From positions 1-51,434 of the forward strand of contig JAFUFW010000003.1 in NCBI GenBank assembly GCA_017469685.1: 51,434 bases of DNA, in the 5' to 3' direction. How positions within the stretch are numbered: position 1 is the first letter of the stretch; each line of letters begins with the position of its first letter. Under the pieces are notes generated by a model that was given only the letters and a program-made list of their open reading frames with translations, was not told where the DNA came from and made no database searches. A program made the translations under genes and the position numbers. The DNA comes from Bacteroidaceae bacterium. Lineage in GTDB: Bacteria; Bacteroidota; Bacteroidia; Bacteroidales; Bacteroidaceae. This document shows positions 1 to 51,434 of the stretch, piece by piece.

Positions 1-236
1 CCGAGGTGTATCAGGAACAGAAAAACTAATACCTCAAAAACACCGAGGGGTTTGGGGGCGAGTAGCCCCCATAAAGAGGCACGAAATAGCGTCAAACGCT
101 AAAATTCGTTAACCATATTCATTTTTCTTATTATAGTTCATCTTCAAACGGGTGGATAAGTATATAACGACAGTGGAACAAAGCTGCCAGTCCTATCTAT
201 TTCATGCATTGCTGTAAGAGAATACTTAACTTCTTA
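1..236. other. Left-edge non-coding stretch with a GC-rich hairpin
   Basis: No gene is visible here. A perfect 7-bp stem, TGGGGGC at 53-59 against GCCCCCA at 65-71 with a 5-nt loop, follows a CCGAGGGG-like G-rich stretch. From memory, such G-rich hairpins are common near mobilisation regions of Bacteroidales mobile elements, so this could be the edge of an integrated element whose cargo is the defence genes to the right. That link is inference. The stem is not followed by a T-run on the plus strand, so it is not a classic terminator. Confidence 0.4.
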
Positions 237-1574
237 TTATTCTTCGCTAAAGCCAATGACGTCACCAAGCTTGTCTGCAACCTCTTCGATTCGTTTCTTT
301 TCTATCGGGATGCCAATTAGATAAACAGTTGCTTCAGCATGGGTGATGGAGCTGCTTATTTTAGTCTTATGACAAACGAAATCATTGAATGGATAGACGA
401 GCAAACTCTGTTTGGTAACCATTGAGTTTAAAGAACAATAAGCCAATATCTGATGGAAATCGTGACGGAAGGTTTCCTTTAGTTCGTTGCTTTCATCGTT
501 CCAATTAAACATGTGGCTTTTATACTTAGCATCAATGACAACTTGTTCGTCATATTTTTGCAAGACCATATCAGGCTCAAGATAATGCAACAACCATTGG
601 GGACGATTCTTAACAGATATTCCATAATGCGGATTGTTGATTTCTCTTGCACCTTTCTTTTTTGCGACTTCAGCCATAAGGAATTGCACGTATCGTTCAA
701 AGAATTCCGCATAATCCATTCGCCACGCAAGTCTTTCATTGGTTTTGTTGCTCAGTATGATGTTAGCTAGTTCTTTCAACTGTTTTATGATCAGCGGATC
801 TGACATGCGAATCTTAACTGCAGTCGTGGATATAATTGTTTTTCCTCTAAGCCCTATTTTTAGCTGTGCTATACGTGAAGCATAAGCCGCACGTGTACGA
901 ACAGGAACTCGTGGTGATTCTAATTCACTAATAACAACCTGAAGCACATAATTAAGCTGAGCCCACTCTTGGTGGTCGGTGGAAAGAATGTTTCGCTTGT
1001 TCTTGAAAGTAGAGAATTCAAGAGGATTCTGAGCAATACGTTGAGCATATTCATTCCATAAAGTCGTTCCTTCAGGTCGTCGCTCTGTTCTCGTTATATT
1101 GGAGAATTTGCGCCACTTAATTCGTTCTGCTTCTATATAGCAATCAATATATTTGCAACATTCTATAAATATAGGTGACGTCATTTGCGAATCTTGAACC
1201 AAGCGAAATTCGTCTGAATATTCTGGTTTTATGCTGCTATTGAGCATCATTATCAACTCTCCTGCATTTTCTCCGAATCTGCCAGAAACAACGAGGTCTC
1301 CCACAGCTTTTCCATTCATCGGAGACATGATGGGAATCGCCCCGATATAGTTCGATGTGGATAGCTTTAAGGCTGGTTTCCCATCAGAAGTCTCTATATT
1401 CGCACGAATACCGAGGTAAGACAAATACTTTTGGTTTAAATCTATGAACCTCTGCATGACCGCTTCCATAGATCGGTCACTCCATTTCCAACTCTGTTTT
1501 AGTTTATCGCTTGACCAGTAAACCGATGACAGAGTAAGTAGCTTGCCAAAAGAAAACGTGCGAGAGTTACTCAT
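237..1574 (-). CDS. mcrC: McrC-like nuclease subunit of a McrBC-type restriction system
   Basis: Probable endonuclease partner of the McrB GTPase encoded just upstream; such pairs cleave modified (methylated) DNA after GTP-driven translocation. The 445-residue protein has a C-terminal PD-(D/E)XK-type core: Pro334-Asp335 in LEPDMVL, then Asp348-Ala-Lys350 in VVIDAKYK. The N-terminal ~290 residues are the long McrC/LlaJI-type N-terminal region without a recognisable motif. Its ATG at 1574 overlaps the mcrB stop by 8 bp, so the two are translationally coupled. Length fits the McrC family. The modification specificity cannot be read from the sequence, and no methyltransferase lies in the window, as expected for a modification-dependent system. 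Confidence 0.85.
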   Translation of the reverse strand: MSNSRTFSFGKLLTLSSVYWSSDKLKQSWKWSDRSMEAVMQRFIDLNQKYLSYLGIRANIETSDGKPALKLSTSNYIGAIPIMSPMNGKAVGDLVVSGRFGENAGELIMMLNSSIKPEYSDEFRLVQDSQMTSPIFIECCKYIDCYIEAERIKWRKFSNITRTERRPEGTTLWNEYAQRIAQNPLEFSTFKNKRNILSTDHQEWAQLNYVLQVVISELESPRVPVRTRAAYASRIAQLKIGLRGKTIISTTAVKIRMSDPLIIKQLKELANIILSNKTNERLAWRMDYAEFFERYVQFLMAEVAKKKGAREINNPHYGISVKNRPQWLLHYLEPDMVLQKYDEQVVIDAKYKSHMFNWNDESNELKETFRHDFHQILAYCSLNSMVTKQSLLVYPFNDFVCHKTKISSSITHAEATVYLIGIPIEKKRIEEVADKLGDVIGFSEE

Positions 1575-2997
1575 ACATAAGTCGTCCTGTTTCTTTTAAG
1601 AATAGGTCACAGAAAGAGTCTTTTGCTTTAAGCAAATAACCTTCAGCAAGATATTCCTTTATGAGAGGCATTAACTCATAAACCATTCGTTCTTTCATTT
1701 CTTCATCTTTGTTCGCTTTTTCCACGATGAAGTATGACTGACCGGGCTGTAGGTTTAATTCGTCATCTGTAGCGTATTCAAAGAAAATGTCAGCAAACTG
1801 GTTATAAATTCTTTTCATGAAGAATTTCCCGTCGCCAACCTTAATCTCATGTGGTCGAAGAGTGTACCAAGCAAAGCGTCGTCGCAATGCAAAGTCAACT
1901 ACTGCAAGGCTCCGGTCTGCTGTGTTCATCGTAGCAACAACCTTAATGTTATCGGGCAATTTATGCAACTCTAAGTCACCCACTTTTGTCTTCACCTTTC
2001 TTGCTCCTGGCTGATATTCAAATAGGTAAAATACAGGGCCCAGCACATTCGAAAGATTAGCTCTATTTATCTCGTCAATGATGAGTAAGACTTCCTCTCT
2101 GCTATGCTCCTGAGCATATTTGATTGCTTGATAGAGAATACCTTCTTTTGCCCTAAATTTGAGTTGAGTGCTAGTTTGAGTGGTATCTGGCTCTAATCCG
2201 TAAACAAAATCTGAATAATTTGTTTCAGCATGAAACTGCTCAAAGAATACCTTGTCGTATTTCTCTGCCACCTTCAACGCCGTATAAGTCTTTCCTGTAC
2301 CAGGTGCACCTTGCAATACAATATATTTTCGTTTTTCTAACAATCTGTTTACTTCCTTTTCATCATCAGGAAGTGGGGGCTGAGGAAGTCTTTCTAACTG
2401 AGTTTCTATGACCTTCTTTTGTGCAGCCGTACCCCATGCACGCATTTTCGCGTAGGTGGCAAGCCACATGAATATAGTGTCAAGTGCTTTTTCTTCATTA
2501 TCCAGGCAAACTATTTGGCTAGCAGGCAATACCGTTTTATAACTTTCAAGAACAGCCCGCAAGAGAGGGAAGTTCGCTTTTATCTCACCCAAAAGATCAG
2601 AGGAGGAACTTTCAATATCTTCAAAAGAAGTCTTGAAATATGTGCGATCTGTTTTGAGCTTTAGAAAAAGCCTACGTAATCCAGGTAAAGAAGCCAACTG
2701 ATAATCATTTCGAAATCCAGAAGAACCAACACCTAAACAGACAACACAATGATTAACGTATTCTTTGCTATCCGGAAAAACTACAAATGAGAAATCGGAG
2801 TATTGACCAGCAGGTTCTTCTTCGCTACGAATAAATGCAAAGAATGCAGAACCGTCGCTGAAAGCCTGAGACTCCAAATTTTCACGGATGACAGCATTCC
2901 CTTTCGGGTCAATTATAGTTCTTCTATCATTTTTCGCTGTCAGGCCATATTCTTTTGCTTTTCCAAAAACAGCTTGAAATAATTCTTTTGCAGTCAT
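1567..2997 (-). CDS. mcrB: McrB-like AAA+ GTPase of a McrBC-type restriction system
   Basis: Motor and specificity subunit of the restriction pair. With the start at 2997 the protein has 476 residues. Walker A GAPGTGKT is at 230-237, Walker B VLLIIDE at 303-309, and NTADRS at 358-363 matches the guanine-specifying NTxD signature of McrB, which argues for GTP rather than ATP. The N-terminal ~200 residues should hold the modified-DNA reader; I do not recognise its fold. An open frame continues upstream to 3153, but those codons run through a palindromic region and look unlike protein, so the ATG at 2997 (MTAKELFQ) is preferred. Downstream overlap with mcrC is 8 bp. Confidence 0.85.
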   Translation of the reverse strand: MTAKELFQAVFGKAKEYGLTAKNDRRTIIDPKGNAVIRENLESQAFSDGSAFFAFIRSEEEPAGQYSDFSFVVFPDSKEYVNHCVVCLGVGSSGFRNDYQLASLPGLRRLFLKLKTDRTYFKTSFEDIESSSSDLLGEIKANFPLLRAVLESYKTVLPASQIVCLDNEEKALDTIFMWLATYAKMRAWGTAAQKKVIETQLERLPQPPLPDDEKEVNRLLEKRKYIVLQGAPGTGKTYTALKVAEKYDKVFFEQFHAETNYSDFVYGLEPDTTQTSTQLKFRAKEGILYQAIKYAQEHSREEVLLIIDEINRANLSNVLGPVFYLFEYQPGARKVKTKVGDLELHKLPDNIKVVATMNTADRSLAVVDFALRRRFAWYTLRPHEIKVGDGKFFMKRIYNQFADIFFEYATDDELNLQPGQSYFIVEKANKDEEMKERMVYELMPLIKEYLAEGYLLKAKDSFCDLFLKETGRLMYE

Positions 2998-3063
2998 ATT
3001 TATTATCTTTTTAATCCTTCGTTCGCAGATACAAAAAGCCCTCTCTTCGTTTTTTTGAAAAGG

Positions 3064-3193
3064 GGGCGTGGAAGAAGATGTGTTTAACCAAGGCCTAGGA
3101 ATGCCCACATCAGACAACAATCTAACTGTCCACGCCCGTATGAGCGTAAACATCCAGTTGCTTGTCTAACTGATGTGTTCCCTGAGTTCCTAG
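3064..3193. repeat. Nested inverted repeats upstream of mcrB
   Basis: GGGCGTGGA (3064-3072) is perfectly inverted at 3129-3137. A second, imperfect pair runs from CCTAGGAATGCCCACATCAG (3093 onward) to a right arm ending TTCCTAG at 3193, sharing CAGTT, TTGTCT and GATGTG blocks in inverted order. The structure occupies the gap between the ATPase-TOPRIM pair and mcrB, where the mcrB promoter should lie. It could be an attenuating RNA structure, a regulator site or an old invertible segment; the sequence does not decide. Confidence 0.45.
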
Positions 3194-3275
3194 TTCTGGT
3201 TAATCAGTCAAATCAAGGATGTTAAAGATTCTATATTTTCTTTTATCTCATTTAATATCGTTTTAAGTTTGACAG

Positions 3276-3905
3276 TTATTTTAAGTGCTCATAAAAGAAC
3301 TCCTTCAGTGGCTCCAGATACTCTGCATCCAGATTCCAGTGCTGTGCATTCTCGTAGTTACGGTTAGGGTCTTTAATCAGTTTCTTTTGACTGCGCGATT
3401 TTCCTAATAGAGTTTCTAAATATGCGTATATCTTTGTCTTCTTGGCAGGAATGGTCAGCGTTGGCGGAGTCTTTGAGGGGATTCTCACTTTTTCTAACTC
3501 GCCTTCGTAGGTTGCCCAGCAATCCATCACAGGCTGATTGGCGGGATTGATAATCTGCTCAAGCATATCCTCTAATTCTCCAGCAGCCTTGTTGTTGGGC
3601 AGAAGAAATAGCTCAAACTCCACGCCAAACTCTTCTTTAATGGCAAGCAACTCCTTACGGCGAAACTCGCAGTCATCATCTGCATCAAAGATGACAAGAT
3701 TCACTCCGCCTTGATTCGTATTTTGACGGAGAGCCTGCAAGGTTTCCTCTGACTTTAACTTGTCCTTACCTCCTGTTTCGCTTTTATCCTTTGGAAAGAT
3801 GATACTGTTCTCAGGAGCATTTTCTTGAAACAGAAGATGATAATAGTCCCTAAAGAACTTCTTGTCAGCATCGCCCTCAACAATTATCAGAAATCTTTTC
3901 ATCAC
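3276..3905 (-). CDS. TOPRIM-domain protein (DUF3226/DUF4435-like), partner of the upstream ATPase
   Basis: Probable effector nuclease of a two-gene defence module. The 209-residue protein opens with the TOPRIM glutamate motif VEGD (9-12), followed by the acidic DADDD (74-78) and GELEDML (109-115), the pattern of DUF3226-type TOPRIM proteins. The first codon is GTG at 3905, overlapping the upstream TGA stop (GTGA); an ATG follows immediately at 3902 and could be the true start. The gene pair lies next to McrBC. ATPase plus TOPRIM pairs of this layout are known from PARIS (AriA/AriB) and from OLD/Gabija-type systems; membership of PARIS proper is inference, since this protein is shorter than typical AriB. 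Confidence 0.7.
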   Translation of the reverse strand: MMKRFLIIVEGDADKKFFRDYYHLLFQENAPENSIIFPKDKSETGGKDKLKSEETLQALRQNTNQGGVNLVIFDADDDCEFRRKELLAIKEEFGVEFELFLLPNNKAAGELEDMLEQIINPANQPVMDCWATYEGELEKVRIPSKTPPTLTIPAKKTKIYAYLETLLGKSRSQKKLIKDPNRNYENAQHWNLDAEYLEPLKEFFYEHLK

Positions 3906-4990
3906 ATTACAATGCTTCTTATTTCTATATCGTTTTCACAGGCTCCCGACAAACCTTCGTAGGTGTATTTGTATGCTTGGAATCCTTTAAGCTTGGTTTT
4001 CTCTAAAGTATATAGACGGAGTTCCTGCTGGTATGCAGGGCTCTCCTCAAGCATCTGATTCAGGCGAGAGAGCGTTTCCTTGCTATGAGTTGTCACAAAC
4101 ACTTGCTTATTAGTGGTCGTTGCTAATGCGAAGATTGCTTCCCATAGTTTTTTGTAGGCAGAATAGTGGAGACCATTGTCAATCTCGTCAATGAGAATGA
4201 TGTTGGTTGTGGGATTGGCTGAGGCGGCTACGATATTGAGGTAGCGGCGTAGGCCATCACCAGTCATTCGCAAAGGCAACTTTTCAGGAAGGTTTTCAAA
4301 TTCGATGTAGATGTCGTCTTGAAGGATGTCAATATCCACGATGCGACGGTCGAAATGGAAAAGGCGCTGCAGGACGACGCTTTTCTGCTTGCGCTTGAAT
4401 AGTTCTGAGAGTTGGCTTGCCAGATTGATGCCCCATAGGTCTGCGGTGAGATAGACAGAGGCGTTTTTCTCCAGATAATCCGCCGCTGGTTTCCTGTTGC
4501 TGATGATGCCTTCTTGATTGGCTGTCATGGAACTTTGGTAACTCCTTTTGCCCGAGGCTGACACAATGTCGAAATCTAAACACAGAGTATTAAAGAAGGT
4601 CTTGGTTTCAGAGACGGGCTGAGCCCCGTTCTGGGCACTTTCTTGGCGGGCTGCCTGCTCGTCAAAGACGTAGGTCAGTTGAAGGCGCAGGTCGCGCAGG
4701 TCTCCGTCGAATTGTTCTGCAGACAGATTCGAAGGCGTCTTAATGTCCATGTTATAGAACAGGTAATACAAATCCTTGAAAGGGCTGAAAAGGTTACGGG
4801 TCCTTAGGCGATTCATATTGAGGGGCGAATCAGGATTGCTCATGCCTGTCAACAAACTTATTGCCTCCAGCACAGTACTCTTTCCCGAACTATTCTGCCC
4901 GAGGAAGACATTGACGCGGGAGACGTCGTCAATCTTCAGGTGGTCGATGCCTCTGAAGTTTTTTATCTCTATATTCTTGAATCCATCCAT
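3902..4990 (-). CDS. AAA ATPase of the OLD/PARIS AriA type
   Basis: ABC/SMC-like ATPase expected to sense infection and control the TOPRIM partner. In 362 residues: the FRGI motif near 12-15 typical of RecF/OLD-like N-termini, Walker A GQNSSGKST (31-39), a signature-like segment RMTGDGLRR (241-249), Walker B ILIDEIDNGLH (265-275) and the H-loop THS (301-303). There is no TOPRIM domain in this chain; it is encoded by the overlapping next gene, so the pair looks like a split OLD protein. Start ATG at 4990. An upstream gap of 277 bp should contain the promoter of the pair. Confidence 0.75.
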   Translation of the reverse strand: MDGFKNIEIKNFRGIDHLKIDDVSRVNVFLGQNSSGKSTVLEAISLLTGMSNPDSPLNMNRLRTRNLFSPFKDLYYLFYNMDIKTPSNLSAEQFDGDLRDLRLQLTYVFDEQAARQESAQNGAQPVSETKTFFNTLCLDFDIVSASGKRSYQSSMTANQEGIISNRKPAADYLEKNASVYLTADLWGINLASQLSELFKRKQKSVVLQRLFHFDRRIVDIDILQDDIYIEFENLPEKLPLRMTGDGLRRYLNIVAASANPTTNIILIDEIDNGLHYSAYKKLWEAIFALATTTNKQVFVTTHSKETLSRLNQMLEESPAYQQELRLYTLEKTKLKGFQAYKYTYEGLSGACENDIEIRSIVM

Positions 4991-5267
4991 CTTTATGTTA
5001 CTTTTGGCGACAAATGTACAAAAAATCCTTCAACGGGGGCTTGATTGATGGGGAAAAAGTTGTGCGGGGGAATGAAAACGTATGTTTTTGTGGTTGTCAG
5101 TCCCTTTTTTGTAGTTTGTAGTGATGCACGGGGATTCGTAAAGGTGGTATTTTATGAGGAATCGGGCGACCATCCGTGAAGATGGTCTTCATGAATCTGT
5201 GCGTGGGTGAGATGGTCTGATTCGTTGGTCAGATTCTTTCGTGATGTATTTGCCTTGTTCCTATATC
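4991..5267. other. Intergenic region with short hairpins
   Basis: No gene is seen. GACCATC at 5168-5174 pairs perfectly with GATGGTC at 5181-5187 (6-nt loop), and TCTGA/TCAGA pairs around 5217-5234. No T-run follows, so terminator function is doubtful. The stretch separates the defence island from the histidine kinase gene. Confidence 0.4.
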
Positions 5268-6194
5268 TTACAGGGTTAGCCGGAAGGTGGTGGTGTAGCC
5301 CGTCGCGGGTTGTTCCATGAGCTCGAGGTCGCCGCCTTGGCGGACGAGGATCTGGCGGGAGAGGGAGAGGCCGATGCCCGTGCCGGCGTGCTTGGTGGTG
5401 AAGAAGGGGATGAAGATGCTGTCGCGGACGGAGGCGGGGATGGGGGTGCCGTTGTTGGAAATGAAAAGTGAAAGAGTGAAAAGTGAAAAATAAGAGTTAC
5501 TATCAAGTCCTGGTAACTTACCTGTAGCTTCAGGAAGCCTATATTTTTCACTTTTCACTCTCTCACTTTTCACTTGTAGACTTGTCGCACCTGCCTCCAC
5601 GGCGTTCTTCACTAGGTTGACCACGACCTGCTGGAGTAGGATGGGGTCGGTGAAGACGGTGGCGTCGCCGAAGTCGGGGAGGTCCCAGGTGAGGGCGGGG
5701 TAGAGGCGGCGGATTTCCTCGAAGAAGGGAGCGAGGGAGAGCGTCTGGAGTGTGGGCTGCTGGAGCTGCGAGAGCTTGCGGTAGCTATCGACGAAGGTGG
5801 TGAGGCGTGTGGCGGTGGTGTGGATGGTGCGGATGCCTGCTTCGAGGGGCGTGCCTGCGACGTCTGGACGGTGGAGCAGGCTCTGGCTGATGCTGGCGAT
5901 GGGGGCTGTGGAGTTCATGATCTCGTGGGTGAGCACACGCGTGAGGCGTTCCCACGATTCCACCTCGCTCTGCTTCACCTGCTGATGGATGACTTCGCCG
6001 AGGTCGTTCAGCGCCTCCTGCATGGCTCGCTCGCCGGTGGTCAGCCAGCGTGTACTCAGCCCGAAGGACCAGTCGCGATTCTTCACGGCTTCGCGCATCA
6101 AGTGGGCACGGCGGAGGAGGTTGCGCTGGTGGCGCACAAAGAGTGCCACCGCCAGAGCCACAATTGTTGCACCTATAATCAAGACTTGTATCAT
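5268..6194 (-). CDS. Sensor histidine kinase (NtrB/NtrY-like) with an inserted repeat in its ATPase domain
   Basis: Membrane-anchored kinase: one N-terminal membrane helix (about 3-21), then the dimerisation region with phospho-acceptor His90 in LTHEIMNS, and the ATPase domain with N-box VVNLVKNAVEAG (191-202), the NNGTPIP segment and GTGIGLSLS near the C terminus. Length is 308. No periplasmic sensing domain is present, so the signal may come from the membrane or cytoplasm. Residues ~207-244 are an in-frame insert encoded by a palindromic repeat (5460-5575), placed between the strand after the N-box and the ISNNG strand. The kinase follows the regulator gene on the same strand after a 183-bp gap, so they should form a pair. 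The catalytic motifs remain intact. Confidence 0.85.
   Translation of the reverse strand: MIQVLIIGATIVALAVALFVRHQRNLLRRAHLMREAVKNRDWSFGLSTRWLTTGERAMQEALNDLGEVIHQQVKQSEVESWERLTRVLTHEIMNSTAPIASISQSLLHRPDVAGTPLEAGIRTIHTTATRLTTFVDSYRKLSQLQQPTLQTLSLAPFFEEIRRLYPALTWDLPDFGDATVFTDPILLQQVVVNLVKNAVEAGATSLQVKSERVKSEKYRLPEATGKLPGLDSNSYFSLFTLSLFISNNGTPIPASVRDSIFIPFFTTKHAGTGIGLSLSRQILVRQGGDLELMEQPATGYTTTFRLTL
5460..5575. repeat. Palindromic element inserted in frame in the histidine kinase gene
   Basis: Two arms of about 33 bp, at 5460-5492 and 5542-5575, are inverted copies differing at few positions. Each arm is a near-tandem run of GAAAAGT-type heptamers. The core at 5493-5541 includes AGAGTTACTATCAAGTCCTG. 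The insertion is about 117 bp (39 codons) and keeps the frame open. The core resembles those at 7956-7986 and 16836-16867. Confidence 0.85.
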
Positions 6195-6368
6195 ATTCTT
6201 CTTTTTACCACAGATTTCACGAATTACACGGATTCATGCAGCTAAGGGGCAAATAATTTGAGTAATTTGTGTAATATATTCTTCTTTTTACCACAGATTT
6301 TACGAATTACATGGATTCATGCAGTTATGGGGCAAATAATTTATGTAATTTGTGTAATCTGTGGTTCC
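6193..6368. repeat. 83-bp tandem duplication ending in a palindrome, between regulator and kinase
   Basis: Copies at 6193-6275 and 6276-6358 differ at only a handful of positions. Each carries ACCACAGATT, ACGAATTACA, GGATTCATGCAG and GGGGCAAATAATTT blocks. The second copy continues to AATCTGTGGT, which closes an inverted repeat with ACCACAGATT near 6290. The first copy begins on the kinase start codon, so the duplication forms the kinase leader. Confidence 0.85.
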
Positions 6369-6377
6369 ATATCATTT

Positions 6378-6899
6378 TCATTTGCGGTTGAGTCTATTAT
6401 ACAGCGTCTGGCGTGTCACTCCCAGCATTTTTGCTGCCAGCGTGAGGTTGCCGTCGGCGCGATCGACGGCGCGGCGGATGTGCTCCATCTCCACCTCGTC
6501 CAAGGGCACGAGCGTCTGGTTGGACTCGAGGACTTTGAGGAGTTTGGAGGTCAGCTCGTCGTTGTCCCACGGTTTGGTGATGAAGTCGGCGGCTCCGTTC
6601 TTCAGGGCGCGCACCGCCAGAGGCACGTCGGCGTAGGCCGTGAGCAGCACGACGGGCACATCGGGGTGTGCCTCGCGCAGCCGCCCGAGCCAGTGCAAGC
6701 CCTCTCGCCCGGAGTTGTTGCCGAGCGTGAAGTTCATGTCTAAGAGCACGATATCTACCGTCTGCGCGGCCATGGTCGGCAGCAGTCGGTCGGGCTGCGT
6801 CAGCTTTACGATGTGCTCGAAGGTATCGGCCAGGCAGTAATCCAGTGCCGTGAGGATGTCTGCGTTGTCGTCGCAGACGAGGATGGTTCCGTGTTTCAT
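6378..6899 (-). CDS. REC-Fis response regulator (RegA/PrrA-like, no AAA+ domain)
   Basis: Likely DNA-binding partner of the adjacent kinase. The 174-residue protein has a receiver domain with acidic pair Asp10-Asp11, phospho-acceptor Asp54 (VLLDMNF), the conserved LTAY threonine and Lys in ITKPW, followed by a Fis-type helix-turn-helix at the C terminus (NLTLAAKMLGVTRQTLYNRL). The sigma54-activator AAA+ module that usually lies between them in NtrC-type proteins is absent, so it probably acts on ordinary promoters. The ATG at 6899 is chosen over the open frame to 6956. A TATCTTTGC box on the minus strand (6919-6927) is a plausible -7 element. It diverges from the TolC-HlyD pair, a likely target. 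Confidence 0.85.
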   Translation of the reverse strand: MKHGTILVCDDNADILTALDYCLADTFEHIVKLTQPDRLLPTMAAQTVDIVLLDMNFTLGNNSGREGLHWLGRLREAHPDVPVVLLTAYADVPLAVRALKNGAADFITKPWDNDELTSKLLKVLESNQTLVPLDEVEMEHIRRAVDRADGNLTLAAKMLGVTRQTLYNRLNRK

Positions 6900-6918
6900 G
6901 CGCCTCTCGTTTAACGCT

Positions 6919-6927
6919 GCAAAGATA
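6919..6927 (-). promoter_or_regulatory. Possible -7 box upstream of the response regulator
   Basis: TATCTTTGC matches the Bacteroidetes TAnnTTTG -7 consensus and lies 20 bp before the ATG at 6899. The -33 element is not clear. Confidence 0.5.
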
Positions 6928-7041
6928 CACAAAAATTGCCATCGGGCGATTCGCAAAGCTCCGTTTTTGCCATCATACGCTGAAAAGTGTAAAATAATTA
7001 GACGTTTTTGTGTCGCGCGCCAAGATTCCCGACGCTATGCC

Positions 7042-7073
7042 TTGGCATTGATGGGCAGAAACGCTTACCTTTG
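7042..7073 (+). promoter_or_regulatory. Bacteroidetes-type promoter for the TolC-HlyD pair
   Basis: TTGG at 7042 and TACCTTTG at 7066-7073, separated by about 21 bp, fit the -33/-7 consensus. It would give a leader of ~150 nt that contains the palindromic array at 7180-7240. Confidence 0.6.
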
Positions 7074-7179
7074 TAGCCGAAAACAATCATTCCTGTCGCA
7101 GAAATCATCTATTCGTATCATGTCACACACCCAAACCTTCCGCTCAACTCCATTAAGAGTTTTAATCATTCTAAGGCCT

Positions 7180-7240
7180 TGGAACAATCATTCCATGGTC
7201 ATGGAACAATCGTTCCATCATGATGGAATGATTAATCAGC
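7180..7240. repeat. 22-bp-period palindromic array A, covering the TolC start
   Basis: TGGAACAAT recurs at 7180 and 7202 and TGGAATGAT at 7224, a period of exactly 22 bp. The units are palindrome-like (TGGAACAATCGTTCCA), and the junction TTCCATCATGATGGAA is a perfect 16-bp palindrome. TTAATCATTC (7162-7171) is inverted at GAATGATTAA (7227-7236). The chosen start codon of the TolC gene (7228) is inside the third unit. Confidence 0.85.
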
Positions 7241-8601
7241 TTAAGAGAGTTGGAGCACTTTTCCTGCTGATTGCAGCCACGACGTTATACGTTCGGGCTA
7301 AGGCACCCGCACGTGAGAGCGCTCCCGCCCCGATGACCGTCTGGGATTGCATCGACTATGCCGTGCACTACAGCCACAGCTTGCGGCAGCGCGAGCTGAC
7401 GCAGGACAACGCCGAGGCCAGTCGTCTGCAGGCCGCAGGTGCTTTCCTGCCCGGCCTCGGTGCCAGCGCGGGCGTGCAATGGAACTTCGGTCGCGCCATC
7501 GACCCCGAGACGAATACGTACACGAGCGTGAGTACTTTTAATAATGGCTATGGGTTCTCGGCGTCGCTGCCCGTGTTCGACGGCTTCTACCGCCTGCACG
7601 CCCTGCGCGCTGCCCGTGCCGACGTGCTCATGCAGAAGAACGCCCTGCAAGCCGACCGTGACCAGGTGGCGCTGGACGTCTATCAGGCGTTCGTGAATGT
7701 CGTCTATTACCAGGAGACCGTGCAGCTGGCGCGGGAGAAACTTCACGAGAGCGAGTTGCTGCTCAGACAGACGCAGGTGATGGAGGAAGAGGGGCTGAAG
7801 AGTCCTTCCGACGTGGCGCAGATCCGGGCACAGGTGGAGGCTGACCGGCTGACGCTGATGAGGCAGGAGAATGCGCGCGCGAGCGGGATGCTGAAGCTGA
7901 AGGAGGTGATGAATTGGGACTTGAATGACGAATTACGAGTGACGAATGACGAATCTAATTTACCAACCGGCCTTAAAGGAAACTCTGATTCGTCATTCGC
8001 CACTCGTCATTCGCCATTAGAACGCCAGGCATTCTACTCCCTCCTTTCTGCACGTCAGGGGGTGGGCATTGCCCGCTCGGCTTTCTACCCTTCGGTTTCC
8101 CTCAACGCTGGCATCAATTCCTCCTATTACCGCAACCTCAGCGTACCAAGCGCGACGCCCTATGGCCGTCAGTTGAAGAACAACCTCGGTGAGTACGTAT
8201 CGCTGAGCCTCAGCATCCCGCTCTTCAACCGCCTCGGAAATATCGCCTCCCTGCGCCGGGCAAAGAACAACGTGCGCATCGCACAAGAGCAATACGAAGC
8301 CAAGCGAACAGAATTGGACGTCCTGCGCCAGCAAGCCCGCCTGGACGTGAAAGCCTACGAGCAGGAATGTGAGCAGGGCGCGGCCAAGGTCGCTGCCGAC
8401 AGCCTCGCCTACGAACTGGTGCGGCAGCAATACACCGAAGGCCTCGCCTCCCCCCTCGACCTCCAGACATCTGCCGCCACCCTGCTCCAGAGCCGCGCCA
8501 CCCTGCTCCAGAGTCGCCTGTTGGTGGGCCTCAAAGCCCTGCTGGTGCGCTATTATGAGGGCGAACTATTAACAACAAACAACGGGCAAGGCCCGTGCTG
8601 A
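7228..8601 (+). CDS. TolC-family outer membrane efflux protein with an inserted repeat
   Basis: Outer membrane channel of a tripartite exporter. About 457 residues, with a signal-peptide-like N terminus (MINQLKRVGALFLLIAATTL), the TVWDCIDYAVHYSHSL opening helix typical of TolC proteins and two long helical repeats; the C-terminal EGLASPLDLQTSAATLLQSR motif is characteristic. The start at 7228 is preferred because the signal peptide follows directly; in-frame ATGs at 7201 and 7120 remain possible. A 95-bp palindromic element (7924-8018) adds roughly 32 residues in the middle of the protein, in a position between helical segments. The HlyD gene follows at once. No inner-membrane pump gene is in this cluster. 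Confidence 0.85.
   Translation: MINQLKRVGALFLLIAATTLYVRAKAPARESAPAPMTVWDCIDYAVHYSHSLRQRELTQDNAEASRLQAAGAFLPGLGASAGVQWNFGRAIDPETNTYTSVSTFNNGYGFSASLPVFDGFYRLHALRAARADVLMQKNALQADRDQVALDVYQAFVNVVYYQETVQLAREKLHESELLLRQTQVMEEEGLKSPSDVAQIRAQVEADRLTLMRQENARASGMLKLKEVMNWDLNDELRVTNDESNLPTGLKGNSDSSFATRHSPLERQAFYSLLSARQGVGIARSAFYPSVSLNAGINSSYYRNLSVPSATPYGRQLKNNLGEYVSLSLSIPLFNRLGNIASLRRAKNNVRIAQEQYEAKRTELDVLRQQARLDVKAYEQECEQGAAKVAADSLAYELVRQQYTEGLASPLDLQTSAATLLQSRATLLQSRLLVGLKALLVRYYEGELLTTNNGQGPC
7924..8018. repeat. Palindromic element inserted in frame in the TolC gene
   Basis: Arms at 7924-7955 and 7987-8018 are 32 bp each and match in 29 positions after inversion. The left arm reads as heptamers GAATGAC, GAATTAC, GAGTGAC, GAATGAC. 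The 31-bp core (7956-7986) contains TTACCAACCGGCCTTAAAGG. The reading frame of the host gene is preserved. Confidence 0.9.
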
Positions 8602-8603
8602 AT

Positions 8604-9854
8604 ATGGATAAACTGATTGAACAGAAGAAGGGACTGCGCAGGAAGCACATCCCTTACATTGCCGGAGGAGTCTTCGTGCTGACTGTCGCCGGCTGGGTAC
8701 TCTTTGGCAACCACAGCGCCACGATGCGCGTCAGCGCCGACGACCTCACCATCAGCGAGGTACAGCAGGCGGAGTTCAAGGACTATGTGCGCCTCTCGGG
8801 GCAGGTGGTACCCATCCAGGTGGTGCAGCTGTCACCCGAGGAAGGGGGCATCGTCATGGAGTGCGTGGCGGAGGAAGGGGCGATGGTCAAGAAAGGCGAC
8901 GTCATCATCCGCCTGCGCAACAGCGGCCTCGACCTGCAGATTCTGAATGCCGAGGCGGAGCTGGCAGAGAAGCAGAACCTACTGCGCAACACGCAGGTGG
9001 CCATGCAGCAGGACCGCCTCAGCAACCAGCTCGAACAGGCACAATTAGCCACGGACACGGAGCGCAAGCTCCGCAACTTCCGCCAGCAGGAACGCCTCTA
9101 CCGCGAGAAGCTCGTCAGCCGCGAGACCTATCTGCAGGCCGAGGAGGACTACAGGCTGGCCGAGCGCAAGCAGGGCCTCGTGAGCCAGCGCCTACAGCAG
9201 GACAGCATCTACCGCTCGGTGCAGATGGACCAGATGGAAGACAATCTGGCCAATATGCGCACGAACGTGGTGCTGGTGCGCGAGCGCAAGAATAAATTAG
9301 AGGTACGCGCACCCATCGACGGCGAGCTGGGCCTGCTGGACGTGGAGCTTGGACAGAGCGTCACCTCCGGGCAGAAGATTGGGCAGATCAACGACCTGAG
9401 CGACTACAAGATAGAGGCGCAGGTGGATGAGCACTATATAGACCGGGTGCGGGCGGGGCTGACGGCCTCCTTCGTTCGCGGCGACGCCACCTTCACGCTC
9501 GCCGTGCGCAAAGTCTATCCCGAGGTGCGGCAGGGTAAGTTCCGCACGGACTTCGTCTTCCGCGGCTCGCGACCCGGGAACATCCGCAGCGGCCAGACCT
9601 ACTACCTCAACCTCGAGCTGGGGCAGCCGGAGCAGGCCGTCCTCATCCCTCGCGGCACCTTCTTCCAATCCACCGGCGGGGCATGGATCTTCGTCCTCTC
9701 CAAGGACGGGCACACGGCCCACCGCCGCGCCATCAAGGTGGGCCGCCAGAACCCGCAGTACTACGAGGTCACGGAGGGCCTGGAGCCCGGCGAGCGCGTT
9801 GTCACCAGCGGTTACGAAACCTTCGGGCAGAACGAACGACTGGAGATCAAATAA
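8604..9854 (+). CDS. HlyD-family periplasmic adaptor (membrane fusion protein)
   Basis: Adaptor linking an inner-membrane transporter to TolC. About 416 residues: a single N-terminal membrane helix (IPYIAGGVFVLTVAGWVLF), a lipoyl/barrel-sandwich half (EEGAMVKKGDVIIRL), a long coiled-coil hairpin rich in Gln, Arg and Glu, the returning half (KNKLEVRAPIDGELGLLDVELGQ in shortened reading KLEVRAPIDGEL), and a beta-barrel end. ATG at 8604 is chosen; an upstream in-frame ATG at 8595 overlaps the TolC stop. It is cotranscribed with the TolC gene and ends 9 bp before the convergent cobalamin operon. The matching pump (for example a MacB-type ABC protein) is not in the window. Confidence 0.85.
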   Translation: MDKLIEQKKGLRRKHIPYIAGGVFVLTVAGWVLFGNHSATMRVSADDLTISEVQQAEFKDYVRLSGQVVPIQVVQLSPEEGGIVMECVAEEGAMVKKGDVIIRLRNSGLDLQILNAEAELAEKQNLLRNTQVAMQQDRLSNQLEQAQLATDTERKLRNFRQQERLYREKLVSRETYLQAEEDYRLAERKQGLVSQRLQQDSIYRSVQMDQMEDNLANMRTNVVLVRERKNKLEVRAPIDGELGLLDVELGQSVTSGQKIGQINDLSDYKIEAQVDEHYIDRVRAGLTASFVRGDATFTLAVRKVYPEVRQGKFRTDFVFRGSRPGNIRSGQTYYLNLELGQPEQAVLIPRGTFFQSTGGAWIFVLSKDGHTAHRRAIKVGRQNPQYYEVTEGLEPGERVVTSGYETFGQNERLEIK

Positions 9855-9862
9855 CGGAAGCC

Positions 9863-11680
9863 TTATTCGCCCTTGCGGAAGAGGTGGGTAAAGTGGCGGT
9901 TGTAGAGTTCTGAGAAGCCGGCGCGGTTGTCGATGGCTTCACCCACGACAAGCATGGTAGTGAGGGTGAGGTGGTTATCGTGAACGATGCGGGCGAGATC
10001 CTTGAGCTGGCCGCGATAGATGTGCTGGTCGGGCCAAGTAAGGTGGTAACAGGCAGCAACGGGCGTATCCTCTGGATATTCCTGCAGGAGTTCGCGCTGG
10101 ACATCATCAACGATGGCTGCGCTGAGGAAGATGCACATGGTGGAGCGGGAGCGTGCGAGGAGGTGTAGCTTCTCGCGTTCGGGCATGGGTGTACGGCCTT
10201 CACCACGGGTGAGAATGATGGTCTGCGTACGTTCGGGGATGGTGAACTGCGAACGGAGCTCGGCAGCGGCGGCGAGGAAGGAGGAGATGCCGGGGGTGAT
10301 GTGATACTTCATGCCGTGCTCGTCGAAGAAGGCCATCTGCTCTTGAATAGCACCGAAGATGCAGGGGTCGCCTGTGTGGAGACGGACAATGAGGTGGCCG
10401 CGGTCGTAATGCTCCTTCATCAAAGTGCACTGCTCTTCGAGGGCCATATCGGCAGAGCTGCGGACAACGGCACCGGGCTTATGGCATTCTGTGAGGGCCT
10501 TGGGAACAAGGGAGCCGGCATAGAGGATGAGGTCGGCCTGCTCCAGGAAACGACGGCCACGAACACTGATGAGTTCCGGGTCGCCAGGGCCTGCACCTAC
10601 GATTTCTATGTGCCCGGATTTCTTGGCGGGCAAACCGCCGGGCACACTGTCTGGACGGAGGTAATGGCTGTCAATGGCGATGGCCAGGGTCCAGTTCTCG
10701 CCTTTCTGCTTCTCCAATATAAGCGGGCCTCCATGGGAAGCAAGGAGAGCCGCGGCCTCGCTGACACTGGGGGTGCCGACATGGTGCTGAACAGTGGGGC
10801 TGGGATTAGGCACGGAGACGGAAGAGAGTTCGTCGGCAGTGAAGAAGCGCACTTGTTCGCCACGACCCCGAAGAAGAGCTACAAAGGGTTCGTCGGCTTT
10901 CACATCTATGGTGCACCACTCACGAATGCAGGCAGGGTGCAGGTCGTGAGCCGTGAGGGAGTCCTGGATGGCATCATAGATCTTTTCTGCAGGCTGCGCT
11001 TGATGTGCGAGACCAAAGCCAAGGGTGGCTACGTGTGGAACGAAATGGAGGACGGGAATCTCGGTAACAGAATCGCCGAGCGAGAGATAAGCACGGGGAG
11101 AAACGATGATGAGGAGGCGGAAGCGGTCGGGAGTGACTTCGGCAAGATCATTGATGAGAGTGACGTGCGGAGGAAGGGTGCTCAGAAGAAAGTCCGTGCC
11201 GTCGTCGTGGGTTTCGAGAAGGAGGGCTGTGGGTTGGCGGTTAATAAATGCGACGATATGGGGATTCAGGGATTGTGATTGGGAAGCAACGACCCAGTTG
11301 AAACGGGTTGCGAGGGTATCAAGTGGCCAGAGACCTGTGAGGTCGCTCTGCGTAGTGATGACGGGATTGGAATGAAGGAGGGATGAAAGACGAAGGGTCA
11401 GTTCATTGGCACCGCCGATATGGCCGCTGAGAACAGAGATGACATTCGTTCCCAGACTGTCCACACACACCACAGCAGGATCGGTGTGCTTGTCTTCGAC
11501 GAGAGAGGCGATGGTGCGGACACAGATGCCCATGGCACCGATGAAGACGAAGGCTTCGAAATCGTGCCAGCAGGCAGCTACATCGGTGCGCTTGATATTT
11601 TCTGCCTTGAAGGCTGCCTGTAATTGCCGGGCAACGGTACTACCTTCTTCACTAATCTGAATGATGGCTATTTTCTGCAT
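9863..11680 (-). CDS. cbiG-cobM: Fused CbiG and CobM/CbiF: cobalamin ring-contraction hydrolase and precorrin-4 C11-methyltransferase
   Basis: Two corrin-ring enzymes in one 605-residue chain. Residues 1 to ~345 are CbiG: VFIGAMGICVRTIA (45-58), SGHIGGANELT (85-95), and the CobE-like part with GFGLAHQAQ (221-229) and VGTPSVSEAAALLAS (301-315); CbiG opens the delta-lactone of cobalt-precorrin-5A. From ~357 a SAM-dependent tetrapyrrole methylase begins with IEIVGAGPGDPELISVRG, followed by YAGSL, HTGDP and the TPGISSF motif, diagnostic of CobM/CbiF. The presence of CbiG indicates the anaerobic, early-cobalt pathway. Last gene of the operon; its ATG overlaps the cobL stop by 13 bp. Confidence 0.9.
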   Translation of the reverse strand: MQKIAIIQISEEGSTVARQLQAAFKAENIKRTDVAACWHDFEAFVFIGAMGICVRTIASLVEDKHTDPAVVCVDSLGTNVISVLSGHIGGANELTLRLSSLLHSNPVITTQSDLTGLWPLDTLATRFNWVVASQSQSLNPHIVAFINRQPTALLLETHDDGTDFLLSTLPPHVTLINDLAEVTPDRFRLLIIVSPRAYLSLGDSVTEIPVLHFVPHVATLGFGLAHQAQPAEKIYDAIQDSLTAHDLHPACIREWCTIDVKADEPFVALLRGRGEQVRFFTADELSSVSVPNPSPTVQHHVGTPSVSEAAALLASHGGPLILEKQKGENWTLAIAIDSHYLRPDSVPGGLPAKKSGHIEIVGAGPGDPELISVRGRRFLEQADLILYAGSLVPKALTECHKPGAVVRSSADMALEEQCTLMKEHYDRGHLIVRLHTGDPCIFGAIQEQMAFFDEHGMKYHITPGISSFLAAAAELRSQFTIPERTQTIILTRGEGRTPMPEREKLHLLARSRSTMCIFLSAAIVDDVQRELLQEYPEDTPVAACYHLTWPDQHIYRGQLKDLARIVHDNHLTLTTMLVVGEAIDNRAGFSELYNRHFTHLFRKGE

Positions 11681-12945
11681 TTCAGTATCTCTATGGGGTG
11701 GTTGTCGTTTAGGAGAATACGGGTGGGAGGCTCTTGGGTGAGGCCAAGTTCACGGCAGGCTTCGTCCCAGATCTGATGGCTGTCGGTAAGGACTTTGGGC
11801 GCTTTCACGCTGTTCATGACGATGACTCCGCCTGGGAGGAGGTATTGGCAGGCTTTGGCCATGATCTCGCGGAGGTGACCGCCGTGCCCGCCGATGGAAA
11901 CGGCGTCGGGGGCCGGCGTTGCGATAGAATCGCAACATAAAGAACGGAAGTCGCCGATGTGGAGATGGATACCAGGGGCACCGTGGCGGCGGGTGTTCTC
12001 AAGAATGATGGCTTTGCATTCGGGGCGGATCTCGAAGGCATGGATGTGGAGGTGGGGGAAGAGGAGGCGGGCCTCTATGGAAACGCTGCCAGTGCAGGCA
12101 CCGATGTCCCAAAGAACATGACGGCGTGGAAGGTCGAGGGCTTGGATGGTGAGGAGGCGGATGGGCATCTTCGTGATCATTTTTTCACGACCATCCAACA
12201 ACTTAAAGTCTTGGTCTGGTATTCCAAATACTCTATCCCTTGAACATGAATTACCCTCAATTGGCCACGAATTAGCATTAATAATTTGTGAGGTATTCAT
12301 GTTTAATTCGTGATAATTCGTGAATAAAATCACGCAGTTGGGCATCGAGAAGGAGTGGGAAGCGGCCTCTTCGAGTGTGAGCGTTGTCACCTTTTCCTTT
12401 TCAGGATTGCCAAGATGTTCGCCAACATACATTGTGTAATTAGTGTAGCCATAGTTCAGCATCCGTTGGGCGATGGCAGCTGGCGTATGTTCTTTATCCG
12501 TGAGCACACCCATCTTTTCAGCACGCTCAATGAGGGCGCGGTCGAACTCATGCCAAGGACGACCAGTCAGAGAAACGATGCGCATGTCGTGATAAGGTAG
12601 CAGAAGGCGATGCGCCAGAAGTTGGAGGGAATTGAACGTGGGGAAGAGCTGAAGCTCAGCATCGGGCATCATGCGGCGGATGGTGTTGGCAAAGCCGAAG
12701 AAGAGGGGATCGCCAGAGGCAAAGACGATGATATGCCCCAGCCCAAGGCTCCTATACTTTTTAAAGACCTCTTCGATGGGAACGGTGATGTCTATCCACA
12801 CAGCATCCTCTGGTAGCAGCGAAGCCACAATCTCGTGGTGACGCTTGCCACCTGAGAAGATATGGCCGTGAGAAATCACTTCCTGCACTTCGGGCGGGAA
12901 GTAGGAATGAGGATTGTCGGTGATGCCAATAACAATGAGTTTCAT
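11668..12945 (-). CDS. cobL: CobL-type precorrin-6Y C5,15-methyltransferase/decarboxylase (CbiE-CbiT fusion) with insert
   Basis: Bifunctional enzyme: CbiE methylase (1 to ~205, starting KLIVIGITDNP with FASGDPLFFG) and CbiT methyltransferase (~255-425, SAM motif WDIGACTGSVSIEA at 279-292). It methylates C5 and C15 and removes the ring C acetate carboxyl. Between the domains, residues ~208-236 (NYHELNMNTSQI onward) look like an insertion: family members go directly from the CbiE end to the FGIPD motif (240-244). The insert coincides with an inverted repeat at 12243-12324. Start ATG at 12945 overlaps the upstream TGA by 4 bp (ATGA). Confidence 0.9.
   Translation of the reverse strand: MKLIVIGITDNPHSYFPPEVQEVISHGHIFSGGKRHHEIVASLLPEDAVWIDITVPIEEVFKKYRSLGLGHIIVFASGDPLFFGFANTIRRMMPDAELQLFPTFNSLQLLAHRLLLPYHDMRIVSLTGRPWHEFDRALIERAEKMGVLTDKEHTPAAIAQRMLNYGYTNYTMYVGEHLGNPEKEKVTTLTLEEAASHSFSMPNCVILFTNYHELNMNTSQIINANSWPIEGNSCSRDRVFGIPDQDFKLLDGREKMITKMPIRLLTIQALDLPRRHVLWDIGACTGSVSIEARLLFPHLHIHAFEIRPECKAIILENTRRHGAPGIHLHIGDFRSLCCDSIATPAPDAVSIGGHGGHLREIMAKACQYLLPGGVIVMNSVKAPKVLTDSHQIWDEACRELGLTQEPPTRILLNDNHPIEILKCRK
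12243..12324. repeat. Inverted repeat and AATTCGTG tandem inserted in frame in cobL
   Basis: AACATGAATTACCCTCA (12243-12259) is inverted with small differences at 12289-12303 (TGAGGTATTCATGTT). AATTCGTG follows twice at a 10-bp period (12305-12324). The region codes for the non-conserved linker between CbiE and CbiT. Its words (ACGAATTA, CATGAATT) resemble the 83-bp tandem at 6193-6358 more than the heptamer elements. Confidence 0.75.
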
Positions 12946-14363
12946 AGGTCGCGGCCAGGTTTAAGCTGTTCAGCATCGTCGTAGGTGAGGATGGCGTTGC
13001 AGAGGGTTGCTGCCAGGTTGCTGCCACCCTTGCGGCCTTCGACGATAATCTTTGGGATTTGCGTGAGGGTCTTGGCGGCGTGTTTGCTCTCGCATACATG
13101 CACAAAGCCGACAGGAGCGGCGATGATGCCTGCGGGATGCAACCTACCGCTGCGTACGAGGTCGCAAATCTCGAAGAGGGCTGTGGGGGCGTTGCCCACG
13201 ACGTAGAGGGCATCGGGGTATTCCTCGGCAGCCAATCGCATACAGGCTTGACTGCGGGTGATTGGAGTGGAGCCAGCCTGTCCGGAAGAAGAAATGTTGT
13301 CGGCAACACGTGGGTCGTTGATGTAGCAGTGCACCTCAATACCCAGTCGTTTCAGAGCTCCCTTGCGGATGCCGGCAGCCGCCATTGACACGTCGGTGAC
13401 GATATGGCGCAGGGAACCGTCGACCACCTTGGCATAAAGAGTTTCCGTGGCCCGCTCGTCCATCCACAGGCAGCGCTCCATATCAAAATCAACCGTTGTG
13501 TGAATGGCGTGCAGCAGGGGCCAGAGTCGCCAACGGGGGACGTCGGGGTTGCGCAGCTCGGAGAGAATGGTGCGGAAACTCTGAATCATAATCTGTTGAC
13601 CGGGTTTCTCCTCGTTCTCGCGTTCCTCACGATAATAGCCACGAGGCGTGATGAACCGGCCTTCCCATTGATAGCTTTGGCTGTTGCCGACGATGAGGAC
13701 GGTGAACATATCAACCTGCTCGGGATCGAGGGCCGCGAGGGTAGTGATGGAGACTTCCTGCTCAGGGCGCCCCGCCTGCCGGACAATTCCAACAGGGGTC
13801 TCGAGAGAACGGCCTTCCTGAAGGAATACCTCACGAAAGCGATAGAGCTGCCAATAACGGCCGTGGGACTTGGGGTTGTAGATGGCCGTAACGAAATCGC
13901 CTATGGCAGCGGCACGGATGCGTTTCTCAATGAGCGACCAAGGAGTCATCAGGTCTGAGAGGGAGATGAGGCAGAGGTCGTGCCCGATAGGTGCGCCGAG
14001 CAGCGAGGCCGCTTTCTGGAAAGCCGAGATGCCGGGGACGCAGACCACGTCGAGGTCGCTGCCGCGTTCGCGCTTCATCTCGTAGATGAGCGGTGCCATG
14101 CCATAGATGCCTGCATCGCCGGAGGATATGACGACAACCGTGCGCCCATTCGCAGCCAATTGGAAAGCCTGCTCGGCACGCTCGCGTTCACGCTTCATGC
14201 CTGTGTCAATACACTCGCAGCCCTCTTTCAGATAGGGCTTAACGAAACGGAAGTAGTACTTATAGCCAACGATGACGTCGGCTTCGCGCACTGCGTTGAA
14301 CACCGCAGATGTCATGTCTTCAGGGTTGCCAGGACCGAGGCCGGCGATAATTATCTTACTCAT
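12942..14363 (-). CDS. cobJ-cbiC: Fused CobJ/CbiH (precorrin-3B C17-methyltransferase) and CbiC/CobH (precorrin-8X methylmutase)
   Basis: The 473-residue chain holds the ring-contracting C17 methylase (1 to ~248; IIAGLGPGNPEDMT, SSGDAGIYGMA at 80-90, VPGISAFQKAAS) and the precorrin-8X methylmutase (~258-473). The mutase catalytic histidine is probably in LLHAIHTTVDFDM (His288 region), and DPRVADNISSSG plus VVGNAPTALFEI are family hallmarks. The linker is short and charged (YYREERENEEKPGQQ). The order on the chromosome is not the order of reactions. Start at 14363; the stop overlaps cobL. An 8-bp-period run of ATTAAC words (14370-14393) lies just upstream. Confidence 0.9.
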   Translation of the reverse strand: MSKIIIAGLGPGNPEDMTSAVFNAVREADVIVGYKYYFRFVKPYLKEGCECIDTGMKRERERAEQAFQLAANGRTVVVISSGDAGIYGMAPLIYEMKRERGSDLDVVCVPGISAFQKAASLLGAPIGHDLCLISLSDLMTPWSLIEKRIRAAAIGDFVTAIYNPKSHGRYWQLYRFREVFLQEGRSLETPVGIVRQAGRPEQEVSITTLAALDPEQVDMFTVLIVGNSQSYQWEGRFITPRGYYREERENEEKPGQQIMIQSFRTILSELRNPDVPRWRLWPLLHAIHTTVDFDMERCLWMDERATETLYAKVVDGSLRHIVTDVSMAAAGIRKGALKRLGIEVHCYINDPRVADNISSSGQAGSTPITRSQACMRLAAEEYPDALYVVGNAPTALFEICDLVRSGRLHPAGIIAAPVGFVHVCESKHAAKTLTQIPKIIVEGRKGGSNLAATLCNAILTYDDAEQLKPGRDL

Positions 14364-14380
14364 CTTTTCAGATTAACGGA

Positions 14381-15361
14381 TTAACAAATTAACCGAGGAT
14401 TGAAAAAGGCGGCGAGGGCTGTGAGGCCAACCATCAGCACTTCAACAGTGCGATTGACACGCACGGCAAGGCGCATGTCCTCGGTGGTCAACGGACGTGC
14501 GTTGTCGCCGATATAGGGTTTGTCGAAGAGTTCGCCAAAGTAGTAGTGAGGACCGCCAAAGCGGCAGTTGAGAATGCCCGCGAGGGCAGCTTCAGGGTAG
14601 CCGCTGTTGGGAGAAGCGTGAGAACGTCCGAACTTTCGGATGAAATGGAAAATGGAGAATGAGCAATGCAAAATGACATGGGGCAGAGCCATCAAAAGGG
14701 CGGTGAGGCGAGCAGGCACGTAGTTGGCAATGTCGTCGATGTGGGCCGCCCAGCAGCCGAAGTCGCGGTAGCGCTCGGTGCGATAGCCAATCATCGAGTC
14801 GAGGGTGTTTATCATCTTGTAGGTCAGCATACCGGGAGCACCGAGCAAGGCAAACCAAAAGAGAGGGGCCACGACACCGTCGCTGAGGTTCTCTGCAAGC
14901 GTCTCCAAGGCTGCTGTGCGCACTTCCTGCGCCGATAGTTCGCTGGTATCACGCCCCACGATGCGGGCTACCTGCCGCCGTCCTTCATCCAAAGAACGGT
15001 CGAGGGCAAGGAAGACGGCACGCACCTCACGGATGAGGGTAGTACCGGCGAGGCAGAAGAAGACGGCCATCACGTTGAATGCAATGAACAATATATAATG
15101 TATATGATAAAATGTATAGTTTAGTATGGCTGTTAGAAGAAAGGTCGCAATGATGAGCGTGAGGGCAACTATGGCCCCTTTCAGTTTGCGGCGTGAGCCT
15201 CGATTGTACCGGTGTTCACATGCAGCGATGGCTTTGCCAAACCATACAATGGGGTGCGGCAGGCGGGCCGGGTCGCCGAAGCAGAGGTCAAGGAGCCAGC
15301 CGAGGAGGAGGGCGAAGAGAATGAAGAATGAAGAATGAAGAGTGAAGAATGAAAGAAGCAT
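14381..15361 (-). CDS. cbiB: CbiB adenosylcobinamide-phosphate synthase
   Basis: Integral membrane enzyme that attaches aminopropanol phosphate to cobyric acid. Family motifs: DLCFGDPARLPHPIVWFGK near the N terminus (read here as LCFGDPARLPHP), ETLAENLSDGVVAPLFW, NTLDSMIGYRTERYRDFG in part, and HASPNSGYPEAALAG. The longer frame begins with TTG at 15373 on top of the upstream stop; ATG at 15361 is preferred, giving about 326 residues. Two heptamer runs are translated within it: GAATGAA units at 15319-15353 encode the hydrophobic start of the first membrane helix (SFFTLHSSFFILF), and NNAATGN units at 14642-14676 encode ILHCSFSIFHF before the HASPN motif, where most homologues have no such segment. 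Confidence 0.9.
   Translation of the reverse strand: MLLSFFTLHSSFFILFALLLGWLLDLCFGDPARLPHPIVWFGKAIAACEHRYNRGSRRKLKGAIVALTLIIATFLLTAILNYTFYHIHYILFIAFNVMAVFFCLAGTTLIREVRAVFLALDRSLDEGRRQVARIVGRDTSELSAQEVRTAALETLAENLSDGVVAPLFWFALLGAPGMLTYKMINTLDSMIGYRTERYRDFGCWAAHIDDIANYVPARLTALLMALPHVILHCSFSIFHFIRKFGRSHASPNSGYPEAALAGILNCRFGGPHYYFGELFDKPYIGDNARPLTTEDMRLAVRVNRTVEVLMVGLTALAAFFNPRLIC
14642..14676. repeat. Heptamer run inside cbiB
   Basis: Five consecutive 7-bp units of the form NNAATGN: GAAATGG, AAAATGG, AGAATGA, GCAATGC, AAAATGA. It codes for a hydrophobic segment in CbiB and keeps the frame (35 bp of repeat within a larger insert). No inverted partner arm is seen nearby. Confidence 0.8.
15319..15353. 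repeat. GAATGAA heptamer run in the cbiB start
   Basis: Five abutting heptamers, four GAATGAA and one GAGTGAA. On the coding strand they form TTCATTC repeats that encode residues of the first membrane helix of CbiB. Confidence 0.9.
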
Positions 15362-15363
15362 CT

Positions 15364-15400
15364 CAATTATCAATATTTCAATGTTTCAATTTTCAATATC
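15364..15400. repeat. CAATnTT 7/8-bp run at the cobQ end
   Basis: Units CAATTAT, CAATATTT, CAATGTTT, CAATTTT, CAATATC follow each other. They encode the last residues of the CobD-CobQ protein (LYEILKIETLKY) and reach the cbiB start region, so a simple repeat makes the gene junction. Confidence 0.85.
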
Positions 15401-17850
15401 TCGTAGAGCTTGTCCATGTCGAGGTGACGGCGGACGTGGTCAGCGAGGCGGTTGTATTGTTCTTCCTTGAAGGATGAATAACTTTGAACAGGTGTCGGAG
15501 CCTTAGCCTTGTTGCGAAGCAGGAATTCGATAACGGGTGCATTATCGAGGAAACCGTGAATGTAAGTGCCTATACAATGGTCGGTTTGGAGGATGGCATG
15601 GTTGGTGTCGCTGACGCCCTGATGTATCTCATAGCCTTGGCACTCCTGTCCATCGAAGATAAAGGTTACTTGCTGTGTGGTTTTCTTGGGAGTCATGGTG
15701 GTAGAGATGGGTAGCAATCCAAGCCCTGGCAGCGACTCAATCGTGCCTTCGATGCCGTCTGGATCGTTCACGGCCTGCCCGAGCATTTGGTAACCGCCGC
15801 ATATACCTACGACCGTTTTCCCGTCGCGGTGAGCACGTAGGATGGCTTGTGCACAACCGTTGCGGCGTAGCTCAAGAAGATCATCAAGCGTAGCTTTAGT
15901 GCCTGGCAGGATGATTATGTCGGCACGACTTATGTCATCTACATTGTTAGTATAAAAAAGGTTGACGCGCGAGTCACGCTCCAAAGTGTCAAAGTCGGTG
16001 AAGTTGCTGATATGGCGCAGAAGCACCACGGCGATGTTCACCTTGCCTTCGGCCAGATGACGACGTTTCTGCTCGAGGCTTACGCTGTCCTCCTCTTCAA
16101 TATATATACCTTTATAATAAGGTATGACCCCGAGAACAGGTACGCCCGTGAGTTCCTCTATCATGCGCCGTCCATCGTCGAAGAGACGAAGGTCGCCACG
16201 GAACTTATTAATGATGATGCCACGGATGCGGGCGCGGTCTTCGGGCGTCTGCAGGGCGATGCTGCCATAGACCGAAGCAAAGACTCCGCCACGATCAATA
16301 TCAGCCACGAGGATGACAGCCGCATCGGCATGTCGAGCCATAGGCAGGTTGACGAGGTCGGTGTCGCGGAGGTTCAGTTCTGAGATGCTGCCAGCCCCTT
16401 CCATGACGATGGGCGAATAGCGGGCCGCGAGACGGTCGAAAGCTTTGCAAACCTCGGCACGAAAGTCAATAGGACCACTTGCATCGCGCTTGCGCCAATA
16501 GTCGTAAGCATCGCGGTTACCGAGGGGCTTTCCGTTAAGAACCACTTGGCTGGTATGGTCGGAATTGGGCTTGAGCAGTAGCGGGTTCATGTCGGTGTGG
16601 CAAGGTATGCCTGCTGCCTCAGCCTGGACCGCCTGCGCCCGTCCTATCTCCAAGCCTTCAGGTGTGGCGTAGGAGTTCAGCGCCATGTTCTGCGCCTTGA
16701 AAGGCGCGGGGTGGTGGCCGTCCTGCAAGAAGATACGACAGAGGGCGGTGGCAATGACACTCTTGCCCACATCACTGCCTGTGCCGCAGAGCATGAGGGG
16801 ACGAGGTGATGAATGACGAATGTCGAGTGATGACTTCGAGTAACCTTTTTGGGGACCCGACAATTTGTATTCGTCAATCGTCAGTCGCAATTTCTCAATC
16901 AACACGCCATTCTCCTCCTTTGTCTGTGCTGCCACACGGAAGTGGTATGGAGTAAGGCCTTCGAAGTTGGAAGCATCACGGATGAGTATGCCATGGCGTG
17001 TGGCAAGGTGCTCTTTGAGCTCAGTAGCTGAAATGCCTACACGTTCGTCCAGACGACAGAGCATAAAGTTGGTCAGTGTAGGCTCTACAGTTATGCTTTC
17101 GAGAGCATTGAGGGCATTTTGCAGGCGTTGAGCTTCAGCAAGATAATCCTTAAGGCCCGGAAGGACGCTGACATTGTTTCTTATCAACCAACTGGCAGCC
17201 TCGATGGCAAGGGCGTTCACCGACCAAGGATGCAAGCGGCGGCGCAGCTGTTCGATGAGCGCAGGGGCACCCACAACATATCCGATACGCAGTCCTGGTA
17301 TACAGTATTTTTTTGTCAAGGAGTGCAGCTGCAATATGTCGCCAGCGGCTACGGCCTCGGCAGGGGAGAGCAAGGGCGCAAGTGTATAGTCCTCGTATGA
17401 CTGATCCACAACGAGCAGACTACAGGTTGAAGACATCTGCATGACACCGGCTTTGGGAATAACAGAGCCTGTAGGGTTATTAGGGTTACAGAGCCATATT
17501 ATCCCGCCGTCTCCCTCGGCAGAGCCAAGAGCCTGACAGGCGTCAGCATATTCGCTGAATGTGGGCTGACAAATGCGGTAGGGCATATCTCTCCACGTCT
17601 GGGCTATCAAATAAATGGCTTCAGTCGCTCCACTTGTCACCAGCACACATTCCTCGCTCACCCCACATCGTTCTGCAATCAGATGTTCCAGCGCTCGTGG
17701 CTCTGGTTCCGGATATGTGCCGATAGCATCAAGCTTTGATGCAATAAAGATTTTCAGCCCACCAAGATCGGCGTGGCTGAAGATATTACTACTGAAGTTA
17801 TGACGGATGCCGCTGTAGCGGTAGGCATCGTCGCCGTGACCTTGTAACAT
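15370..17850 (-). CDS. cobD-cobQ: Fused CobD-like threonine-phosphate decarboxylase and CobQ cobyric acid synthase
   Basis: First gene of the cobalamin operon, about 826 residues. Residues 1 to ~325 are a fold-I PLP enzyme (TSGATEAIYL, CNPNNPTG, catalytic Lys180 in HSLTKKYCIPGLRIGY), matching CobD, which makes aminopropanol phosphate. From ~350 is CobQ, which amidates the corrin ring: P-loop GTGSDVGKS (356-364), FKAQNMALNS, EGAGSISELNL, and the glutaminase part with nucleophile Cys in GICGGYQMLG and EIHQG. The linker (~326-349) is encoded by a palindromic repeat. ATG at 17850 (MLQGHGDD) is preferred; upstream codons cross the promoter. A decarboxylase and CbiB in one operon suggests a local supply for the aminopropanol step. 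Confidence 0.9.
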   Translation of the reverse strand: MLQGHGDDAYRYSGIRHNFSSNIFSHADLGGLKIFIASKLDAIGTYPEPEPRALEHLIAERCGVSEECVLVTSGATEAIYLIAQTWRDMPYRICQPTFSEYADACQALGSAEGDGGIIWLCNPNNPTGSVIPKAGVMQMSSTCSLLVVDQSYEDYTLAPLLSPAEAVAAGDILQLHSLTKKYCIPGLRIGYVVGAPALIEQLRRRLHPWSVNALAIEAASWLIRNNVSVLPGLKDYLAEAQRLQNALNALESITVEPTLTNFMLCRLDERVGISATELKEHLATRHGILIRDASNFEGLTPYHFRVAAQTKEENGVLIEKLRLTIDEYKLSGPQKGYSKSSLDIRHSSPRPLMLCGTGSDVGKSVIATALCRIFLQDGHHPAPFKAQNMALNSYATPEGLEIGRAQAVQAEAAGIPCHTDMNPLLLKPNSDHTSQVVLNGKPLGNRDAYDYWRKRDASGPIDFRAEVCKAFDRLAARYSPIVMEGAGSISELNLRDTDLVNLPMARHADAAVILVADIDRGGVFASVYGSIALQTPEDRARIRGIIINKFRGDLRLFDDGRRMIEELTGVPVLGVIPYYKGIYIEEEDSVSLEQKRRHLAEGKVNIAVVLLRHISNFTDFDTLERDSRVNLFYTNNVDDISRADIIILPGTKATLDDLLELRRNGCAQAILRAHRDGKTVVGICGGYQMLGQAVNDPDGIEGTIESLPGLGLLPISTTMTPKKTTQQVTFIFDGQECQGYEIHQGVSDTNHAILQTDHCIGTYIHGFLDNAPVIEFLLRNKAKAPTPVQSYSSFKEEQYNRLADHVRRHLDMDKLYEILKIETLKY
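16808..16905. repeat. Degenerate palindromic element forming the CobD-CobQ linker
   Basis: Left arm about 16808-16835 (GATGAATGACGAATGTCGAG) and right arm about 16868-16900 are imperfect inverted copies, about two thirds matching. The core, read on the minus strand, is AATTGTCGGGTCCCCAAAAA followed by GGTTACTC. It aligns with the cores in the TolC and kinase genes through AATT, GG.CC, AAAGG and ACTC blocks. Confidence 0.7.
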
Positions 17851-17863
17851 AATGCTTTCGCGT

Positions 17864-17898
17864 GCAAAAATACAAAAATATTTTTGTATTCGTCCAAA
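17864..17898 (-). promoter_or_regulatory. Probable promoter of the cobalamin biosynthesis operon
   Basis: TATTTTTGC on the minus strand (17864-17872) fits the -7 box; TTTG at 17895-17898 is a -33 candidate with 22 bp spacing. The start codon follows 14 bp downstream, so the leader is too short for a riboswitch. Confidence 0.55.
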
Positions 17899-18116
17899 AT
17901 GTGATGCATTAACTTCGCCCATTGCAAAATTATTAGCTTTTTTAGTACCGCGAGTTGTTTTGTTCCTGCATGTATCATCGGTACGCGATCTCACAGGAAA
18001 ACCTATAAATGACTTTTGCCGCCAAGGATAAGGACTCGAACTCGAATATCACTTGCTAAGTGCCCCATGTTGCTAAAAATAGTTAAAACCTTCTTCTCCA
18101 TAGTGCCTTATCAATG

Positions 18117-18147
18117 TTAAAGACAATTATTTTTTTCGTACCTTTGC
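18117..18147 (+). promoter_or_regulatory. Promoter of the EmrAB-TolC-like operon
   Basis: TACCTTTGC at 18139-18147 is a full -7 match; TTA at 18117-18119 is a weak -33 element at about 20 bp. Confidence 0.6.
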
Positions 18148-18253
18148 AGCCGCAAAAGCAAAAATATGCCTGCAAGGTTGTAGTTTGAAAAGACAAAGGC
18201 CGGGACAGGCGCTGGCCAAAAGATTTCAAACAGGATATTCAACAACAATCAGT

Positions 18254-19567
18254 ATGAGAACAAAAAAACATTGGCTCGTAGCGGTCTGCGCTACAGCCGC
18301 TTCATTATGCGCAAATGCTACAGAGCCGTTGAAAACCAGCCTTTGGCAGCTTTTTGATATCGCCGAAGCACATAATGCAAGCATCCAATCCTTCAAGACA
18401 GCTATCAGCGAGGCCAACGAGGGTGTGGAAGTGGCGAAAGCCGCTTGGCAACCAGACCTCGAAACTACAGCCTCGGTGAGTTTCTTGGGCAACGTGAAAA
18501 TCTGGGATCGTCCGCTAAAGAATAAGTTCACAGCCTCTACGCCACACTTTGGCAACAACTTCGCCTTGGCTGCACGACAGACGGTCTATAGCGGAGGCAT
18601 CATTACGAGCGGTATACGTCTGGCCAAACTCCAACGCAAGATGGCCGAGACCGAGGCCGAGGAGAACCGTCAGCGGGTGCGTTTCCTGTTGGTCGGGCAC
18701 TATCTCCAACTGCACAACCTACGTCATCAGGAAGCTGTATTCGACCAGAACATCGCACTGACCGACACGATTATTCATCAGACACTCCAACGGCAGGAAC
18801 AAGGGTTAGTCTTGCAGAATGACATCACCCGCCAAGAGCTTCAGCGCGAAAACCTGCTCTTAGGACGTGCCCGTATACAAGATGCTCAGCGCATCATTTC
18901 ACATCAGCTGACGACTGCACTTGGGATGGACACGACCCTACAGATTCTCCCAGACGAAGATTTTGCCGTAGCTCTGTTGCCAAAGGAGACTGAGGCTGAG
19001 TGGCAGCAAATGGCATCGGCCTGCCACACGGCTATTCAGAAAGCAGACATCGGAACGCACATAGCAGAGCAGAAGGTGAGGATTGAACGGTCGGAACGCT
19101 TGCCCAAAGTGGCTCTCATGGCTGAAAATCATTTCGACGGCCCGGTCACTTTCGAGATTCCTACACTGGACAAGAACATTAATTATTGGTATGTGGGCGT
19201 CGGGGTGACGTACAAGCTATCCTCGCTTTGGAAGAACAACCGCCGCTTGCAGCAGGCACGTACAGCCGTGCGCCACAGCCAGCACCAGCAACGTGAGGCC
19301 GCCGAGGGCGTGGAAAATGCCGTCCAAGCCGCCTACACAAACTACCTCACCTCGTTCACCGAACTGCAAACGCAGCAAAAAAGCGTCGAACTGGCTACAC
19401 AGAACTATCACATTATCCAGAATCGTTATGCCGAAGGCCTGGCACTCATCACCGACATGGTAGACGCTGCCAACGTGAAGCTCGACGCCGAGCTGGCCCT
19501 CGTCAGCGCACGCATTAACGTCATCTACAACTACTATCAACTGAAATACGTAAGTAATACACTGTAA
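18254..19567 (+). CDS. TolC-family outer membrane efflux protein
   Basis: Outer membrane channel of the second export system, about 437 residues from ATG 18254. It starts with a signal peptide (RTKKHWLVAVCATAASLCANA), then TSLWQLFDIAEAHNASIQS, the usual first helix of TolC proteins; the C-terminal repeat carries NRYAEGLALITDMVDAANVKLDAE, here cut to AEGLALITDMVDAANV. A frame continues upstream to 18185, but the signal peptide supports the chosen start. Its stop codon overlaps the next ATG by one base (TAATG), so translation is coupled with the adaptor. No repeat is inserted in this TolC, in contrast to the one at 7228. Confidence 0.85.
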   Translation: MRTKKHWLVAVCATAASLCANATEPLKTSLWQLFDIAEAHNASIQSFKTAISEANEGVEVAKAAWQPDLETTASVSFLGNVKIWDRPLKNKFTASTPHFGNNFALAARQTVYSGGIITSGIRLAKLQRKMAETEAEENRQRVRFLLVGHYLQLHNLRHQEAVFDQNIALTDTIIHQTLQRQEQGLVLQNDITRQELQRENLLLGRARIQDAQRIISHQLTTALGMDTTLQILPDEDFAVALLPKETEAEWQQMASACHTAIQKADIGTHIAEQKVRIERSERLPKVALMAENHFDGPVTFEIPTLDKNINYWYVGVGVTYKLSSLWKNNRRLQQARTAVRHSQHQQREAAEGVENAVQAAYTNYLTSFTELQTQQKSVELATQNYHIIQNRYAEGLALITDMVDAANVKLDAELALVSARINVIYNYYQLKYVSNTL

Positions 19568-20601
19568 TGGAAAAGAAAACTATCTATCGTTGGATGTACA
19601 ACATCATCGTACTGGTGCTGCTCATTGCGGGCGCCACCGTAGTCATCCTCAACTTCGCCCACTTCGGCAAGGTCGAGTGGACGGACAATGCCCACGTGCA
19701 GCAGCACATCACGCCAATCAACACCCGCGTGGGAGGCTTCATTAGGGAAATTCGTTTCGAGGAGTTTCAGCCTGTCAAAAAAGGTGATACGTTAGTCATC
19801 ATCGAGGATGCCGAGTTCCGTCTCGCCGTTGCACAGGCCGAGGCGGGTGTGGCAAATGCCGAAGCAGGCAGTAGGGCTACAACGACGGGCATGGCCACAA
19901 CGCGGAGCAACATCGGTGTGACCGAGGCCACCATCGAAGAACTACAGGCACAGATGGACAACGCCCAGCGTGAAGATGCACGCTTTCAGAAACTATTAGC
20001 ACAGAAGAGCGTCACACAACAGCAGGCCGACAATGTCCACACTGCCTACCTCGCAGCCCGTGCCCGTTACGAAGCTGCCAACCGCCAGCGCCACTCGCAA
20101 ACCCTCATCCATAGCGAGCAGGGCCAGCATCTCCGGCAAAGCGAAGCCGCAATCGAGGTCGCCCGTGCCCAGCTCGACCTCGCCCGCCTGAACCTTTCCT
20201 ACACGGTCATCACCGCTACAGCCGACGGTGTGCTGGGGCGCAAGGAGATTCACGAGGGACAGCTCGTGCAGCCCGGACAGACTATGGTGGACGTCGTGGA
20301 TGCCAGCGACCTATGGGTCGTGGCCAACTACCGAGAGACGCAGCTGCCACACATCGCCGTAGGGGCGAAGGTGCGCATCAAGGCCGACGCAGTGCCCGAT
20401 GTGGAGTACAGCGGCACCGTGGAACGAATCTCCGATGCCACAGGCAGTGCCTACAGCCTCATCCCGCAGGACAACGCCACAGGCAACTTCGTGAAGGTCG
20501 AACAGCGCGTGCCCGTCCGCATCAGCCTCGAAGGGAACAAGCCCGAGGTGCTGGCCAAGTTGCGCGCCGGACTTAATGTGGAATGCGAAATCATCTATTA
20601 G
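19567..20601 (+). CDS. EmrA/HlyD-type membrane fusion protein
   Basis: Adaptor between the MFS pump encoded next and the TolC protein encoded before. The 344 residues include an N-terminal membrane helix (YNIIVLVLLIAGATVVILNF), the EmrA hallmark VEWTDNAHVQQHITPINTRVGG (here VEWTDNAHVQQH), a helical hairpin (about 90-200), and the returning lipoyl motif ADGVLGRKEIHEGQ with VVANYRETQL. The start codon shares a base with the upstream stop. The gap to the MFS gene (139 bp) contains palindromic array B. Confidence 0.9.
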   Translation: MEKKTIYRWMYNIIVLVLLIAGATVVILNFAHFGKVEWTDNAHVQQHITPINTRVGGFIREIRFEEFQPVKKGDTLVIIEDAEFRLAVAQAEAGVANAEAGSRATTTGMATTRSNIGVTEATIEELQAQMDNAQREDARFQKLLAQKSVTQQQADNVHTAYLAARARYEAANRQRHSQTLIHSEQGQHLRQSEAAIEVARAQLDLARLNLSYTVITATADGVLGRKEIHEGQLVQPGQTMVDVVDASDLWVVANYRETQLPHIAVGAKVRIKADAVPDVEYSGTVERISDATGSAYSLIPQDNATGNFVKVEQRVPVRISLEGNKPEVLAKLRAGLNVECEIIY

Positions 20602-20615
20602 AAACGGGCTGAGAA

Positions 20616-20709
20616 CCTATTCGCGGGGATTGCTGCATCATGATGCAGCAATTGCACGATGATGATGCAGTAATTGCTGCGTCATGATGCAGCAACGTTA
20701 GCGAATAGG
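20616..20709. repeat. 22-bp-period palindromic array B between adaptor and MFS genes
   Basis: Three abutting 22-bp units at 20630-20651, 20652-20673 and 20674-20695. The first is a perfect palindrome with centre TGCTGCATCATGATGCAGCA, the third has one mismatch, the middle is imperfect. The array is enclosed by CCTATTCGC (20616-20624) and its inverse GCGAATAGG (20701-20709). Confidence 0.9.
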
Positions 20710-20740
20710 AGCCTCGGCTGGATCTTATAAGCGCTTTGAC

Positions 20741-22348
20741 ATGACCAACCAGCTTCCTTCCTTTTCTATGCCTATGTTCCGCTCGTTCGTCCCCGAACGT
20801 CTGCGGCCATGGATCTATATCCTCCAGGCCTTCTGCTTCCAGCTCTCGGGCTGCGTCTACCTGGGCGCCCTGAACGAGATGATAGGCGGGCGGGCTATCA
20901 TGCGCGAGGATGTCACGATGTGCCTCTACTCCAACCTCGCGGGCATGGCCATTTACTTTCCGGTCCTCTTCAGGATGAAGTTCCGCTTCACCAACCGCTC
21001 GCTGCTCATCACGTCCGCACTGGTGCTGGCAGCGTGCAACTGGCTCTTCACGCAGACCACGTTCCTGCCGCTGATGTGGGCCTTGTGCTTCGTGGCTGGC
21101 ATGGCGAAGATTCAGGGGACGTTCGAGAACATGTCGAACATCCAACTTTGGATGACCCCGACACGCGACATGGGCGTCTTCTTCCCCTGCCTGCACATTA
21201 TCCTGCTCACCAGCATTGAGCTGCAGGCATGGTACTCCGCCTTCTTCGGCCACAACCTGCACTGGTACGCCTCCCACTGGCTCGTGATCGGCCTGATGAT
21301 GCTTGTAGTTTGCATCCAGCTGTTCCTGACGAGGCCCTGGTGCCCGATGCCTGAGCGTGTGCCGCTGAAGGGTATCGACTGGCTCGGTGCAGGCTTCTGG
21401 AGCCTGCTCGGGCTGCAAATCGCATACATCTTCAATTACGGTGACTGGCTTGACTGGTGGCATTCGCCCGTAATCCGTACCCTCACTGGCACCTCGCTCA
21501 TCACCCTCGGCGGCTGCCTTCACCGCATGTGGACCAAACGGCAGCCCTACTTCGAGCCTAAAATGTGGACCTACCGTCACCTCGTGCCCATCTTACTCAT
21601 CATCATAGTCGTTGAAGGTCTGTTAGCCTCCGAGCACGTCCTTGAGGAGGTGTTCTATGAGGAAGTCATGGACTACGAGATGCTCACCTCGCGCGCCTTG
21701 ACTCTGTGGGCGCTGCCCGGCATCTATCTCGGATGTCTGCTTGCGTGGCTGTGGCTGAAGGTGTGGCGCTTCAATGTCTACAAGCTTATCGCCATCGGGC
21801 TCATCGGCGTGACGCTCTACGCCGCCGGTTTCTATTTCCTCGTGGCCGACCACATCAACATCGAAGTGCTTCGCCTGCCGCTCGTCTTCCGTGGTTTCGG
21901 CTATGCCGTGCTGAGCATATCCCTGATGTGGAGCCTGCACGAGATCATGACCTTCGAGCACTTCTTCCAGTCGCTCTCCGTCTTCAACTTCATGCACATG
22001 TACATCGGCGGCGTCATAGGCTGTGCCCTCTATGCATGGGGCCTTCGCTTCTATATGGCCGACAATATCCTGCGCTACACCGCCTACCTCGACCTGCCCG
22101 CCTACACCGCCTCGCCCTTCGACGTCGGCACGTGGATGGACTCCTTCATCCCCGACATGATGGCCGTCACCATCAAGCAGCTCTACGGATGGGTGCTCTA
22201 CATCAGCGGCTTCCTCGCCCTCGCCTTCTTGCTTTGGGACATCCCTATGGTGCGGCGTCAGGCACGGCGTTTCCCTACATGGCCCATGGTCGGTATGCGG
22301 GCATTAGTGCGCCGCAGAAAAGCGAAAGCCCAAAGCTATCAGGACTGA
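20741..22348 (+). CDS. MFS drug/metabolite efflux transporter (EmrB-like)
   Basis: Inner-membrane pump of the tripartite system. The 535 residues are largely hydrophobic, with about a dozen or more membrane helices across the whole length, e.g. LLITSALVLAACNWLFTQTT, LIAIGLIGVTLYAAGFYF and LYISGFLALAFLLWDIPMV. The N-terminal stretch differs from textbook EmrB and lacks a clear DHA motif A, so it belongs to the divergent Bacteroidetes group that accompanies EmrA-like adaptors. The substrate cannot be read. Start ATG at 20741 is 46 bp past the palindromic array. A strong bidirectional hairpin terminator follows. Confidence 0.8.
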   Translation: MTNQLPSFSMPMFRSFVPERLRPWIYILQAFCFQLSGCVYLGALNEMIGGRAIMREDVTMCLYSNLAGMAIYFPVLFRMKFRFTNRSLLITSALVLAACNWLFTQTTFLPLMWALCFVAGMAKIQGTFENMSNIQLWMTPTRDMGVFFPCLHIILLTSIELQAWYSAFFGHNLHWYASHWLVIGLMMLVVCIQLFLTRPWCPMPERVPLKGIDWLGAGFWSLLGLQIAYIFNYGDWLDWWHSPVIRTLTGTSLITLGGCLHRMWTKRQPYFEPKMWTYRHLVPILLIIIVVEGLLASEHVLEEVFYEEVMDYEMLTSRALTLWALPGIYLGCLLAWLWLKVWRFNVYKLIAIGLIGVTLYAAGFYFLVADHINIEVLRLPLVFRGFGYAVLSISLMWSLHEIMTFEHFFQSLSVFNFMHMYIGGVIGCALYAWGLRFYMADNILRYTAYLDLPAYTASPFDVGTWMDSFIPDMMAVTIKQLYGWVLYISGFLALAFLLWDIPMVRRQARRFPTWPMVGMRALVRRRKAKAQSYQD

Positions 22349-22452
22349 TTATTAACCAATAACTGTCAATGATAGAAGATTTGCAAATGGGCTGCTTATG
22401 TTTTGGCTGAAAAGCGTTAAACGGATGTTGTGTTCAGCGTCTTTATGAATCA

Positions 22453-22495
22453 AAAAAGAGTCTCTCTTGTCATAATGGCAAGAGAGACTCTTTTT
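22453..22495. terminator. Bidirectional terminator
   Basis: A perfect 17-bp stem, 22453-22469 (AAAAAGAGTCTCTCTTG) against 22479-22495, with a 9-nt loop and A/T tails on both sides. It serves the MFS operon on the plus strand and the TonB receptor operon on the minus strand. Confidence 0.9.
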
Positions 22496-22538
22496 GGGGG
22501 GAATATTCTGTAAATCTCTTCAAACTGTTTTGATTTGA

Positions 22539-24626
22539 TTACTGCTTGAAACGCAGTTTTAAACCGACTACCAGCATACGGCCCGGCGTGTAGAGGGCGT
22601 AGCGGCGGAGGCTGGAGTCGATGCGGCGGTCGACCCGGTCGAAGAGGTTGTCCACGCCGATAGAGGGCTCGATGAGTGCCCAACGTACGAGGTCGAATGT
22701 ATGGTGCGTCGAGAGGTTCCAGATGCCGAAGCCGGGGGCGTCCTCGTAGTCGGGGTAGTAGGTCTTCGACTGCAGGCGGCCGTTGAGGTTGACGTTCATG
22801 GTGTAGCGGCCCCACGAGCGGTAGTAGTTTGCGGCCATTGTGCCTACGTTCTTGATGCTTCGCTCAATGTTGCGCCATTTGCCGTCGGAGTAGCTACGGG
22901 CATTCGTCAGGGCATAGTTGAAGGTGAGGTTGAAGCCGTTGAAGATGTTGGCAGAGAGATTAACCTGCAAGCCCTTGATGTCGCCGCGGTTGCTATTCTT
23001 GTATAGGCTGTAGCGCTCGAGCATGGCGGCCTGGTCGGCCTGCATCTCGGGGAACTCCTTCTGTAGATAGGCCAGCGAGGTGGCATCAATATCGATGTTC
23101 TGCCGCACGACCATGTCGGTGACGCGGTTGATGAAGCCCGTCACACCGAAGGCTATGCGAGCCGTACGGTATTCTGCGCCAACAGAGACATAATGGCTCT
23201 TCTCGGGATCAAGGTCGCGGTTGCCGAAGATGATCTGTGGCTTGCCGCGGCTGACGGCGAAGTAGTGGTAGTGGAGCTCGTCGAGACCTGGTGCCCGGAA
23301 GCCTGCGGAATAGTTGGCACGCAGGTTGAAGTGGCCTATGCTGTACATGAGGGCTGCCTTTGGCGTGAGGTGGCTGCCGAAGTTCTCGTGGTAGTCGTAG
23401 CGGAGGCCTGCAGTGGCTGTAGCAGAACCACTGCCTAAACGGAATCGTTGCTCATGCTGGGCATAAGCTGCAATGATGTTCGCGCTCTGGTCGATATTGC
23501 CAGATGTGGCCTCGAGGCAGTCGCGACGCCAGTCGGCCCCGAAGATGGTGGTACCGTCCTTTGCCAGTCCGAGGATTGCCTTTGCCTGCCCTTCCATGGT
23601 ATGCTGACGCTTCGACTGTACGTAGTCGCCAACGGCCTGTGTCTTGGTGGCGACGTCGTAGTCGCGGCCATAGCGGAAGTGGTCGCTGGTGAAATCAGCC
23701 TGCAGCGAATGGCGGGGCGTAAACTTGTAGATGCCGCCGGCATACCAGCGTAGGGCGCGGTAGTGCATCTCGTAGTCAGTGCCGCCAGTGATGTCTGGGG
23801 AGGTGTTGGGGCGGTCGGTAATCTTGTCGTTGTAATCGATTCCGGCGTTCACAGCCAGACGTGTCTCGGGCGAGAAAGTGAAGCGCTGGCTGAGAAGATT
23901 GGAGCGATAGCCGGTGAAGAGTGGGGCGAGGGTGCGCTGAGTCTCGGTGTCAGAACCCTTCACATAGGCGAGGTCGTTGGTCTGGTAGCTGTCGGCACGG
24001 TCGTGAGTATAGCTGGTGTATGAGCCGAAACCATGGGTGTAGACGTCGAGGTTGACGTTCTCAGTGAGCTTGCCTTCGCCGGAGACGCGGGTGTCGCTGG
24101 TCACGCCGATGAGCTGGCTGGTGGGCTGGTCGGTGATGATGTTGATGACTCCGCCGATGGCATCGCTGCCATAGAGCGAGGAGGCCGCACCGTCGAGCAC
24201 CTCGATGCGCTTGACGCGGCTCATGTTGATGCGTGCCAAGTCTACGTTGCCAGAGATGTCGCCGGAGAGCTTCTGACCGTTGATGAGGATTAGCAGGTAC
24301 TTGTTGCCGAGGCCGTTCATGCGGAGGAAGGAGCCCATCGAGCTGGGGGCCATAGAGACCTGCGGCAGCATACGAGTTACGGCATCCTCGAAGGTGGCGA
24401 TGTCTTGTTCCTCAAACTCGCGATTGGTGAGGGTACGGACAGGGGTCGCCGTGGCTTTCAGGCGCTGATGGTGGCCTGTGCCGGTTACGACGATAGGGTT
24501 GAGGTCTCGTGAGCGCTCAGCCCTTGCCGAGTCGCTCTTCTCCATCTTGTGGATTTGCGCGGAAGCGGTGCTCCCCGCTAAGGAGAGCACCGCCGCGAAG
24601 CAGATAGTATTTATGGCGTGTTTCAT
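22539..24626 (-). CDS. TonB-dependent outer membrane receptor (BtuB-like), third gene of the B12-riboswitch operon
   Basis: Energy-driven importer in the outer membrane, about 695 residues. It has a signal peptide (MKHAINTICFAAVLSLAGST), a TonB-box-like NPIVVTGTG segment, a plug domain (VRTLTNREFEEQDIATFEDA, LYGSDAIGGVINIITD) and a 22-stranded barrel ending in Phe-containing LKLRFKQ. ATG at 24626 is preferred to the longer frame at 24752, as the signal peptide begins there. It begins 10 bp after the chelatase stop. Substrate is likely a corrinoid or another tetrapyrrole/metal complex, from the riboswitch and chelatase context; this is inference. Confidence 0.85.
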   Translation of the reverse strand: MKHAINTICFAAVLSLAGSTASAQIHKMEKSDSARAERSRDLNPIVVTGTGHHQRLKATATPVRTLTNREFEEQDIATFEDAVTRMLPQVSMAPSSMGSFLRMNGLGNKYLLILINGQKLSGDISGNVDLARINMSRVKRIEVLDGAASSLYGSDAIGGVINIITDQPTSQLIGVTSDTRVSGEGKLTENVNLDVYTHGFGSYTSYTHDRADSYQTNDLAYVKGSDTETQRTLAPLFTGYRSNLLSQRFTFSPETRLAVNAGIDYNDKITDRPNTSPDITGGTDYEMHYRALRWYAGGIYKFTPRHSLQADFTSDHFRYGRDYDVATKTQAVGDYVQSKRQHTMEGQAKAILGLAKDGTTIFGADWRRDCLEATSGNIDQSANIIAAYAQHEQRFRLGSGSATATAGLRYDYHENFGSHLTPKAALMYSIGHFNLRANYSAGFRAPGLDELHYHYFAVSRGKPQIIFGNRDLDPEKSHYVSVGAEYRTARIAFGVTGFINRVTDMVVRQNIDIDATSLAYLQKEFPEMQADQAAMLERYSLYKNSNRGDIKGLQVNLSANIFNGFNLTFNYALTNARSYSDGKWRNIERSIKNVGTMAANYYRSWGRYTMNVNLNGRLQSKTYYPDYEDAPGFGIWNLSTHHTFDLVRWALIEPSIGVDNLFDRVDRRIDSSLRRYALYTPGRMLVVGLKLRFKQ

Positions 24627-24636
24627 GGATTCATGT

Positions 24637-25731
24637 TTATTGCTCGGGATTCTTTGAGTGGTAGTAGTCGAGGGCCTCGCCGTTGATGGCGTCCTGCGTG
24701 TGACCCATCCAGATGGCGCGAATCGTGGGCAGCTCCAGCAGACCCTTCTCAATCATGGTGCTATTGTCGCAAGTGTAGCCCATGTGGCTGAAGAACATCT
24801 TCCAGCTGGTGTCCTCGACTTCGCCTTCCTCGTTAGCCTCAAAGCCATTGTCCCAGGCGTCGTCGTCGCCAGCCATATCGTTGTGGCCGTGGTCGCCGTC
24901 GATAGACATGAGCGGGTGGCAGTATACCTTACCGCTGGTGATGCCTGCGGCCTGCATACGCTCGAGAACGTCGGTCTTGAAGTTGTCCATCATGTCGACG
25001 GTGCCTACGAAGTAGTTCTTGCTGTACTGCTGCAGAGCCTCTTCGAGATCGGTGTAGCGCACGTTTGCCTTGTAGGTGTCGTAGCTGTCGGGGTTACCAT
25101 GGCCCATGAAAGCGACAACACCTTCAGCAGCCTTGCTGCTATAGAGGGCATCGAGCTGCTTAGCAACTTCGGGCACATCCTCATCCTTGTCCTGAAGGAG
25201 GGGTACACCAAGCTTGAGCACGACCTTTGAGAGATATTCGTCGTCGAGGTCGCCGTTGCTATTGTTGGCGAAGTCCTTGATGTAATTGATCACGCGGGTG
25301 TACTCCTCACCGGGGATGACCTGCAGGCTCTGGACTACAATCTCGCTGTAGCGTACGCCTTCCTGTGCAAAAGCATTGAGCCAGAAGTTGGGGGCATAGA
25401 AGTTGCGGGGGGCGACGTTCTCGCCAGCTGCTGCACGGTTGATGCAGATGGCTGATGAGAATGAGAGGAATACGTCGTAGCCAGGGAACTGCTGTTTGTA
25501 AGCAGCCACAGTGCCGTCGAAGGCGTCGTAAGCCTGCTGCCAGGTGGAGCCGAAGGCCACGAGGAGGATAGCCTTGTTCTGTTTCTTGTTAGCCTTGACG
25601 TTCTCTGTAACAGCGTCCTGGTACTTTGACCAGTTGTTTGCGGGAGCGTCGTCGTTGTCGTCGCAAGCAACAAAGCCTGCAGAGAGTGCGATGGCAGCGA
25701 GGGCCATCATAAAGAACTTAATCTTCTTCAT
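24637..25731 (-). CDS. cbiK: CbiK-type cobaltochelatase predicted as an exported lipoprotein
   Basis: Chelatase family that inserts cobalt into sirohydrochlorin. From ATG 25731 the protein has 364 residues. It opens with a lipoprotein signal (MKKIKFFMMALAAIALSAGF then VAC, Cys23) and an Asp/Asn-rich spacer, so it should sit on the periplasmic side of a membrane. The CbiK body follows: AILLVAFGSTW, FMGHGNPDS (active His), and CHPLMSIDGDHGHNDMAGDD, with the metal-binding His. An exported CbiK is known from Desulfovibrio vulgaris. It overlaps the btuB gene by 14 bp and lies between two TonB receptors under a B12 riboswitch. An import-linked or metal-removing role is therefore possible besides biosynthesis. 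Confidence 0.85.
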   Translation of the reverse strand: MKKIKFFMMALAAIALSAGFVACDDNDDAPANNWSKYQDAVTENVKANKKQNKAILLVAFGSTWQQAYDAFDGTVAAYKQQFPGYDVFLSFSSAICINRAAAGENVAPRNFYAPNFWLNAFAQEGVRYSEIVVQSLQVIPGEEYTRVINYIKDFANNSNGDLDDEYLSKVVLKLGVPLLQDKDEDVPEVAKQLDALYSSKAAEGVVAFMGHGNPDSYDTYKANVRYTDLEEALQQYSKNYFVGTVDMMDNFKTDVLERMQAAGITSGKVYCHPLMSIDGDHGHNDMAGDDDAWDNGFEANEEGEVEDTSWKMFFSHMGYTCDNSTMIEKGLLELPTIRAIWMGHTQDAINGEALDYYHSKNPEQ

Positions 25732-27862
25732 AGTTGTTTTGTTTTGAATTGGTTTTAATTGTATTGAAAGATGTTTTTCCTTGTTTGAAGCGGAGGGTGA
25801 GGGAAGCATATACCCTTCGACCTGGAGTGGTCGTGCCGAGGTGGAGACCGTGGGGCGTGCGGTCTACGTAATTAAAAATGTTGTCGATGCCACCCTCGAG
25901 GCGAAGGGATAGTCCGCGCGACTGAATCGCGTGACACAGGAGATCGTGGGTAGATGCGAGACGCCAGATGTGGTAGGCCTTACCATTGCCGTTGAGCTCG
26001 TAGTATCGCTTCGACGAGGCGCGACCGTAAAGGCCAAGGCCGAGGCGATAAGGGCGGTGGAAGGTGTGGTTCCATGTGGCAAACCAGCTACCTTTGTGGT
26101 GTGACATTCCATCGATGATGACTTTATGCATACGGTCGTGGTTGCTGTCGTAGGTGTTGGCCTCGGTGTCGAGGTAGCTGTAAGAACCGCCTACGGCAAA
26201 GTCCTTAAAGGCATAGCGCACGTTGACGTCGACGCCGAGAGTACGTGCATCCTCTATGTTCTGGTACTGACGGGTCTTGTGCAGTTCATACTGCGACTGA
26301 TACTCCTCCGGAGCGCGGTAGTTGGGGATAGTGACGAGGTTGATCATATCCTTAACCTTGTTTATATATCCCGCCACTGTCAGAGACAGACGTCCCAGCG
26401 CCAGCTCGGCACTCAGCGAGCCGTAGTTGCTGGTTTGCGGGCGCAAGTCGGCGTTGCCGAGGTAGAGGTACGTGCCATTCATCTCGCGGACGTAGCGGTA
26501 GTGCTGCTCCTTGGGGGTGGGCGTCTTGAAGCCTTGCGACCATGCCGCCCGCAGCCGCAGCCATTCCGCCGCCCGCACCATGGTGGAGAGCTTCGGTGTC
26601 AAGTGAGCCCCAAACTGCTGGTTACGGTCAAGCCGTAGGCCGCCCGTGAGCTGGAGGGCTCGCCAGAGGCTGAACTCATCCTGTAGGTATAACGCCTCGG
26701 TATTGTCGGTGACGGTGCCGCCATGATCCACTCGCATGGGCGCCCGTAGCCAGTCGTGCCGCACCTCGAGGCCGGCACTGAGGCGGTTGGAGGCGGGCAA
26801 CTCGAAGATGCCCTTTAGGTGCGCCATCGTGCGCCGCTGGTCGCTCTGGAGATTCCGCTGGTCGGGGAAATAAGGGAAATAGTGCGTGAAGTTTCCGAAA
26901 GGGTCGTAGCCGTCAACGAGTGTCGTGTCGGTGAAGACGTAGTCGTAGGCATGTCGGTTCCAGTCGACATCAAGCGTTACAACGGCTCGCTCCGTGGCTG
27001 TCCACTTGCCGCCTACCGAGGCTGATGAATTGCGATAGGCCAGGTCGTAGGTCTTCACATCTACGGCAGCATATTTGCCTGATGGCCGGTAGATGCGTTT
27101 GCGGTAGACGGTGCCCTCGGCGTAGAGCTCAAGAGCGGGTATCGGCGTGTAGGTGAGGCGCTCGGCCAGCTGCCAGTTTGTGTGGCGGTTGACGGTCATG
27201 TTGCGCGAGTCATAGATGGGAAACTCTGTCTGCCGTGGATCCTCTGTGGCTGTGTTCTGCCAACCGTCGGAATGCTGAATGTTGAAGTTTGTGAGCGACG
27301 AGACCTTGCCCACGGCGATGCCAACCGCGTTGTGCTGACGCACATCGCCATAGCTTCCGCCACGGGTGGTGTTCTCTACGAGCAGGCCGTCGCGGTCGTA
27401 CTTGCGGGTGATAATGTTGATGACGCCCGCAATGGCATCGGAGCCGTAGAGGGCCGAGGCTGCACCCTTCACTATCTCTATGCGCTCTATGCGCGATGGG
27501 TCGATCAGCCCGAGGTCGTTCTGCCCTCCGTTGTCGCCGTGAAGTCGCTTGCCGTCTATTAAAATAAGAATATAGGCGTTGCCAAGGCCGTTCATCTGCA
27601 TCTGCGAGCCCATGTCGTCCTCGTTGAAGGCGAAGCTGGCTGTGAGGCCGCTTAGGATTTCTTCTATGCTGCGGCCGCCGTAGGTCTCTAACTCACGGCG
27701 GGTGATGATCTCCGTCTGCACGGGTACGTCCTTCAGCCGGTGCTGAGTGCCAGTACCGGTAACGACGACTTCCTCCAGACGCGATGGCTGCAAGGAGTCC
27801 TGTGCTTGGATGGAGGCGACAAGGCACATGAGTGCCGTGCCTACAGACAGAAGGTATTTCAT
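25718..27862 (-). CDS. btuB: TonB-dependent vitamin B12/corrinoid receptor (BtuB-like)
   Basis: First gene after the cobalamin riboswitch; 714 residues. Signal peptide MKYLLSVGTALMCLVASIQA, TonB box EEVVVTGTG, plug with IITRRELETYGGRSIEEIL and LYGSDAIAGVINIITRK, then a beta barrel ending in ASLTLRFKQ before a short extra tail. No carboxypeptidase-like N-terminal domain is present, so it is BtuB-like rather than SusC-like. The riboswitch makes cobalamin or a related corrinoid the probable substrate. The C-terminal tail of about 17 residues (GKTSFNTIKTNSKQNNYEED) extends past the usual terminal aromatic residue and overlaps the chelatase start. Confidence 0.85.
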   Translation of the reverse strand: MKYLLSVGTALMCLVASIQAQDSLQPSRLEEVVVTGTGTQHRLKDVPVQTEIITRRELETYGGRSIEEILSGLTASFAFNEDDMGSQMQMNGLGNAYILILIDGKRLHGDNGGQNDLGLIDPSRIERIEIVKGAASALYGSDAIAGVINIITRKYDRDGLLVENTTRGGSYGDVRQHNAVGIAVGKVSSLTNFNIQHSDGWQNTATEDPRQTEFPIYDSRNMTVNRHTNWQLAERLTYTPIPALELYAEGTVYRKRIYRPSGKYAAVDVKTYDLAYRNSSASVGGKWTATERAVVTLDVDWNRHAYDYVFTDTTLVDGYDPFGNFTHYFPYFPDQRNLQSDQRRTMAHLKGIFELPASNRLSAGLEVRHDWLRAPMRVDHGGTVTDNTEALYLQDEFSLWRALQLTGGLRLDRNQQFGAHLTPKLSTMVRAAEWLRLRAAWSQGFKTPTPKEQHYRYVREMNGTYLYLGNADLRPQTSNYGSLSAELALGRLSLTVAGYINKVKDMINLVTIPNYRAPEEYQSQYELHKTRQYQNIEDARTLGVDVNVRYAFKDFAVGGSYSYLDTEANTYDSNHDRMHKVIIDGMSHHKGSWFATWNHTFHRPYRLGLGLYGRASSKRYYELNGNGKAYHIWRLASTHDLLCHAIQSRGLSLRLEGGIDNIFNYVDRTPHGLHLGTTTPGRRVYASLTLRFKQGKTSFNTIKTNSKQNNYEED

Positions 27863-27904
27863 TAAAATCCGTACGCCTGTTCCTGGGCGACTTCATTGAG
27901 TTGA

Positions 27905-28118
27905 ACGAAATGAGGCAGGTCTTCTGGCTTTCCCCTGTCTGCCCTACCTTCCCGGCAATTGCATATTAACACATCAACGAATAGACATATTAACGATGCT
28001 CGCCAGTGGCGTCATACGGGCAGGCATTTTCTGTGGGGGATTACAGCTGCAGGTACAGCTCCGGACTTACACCGGATTCCCTTGCATCGAAGGCTCTCTG
28101 GCCTACGATTGCCTTATT
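27905..28118 (-). ncRNA. Cobalamin riboswitch
   Basis: Read on the minus strand the segment carries GGGAATCCGGTGTAAGTCCG, GAGCTGTACC, the B12-box region ACGCCACTGG and the 3' part GGAAAGCCAGAAGACCTGCC, all hallmarks of cobalamin riboswitches. It ends about 45 bp before the btuB start, so it should block translation or transcription when cobalamin is bound. A peripheral arm contains two TTAATATG words (around 27961-27998), like the simple repeats found elsewhere in this window. Confidence 0.92.
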
Positions 28119-28124
28119 TCGGTG

Positions 28125-28133
28125 GCAAAGGTA
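28125..28133 (-). promoter_or_regulatory. -7 box of the riboswitch transcript
   Basis: TACCTTTGC on the minus strand, a full -7 match just upstream of the riboswitch. A clear -33 box is not seen. Confidence 0.6.
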
Positions 28134-28243
28134 ATAAAAGATTAGCTATTATGTAATAGAGATTAGACTTTTTTTTTGCTTATGGTGTATTTTTCTGTTT
28201 TTTGACCTGTCAGGCTACTATAATATATAATAATGTGTAGTCT

Positions 28244-29410
28244 CTAATCCTCTTCTAAATCCTCGAGCTCATAGTCCTCGAGCATTTCGATGTCTTCGAG
28301 TTGGTCTTCATCGAGTATGATAATGTCATCAGCCTCGCCCTCGTCGGCCATTTCGTCGCGAAGGAATGTGATGTCCTTGTCGCGGTGAGCGATAGCCGAG
28401 CTGTGTGAGAGGTTGCGGTCTGCGGTATCAAGCTGTTGCCAAAGCAGGTCCTTCAGTTGCGGAATGTTGAAGCCCGTAACGGCAGAGATGAAGATATGTG
28501 GCAGGTCTGTTGGCAGGTCGGCGGATAACAGCTCAATGAGTTCGTCGTCGAGCAAATCGGCCTTCGTGATAGCAAGGATGCGTTGTTTTTCTAATAGCTC
28601 AGGGTTATAGGTCGTAAGTTCGTTCAGGAGCACTTCGTAGTCGCGACGAATGTTGTCTGTGTCGCCGGGAATCATGAAGAGGAGCAAGGCGTTGCGCTCT
28701 ATATGTCGCAGGAAGCGTAGGCCGAGGCCTTTGCCTTCGCTGGCCCCCTCGATAATGCCGGGGATGTCTGCTATTACGAACGAATGGTTGTCGTGGTAGC
28801 TGACGACGCCAACGGAAGGCTCTAACGTCGTGAACGGGTAGCCGGCAATCTTGGGGTGAGCTGAACTGATTGCATTTACGAGGGTGCTCTTACCTGCGTT
28901 AGGGAAGCCAACAAGACCCACGTCGGCGAGCATCTTAAGTTCCATGATTACCGTTAGTTCCTGCATCGGTTCGCCTGGTTGTGCGAAGCGTGGAGCCTGA
29001 TTGGTTGATGTGGCGAAATGCTTGTTGCCCAGACCGCCTCGCCCGCCTTTGAGCAGCATGATTATTTGTCCGTCCTCTGTAACATCGCATACAAAGCGGC
29101 CCGTCTCGGCGTCGTAGACAACGGTTCCGCACGGCACGTCAATATATCTGTCCTGGCCATCGGCTCCATGAGATCCATTTTTGCTTCCGTTGCCACCGTG
29201 GCCTGCGAAGATATGGCGCTCGTAACGCAGGTGGAGTAAGGTCCAGTAGTTGCGGTTGCCGCGTAGGTATATGTGTCCGCCTCTGCCGCCATCGCCGCCG
29301 TCGGGGCCTCCGTTGGGAACATATTTGGCGCGATGCATGTGCATCGAACCACGCCCGCCCTTACCTGAACGGCATACTATTTTTACGTAGTCTATAAAGT
29401 TGGTTTCCAT
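28244..29410 (-). CDS. obg: Obg/CgtA ribosome-associated GTPase
   Basis: Essential GTPase acting in 50S ribosome assembly and stress response. The 388 residues comprise the glycine-rich Obg fold (1 to ~158; [19 protein letters not shown]) and the G domain with P-loop GFPNAGKST (168-176), switch region around [15 protein letters not shown] and TKAD. The C-terminal tail is very acidic ([22 protein letters not shown] in part) instead of a full TGS-like OCT domain. In many Bacteroidales obg lies next to hpt and adk on one strand; here it is on the opposite strand with the NAD(P)HX gene upstream, which might be a local rearrangement. Confidence 0.95.
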
Positions 29411-29475
29411 TGTTGTTCTTGTTTTAAAACTTATTATCCTTAAGGGATTTACGCCTGAGACTTTAGAGCTTTGTT

Positions 29476-30990
29476 TTAATCTTTTATGTTCTTGAAAGCC
29501 TTAGGCAGGAAGTTGATGATGTCGCTGGCTATGACGCTTTCCTCCGAGAGTTCATCAGCGGCGATGTCGCCTGCCAGCCCGTGAAGGTAGACTCCGATTT
29601 GTGCGGCTTCGATGGGCAGATAGCCTTGAGCGAGCAGAGCAGTGATGATGCCCGTGAGCACATCGCCGCAGCCTGCCGTTGCCATACCCGGATTGCCCGT
29701 TGGGTTGATAAGGACATCGCCCGTGGGAGTGCATATCTGAGTGAAGTGCCCTTTGATGATGACGAATAGATGGTGGTCGACGGCAAAATCGCGTGCGCGG
29801 TTCATGCGTTCAAATGTAGTTCTGCTGTGCCCTGCCAGGCGGTCGAATTCGGCAGGGTGGGGGGTTAGTATGCTGTCGGCTGGGATGCTTGCTATCCAGT
29901 CGGTGTTTGCGGCGAGTATGTTCAGGGCATCGGCATCCAGGACGAGTGGCCCTTCGTGGCGCATTATGAAGCTTTTCAGCGCAGCTGCCGTGTGGCTGTG
30001 CAGCCCAATCCCGGGACCGATGCCTACGGCTTGGAAGACGTACGTCTCAATGGCTGTTGTAGTGATGTTGGCATCAATGTCGATATCGACAATAGCTTCA
30101 GGAACGGCTGTCTGCAAGATGTCGAGACATGAGTGTGGTATGTGGATTGTAAGTTTGCCCACTCCTGCCCTGAGCGCAGCCCGGGCAGCAAGGATTGATG
30201 CTCCGGCCATACCGCGACTGCCACTCACGAGTAGTGCGTGACCCATAGTGCCCTTGTGTGCAAACATGGGGCGGCGTCTGATGAGGGAGCTTATCTCGTT
30301 CTTTTCAGTCAGCCAGAGGTAGGTCTTAAGGGTCTTCAACCCGTCAGTGCTGAGTCCGATGTCGAGCATTTTCACCTCACCGACGAAGCGCTGGTTCTCA
30401 GCGAGGAAAAAAGCCAGCTTGGGTTGCCCTAAGGAGAGGGTCAGTGTGGCGCGCACGATGTTCTGCGTGTCGTTGAAGCTGTTGTCCTCGCACATGAGCC
30501 CGGATGGTACGTCGATGCTCACAATTGTGGCTCTGCTCTGGTTGATTCGCTTTGCCACGAGTGCGAAGCCACCGCTGAGTGGCTTGCTCAATCCTGTTCC
30601 GAAGAGCGCATCGATGATGATGTCGTCGGTCTGCAGCTCTGGAAAAACGAGCTCAGAGGTCACCTCGATAAGCGTGGCGTCGGGTGTCTGGCGAAGGCGC
30701 TCACGATTCTGCTCGCAGTCGGGGCTGAGAGAGCCGCGCACATTGAAGAGATAGGCGGTAGTGATTCGCCCGGCTTCAGCCAGCATGCGGGCCACGGCGA
30801 GGCCGTCGCCGCCATTGCCTCCAGGCCCGGCGAATACGAATATCCGCTGTTCGGCCTGTGGCCATCGCCTCAAGATCTCGTCGGCCACGGAGCGGCTGGC
30901 CCGCTCCATGAGGTCGATGGAAGCGATGGGCTCGTTCTGGATTGTGAAGAGGTCGAGTTCCCGGAACTGTCCTCCCGTGAGTATCTTCAT
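29476..30990 (-). CDS. nnr: Bifunctional NAD(P)HX epimerase/ADP-dependent dehydratase (YjeF-like)
   Basis: Metabolite-repair enzyme that restores hydrated NADH/NADPH. About 505 residues from ATG 30990. N-terminal epimerase (YjeF_N, 1 to ~215) with [19 protein letters not shown]-terminal ribokinase-fold dehydratase (~235-505) with [20 protein letters not shown] and [11 protein letters not shown]. The longer frame to 31047 crosses the promoter and is rejected. Transcribed divergently from hpt, with both promoters in the 100-bp gap. Confidence 0.92.
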
Positions 30991-31016
30991 TTGTGATAAA
31001 AATCTAAAAATTCGCT

Positions 31017-31048
31017 GCAAAAATACGTCAATGATTGCTGAAATCAAA
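31017..31048 (-). promoter_or_regulatory. Promoter of the NAD(P)HX repair gene
   Basis: On the minus strand TTTG (31045-31048) and TATTTTTGC (31017-31025) are separated by 19 bp, a perfect Bacteroidetes promoter. Confidence 0.75.
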
Positions 31049-31067
31049 ATAAAATCTCTAATTTTGC
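31035..31067 (+). promoter_or_regulatory. Promoter of hpt
   Basis: TTG at 31035-31037 and TAATTTTGC at 31059-31067 with 21 bp between. It overlaps the divergent promoter of the NAD(P)HX gene, so the two may compete. Confidence 0.7.
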
Positions 31068-31093
31068 AACGTCAAAAGCTAAAAATGCAACTA

Positions 31094-31633
31094 ATGAAAA
31101 GGATTCAGGTTAAGGACAAGACTTTCGAAGTGTCGATACCTGCCGCTGCGCTGGCCCGTGAAGTGCAACGTGTGGCAGCCGAGATTACCCGCGACTACGC
31201 CGGTCGCGAGCCGCTGTTCCTACCGGTGCTCAACGGCTCGTTCATCTTCGCCGCAGATCTCTTGCGCGAGGTGGACCTTCCCTGTGAGATAAGCTTCATC
31301 AAGCTTGCCAGCTATCAGGGCACACAGTCGACAGGAGAGATTCGCGAGGTGATGGGGCTTGCTCAGGATATTACGGGGCGCGACGTCATCATCGTGGAAG
31401 ATATTATCGACTCCGGACTCACTATGGCTCACATGGTTGAGACGCTCCGCCGTCATAATCCAGCCAGCATACGTGTGTGCTCGCTATTAGTTAAACCGGC
31501 AGCCTTGAAAGTGGAGATACCTATCCACTATCGTGCAATGGACATCCCAAATGTTTTTATCGTTGGCTATGGCCTCGACTATGACGGCTTCGGGCGCAAC
31601 ACAAAGGACATATACACATTGTGCGAGGCATGA
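31094..31633 (+). CDS. hpt: Hypoxanthine phosphoribosyltransferase
   Basis: Purine salvage enzyme making IMP (and GMP) from the base and PRPP. About 179 residues from ATG 31094; ATG at 31085 is three codons upstream and also possible. Motifs: LNGSFIFAADLLRE near the N terminus, PRPP-binding VIIVEDIIDSGLTM, and VGYGLDYDGFGRN near the end. A longer open frame to 30761 overlaps the opposite-strand gene and promoters, so it is not real. Followed by adk after 53 bp, probably one operon. Confidence 0.93.
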   Translation: MKRIQVKDKTFEVSIPAAALAREVQRVAAEITRDYAGREPLFLPVLNGSFIFAADLLREVDLPCEISFIKLASYQGTQSTGEIREVMGLAQDITGRDVIIVEDIIDSGLTMAHMVETLRRHNPASIRVCSLLVKPAALKVEIPIHYRAMDIPNVFIVGYGLDYDGFGRNTKDIYTLCEA

Positions 31634-31686
31634 TTCAGAGAGAACAATCAGATGAAATAACATATTAAATGATATAATAAATCACG

Positions 31687-32274
31687 ATGAAGAACATTAT
31701 TATTTTCGGAGCCCCAGGGTCGGGCAAAGGCACTTATAGCGCAGAGATTGCTACGCGCTATGGTATGGGGCATATCTCTACTGGCGACGTCCTGCGAGCA
31801 GAGATAAAGAATGGCACAGAATTGGGAAGGATTGCCCAAGGTTATATCGACAACGGACAACTCATCCCCGACGAGTTGATGATTGACATCCTCGCATCGA
31901 AGTACGACTCCATGCCACAGGGATGCGGAGTGATTTTTGACGGCTTCCCGCGCACGATTGCTCAGGCAGAGGCCTTGAAGAAGATGCTCGCTGAGCGCGG
32001 CCATGAACTTGGAATGATGATCGAACTCATAGTTCCAGAGGATGTGCTGATGTTCAGACTGCTCCGCCGCGCTCAGATAGAAGGCCGTGCCGACGACAAT
32101 GAGGAGACAATACGCAAGCGCTTCGCTGTATACCACAACCAGACCGAACCCCTGTCGCGATGGTTCGAGGCCGAAGGTATCCGTCACACCTTCGATTGGG
32201 GTGAACTTCTCACCAAGGAGGGCATGATTGAGGCCATCTTTGAGGAAATAGAACGTCAAAACGAACAACAGTAA
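31687..32274 (+). CDS. adk: Adenylate kinase (short form)
   Basis: Interconverts ATP, AMP and ADP. The 195 residues have the P-loop GAPGSGKGT, the AMP-binding STGDVLRAEI, DGFPRTIAQAEAL, and the arginine-rich lid RLLRRAQIEGRADDN; the lid is the short, zinc-free form. It lies downstream of hpt on the same strand. Length is typical for the short-lid type. Confidence 0.95.
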   Translation: MKNIIIFGAPGSGKGTYSAEIATRYGMGHISTGDVLRAEIKNGTELGRIAQGYIDNGQLIPDELMIDILASKYDSMPQGCGVIFDGFPRTIAQAEALKKMLAERGHELGMMIELIVPEDVLMFRLLRRAQIEGRADDNEETIRKRFAVYHNQTEPLSRWFEAEGIRHTFDWGELLTKEGMIEAIFEEIERQNEQQ

Positions 32275-32338
32275 ACGCATAATGTTCAAGATCCCAATGT
32301 TCAAGTTTTCAAATCAGAATATCCCTTGCCGGGGAATT

Positions 32339-33436
32339 ATGGATATCCTCTTCTGCAGGGGTGTTATAGGGGGGCTCTCTCTTATAATCCTTCTGGCTGT
32401 GGCTTCTGAATCCGTGGCTCAGACCGAAGTTACTCCTTTCCGCCCCGGAGTGACACTCGACGGTGTCAACTACTTCCTGCCAAAGACCATCCTGCGCGTA
32501 GTAGTCGTGGCAGACAAGGCTGAGACTCTGCCGGGCGAGTTTGCCGCCTATGCCGACCGCTACCTGAGGCTGCCGTCCGTGCCGACAGCACCATCTACAG
32601 AGTGGACTATCAAGGAGGTGAACATTCAAGCTCTGGGCTCGCCTGATTCTACCAAGGCGTTCAACGTCAAGCTTCGTTCTAAGACTTCTGCTCCGCTTGT
32701 GCGCCTTACAGATAATGGTTTGCTGCTCGCTGTAAATACTGACGCTGAAGCAGAGCCTGAGCCGGCGCCCGCTCGTCGCGTGGCAGCGCCCAAGCCCGTC
32801 AATGGGCGAGACTTCATGACCCACGAAATCCTCGCCGCCGGCAGCACGGCTAAGATGGCCCAGCTGACAGCCGAGGAAATATATGATCTGCGGGACAGTC
32901 GTGGTGCGCTCATTCGCGGAGAAGCCGACAACACCCCTAAGGACGGGGCACAGCTCAAGCTGATGCTTGACAACCTCGACGCACAGGCAGCTGCACTCGA
33001 GGCTCTCTTCAAGGGGCAGACACTCACCAGCACCGAGGTGCAGGCCATCGACTTCGAGCCATCAGGTAGCACCGAGCAACTCGGCCGCCGCCAACTGCTA
33101 TGCCGCTTCTCGCGCCGGCTCGGGCTCGTTGATGCCGACGACCTCAGCGGGCAGCCACTTTGGATAACAATCAAGCCGCTCGGAAACCTTCCTGCTACAG
33201 CAGACAATGCCGACACTGCAAAGAAAAAAGCCAAGATAGAACAAGGCCTGTGGGTGAATCAGCCCGCACGCGTACAGGTAATTATAGAGTTTGAAGGCGA
33301 ACAGCTCATTGCTGCCGAGGTTCCCGTTTGTCAGCTCGGAACTACTGAAGTGCTCTCTGACGCTCTTTTCAACAAAAAACTTGATACTCGCGTCACGCTA
33401 TATCAGCATACAGGGAGCGTGAAGGCAGTGGAGTAG
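32339..33436 (+). CDS. DUF4831-like secreted protein
   Basis: About 365 residues. It starts with a signal-peptide-like stretch (GGLSLIILLAVASESVAQ), followed by GVNYFLPKTILRVVVVADK, a pattern I associate with the Bacteroidales DUF4831 family; function unknown. An in-frame ATG at 32282 lies in a simple repeat (TGTTCAAG words at 32283-32313), so the ATG at 32339 in front of the signal peptide is preferred. A Pro/Ala-rich linker (AEPEPAPARRVAAPKP) divides the chain. It may be cotranscribed with hpt-adk. Palindromic array C follows its stop. Confidence 0.7.
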   Translation: MDILFCRGVIGGLSLIILLAVASESVAQTEVTPFRPGVTLDGVNYFLPKTILRVVVVADKAETLPGEFAAYADRYLRLPSVPTAPSTEWTIKEVNIQALGSPDSTKAFNVKLRSKTSAPLVRLTDNGLLLAVNTDAEAEPEPAPARRVAAPKPVNGRDFMTHEILAAGSTAKMAQLTAEEIYDLRDSRGALIRGEADNTPKDGAQLKLMLDNLDAQAAALEALFKGQTLTSTEVQAIDFEPSGSTEQLGRRQLLCRFSRRLGLVDADDLSGQPLWITIKPLGNLPATADNADTAKKKAKIEQGLWVNQPARVQVIIEFEGEQLIAAEVPVCQLGTTEVLSDALFNKKLDTRVTLYQHTGSVKAVE

Positions 33437-33484
33437 GGGTCTCGAACGGCCATGGAAAAGTAGCATCACAGCACCACATAATAA

Positions 33485-33566
33485 AACCCTCAAGGGTTCA
33501 GCCGAAAACCCTTAAGGGTTATCGCCGAAACCCTTAAGGGTTATTGGCAAAAGGCTTAAGGGTTTT
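33485..33566. repeat. 22-bp-period palindromic array C
   Basis: Units begin at 33485, 33507, 33529 and 33551, exactly 22 bp apart. Each has a 14-bp palindrome (AACCCTTAAGGGTT in units 2 and 3; AACCCTCAAGGGTT and AAGGCTTAAGGGTT in 1 and 4) plus an 8-bp spacer. The last unit is followed by a T-run, so the array may double as a terminator for the DUF4831 gene. Confidence 0.92.
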
Positions 33567-33622
33567 TTGACGACGCTCAATGTTTGGTAGCTTCTTTGAG
33601 CGTAAGCGGGTCAAAAGAATCC

Positions 33623-33841
33623 TTAAGCCTTTTTTCGTGATCGCCTGTTCTTCTTGATTCGTGGCTGCGCTCTCGCGACGTTGTTGCTCCCCTCTAATGT
33701 TGTGTTTATCACTTTCTTGCTGATGTTTCCGAGAAGGTGGTCGCGGTTGTGCTTGCGGGTAATCTGGTCGTTAACATACTGATTGATTGCTTTCATCATG
33801 GCATCTCTGTGGGGTGTCTTGTCTGTCACGGTCTGAATCAT
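33623..33841 (-). CDS. Small basic hypothetical protein (doubtful)
   Basis: A 72-residue frame without recognisable family, ending in a very basic tail (RIKKNRRSRKKA). It is downstream of the tmRNA on the same strand. An internal start MMKAINQYV (residue 15) is possible. The composition could mean a nucleic-acid-binding peptide or a chance frame; no promoter or clear ribosome binding site is visible. Confidence 0.3.
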   Translation of the reverse strand: MIQTVTDKTPHRDAMMKAINQYVNDQITRKHNRDHLLGNISKKVINTTLEGSNNVARAQPRIKKNRRSRKKA

Positions 33842-33961
33842 GATGATGGGGCAGGGTGGTATGGCCTGGCGATGGCCATTGGCTTTTCCTTTGTGGTGAT
33901 GGGGTGGAAATGAAATTACCGGAATGTCCGGGGGAGGCCGTTTATTCCGGTAATATGTTTT

Positions 33962-34364
33962 TGGTGGAGCTGGAGGGAATTGAACCCTCGTCCAAACAGG
34001 GGATACCGGAGCTTTCTACACGCTTATTCCAGCCTGTGTTTTCGAGCGGCAGTCCGACCTGGACCACGGGCTGCAGCCTTATCCTCTAAGAGTTTTCACC
34101 TTTGGCGCGAGGCCGCCTTGGGCTATCCCCGATTTTGCTGCACCACTTTTCCAGAGCGCTTCGGGGCGTTTTAGTCTCTGAGTGATGTCCCGTCTCAGCA
34201 CCTTGTGCCGAGAAAAGCTGATCTACTATACTTCAATCAAGCAGCGAGAGCGTAAGTGTTTTCGCCAGATAATTGTTGGAGACCATTGATTAAGGAGGGC
34301 GATCAGCGACCCTCCGCGTGCTTACTCTGGGACCTCATCCTGCTGTCAAATCCATGTCAGCCCC
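33962..34364 (-). ncRNA. ssrA: Transfer-messenger RNA (tmRNA)
   Basis: Rescues stalled ribosomes. On the minus strand the 5' end GGGGCTGACATGGATTTGAC and the 3' end with the tRNA-like T-arm GGTTCAATTCCC and encoded CCA pair as an acceptor stem (GGGGCTG with CAGCTCC, one G-U). The tag frame reads GENTYALAA and stop (34266-34237), close to tags of other Bacteroidales. Length is about 403 nt with pseudoknot-rich body. A -7 box TACCTTTGC lies at 34401-34409. Confidence 0.96.
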
Positions 34365-34400
34365 AAAATCTGATGATGCCATAACTACCTGTTAGGCATT

Positions 34401-34409
34401 GCAAAGGTA
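34401..34409 (-). promoter_or_regulatory. -7 box of tmRNA
   Basis: TACCTTTGC on the minus strand, about 37 bp before the mature 5' end, which leaves a short leader to be removed by RNase P. Confidence 0.65.
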
Positions 34410-34553
34410 AGCGAAAACTGAGAACTGAGGAAGTAAAAAGTGAAACTTTTTCTCTTTTTTCGCATTTTTTCACTCTCGCGCACAATAAAAGGCTTTTTTT
34501 TTAGTTTATTAATTATAGTTTGAACTTTCTGCCGTGCGAACGGATACGCTATA

Positions 34554-35189
34554 ATGATTGAAGAAGCCTCTCTGGAAGTACCTATAACAGACGGCATGAA
34601 TTCCGCGGAACGAGCCACAAAGCGCGTTTTTGACGTCGTAGTGGCTTGTCTTGGGATTGTTGTGCTGTCGCCTCTTTTTTTTGTTATATATATTCTTTTG
34701 CACGGTCAGGGCGACGGTCCGGTGCTTTTCCGCCAGGAGCGAATCGGCTATGGTGGCCGTGCTTTCAGAATACTTAAGTTCAGGACTATGGCTGTTGACA
34801 CTGAGGAGGACGGGGAGCCGAGGCTGACGCGGCAGGATGATGGGGGGCAGACTCGCATAGGCCGCTTCTTGCGAGAGCGTCATCTGGATGAGTTGCCTCA
34901 GCTGTTCAATGTGCTGAGGGGTGAGATGAGTTTCGTAGGTCCTCGTCCGGAGCGCAAGTTCTTTATCGACAAGATTATGGAGCAGAATGCTGACTATCGA
35001 TATATTTTCCTGATGCGTCCCGGCACGACGTCGATGGCTACCCTCTACAACGGATATACTGATACGATGGAGAAGATGCTGATTCGGCTGCAGATGGATC
35101 TGGAATATTATCAGAGGCGTTCGCTGTGGACTGACCTGAAGATATTGTTCACTACGGCTAAGTTCCTCGTTGCGGGGAAGAGGTTTTGA
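34554..35189 (+). CDS. Polyprenyl-phosphate sugar-1-phosphate transferase (WbaP/WcaJ catalytic domain)
   Basis: Initiates the repeat unit by moving a sugar phosphate to undecaprenyl phosphate. The 211-residue protein is the catalytic domain only: one hydrophobic helix (VVVACLGIVVLSPLFFVIYI), FRQERIGYGG, KFRTM, LDELPQLFNVLRGEMSFVGPRPE, all family signatures. The five-helix N-terminal part of WbaP is missing, as in PglC-like forms. A later ATG at 34596 would remove the first 14 residues. First gene of the polysaccharide locus; four heptamers (NNNATTG type, 35188-35215) overlap its stop codon. Confidence 0.9.
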   Translation: MIEEASLEVPITDGMNSAERATKRVFDVVVACLGIVVLSPLFFVIYILLHGQGDGPVLFRQERIGYGGRAFRILKFRTMAVDTEEDGEPRLTRQDDGGQTRIGRFLRERHLDELPQLFNVLRGEMSFVGPRPERKFFIDKIMEQNADYRYIFLMRPGTTSMATLYNGYTDTMEKMLIRLQMDLEYYQRRSLWTDLKILFTTAKFLVAGKRF

Positions 35190-35215
35190 AATTGAAAATT
35201 GGATATTGATAATTG
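35188..35215. repeat. ATTG heptamer run before the exporter gene
   Basis: GAAATTG, AAAATTG, GATATTG and ATAATTG abut, another dialect of the 7-bp repeat. It fills most of the gap between the initiating transferase and the SLBB exporter. Confidence 0.8.
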
Positions 35216-35227
35216 AAATAGCGATAT

Positions 35228-37777
35228 ATGAAAAAGATTATCTTACTCGCGGCCTGCCTGTGCTTTGCATTGATTCCGAATGTGATGGCACAGTCGATGT
35301 CGGACAACCAACTGGTGCAGTATATTCTTAAGGAGAAGGAGAAGGGCACTGACCAGCAAGTGATAATTCGCAATGTGCTCGGGCGCGGCGTCACGACGGA
35401 GCAGCTGCGCCGCGTTCGCAAGAAGGTGGAGGCGGAGCAGAAGCAGCTCGGAGCTGTCGACCTCACGGGCAAGTCAACCACGACTAAGAATAACCGGCTG
35501 CGCTCTCAGCGTGAGATAGACCGTGATGAATGGCAGAAGCAGAATGGCTTCATGATTCGCTCGCAGCGCGAAATGGATGACTGGCGCTACATGAACCGTG
35601 ACCAGCGTATGGCGGAGATTGAGGACGAGAGCGATTATTTCGACCTCGACTCACTCGACTACTACAGCAGCCTTATCCCAAAAGACCAACAGGTGTTCGG
35701 ACGTAATATCTTCAACCAGAAGAATCTTTCCTTTGAGCCGAACATGAATATGGCGACGCCTGTTAACTATGTCCTTGGGGCTGGTGATGTGGTGATAATA
35801 GATGTATGGGGTGCTTCGCAGGAGACGTTCACGGAGACGATCTCGCCCGACGGCACTGTGACGATCGAGGGTGTTGGCCCTGTCAAGTTGGCAGGCCTCT
35901 CTGTGAATGAGGCTTCTGGGCGCCTGCGCAGCCGGCTCGGGCAGTACTACAGCGATTGTAGCGTCAGCCTCAGCGTCGGTGAGACTCGCTCGATAATGGT
36001 TCAGGTGATGGGTGAGGTGGTCATGCCTGGCAGCTATACGCTGAGCAGCTTGGCTTCGGCTTTTAATGCGTTGTACGCCGCGGGTGGTATCAGCGACGTG
36101 GGCACTTTGCGCGACATCAAGGTTTATCGCAGCGGTCGCGTCATCTCAACCATTGATGTTTACGACTATCTGATCCATGGCAATTCCCGTGGTAATGTAC
36201 GTCTGCAGGACAACGACGTTATCATTGTTGGTCCTTACGACTGCCTTGTGGAGGTGCGGGGCAAGGTGAAACGTCCTATGTTCTATGAGATGAAATCTAC
36301 TGAGAGCGTGCAGCGCCTGCTGGAATATGCCGGCGGTTTCACTGGGGATGCGTTCACCAAGAGTGTTCGCCTCATCCGCAAGAAGGGCGAGGAATATTCA
36401 ATCCACAATATTGAGGAGTTTGACATGAATGGCTTCTCTGTGGCTGATGGCGACTCGCTCTTCGTAGACAGTGTAATCCCTCGCTTCCGTAACATGGTTG
36501 AGGTGCGCGGTGCAGTCATGCATCCGGGTATGTTCCAGGTCGATGGTAATATCCAGACGGTGCGCGACCTCATTAAGGCTGCCGGCGGTCTGCGTGAGGA
36601 TGCTTTTAGGGAGCGTGCTGTGATGCACCGCGAGAAGGACGACCTCACACTGGAGAACTTGGCTGTAGACATAAGGGGTATCATTGACGGCAATACTTCT
36701 GACATGGCTCTTCGCCGCAACGACTTGTTGTTTATTCCTTCGAAGATAGATATGGCAGGCGAGCAGACGCTTCGTATAAATGGTGAGGTGAACTTCCCGG
36801 GCACATACCAATATGCAGAGAACACTACGGTGAAGGATCTGATCTTGCAAGCGGGAGGACTCACACGTGCCTCATCTACCGCGAAGATTGATGTCTTCCG
36901 CCGTAACTATGTTCCTGATGCAGAGCAGACATCAATGGATTTGGCAGAGATTTTCACTTTCAACCTGGCCAATGGGTTTATCGTTGAAGACACGGCTTTC
37001 GTCCTTCAGCCTTTCGATGAGGTGCAGGTTCGTAAGAGCCCGACCTATGCGGAGCAGCAGAATGTGCGCATCAGCGGTGCGGTTAACTTCGAGGGTGAGT
37101 ATGCGATGACTTCTCGTGAGTTCCGCCTCTCTGACCTGGTGAAGATTGCGGGCGGCCTCTCGAGTGTTGGCTATGCGAAGGGTGCCCGCCTCGTTCGTCA
37201 GATGACTCAGGAAGAACGGGAGCAACGGGCTTCAGCCCTTCGTGCCTCTCAGATAGCTCTCTACGAACAAGCCCTTGACTCAGAAAAGGACTTCGACATG
37301 GCACGCGCCGACTCGCTGCTTGAGATGAAGATGAACCTTGGCAACAACTACAACGTGGCTATCAACCTCGAAGGGGCTCTCGACAATCCAGGCTCTATTG
37401 ACGATGTAGTGCTCCGCGCCAATGATCAGGTCATCATCCCGCAGCTCTCCAACACGGTGAAGATCTCGGGTGAGGTTATGTACCCAATCTCAGTTGGATA
37501 CAAAAAGGGCGCAGGTCTGGGTTACTATATCAACCAGGCTGGCGGCTTTGGAAACCGCGCCGGCAAAGGTAAGACCTACGCCATTTACATGAATGGTTCT
37601 GTGGATAAGCTCGGCCGGCGTGCGTCGGCGAAACATATTGAGCCGGGAACAGAAATCGTAGTCCCGACAAAGAAGAAGAAGGAGGGCATGTCGACAGCTG
37701 AGATAACTGTCCTTGGCACTTCTGCTGCATCGCTCACGACAATGGTCGTAGCCCTGATTAACCTTTTGAAAAAATAG
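35228..37777 (+). CDS. SLBB-domain polysaccharide export protein (Wza-like, large form)
   Basis: Probable outer-membrane export channel component. The 849 residues begin with a signal peptide (KKIILLAACLCFALIPNVMAQ), then a helical N-terminal region, the Poly_export domain (NYVLGAGDVVIIDVWGAS near 180), and several SLBB repeats with motifs such as VMGEVVMPGSYTL, VEVRGAVMHPGMFQV and ISGEVMYPISVGY. A C-terminal hydrophobic helix (AEITVLGTSAASLTTMVVAL) anchors it. There is no lipobox. It is much longer than E. coli Wza, as usual for Bacteroidales. Followed 2 bp later by the chain-length gene. Confidence 0.9.
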   Translation: MKKIILLAACLCFALIPNVMAQSMSDNQLVQYILKEKEKGTDQQVIIRNVLGRGVTTEQLRRVRKKVEAEQKQLGAVDLTGKSTTTKNNRLRSQREIDRDEWQKQNGFMIRSQREMDDWRYMNRDQRMAEIEDESDYFDLDSLDYYSSLIPKDQQVFGRNIFNQKNLSFEPNMNMATPVNYVLGAGDVVIIDVWGASQETFTETISPDGTVTIEGVGPVKLAGLSVNEASGRLRSRLGQYYSDCSVSLSVGETRSIMVQVMGEVVMPGSYTLSSLASAFNALYAAGGISDVGTLRDIKVYRSGRVISTIDVYDYLIHGNSRGNVRLQDNDVIIVGPYDCLVEVRGKVKRPMFYEMKSTESVQRLLEYAGGFTGDAFTKSVRLIRKKGEEYSIHNIEEFDMNGFSVADGDSLFVDSVIPRFRNMVEVRGAVMHPGMFQVDGNIQTVRDLIKAAGGLREDAFRERAVMHREKDDLTLENLAVDIRGIIDGNTSDMALRRNDLLFIPSKIDMAGEQTLRINGEVNFPGTYQYAENTTVKDLILQAGGLTRASSTAKIDVFRRNYVPDAEQTSMDLAEIFTFNLANGFIVEDTAFVLQPFDEVQVRKSPTYAEQQNVRISGAVNFEGEYAMTSREFRLSDLVKIAGGLSSVGYAKGARLVRQMTQEEREQRASALRASQIALYEQALDSEKDFDMARADSLLEMKMNLGNNYNVAINLEGALDNPGSIDDVVLRANDQVIIPQLSNTVKISGEVMYPISVGYKKGAGLGYYINQAGGFGNRAGKGKTYAIYMNGSVDKLGRRASAKHIEPGTEIVVPTKKKKEGMSTAEITVLGTSAASLTTMVVALINLLKK

Positions 37778-37779
37778 TT

Positions 37780-38844
37780 ATGGAAGAGAAAAAAAATAAA
37801 AACGTAATAGACCTGCGCGAGGTGGCAAGGAAGTTGTGGAATTGTCGGTGGCTGTTTTTCAAAGTGTGGCTTGTGACGTTTGTCGTAGCTTCTGCATTGA
37901 TTCTCTGTGTCCCCCGCACATACACAAGTTCCGTATCCTTAGCACCGGAGTCCGATGTGGCGTCTTCTGGTGGGGCCTTAGGCTCATTGGCGTCATCGTT
38001 TGGTGTAGATTTGGGCGAAATGGGAGCTAATGGAGATGCTATCCAACCCTTACTTTATCCCCAACTTTTTGAATCCCCGGAGTTTGTTACTAGCTTGTTT
38101 GATATCGAGGTTACAAACGCAGAGGGTGATATACATACAACATACTATGAGTATCTCTCAAAGTATCAGAAAAAGACTCTTTATAAGATTCCATTTACCT
38201 GGCTCGTACGTAAGATTAAAAGTATAATTCCTAAAGAACCGGTTAAAGGCTCGAACAATAATGGCAATGTAGACCCCTTTAATCTTACAGAGGCTCAGAA
38301 CCATATAGCCTCCATCGTAAAGCGAAATATCACGTGCAGCGTAGACAAGCAGTTTTGGGTTATAACAATAATGGTAACAGATCAGGATCGCCGTATTTGC
38401 GCAACTATGGCAGACTCTGTACGCTATAGGCTTCAAGAGTTTATAACCGAGTATCGTACAAAGAAAGCAAGAGTGGATGCGGACTATTATACTCGACTCA
38501 CGGCTGAGGCTAAAGCCAACTATGAGAAGTCACTCCAAAAGTATAGTGCCTTTTGCGATGCTAACCGAAACTCAATACTCCAGAGTTACATCTCGCATCG
38601 CGATGAGCTGGAGAATGAGATGCAGTTAAACTATAACACTTACACAGCTATGCGCACTCAGCAGCAGTCTGCCTTAGCCAAGGTTCAAGAGCGTACACCT
38701 GCTTTTACCATCCTTAAAAGTGCTTCTATGCCCATCCGTGCATCAGGGCCAAAGAGGATGTTGTTTGTATTGGGTATGCTTATTTTTGCGTCATTCGGCA
38801 CAATGATATATGTGATGAGGGATAGTATTTTGTCGTCATTTTAA
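37780..38844 (+). CDS. Wzz-type chain-length determinant
   Basis: Inner-membrane co-polymerase. The 354 residues have an N-terminal helix (FFKVWLVTFVVASALILCV), a periplasmic part with coiled-coil region (about 215-300), a Pro-rich segment SMPIRASGPKR typical of Wzz before the second helix (MLFVLGMLIFASFGTMIYV). No tyrosine-kinase domain is fused, and none is encoded nearby. From here base composition becomes AT-richer than in the preceding genes. Confidence 0.88.
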   Translation: MEEKKNKNVIDLREVARKLWNCRWLFFKVWLVTFVVASALILCVPRTYTSSVSLAPESDVASSGGALGSLASSFGVDLGEMGANGDAIQPLLYPQLFESPEFVTSLFDIEVTNAEGDIHTTYYEYLSKYQKKTLYKIPFTWLVRKIKSIIPKEPVKGSNNNGNVDPFNLTEAQNHIASIVKRNITCSVDKQFWVITIMVTDQDRRICATMADSVRYRLQEFITEYRTKKARVDADYYTRLTAEAKANYEKSLQKYSAFCDANRNSILQSYISHRDELENEMQLNYNTYTAMRTQQQSALAKVQERTPAFTILKSASMPIRASGPKRMLFVLGMLIFASFGTMIYVMRDSILSSF

Positions 38845-38852
38845 CTTAAAAC

Positions 38853-40370
38853 ATGCAAGCGGCACAAAGAGTAATAATAAATACAGCAGCCCAGTACACG
38901 CGTACAATAATAAATATCCTGCTCTCGCTCTATTCCACGCGCCTCGTCCTAGATGCATTGGGAAAGAGCGACTATGGTATTTTTCAGCTCGTCGGTGGGG
39001 TGGTGGCAATGTTGAGCTTTCTTACAAATGCAATGGTGGTCACCACGCAACGTCACCTTTCATTTGCACATGGTCGAGGCGAGGCCGCTGAGATTCGCAG
39101 TGTGTTTGCCAACAGCTTACTGCTGCATTTCATTATGGGGCTGGCTTTGGTCTTGATATTAGCGACGCTCACCCCCTGGATTACAGGCTTTCTTGAAATC
39201 GAACCCACTCGAATTGATACAGCTCGGAGTGTCTATCTTGTAGCTCTGCTTACCTTATTCATCTCTTTCATGGTAGCTCCTTATCGGGCTCTTTTTATTG
39301 CCAGGGAGAATATTGTTTATATATCCGTCGTTGACGTGATGGACGGTGTTCTGAAAGTGTTGTTTGTGTTTTTTTTCCTAAAACTCTTTCCTGACCGTCT
39401 GCTCGCTTACACCTTCTTAATGTCTGCCTTAAGACTCTTTCATTTATTAGCCCTATCGATTTATGGCAGGGTTAATTATGAAGAGGTTTGTATAGTACCA
39501 TCACGACGCGATATTTCTGCTGCACTTCTACGCAAGATTGTTGGCTTCGCCGGTTGGACCACCTACAGCATGGGGTGTGTCATTGCCCGGAATCAGGGTT
39601 TGGGTGTTGTGCTTAATAAGATCTTTAAGAATACTATTATCAACGCCGCTTACGGTTTAGCTATACAAGTCTCGAGCTCCGCTGCTTTTGTGTCGCAGTC
39701 ATTATGCAATGCACTCAGCCCTCAGCTCATAAAGGCTGAAGGTGGGGGCTATCGAGAGCGTATGCTTTCTTTGGCCAGTACAACGAGCAAGTATTCTTTT
39801 TTGTTGCTCGCTATGGTGGTGATGCCATTAATAGCCGAGATGCGTCCAGTACTTGACTTTTGGCTTGGATCTGACAACTATCCAGAAGAAACCGTCCTAT
39901 TTTGTCGAGTCATCCTCATAGCTACTCTTTGTGATCAACTTACAATTGGTCTTAATTTAGCCAATCAAGCCATTGGACGTATTCGAACGTTTTCGCTTAC
40001 TATAAACACAATAAAGGTGCTCACTCTGCCCTGTATAGTAATTTTAGTAAAGATCGGTTGCGCCCTGTTACTGGCTATATGGAGCTATGTTGCAATAGAG
40101 CTGTTTTGCGCCGTTCTTAGGATCCCCTTCCTTAAATATATGGCAGGTCTGTCCGTGAGGAGGTACTTTACCGATGTCTTTGCTCGTGTGATATTACCCT
40201 CCGTGGTGATTTGTGCAGTGTGCTACGGGGTCGTTAATAGCTTTAATTTCCCGTTTCGTTTCCTTGTAACGTTATTCATGTCAGTTCTTTTTGGCGGGTT
40301 GGCTGTCTGGGCTTTTGGTAGTTCTGCCGAAGAGCGATTGCAGTTCCGACGTTTAATAAATAGATCATAG
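38853..40370 (+). CDS. Wzx-type flippase (MATE/polysaccharide transporter family)
   Basis: Moves lipid-linked repeat units across the inner membrane. The 505-residue protein is hydrophobic throughout with about 12-14 helices, opening with TIINILLSLYSTRLVLDALGKSDYG (shortened TRLVLDALGKSDYG), the usual Wzx start. It lies between Wzz and the polymerase genes, and starts 8 bp after the wzz stop. Confidence 0.85.
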   Translation: MQAAQRVIINTAAQYTRTIINILLSLYSTRLVLDALGKSDYGIFQLVGGVVAMLSFLTNAMVVTTQRHLSFAHGRGEAAEIRSVFANSLLLHFIMGLALVLILATLTPWITGFLEIEPTRIDTARSVYLVALLTLFISFMVAPYRALFIARENIVYISVVDVMDGVLKVLFVFFFLKLFPDRLLAYTFLMSALRLFHLLALSIYGRVNYEEVCIVPSRRDISAALLRKIVGFAGWTTYSMGCVIARNQGLGVVLNKIFKNTIINAAYGLAIQVSSSAAFVSQSLCNALSPQLIKAEGGGYRERMLSLASTTSKYSFLLLAMVVMPLIAEMRPVLDFWLGSDNYPEETVLFCRVILIATLCDQLTIGLNLANQAIGRIRTFSLTINTIKVLTLPCIVILVKIGCALLLAIWSYVAIELFCAVLRIPFLKYMAGLSVRRYFTDVFARVILPSVVICAVCYGVVNSFNFPFRFLVTLFMSVLFGGLAVWAFGSSAEERLQFRRLINRS

Positions 40371-40377
40371 GTGGTTT

Positions 40378-41565
40378 ATGCAATTAGACTTTAAACAAAT
40401 AACATTGCTTCCTGCATGCATCATGGTGTTGGTGCTCATGCAGGTTGTGGTGAGCTTTAATGTTTTTGCATTTCTGCGTCCAGTTTCATTACTTGTCTGG
40501 GGATTGTGCATACTCAACTGGCTTGCTGTTGGTTGCTTATATTTAAGAGAAGCTGAGATGTCGCCTTTCGGCCTACTGTGGGCTGTCTATTTCCTAATAA
40601 TCTCAGCCTCAACATTAATACACGCAACTTCATTCAAAATGCTGTCATATCTTATGGTAGACGGCACACTCTTACTGATGCTATTCCACTATTATCAACA
40701 TCGTCTGCGTATGTTGGTTATAGCGGCCAATGTTTTCTTCTCAGGGGTCATATATGCAAACTTGGCACTTATGTTTTTTTTCCCTAATTGGATGTTTGTA
40801 GCTCAAGATTCTTTTGATAGTTTTATTCTCGGTGGCAACTACAATCAGATGGGTGGCCGTTTTCTGTGTGGTATAGTCACAAGTGTACTTTGTATTAAGT
40901 TTAACCGAAAGTGGCTAATCAATTCTATAGCTCTGATAGTAGTAGCCATTGCCACTTTGCTTTTTGTAGGCTCTATGACTGCTGTCACGGGCTTGGCAGT
41001 GTTTACCTTGTTTTGTATAGTGCCCTCGTTCCGGCTTCAACGAATAGGTCTGGTGTCCTTTTTCATCTTCTATCTTTTGTTTCAGATCTTTGTGTGTTTC
41101 CGTGGCGAAGGGTTACACAATAGTGAGTTAGCAAGGTATTTCATAGTTGACGTATTGGGCAAGGACATAACTTTTACCAATCGTACTATGATGTGGGACT
41201 TGGCCTTGCGTCAGTTCTTCCAATCGCCTTTGGTTGGCTTTGGATGCGTGGACAACGATTGGTATATTAACAACATGACTTCTTTTGCCCGTGGCCCTCA
41301 TAATTTCATTTTAGGCCAACTAATCAACGGCGGAGTATTGTTGATGTCTGTACTCATAGGGATAGTCATAATATCTGTTCGGCGTATTCTGGGATGCTTT
41401 GACCGTATGGCCTGCATTCTATGTATGGGTTTGGCGACATTATGTTTCATGATGCTTATGGAAGTTTACCCTTTTGTGCTGGTTCTTTATATGCTTGTGC
41501 TTTTATATTATTATCCTGAATATACAACTCCAGAAATTTCCACTGACGATGAGCGAGAGTGTTAA
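40378..41565 (+). CDS. Wzy-like O-antigen polymerase
   Basis: The 395 residues contain about 10-12 membrane helices and a periplasmic loop with LWDLALRQFF-type residues (MWDLALRQFFQSPLVGFG) and GPHNFILGQLINGG, patterns of O-antigen ligase/polymerase proteins. Sequence in this family is poorly conserved, so the call rests on topology, these motifs and position next to wzx. It overlaps the next gene by 17 bp. Confidence 0.75.
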   Translation: MQLDFKQITLLPACIMVLVLMQVVVSFNVFAFLRPVSLLVWGLCILNWLAVGCLYLREAEMSPFGLLWAVYFLIISASTLIHATSFKMLSYLMVDGTLLLMLFHYYQHRLRMLVIAANVFFSGVIYANLALMFFFPNWMFVAQDSFDSFILGGNYNQMGGRFLCGIVTSVLCIKFNRKWLINSIALIVVAIATLLFVGSMTAVTGLAVFTLFCIVPSFRLQRIGLVSFFIFYLLFQIFVCFRGEGLHNSELARYFIVDVLGKDITFTNRTMMWDLALRQFFQSPLVGFGCVDNDWYINNMTSFARGPHNFILGQLINGGVLLMSVLIGIVIISVRRILGCFDRMACILCMGLATLCFMMLMEVYPFVLVLYMLVLLYYYPEYTTPEISTDDEREC

Positions 41566-42616
41566 TAAGTGCAGCCCCAGGCTAACAGTCGTAATGCCTG
41601 TGTTCAATCGCCCCAAAGAACTTGTGGTGATGGTTGATAGCATCCTTGCCAACACGTTCAGGGATTTTGAACTTATAGCTATAGACGACGGCTCAGAAGC
41701 CCAAACTTTAGCTCTGTTGAAGCAATACGTGGAGCATGATTCACGTGTAATCCTTCTCCATCGAGCAAAATCTCCAAAGGGTGCCCAGACCTGCAGAAAT
41801 ATAGGTCTTGAAAATGCTCGTGGAGAATACATTATTTTCGTAGATTCTGATGACTATGTAACCCCAGAGTGTTTTGCTACACGCTTGCGTCACATTTCTG
41901 AACGTCCAGAACTGGATTTTATGGTATTCCCATCTGGTGGATATAATAGTAATGACGGTTTCAATCCAGTTGGCCATCAATTCGGATACACAGTTTTTGG
42001 AGATGATTTGTGTGCCTTTCTCCGCAGAACCTTGCCTTTCGTGGTTTGGAATAATATTTACCGCACGGAAGCACTGCGAGAGCATTCGATTAAATGGGAT
42101 ACCCAGCTTTTGTCTCTTCAAGATTCTCTCTTCAACACTGAGTGCCTATTGGCAGACATGCATTATGATTATGCACATGTAAGTCCTAACTATGGTTGGC
42201 GTGTTGAGGACAATGCTGGTTCTATTTCAAAACGCATTGTTACAGAGCCGCATTTTCGCAGCCACCTCTACACCATTGAGAAAGTTTACAAGTTAGTACA
42301 ATCAAAATATGGCCATCGCTACGATCGGGATCTTTTCCGCGGTGTACTTTATTTATATAATATGATTTTTGCTGAAGGTATCGATGACGCACGAGCTAGA
42401 TTGTTGGTTGATGTGGTAAGGAGTTACAGTCGTCTTGGTGGTTTTATTTTACGAAGCCAGGTTTCATTCACTCATGTATTAGAATTAATCCTAACTAAAC
42501 GCAAGGCGCGTGTTTTGCCTATGGTCGCCTATCTGATATGGCTTAGGAGAGAGAATAAACGTATTCAGGAGCGACGTGCGCAGTTGGCTTCAGGCTTAAT
42601 GGAGTCCCAAACTTAG
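41549..42616 (+). CDS. Family 2 glycosyltransferase
   Basis: Adds a sugar to the lipid-linked unit. About 355 residues from ATG 41549 (MSESVNKCS); the longer frame starting at 41474 lies within the polymerase gene. GT-A motifs: LTVVMPVFNRPKELVVMV, AIDDGSEAQT, GEYIIFVDSDDYV (DxD). The C-terminal half is divergent. Acceptor and donor cannot be told. Confidence 0.85.
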   Translation: MSESVNKCSPRLTVVMPVFNRPKELVVMVDSILANTFRDFELIAIDDGSEAQTLALLKQYVEHDSRVILLHRAKSPKGAQTCRNIGLENARGEYIIFVDSDDYVTPECFATRLRHISERPELDFMVFPSGGYNSNDGFNPVGHQFGYTVFGDDLCAFLRRTLPFVVWNNIYRTEALREHSIKWDTQLLSLQDSLFNTECLLADMHYDYAHVSPNYGWRVEDNAGSISKRIVTEPHFRSHLYTIEKVYKLVQSKYGHRYDRDLFRGVLYLYNMIFAEGIDDARARLLVDVVRSYSRLGGFILRSQVSFTHVLELILTKRKARVLPMVAYLIWLRRENKRIQERRAQLASGLMESQT

Positions 42617-42624
42617 AATAAAGT

Positions 42625-43263
42625 ATGAAACAACTAATAGAATCTTTTTTAGAGCTCATAGGCCGGATAATAGGCTTTTTGACCCCACGCTCTTTGAACC
42701 GTGTCTATGGTTTTTTGTGCAATCATATATACACAGGATATTTCCGGTCTCGTTTTTATTGCTTTGGTTCTTCGGTATTTATAGGAAGACCTTTACATCT
42801 CGAGGGCGAGAAGTACATTGTCATTGGCAACGATAATGTTTTTGAATCGGACTTACAACTCACTGCGTGGTCTGAAAATAATAACAACAAATCCCCAATC
42901 ATTAAAATTGGCGACAAGTGTCTTTTCCGAAAAGGATGCCACATCACAGCAATAAACGGCATTACAATAGGCAATAACTTACTTACAGGCACTAATGTCC
43001 TTATCACAGATAATTCTCATGGTGACAATACAGCCGATTCGCAATCTATTCCGCCACGCCAACGCGCCCTTTGCTCAAAAGGCCCTGTTGTTATTGGCAA
43101 CGATGTGTGGTTAGGAAACAATGTCTGCATTATGCCTGGCGTGACCATTGGTGATGGCGCTATTGTTGGCGCAAACGCTGTTGTAACCCGCGATGTGCCT
43201 GCTCAAACAGTCGTTGCAGGCATTCCAGCTCAGGTTATATCCTCGCGTAGAACAGTGCGGTAA
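42625..43263 (+). CDS. Hexapeptide-repeat acyltransferase
   Basis: Probable O-acetyltransferase for a polysaccharide sugar. The 212 residues carry left-handed beta-helix repeats, e.g. IGNNLLTGTNVLITDNSHG, VIGNDVWLGNNVCIMPGVTI and GDGAIVGANAVVTRDVPA, and end with the VVAGIPAQVI motif of the family. His in DNSHGD is the likely catalytic residue. Confidence 0.88.
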   Translation: MKQLIESFLELIGRIIGFLTPRSLNRVYGFLCNHIYTGYFRSRFYCFGSSVFIGRPLHLEGEKYIVIGNDNVFESDLQLTAWSENNNNKSPIIKIGDKCLFRKGCHITAINGITIGNNLLTGTNVLITDNSHGDNTADSQSIPPRQRALCSKGPVVIGNDVWLGNNVCIMPGVTIGDGAIVGANAVVTRDVPAQTVVAGIPAQVISSRRTVR

Positions 43264-43318
43264 TAAGTTTCTTAATTGATGATTGAGTATAGTATTGCAA
43301 AAATAATCATATCTTTTC

Positions 43319-43350
43319 TTTGATTGAATTGTTTTAAGCCCTATCTTTGC
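43319..43350 (+). promoter_or_regulatory. Internal promoter of the polysaccharide locus
   Basis: TTTG at 43319-43322 and TATCTTTGC at 43342-43350 with 19 bp between, a perfect match. It makes the genes from 43438 onward independently transcribable. Confidence 0.8.
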
Positions 43351-43437
43351 AGCAAAGTAATAAGCTCACGTAATCAGGTGAAGTCGCAATAATGAATCAT
43401 TATTATCTTCAAAGAACGCTGAAGAAGTTTTAGGCCA

Positions 43438-44589
43438 ATGAAAGCAAGAATAATAGCAAACTATCTTCCACAGTTTCATCCAATCCCAGAGAATGATGAA
43501 TTTTGGGGGCCGGGTTTTACCGAATGGATGAATGTTGCAAAAGCACGTCCTCTTTTCCGTGGCCATTATCAACCTCGTATTCCCGCAGACCTCGGTTTTT
43601 ACGACCTGCGTTTACCTGAGACTCGTGAACTTCAGGCTTCTTTTGCACGCGAAGCTGGTGTGGAAGGTTTCTGCTATTGGCACTACTGGTTTGGTAATGG
43701 GCGTCGTCTGCTCAACCGTCCCTTTGATGAGGTCGTGGCAAGCGGACAGCCTGATTTCCCGTTCTGTCTTGCATGGGCTAACCACGATTGGAAAACAGCC
43801 ACTTGGAAAAAGGGAATGAAAGATGGCATGATTGCCGAGCAACTCTATCTGGGCGAAGAGGACAACCGATTGCATTTTATGACGATGCTTCCGGCTTTTA
43901 AGGACAAACGATATATTCGTGTAGATGGTAAATTGCTATTTGTCATATATGATCCCTACCGCTTTGTTCATGTTGAGGATTTTATGGATTGTTGGCGTAG
44001 ATTGGCTGGCCAGCACGGACTTGGTGATTTCCACTTCGTAGCAATGTGTAACTCTACTAATACAAGAGTGAGGCTTGCCGAAGGTGGAGTGGGGCATGGC
44101 CGTGTGATTCCCGACCTGAAGAGCAGTGCTAAAGTTTACAAGTCGTTCCTCGATATGGGATTTGATGCCGTCAACTCTTTCGGTAAGTCCAGAGCAGAGA
44201 TGCTTGTGATGGGCAAATACAAGCGCGCAGTCCTATTTAAGCTACATCAACATCTTACCTTCCTTCCTGCTTTGAAGTATGATTATGCCAAGGTGACACC
44301 TCATTTCTTCGCGCCAGAGGATGCTTGGGATAATGTCTATCCTTCCATAATGCCATGTTGGGATCGCACTCCTCGAACTGGAGATCAGGAAGGAGTTTAC
44401 ATCAATTCAACGCCTGAAAACTTCCGGCACCATATAGAACACGCATTGCACGTGATAAAGAACAAGCCCGAACAGCACCGCATACTCTTCCTGAGGTCGT
44501 GGAATGAATGGGCTGAAGGTAACTATGTAGAACCGGATGAGAAATATGGCCACGGGTTCCTTAATGCTCTTCATGATGCCGTTTTATAG
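43438..44589 (+). CDS. WbsX-type glycosyltransferase/GH99-like protein
   Basis: Member of the Glyco_tran_WbsX group, related in fold to GH99 enzymes and found in O-antigen loci. The 383 residues begin with ARIIANYLPQFHPIPENDEF and contain GFTEWMNVAKARPLF, GFCYWHYWF, FCLAWANHDW and SWNEWAEGNYVEPD, all typical. It has its own promoter and a 174-bp leader gap after the acyltransferase. Confidence 0.85.
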   Translation: MKARIIANYLPQFHPIPENDEFWGPGFTEWMNVAKARPLFRGHYQPRIPADLGFYDLRLPETRELQASFAREAGVEGFCYWHYWFGNGRRLLNRPFDEVVASGQPDFPFCLAWANHDWKTATWKKGMKDGMIAEQLYLGEEDNRLHFMTMLPAFKDKRYIRVDGKLLFVIYDPYRFVHVEDFMDCWRRLAGQHGLGDFHFVAMCNSTNTRVRLAEGGVGHGRVIPDLKSSAKVYKSFLDMGFDAVNSFGKSRAEMLVMGKYKRAVLFKLHQHLTFLPALKYDYAKVTPHFFAPEDAWDNVYPSIMPCWDRTPRTGDQEGVYINSTPENFRHHIEHALHVIKNKPEQHRILFLRSWNEWAEGNYVEPDEKYGHGFLNALHDAVL

Positions 44590-44613
44590 ATAATATACTT
44601 TACGTTCATCATT

Positions 44614-45537
44614 ATGTACAATATTCCCATTCTCATCGTTATCTTTAATCGAAAGGAAATCGCCATACGAACGTTTGAGAGTATCAGACGTGTTCAGCCA
44701 TCTAAGCTATATATTGCTGGCGACGGTCCTCGTCCAGAAGTTGATGGCGAGGATATTCTCGTCCAAGAAACTCGCAGGGCTATACTTGATAGAATTGATT
44801 GGGACTGTCAGGTGCAAACATTGTTCCAATCAGTCAATCTCGGGTGTGGCCCAGGCATGTACACTGCAATTGACTGGCTTTTCAAGAACGAAGAGCGAGG
44901 CATAATCATTGAGGACGATTGCGTGCTTCAGCATTCGTTTTATCAGTTCGCGGAGGAGTTGCTTGAGCGCTATAAAGATGATACACGTATTGGCTTGATT
45001 GATGCTGCAAATTACCAAGCAGAGATCCCTGTTCCAGATTCTTATGGCTTCAGCCGGTATAAATCAACAAATGGGTGGGCCTCTTGGCGAAGGGCTTGGA
45101 AACTCATGGACCTTGATATGAACTGGCGTAATTCGGATTATGCAGAGTCAATTATAGCAAACATGGGTTATAGGTCGAAAGACATTAGTTATTGGAGATA
45201 CCGCTTGAAGGCTATCGACAATAATGTCGTATCCGCCTGGGACTGGCAATGGTATTTTACCTTAGCAGCTCACAATATGTTAGGTATATATCCCTCGTGC
45301 AGTCTTCAAACGAACATCGGTTTTGGTGAGGCAGCAACACATACGACTGATTTATTCGTGCCGAAATATTATGAAACACATTCTGAAATAGAGTTTCCTT
45401 TACACCATCCTAAGTATGTAGTTCCATTTGAGCCTTTTGAACATAGATCTTACAATCGGAAAAATACCTTGTACACCAATCTCATTAAATACATTCCATT
45501 TTCCGTGAAGAAATTTCTGAAGACTATAATTCGCTGA
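44614..45537 (+). CDS. Glycosyltransferase (GT-A fold, HlpA/GNT-I-like)
   Basis: The 307 residues start with NIPILIVIFNRKEIAIRTFE, and contain VNLGCGPGMYTAIDW, EERGIIIEDDCVLQ (DDC acidic motif as DxD equivalent) and WASWRRAW plus WDWQW. The pattern fits nucleotide-sugar transferases often labelled HlpA-like in polysaccharide loci. The sugar is unknown. Confidence 0.75.
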   Translation: MYNIPILIVIFNRKEIAIRTFESIRRVQPSKLYIAGDGPRPEVDGEDILVQETRRAILDRIDWDCQVQTLFQSVNLGCGPGMYTAIDWLFKNEERGIIIEDDCVLQHSFYQFAEELLERYKDDTRIGLIDAANYQAEIPVPDSYGFSRYKSTNGWASWRRAWKLMDLDMNWRNSDYAESIIANMGYRSKDISYWRYRLKAIDNNVVSAWDWQWYFTLAAHNMLGIYPSCSLQTNIGFGEAATHTTDLFVPKYYETHSEIEFPLHHPKYVVPFEPFEHRSYNRKNTLYTNLIKYIPFSVKKFLKTIIR

Positions 45538-45541
45538 CAAC

Positions 45542-46246
45542 ATGAAACAGAAGATACAAACCTCCGCAGGAACATATACTTACACCTTCAGACCTATTTT
45601 TGCAGGCATTAAGCCCATTGACAAGGTGATTGCCAAGGAAAACCTATTCTTGCTTAAAGATGTATGTGATGAAGCTGGGTTGAAGTTTATCCTTTTCTAT
45701 GGCACTTTGCTTGGTGCCATTCGTGAGCACGACTTCATAACCCATGACGAGGACATTGACCTCGTCATGCGCAAAGAGGACAGGACTCTTTTTCTTCCAC
45801 TCCTGTTCAAACTGCGAGAACTGGGTTTTGAGGTTGCACGTGAGGACGAACGTGGCATTCTGTCAATCATCCGCAAGGGAGAGTACATTGATATATATTG
45901 GTATGAGACCTATCAGCCTGACCCTCGACTAAAATATTGCAGCCGCAATATTTGCAAGAAAGAATACATAGACGACCTTGCCGAGATAGATTTCCTCGGG
46001 CGACAGTTCTATGTTCCCGCTGACTATCTGGCTTTCCTCGTATATTACTACGGAACCAACTGGCAGACACCTGTAAAGCAGTTCAACTTTAAAATGTCTA
46101 AGTGGGAGCTGCACAAACGAACCGCTATAGAATACTTGAAGTTATTGTTGCCCAAATTCCTGACTCGATGTGCACTCAGAAGAAAGACTGAGCGAGAACG
46201 AGAAAAATGGCTCAATCACATCTGCGAAACGGAGCAACTTACTTAG
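45542..46246 (+). CDS. LicD-family phosphotransferase
   Basis: LicD proteins transfer a phospho-group such as phosphocholine or phosphoribitol from a CDP donor to a sugar. The 234 residues hold the core FILFYGTLLGAIREHDFI followed by THDEDIDLVM (nucleotidyltransferase-like DED). It starts 4 bp after the previous gene. The convergent cytidylyltransferase gene next door could supply the CDP donor. Confidence 0.85.
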   Translation: MKQKIQTSAGTYTYTFRPIFAGIKPIDKVIAKENLFLLKDVCDEAGLKFILFYGTLLGAIREHDFITHDEDIDLVMRKEDRTLFLPLLFKLRELGFEVAREDERGILSIIRKGEYIDIYWYETYQPDPRLKYCSRNICKKEYIDDLAEIDFLGRQFYVPADYLAFLVYYYGTNWQTPVKQFNFKMSKWELHKRTAIEYLKLLLPKFLTRCALRRKTEREREKWLNHICETEQLT

Positions 46247-46262
46247 TCCAAACTTTCCAGAT

Positions 46263-46673
46263 TTAATTTATGCCCTCGCGCAGCTTTGTTGACGAGATTC
46301 CTTCGGTGCGCGGTAATACAATAACCTCACGTCCGTTTTCGCGGCACCAGCGCATAGCCGCCTGAAAGCCCGGGTGCTGCTGGTCGGGGCCTACGGCAAA
46401 GATGTCAAAATCCACCTCTTTCACTATACTGTCCACGTCCTTGTATAGTACAACCTCATCTACAAAGCGTACCGAGTGCACCATGTATACTCGCTCGTCG
46501 GTTGAATAAACCATTTTTGCATCTGGCTTATACTTAAGGACGTAGTCACCATCTTGAACGGCCACCGTCAAATGGTCACCGAGGTTGCGTGCACGCTCAA
46601 ACAGTTTCACATGGCCTATATGGAGGACATCGTAGACTCCAACAGTAAATACACGTTTCATATTATCTTCCAT
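46263..46673 (-). CDS. TagD/GCT-like cytidylyltransferase
   Basis: Makes a CDP-activated alcohol, classically CDP-glycerol. The 136 residues have the HxGH motif (GVYDVLHIGHVKLFERA), the RxDxxG-like region around VGPDQQHPG, and ISSTKLRE near the end, the size and layout of glycerol-3-phosphate cytidylyltransferase. ATG at 46673 directly abuts the stop of the upstream gene; ATG at 46661 is an alternative. The substrate could also be another polyol phosphate or phosphocholine-like compound. Confidence 0.85.
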   Translation of the reverse strand: MEDNMKRVFTVGVYDVLHIGHVKLFERARNLGDHLTVAVQDGDYVLKYKPDAKMVYSTDERVYMVHSVRFVDEVVLYKDVDSIVKEVDFDIFAVGPDQQHPGFQAAMRWCRENGREVIVLPRTEGISSTKLREGIN

Positions 46674-47441
46674 TCAAATCCTTAGTTCAAAAATCTTATA
46701 CAGAAACTTGACACATATCATAGCCGCGTTGGTGTAGATGCCGTTCTCGCGGCAGGCGCGAACGTCGTCCTTGATGAGCTGCAGTTTGCTGCGTAGGCCG
46801 GCTGTGCTGGTGCCTCCTGTGCGCATCGTCACGAAGTCGAGCGGTTGATATGCCGCTTTTATTTTATGTACGCAGAAGAGGCGGACCATCATCTCGTAGT
46901 CAGCGCCAATCTTGTAGTCGGTCTTGTAGAGGCCTGCACGCTCAAATACTTCGCGCCGAGCATAGAATGATGGATGGGCGGGCATGAAGCCAAAGCGAAG
47001 CCATCGCGGACTGAAGCGGTGCGAGGAATAGTAGCGGATGCATTTCTCTGGGTGCCCGTCGCGGATGAAATGGATGTCGCCGTAGGTCGCGTCAACAGTG
47101 TTGTCGTCGAAGGCTTTCACCATCTGCTCTATCACATTGTCCGCAGTGAAGAAGTCGTCGCTGTTTAGGATGCCTACCACGTCGCCCGTAGCCATACGTA
47201 TTCCCTTGTTCATCGCGTCGTAGATGCCCCGGTCCTTCTCTGACAGCCAGCGCATGCGCCCCCCGAACTTGTCTTCATCCTGCCTGAGTATGTCAACGGT
47301 GTTGTCGGCTGAAGCGCCGTCAACAACGATGTATTCTATGTCCGGGTACGTCTGACAAAGCACCGACGCAATCGTGTCCCGGATTGTGCGTGCGCTGTTA
47401 TATGTTACCGTTATGATTGATACTTTTAGCCTTTTTGCCAT
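46674..47441 (-). CDS. Family 2 glycosyltransferase
   Basis: About 255 residues from ATG 47441 (MAKRLKVS). GT-A motifs: KVSIITVTYNSARTIRDTI, YIVVDGASADNT, GIYDAMNKGIRMATGD and ILNSDDFF. This set is typical of WcaA/colanic-acid-like transferases. It forms a two-gene minus-strand unit with the cytidylyltransferase, opposed to the main locus. A -7 box candidate TAACTTTGC lies at 47462-47470. Confidence 0.88.
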   Translation of the reverse strand: MAKRLKVSIITVTYNSARTIRDTIASVLCQTYPDIEYIVVDGASADNTVDILRQDEDKFGGRMRWLSEKDRGIYDAMNKGIRMATGDVVGILNSDDFFTADNVIEQMVKAFDDNTVDATYGDIHFIRDGHPEKCIRYYSSHRFSPRWLRFGFMPAHPSFYARREVFERAGLYKTDYKIGADYEMMVRLFCVHKIKAAYQPLDFVTMRTGGTSTAGLRSKLQLIKDDVRACRENGIYTNAAMICVKFLYKIFELRI

Positions 47442-47461
47442 TCGTTTAGTATTTCCTTTCT

Positions 47462-47470
47462 GCAAAGTTA
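47462..47470 (-). promoter_or_regulatory. -7 box of the minus-strand transferase pair
   Basis: TAACTTTGC on the minus strand, 20 bp before the ATG at 47441. The -33 element is weak. Confidence 0.55.
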
Positions 47471-47615
47471 GCGTTATTTACGTAAAACAGCTTCTTCCTG
47501 TGGTCATAAATAACTTTTTATGCCGATAAAAAGAAAATATTTCTCTCCTTACATAATAAATCGCCGTTTCATCCGTTACTCTAACGAGTAACCTCATACT
47601 ATAAACCTAACCGAC

Positions 47616-48722
47616 ATGGTGTCGTACTATATATATATCTTTCTTGCTTTCATCATTGGCGCTATTGCCACGGCTGTTACTATTCCCGTGATTATCGCCT
47701 TCTGCCGCAAATTCGGGTACTACGACCAGCCTAACAAGCGAAAGGTCCACCATCAGGCCGTGCCGCGTTTGGGCGGCGTCTCGTTCTTGCCGGCACTCGC
47801 TCTCAGCTTTTCGGTTACGATGTTGCTCTACTACACCAATGCCAACATCCCCATAGGTTTCCACTATTCAGCCGTTCTGATTATCATCGGCGCCACCATC
47901 ATCTATCTGGTAGGTGTTATGGACGACCTCGTGAACCTGCCAGCCAATTTCAAGTTCGTTGTGTTGTCAATAGGTTCTTCTGCATTGCCTGTTTGCAACC
48001 TCGCACTTGATAACCTTCATGGTTTCTTCGGCCTTTATGAAATCCCCATATGGGTTGCTTATCCGCTCACGGTTCTTGTTATTATGACAATTGTCAACTC
48101 GCTTAATCTCATCGATGGTATCGACGGCCTGGCATCTGGCATCTCCGCCATTTGCCTGGCCTTTTTCGTTTACCTCTTCGCTGATGTGCGCTATATGATT
48201 TTCGATGTTATGTCTGCAGCCATGTTGGGCGTCGTTATTTCCTTCATGGGATTTAACATCTTCGGCAAGGTGGGGCGTTCAAAAATCTTCATGGGCGATG
48301 CGGGAAGCCTCATACTCGGCTATGTTCTCGCCTACCTTGCCATCAAGTATCTTATGGTCACAAAGGACGACGTCTACACACACGTCAATCCCATTCTTAT
48401 CGTCTATTCAATGTTCATAGTCCCCGTGTTCGACCTCGTCCGAGTGGCTGTCACTCGCGTAGCATCGGGCTACCCCATGTTCCATGCCGACCAGCGGCAC
48501 ATTCACCACGTGCTCATGCGTTGCGGCCTCACCATGCACCAGGCGCTCGCCGTAATCATAGCCCTTGTCCTCTTTTTCATGCTTGGCAACATCGCGCTCG
48601 ATGATATGAACATGCCCATCACCATCATCTTCTTCCTCGACATTGCACTCTATCTCCTCTTCTTCGCCGTCGCATTCATCATCATTGACCGCCGCGAGAC
48701 GATGAGGGAAATACTCAGTTAG
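47616..48722 (+). CDS. wecA: WecA/TagO-like undecaprenyl-phosphate sugar-1-phosphate transferase
   Basis: MraY-family enzyme that loads GlcNAc-1-P (or a related sugar) on undecaprenyl phosphate. The 368 residues have about 11 helices and the motifs MDDLVNLPANFKF, NLIDGIDGLASGIS, FMGDAGSLILG and HADQRHIHHVLMR. It is a second initiating transferase, of a different fold from the WbaP-like one at 34554. A strong terminator follows. Confidence 0.92.
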   Translation: MVSYYIYIFLAFIIGAIATAVTIPVIIAFCRKFGYYDQPNKRKVHHQAVPRLGGVSFLPALALSFSVTMLLYYTNANIPIGFHYSAVLIIIGATIIYLVGVMDDLVNLPANFKFVVLSIGSSALPVCNLALDNLHGFFGLYEIPIWVAYPLTVLVIMTIVNSLNLIDGIDGLASGISAICLAFFVYLFADVRYMIFDVMSAAMLGVVISFMGFNIFGKVGRSKIFMGDAGSLILGYVLAYLAIKYLMVTKDDVYTHVNPILIVYSMFIVPVFDLVRVAVTRVASGYPMFHADQRHIHHVLMRCGLTMHQALAVIIALVLFFMLGNIALDDMNMPITIIFFLDIALYLLFFAVAFIIIDRRETMREILS

Positions 48723-48761
48723 CACCTGTTGCGGATTAAACCATTGCACTTCTATATAACG

Positions 48762-48799
48762 AAACGGCTGACCAAAGTCTCAATCTTGGTCAGCCGTTT
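48762..48799 (+). terminator. Terminator after wecA
   Basis: A 14-bp perfect stem AAACGGCTGACCAA (48762-48775) with its inverse (48786-48799), 10-nt loop, then TTGTTTTAT. Confidence 0.88.
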
Positions 48800-48828
48800 T
48801 GTTTTATAGCGATGTCTTCGGTCTTCAA

Positions 48829-49266
48829 TTACAAGCGCATCAGTTCTCTGAGGAACTGGTCGAGCTCCTCGTTCAGGCCTTTTAGCAGTTCCGTGTCGAG
48901 GATCATAGCGTCGTCGTCTACGAGGTACACATCCTGCAACGTCTCGCCGTCCTCGCCCATCATGACGAACGAGAACGGATGCAGAATGCTCATCGACTCA
49001 ATTGTTTCCTTCATGCCTACGATGCTCTGCTTAATCGCCACGGCTGCCACCTCATAGAGGTCTTCGTCGGTAGGCTCAAGCCATTGGTCGACCACGATAC
49101 GCGTGAGCTCGTTCATGTCATCGTTGTATGCCAGCAGCTCACCGCTCTCAGGTTTCACCTGAAGGTGGATGTCGGTCAGTACCGGATCGGCGGCCGAGGG
49201 GAACTTCTCGGCGACCTTGCGCAGTGCGCGCTGAATTTGCTGGATGGTCTGTTGTGCGGCTTTCAT
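48829..49266 (-). CDS. Conserved-looking hypothetical protein
   Basis: The 145-residue acidic protein has no signal peptide or membrane helix and no motif I recognise. It opens with an amphipathic helix (AAQQTIQQIQRALRKVAEKF) and ends in another (LKGLNEELDQFLRELMRL); the middle contains a likely beta strand (PFSFVMMGEDGETLQDVYLV). Coding use is like that of its neighbours, which supports it being real. Cytoplasmic; function unknown. Confidence 0.65.
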   Translation of the reverse strand: MKAAQQTIQQIQRALRKVAEKFPSAADPVLTDIHLQVKPESGELLAYNDDMNELTRIVVDQWLEPTDEDLYEVAAVAIKQSIVGMKETIESMSILHPFSFVMMGEDGETLQDVYLVDDDAMILDTELLKGLNEELDQFLRELMRL

Positions 49267-49299
49267 AGAGAGTAGGGGAGTGTGCTCGTTTGTTTTTTA

Positions 49300-49337
49300 G
49301 TGAAAAAGGGCCGAACTCAGACGCCCGACCCTTTCTG
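49300..49337 (-). terminator. Possible weak terminator
   Basis: On the minus strand AAAGGG pairs with CCCTTTTT around GTCGGGCGTCTGAGTTCGG. The inner stem is imperfect. It would terminate the small secreted-protein gene at 49402. Confidence 0.4.
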
Positions 49338-49401
49338 ATTCCTTCTTATTGCAAGATGTGAGGAATGGATTTATTAGTTAGTTAATAGGTAATTGTGCTG
49401 T

Positions 49402-49710
49402 TTATCGGATTGAAACCTTGCGGACTACCTTGCCCACTTTCAGGATGTAGCAACCTTTCGTCAGGTTCAGGTTCAAGGTCTTGTCGTCGCTGTCAATCTT
49501 CACCGTAGCAACGCGCACGCCAGCAACGTTGTAGACTTCGAGCGTCATGCCTGAAGCGCCCGTAACGTGCACCTGAGTGCCATTGACGCTGATACTTATG
49601 CCCGTAGTCTCCACTTCTGAGATGTCATCGAAACCGAATATCTCGTCTGCGGCTATTGCATTGGTAGCCAGGGCAGTAGCAAATAGAAGCAAGAGGTAGT
49701 ATTTCTTCAT
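49402..49710 (-). CDS. Short secreted protein consisting mainly of a type IX-like C-terminal domain
   Basis: The 102 residues are a signal peptide (KKYYLLLLFATALATNAIA), an acidic linker (DEIFGFDDISEVETTG) and a domain resembling the type IX secretion sorting domain: GMTLEVYNVAGVRVATVKI, LNLTKGCYILKVG and the KVVRKVSIR end. Usually this domain follows a large passenger; here there is none. It may be a remnant, a small surface protein or a domain donor. It has a clear promoter. Confidence 0.7.
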   Translation of the reverse strand: MKKYYLLLLFATALATNAIAADEIFGFDDISEVETTGISISVNGTQVHVTGASGMTLEVYNVAGVRVATVKIDSDDKTLNLNLTKGCYILKVGKVVRKVSIR

Positions 49711-49737
49711 ATTCTGCGTTATTGCGTTTAATCGTTG

Positions 49738-49770
49738 GCAAATATATAACTATTTATCAATTCCAACAAA
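49738..49770 (-). promoter_or_regulatory. Promoter of the small secreted protein gene
   Basis: On the minus strand TTTG (49767-49770) and TATATTTGC (49738-49746) with 20 bp between, a perfect Bacteroidetes match. Confidence 0.75.
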
Positions 49771-49826
49771 TATTTTCGCAGAAAAATACAATATTTTTTG
49801 CTTTTTTGAGTTTCGGCCATCCTCTG

Positions 49827-50741
49827 CTATGGACTGATGCGCATACCTTCGTAGGCCACAACGGTGTCGGGAAACACCTCGCAAGCCTCTCTGAGCAGCA
49901 CGCTCTCATCATCGTAGCGCGACGAGAAATGGCCCAACAACAGCTTCTTCACGCCAGCCCGCTGAGCTGTCAGGGCAGCTTGCCGTGCCGTAGAATGGCC
50001 GTACTTCTCGGCCAGCATGGACTCGGTGTCTGCGTAGGTGGCTTCGTGGTAGAGTAAGTCGACGCCTGCGAGCCACTCGGCAAGCATTGACGTAGGCATG
50101 GTGTCAGAGCAGTATGCGTAGCTGCGGATGCGGTCGGCTGGGCTCGTGAGGTGCTCGTGTGGCACTATGGTGCCATCGTCGAGCTCCCAGTCGGCCCCGG
50201 CCTTAATCTTGTTGATAGCCCAAAGTGGGATGTTGTAGAAGTCAATCATCTCGCGGCGGATGTGCGGCAGGCCTGCCTTCTCTTTGATGAGGTAGCCGCA
50301 GCAAGGCACGCGGTGACTCAACGGAAGTGTCCACACTTCCATCGAACGGTCCTCGAAGAGCAAGAAGTGGGCCTGCGTGTCGACGGCCTTGAAGTGGACC
50401 TCGTAGTCGAGATCTCTGCAGAAATCTCTCAGAATACACTCCAGGAAGGGATGCAGCGCCTCGGGGGCGTAAACAAATAATGGGGCCTTTCGTCCGAGAA
50501 GCCCCATAGTAGATATGAGTCCGGGCAGACCGAATACGTGGTCGCCGTGGGTGTGTGTGATAAGTATGTGCTGAAGGTTTTGCCAGTTCAAGCCTGTGCG
50601 TCGCCATGAGAGCTGTGCGCCCTCGCCACAGTCAAGCATCAAAAGCTTGCCGCGGAGATCCACGACTTGGCATGATGGCAGGTGCCTGCGCGTAGGCAAG
50701 GCTGAGCCGCAACCTAAAACATGTATGTTGAAGGGCTGCAT
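49827..50741 (-). CDS. rnz: Ribonuclease Z (tRNA 3' endonuclease)
   Basis: Metallo-beta-lactamase-fold enzyme that trims tRNA 3' ends. About 304 residues from ATG 50741 (MQPFNIHVLGCGSALPT). Metal-binding HTHGDH in ILITHTHGDHVFGLPG, LDCGEGAQ, EATYAD and GHFSSRYDD are typical. The longer frame to 50942 lies inside the neighbouring gene and is rejected. The ATG overlaps the upstream stop by one base. Confidence 0.93.
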   Translation of the reverse strand: MQPFNIHVLGCGSALPTRRHLPSCQVVDLRGKLLMLDCGEGAQLSWRRTGLNWQNLQHILITHTHGDHVFGLPGLISTMGLLGRKAPLFVYAPEALHPFLECILRDFCRDLDYEVHFKAVDTQAHFLLFEDRSMEVWTLPLSHRVPCCGYLIKEKAGLPHIRREMIDFYNIPLWAINKIKAGADWELDDGTIVPHEHLTSPADRIRSYAYCSDTMPTSMLAEWLAGVDLLYHEATYADTESMLAEKYGHSTARQAALTAQRAGVKKLLLGHFSSRYDDESVLLREACEVFPDTVVAYEGMRISP

Positions 50742-51434
50742 TATTCGCCCAGGATTTCGGCTAACTTCTCGCCTAACGCCTTCCCGCGGAGGTTTGTGGC
50801 AATGATCTTCCCCTCCTTGTCGAAAAGAATGGTGAAGGGGATGGCGTGTACGCCGTACTTGCGTGCGGCCAGGCTCTTCCAGCCCTTGACGTCGCTCAGC
50901 TGAGGCCATGTCATGCCAAGGTCGGCAATGCCCTTGAGCCATGCTTCGCGGGAGTCGTCGAAGCTCAGGCCGAGGATGTCGAAGCCTTTCTCGTGGAAAC
51001 GCTCATAGGCGGCCTTGACGTTGGGCATCTCTGCGCGGCAAGGTCCGCACCAGCTGGCCCAGAAGTCTACAAGCACCACCTTGCCCATGCCGACGTAGTC
51101 GCTCAGGGCGTGCATCGTTCCGGCCTCGTCGGGCAGTTCGAAGTCTATCAGCTTGGAGCCAGGCTTCTTCTGCTCCTCAATGGCCAGAGTCTCGCGCAGC
51201 GGAGCCAGGGTGTCGGCATCGGCATGCTTGTAAGTAGACATATATTCGGCCAGGAACTCCAGCCCGAGCTGCCGTTGGTACTTGACGAGCAATGGGGCTG
51301 TTTCGGCATCTTCGTTGTGAACGGCAAGCTGCGCCTTAAGTTCTTCGGAGGCGTCCTTGTAAGCCTTCATATAGATCTGATAGATGCTGTCGGCCTTGGC
51401 GCGCAGATCGGGCGTCATCTGTTGGCCTTGAACG
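50741..51434 (-). CDS. TlpA/ResA-like thioredoxin-family protein (5' end beyond the window)
   Basis: The visible 225 residues from the first ATG (51418) continue as an open frame to the window edge, so the gene is probably truncated here. The thioredoxin domain (about 90-225) has redox centre WASWCGPC and cis-Pro motif HAIPFTIL. The preceding helical region (KADSIYQIYMKAYKDASEEL) resembles the linker after a DUF4369 domain in Bacteroidales, which would lie outside the window together with a signal peptide. Likely periplasmic thiol-disulfide exchange. Confidence 0.85.
   Translation of the reverse strand, partial: VQGQQMTPDLRAKADSIYQIYMKAYKDASEELKAQLAVHNEDAETAPLLVKYQRQLGLEFLAEYMSTYKHADADTLAPLRETLAIEEQKKPGSKLIDFELPDEAGTMHALSDYVGMGKVVLVDFWASWCGPCRAEMPNVKAAYERFHEKGFDILGLSFDDSREAWLKGIADLGMTWPQLSDVKGWKSLAARKYGVHAIPFTILFDKEGKIIATNLRGKALGEKLAEILGE

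Follow-up and report, generated by a model that had tools for sequence, protein, structure and literature searches.

We found that the three palindromic arrays A, B and C in the analysed stretch of DNA (51,434 nt, hereafter the window) from a rumen-type gut bacterium belong to the dispersed intergenic palindromic repeats. They are characterized by a period of 22 bp, rigid spacing, frequent dyad symmetry, intergenic dispersal and word variants specific to species, and at one orthologous locus the words were kept with freer spacers. The same spacing with differing words points to a recognition or copying mechanism. We propose, with a probability of roughly 45%, that homodimeric, sequence-specific DNA-binding proteins bind to the arrays, which would be intergenic rows of symmetric sites phased every 22 bp.

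We analysed the window with TRF, which reported period 22 at 7164-7228, 20629-20695 and 33483-33564, and with a scan for palindrome pairs (arms of 7, at most one mismatch, spacing 14-60, at least 11 of 14 letters shared). The scan returned five pairs, every one within arrays A, B or C and spaced by 22 or 44 bp, and no pair in any of 10 Markov-shuffled versions of the window. All three 22-bp arrays of the original prediction were present, and their words and coordinates were right within a few bases. Array A contains both dyad phases, 11 bp apart, with 16-mer centres near 7176, 7187, 7198, 7209 and 7220. Array B has a degenerate unit between two near-perfect ones; the outer arms on either side of it, CCTATTCGC and GCGAATAGG, pair with each other in the predicted RNA fold. 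The units of array C start at 33485, 33507, 33529 and 33551. The arrays indeed lie at gene boundaries, as had been claimed, but the types of boundary differ: array A overlaps a start (ATG 7228, taken as that of the efflux gene; the mechanical ORF starts at GTG 6850), array B sits between two ORFs, and array C starts 48 bp past the stop of the DUF4831 gene. An Rfam scan of the window detected only a tmRNA and a cobalamin riboswitch, and no curated RNA family at the arrays.

Table 1. Arrays and adjoining features in the window.
Feature	Position	Strand	Remarks
Outer membrane efflux protein gene (OEP, PF02321)	7228..8601	+	adjoins array A; start chosen by the authors
Array A	7164..7228	.	22-bp repeats, dyads every 11 bp, words TGGAACAATCRTTCCA and TTCCATSRTSATGGAA
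HlyD-type membrane fusion protein gene	19567..20601	+	precedes array B
Left outer arm of array B	20616..20624	.	CCTATTCGC, read from the sequence
Array B	20629..20695	.	TTGCTGCATCATGATGCAGCAA, degenerate middle unit, TTGCTGCGTCATGATGCAGCAA; period 22
Right outer arm of array B	20701..20709	.	GCGAATAGG, read from the sequence
ORF without Pfam match	20741..22348	+	after array B
DUF4831 gene (PF16115)	32282..33436	+	before array C; anchor for orthologous loci
Array C	33485..33564	.	four 14-bp units (AACCCTTAAGGGTT and variants), 8-bp spacers
T run	33565..33568	+	immediately 3' of array C

We then searched the whole genome, a 2.83-Mb draft of 87% completeness in which the window is contig C51. The pattern AACCCTTAAGGGTT-N8-AACCCTTAAGGGTT (at most three mismatches) occurred at 161 places on each strand, and its reversed control at none. 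C arrays are spread over many contigs, A-like arrays lie on four (C51, C24, C14 and C68), and the B word was found at three loci (the window, C63 and C78); a further word, GTTCCACCGGTGGAAC, is repeated at 22 and 44 bp. The window words are members of dispersed families and not isolated. The original prediction had regarded the words as conserved within each locus and unrelated between loci; they do differ between the three arrays, but the units vary and the words represent these families. A single regulon was rejected, as the A and B loci occupy tandem, divergent and convergent gaps beside different ORFs, according to crude gene calls.

Spacing was examined in a sample of 1.03 Mb (61 stretches including the window, partly picked for holding arrays). 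Adjacent C units no more than 60 bp apart were separated by 22 bp in 61 of 65 cases and by 44 bp in the remaining four, with no other distance, while their 8-bp spacers vary. Distances between palindromes of any word were 22 (49 pairs), 44 (28), 66 (5), 20 (1) and 30 bp (1), and one Markov shuffle per stretch gave no pair; looser settings added scattered distances. Furthermore, 40 of the 50 noncoding tandem arrays with periods of 16-30 in this sampled part, partly chosen for arrays, have period 22. The 49 C arrays hold 2 to 7 units each, and a crude gene caller placed none of 35 C arrays inside a gene. The C-array spacers follow a loose grammar in this genome (T/C/A, T, G, G/C, C/G, C, A, A/T), and most of them have a direction, because AT usually stands at one end only.

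The same period was prominent in related species. We sampled nine congeners (100-214 kb each; six loci duplicating sampled genomes were dropped from the period counts), and among the 110 noncoding tandem arrays with periods of 16-30 pooled from the relatives, 22 bp was the most frequent period (49 arrays), followed by 21 bp (18). Thus, 22 bp is the commonest period in this range both in the sampled part of this genome and in the relatives, with many words, including AAATCCACACGAGGATTT and CGCCGCACGCGGCG (G027), AACACGTCCGCACGTGTT (G067), GTCCCACTAATGGGAC (G065), TCAACGTGTTGA (G078) and AAAGGTTAACCATT (G012). Further 22-bp arrays, on whose existence the original prediction depended, are therefore present (the 161 C pairs and other words), and the periods concentrate at 22 rather than scattering around other values. 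Some congeners are poor in this period: G004 has none among five noncoding arrays in 180 kb, G011 one of seven and G065 one of ten. In 129 loci of relatives (1.17 Mb, some loci from the same genomes), palindromes were spaced by 22 (5), 44 (3), 66 (3), 43 (2), 21 (2) and 39, 42, 26 or 29 bp (1 each). Small controls gave period 22 in none of four arrays from four Bacteroidales outside the genus (80 kb in all), in none of the single array from 50 kb of E. coli, and in one of eight arrays from 12 loci found by a Y1 transposase search, the exception being L269, a congener locus. This array (L269:1048-1219, genome G013) has about eight 22-bp units and lies a few hundred bases from the Y1 transposase match. 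Dyad symmetry was present in 39 of 66 period-22 arrays versus 18 of 71 arrays of other periods (Fisher p 7e-5; own C arrays set aside, a few variant C arrays included, related arrays counted separately). The other 27 of the 66 have no good dyad, and symmetry is therefore common, not universal.

Comparison between genomes showed that some species have amplified particular word families, and that these families drift from one species to another. The C pair (at most two mismatches) was found in 14 of 139 genomes of the genus, this one included, at 142 places here and at most eight in any other; several copies elsewhere are drifted words, such as AAGCCTTAAGGGTT. The B half-site CATGATGCAGCAATTG (at most one mismatch) occurs in 43 of the 139 genomes and is amplified in G027 (52 forward, 16 reverse), G155 (51, 45) and G103 (31, 20), with every match listed for G103 carrying CATGATGAAGCAATTG; its reversed control gave at most one match per strand in any of the 139. 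C arrays occupy the same position in this genome and in G091 (flank 72% identical) at one locus, and in this genome and in G087 (flank 75% identical) at one locus. At the orthologous locus of G091, a single case, 50 of 56 unit positions are identical and 12 of 24 spacer positions. The original prediction held that the mechanism acts on period and symmetry and not on sequence. The period is shared widely, but the symmetry is not universal, and 'not on sequence' is too strong, because each family keeps its word at dozens of loci and in different species.

We also compared the words behind orthologous DUF4831 genes, as the original prediction had proposed. From 103 loci, 80 were kept, mostly from rumen and gut metagenome bins of Bacteroidaceae, Prevotellaceae or Bacteroidales; 79 were tried for periodicity, and 77 were long enough, with a score above all 30 shuffles as the threshold. 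As a result, 25 of the 77 loci were periodic, 11 at period 22, 4 at 21 and 10 at other periods, where chance alone, counted over all periods, would give two to three; four of the loci (L159, L174, L204 and L208) only just exceed the threshold. The 11 period-22 loci carry about nine words. On the DUF4831 gene tree these loci are dispersed, and large parts of the tree lack them, at about 9 kb viewed per locus. Three loci, L171, L183 and L197, have 21-bp palindromic arrays (e.g. GAAAATNNATTTTC) behind the gene in place of 22-bp ones.

These observations bear on the proposed reading by a protein, dimeric and cooperative. Candidate dimers would be packed next to one another at intervals of 22 bp, or about two helical turns, with the word recognised by the protein and the register set by contact between adjacent dimers, leaving the spacer free in sequence and fixed in length. 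For every word family there would be a separate cognate protein or variant, drifting from species to species along with its word; the outcome may be a roadblock, an insulator or a nucleoid anchor separating transcription units. The rigid distance, the freer spacers and the symmetric, uncompensated half-sites are together the trace that we would expect from cooperative binding of a symmetric protein, and half-sites symmetric by consensus without compensation are as expected if they are read independently. The low pairing of the spacers and the word variants that differ by species at the whole-genome level also favour this reading. A further observation in its favour comes from G027, where the B units are flanked, at exactly 22 bp, by palindromes of another word (score 4.6 of 8 at 22 bp, with three variant B units counted as right flanks, at L299, L305 and L307, versus a mean of 1.99, sd 0.47; 3.43 at 33 bp). 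The arms of these flank palindromes showed no covariation past the consensus (171 vs 166), and covariation in the flank words and B units of G027 was not clearly above shuffles. Against the protein reading, this cross-word register is confined to the G027 B arrays: a general 22-bp register between different neighbouring words was rejected (other species 1.92 vs a mean of 2.01; this genome 2.0 vs 1.98). The non-C period-22 arrays without a good dyad also count against it, as do arrays of some relatives at other distances (21, 39, 42 and 43 bp). More tentatively, we envisage a class of intergenic arrays throughout the clade that would pass on its architecture, dyads every 22 bp, but not its word. 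Each genome would then have several word families, which are replaced or drift in concert from species to species, even where they follow the same orthologous gene, and dimeric DNA-binding proteins from one diversifying family, all with the same packing distance, would serve them.

Three other explanations were weighed against reading by a protein. The arrays might be transcript 3'-end elements whose adjacent palindromic units pair as stem-loops in the RNA and, with a U tract, act as terminators or stabilise mRNA, 22 being a 14-bp stem plus an 8-nt loop; we consider this rather unlikely. The six RNA folds of arrays A, B and C on both strands are in its favour, being far stabler than shuffles (z -5.2 to -10.5), and follow equally from the arrays themselves, since tandem palindromes must fold so. 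Compensatory changes in the variant unit columns of the 49 C arrays (148 spacers) showed no excess over shuffles: the compensated columns (self 24/626, neighbour 24/401, next-but-one 2/307, nested 11/326) were within or below them. Four terminal C unit pairs do have matching changes in both units, as pairing would predict, versus 1.7 expected, a number reached by 0.083 of shuffles. In addition, spacers paired with each other less than shuffled ones (0.98 to 0.999 of shuffles reach the observed value in 40 arrays of at least three units), part of which may come from their direction. Selection for hairpins is therefore not supported by either the units or the spacers. A run of at least three T follows 28 of the 49 C arrays and a run of at least three A precedes 17, versus 33 of 296 internal spacer ends; the T runs fit terminators better than protein sites, and termination may be an additional role of the C arrays that have them. 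As for position, the original prediction had proposed a test for enrichment at gene starts or ends; a bias to gene ends was seen here, where 16 of 23 period-22 arrays in tandem gaps are closer to the 3' end of the upstream gene, but not in the relatives, with 13 of 27; there, 11 of 49 arrays lie in divergent gaps, close to the divergent share of gap sequence (0.2). Without a 3' bias in the relatives, a general terminator role is not supported, and an exact loop length would be unnecessary for it.

That the arrays are functionless minisatellites, expanded from palindromic seeds in steps of 22 by polymerase slippage or fold-back copying and homogenised within the genome by recombination, is in our estimate unlikely. 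The copy numbers of 2 to 7, the homogeneous variants specific to species, the period-22 arrays without dyads and the patchy spread on the DUF4831 gene tree are all consistent with it, but slippage explains no single unit length across many words, and the units were kept while the spacers diverged between species, at array positions common with G091 and with G087. Quite improbable, finally, are mobile composite palindromic elements, each family being a short element moved by a trans-acting enzyme. The sites of MuA and TnsB are about 22 bp long, and the B loci retrieved from G027, 15 in all, are built alike, with three B-type units between two outer palindromes; most of these loci have ends close to GTTCRTTG/CAAYGAAC. 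Against mobility, the flanks of the 49 C arrays, compared by eye, have little in common except A/T runs and degenerate end units, the spacers vary from locus to locus, and the Y1 transposase was not matched in this genome. Two array patterns gave no exact match in viral contigs, which likewise counts against mobility, and a viral origin was rejected on this result.

Comparison with known systems gave partial likenesses. As in REP/BIME, many short palindromes lie between genes, often clustered and specific to a lineage; unlike REP/BIME, they keep a strict 22-bp register with several words per genome and without a Y1/RAYT match here. The profile of the RAYT-type Y1 transposase (PF01797) had no match in this genome (87% complete), whereas it was found in 6 of 22 congeners and in 12 of 14 other families of the order. 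RAYT-type REP elements were rejected on this missing match, and the GTAG/CGTC tags in the title of PMC3733652 are absent from the C word. CRISPR does not fit, because units of 14 bp alternate with 8-bp spacers, compared with long repeats and unique spacers of about 30 bp; the missing Y1 match and the 8-bp spacers thus set the arrays apart from both. According to the available text of PMC4596501, the BrickBuilt MITE of Porphyromonas gingivalis is likewise an intergenic tandem short repeat of a Bacteroidales with predicted long stem-loops; it has a 23-nt unit without spacers, one sequence in 19 copies, and a leader and tail with IS5-like ends, and undescribed 22-nt tandem repeats are mentioned for strain W83. 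A MITE of this type was rejected given the 22-bp period, the 8-bp spacers and, by eye, no common flank in the 49 C arrays. PINSR of Prevotella intermedia resembles the arrays as a lineage-specific intergenic repeat, and is one 188-bp sequence in 177-184 copies with about three quarters of positions common to two strains; a 22-bp palindrome array does not figure in the accessible part of its description (PMC4755523). The 22-bp iterons of R6K and pPS10, bound cooperatively by protein in dependence on helical phase, are similar tandem repeats of about 22 bp and, in the portion of PMC4980987 available, a precedent for cooperative phased binding; unlike iterons, which have one word at a single replication origin next to a Rep gene, the arrays are dispersed over many contigs with many words. 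Among the open-licence papers listed by our literature searches, we recognised no report of such 22-bp palindrome arrays with varying words, judged by titles and abstract openings.

Dispersed bacterial palindromes are usually explained sequence by sequence, and here many words share one spacing, within one genome and across related species, with some words differing behind the same orthologous gene. Selection on spacing while the word turns over thereby becomes testable, and the prediction is that gut and rumen Bacteroidales have a DNA-binding or copying system that evolves fast and is so far undescribed.

Several other features were observed. In the window, the tmRNA gene (33962-34364, minus strand) lies 0.4 kb beyond array C, the cobalamin riboswitch (27897-28131, minus strand) is just upstream of the minus-strand ORF 25718-27862, and an 83-bp tandem duplication (6193-6358) adjoins the kinase-like ORF 5268-6194. 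Elsewhere, a second dispersed element near AGGTGGATCACCATGGTGGGACACCTCA was found at L079:5717-5900, L098:2678-2760 and L034 near 1925; non-palindromic G-rich 22-bp repeats (e.g. GGGCGTATCGGCGAATGAGACT) come after it in L079 and L098. Dispersed intergenic 15-bp repeats like TTTCACTTTTCACTC or GAGTGAAAAGTGAAA occur in L034, L038, L044 and other loci.
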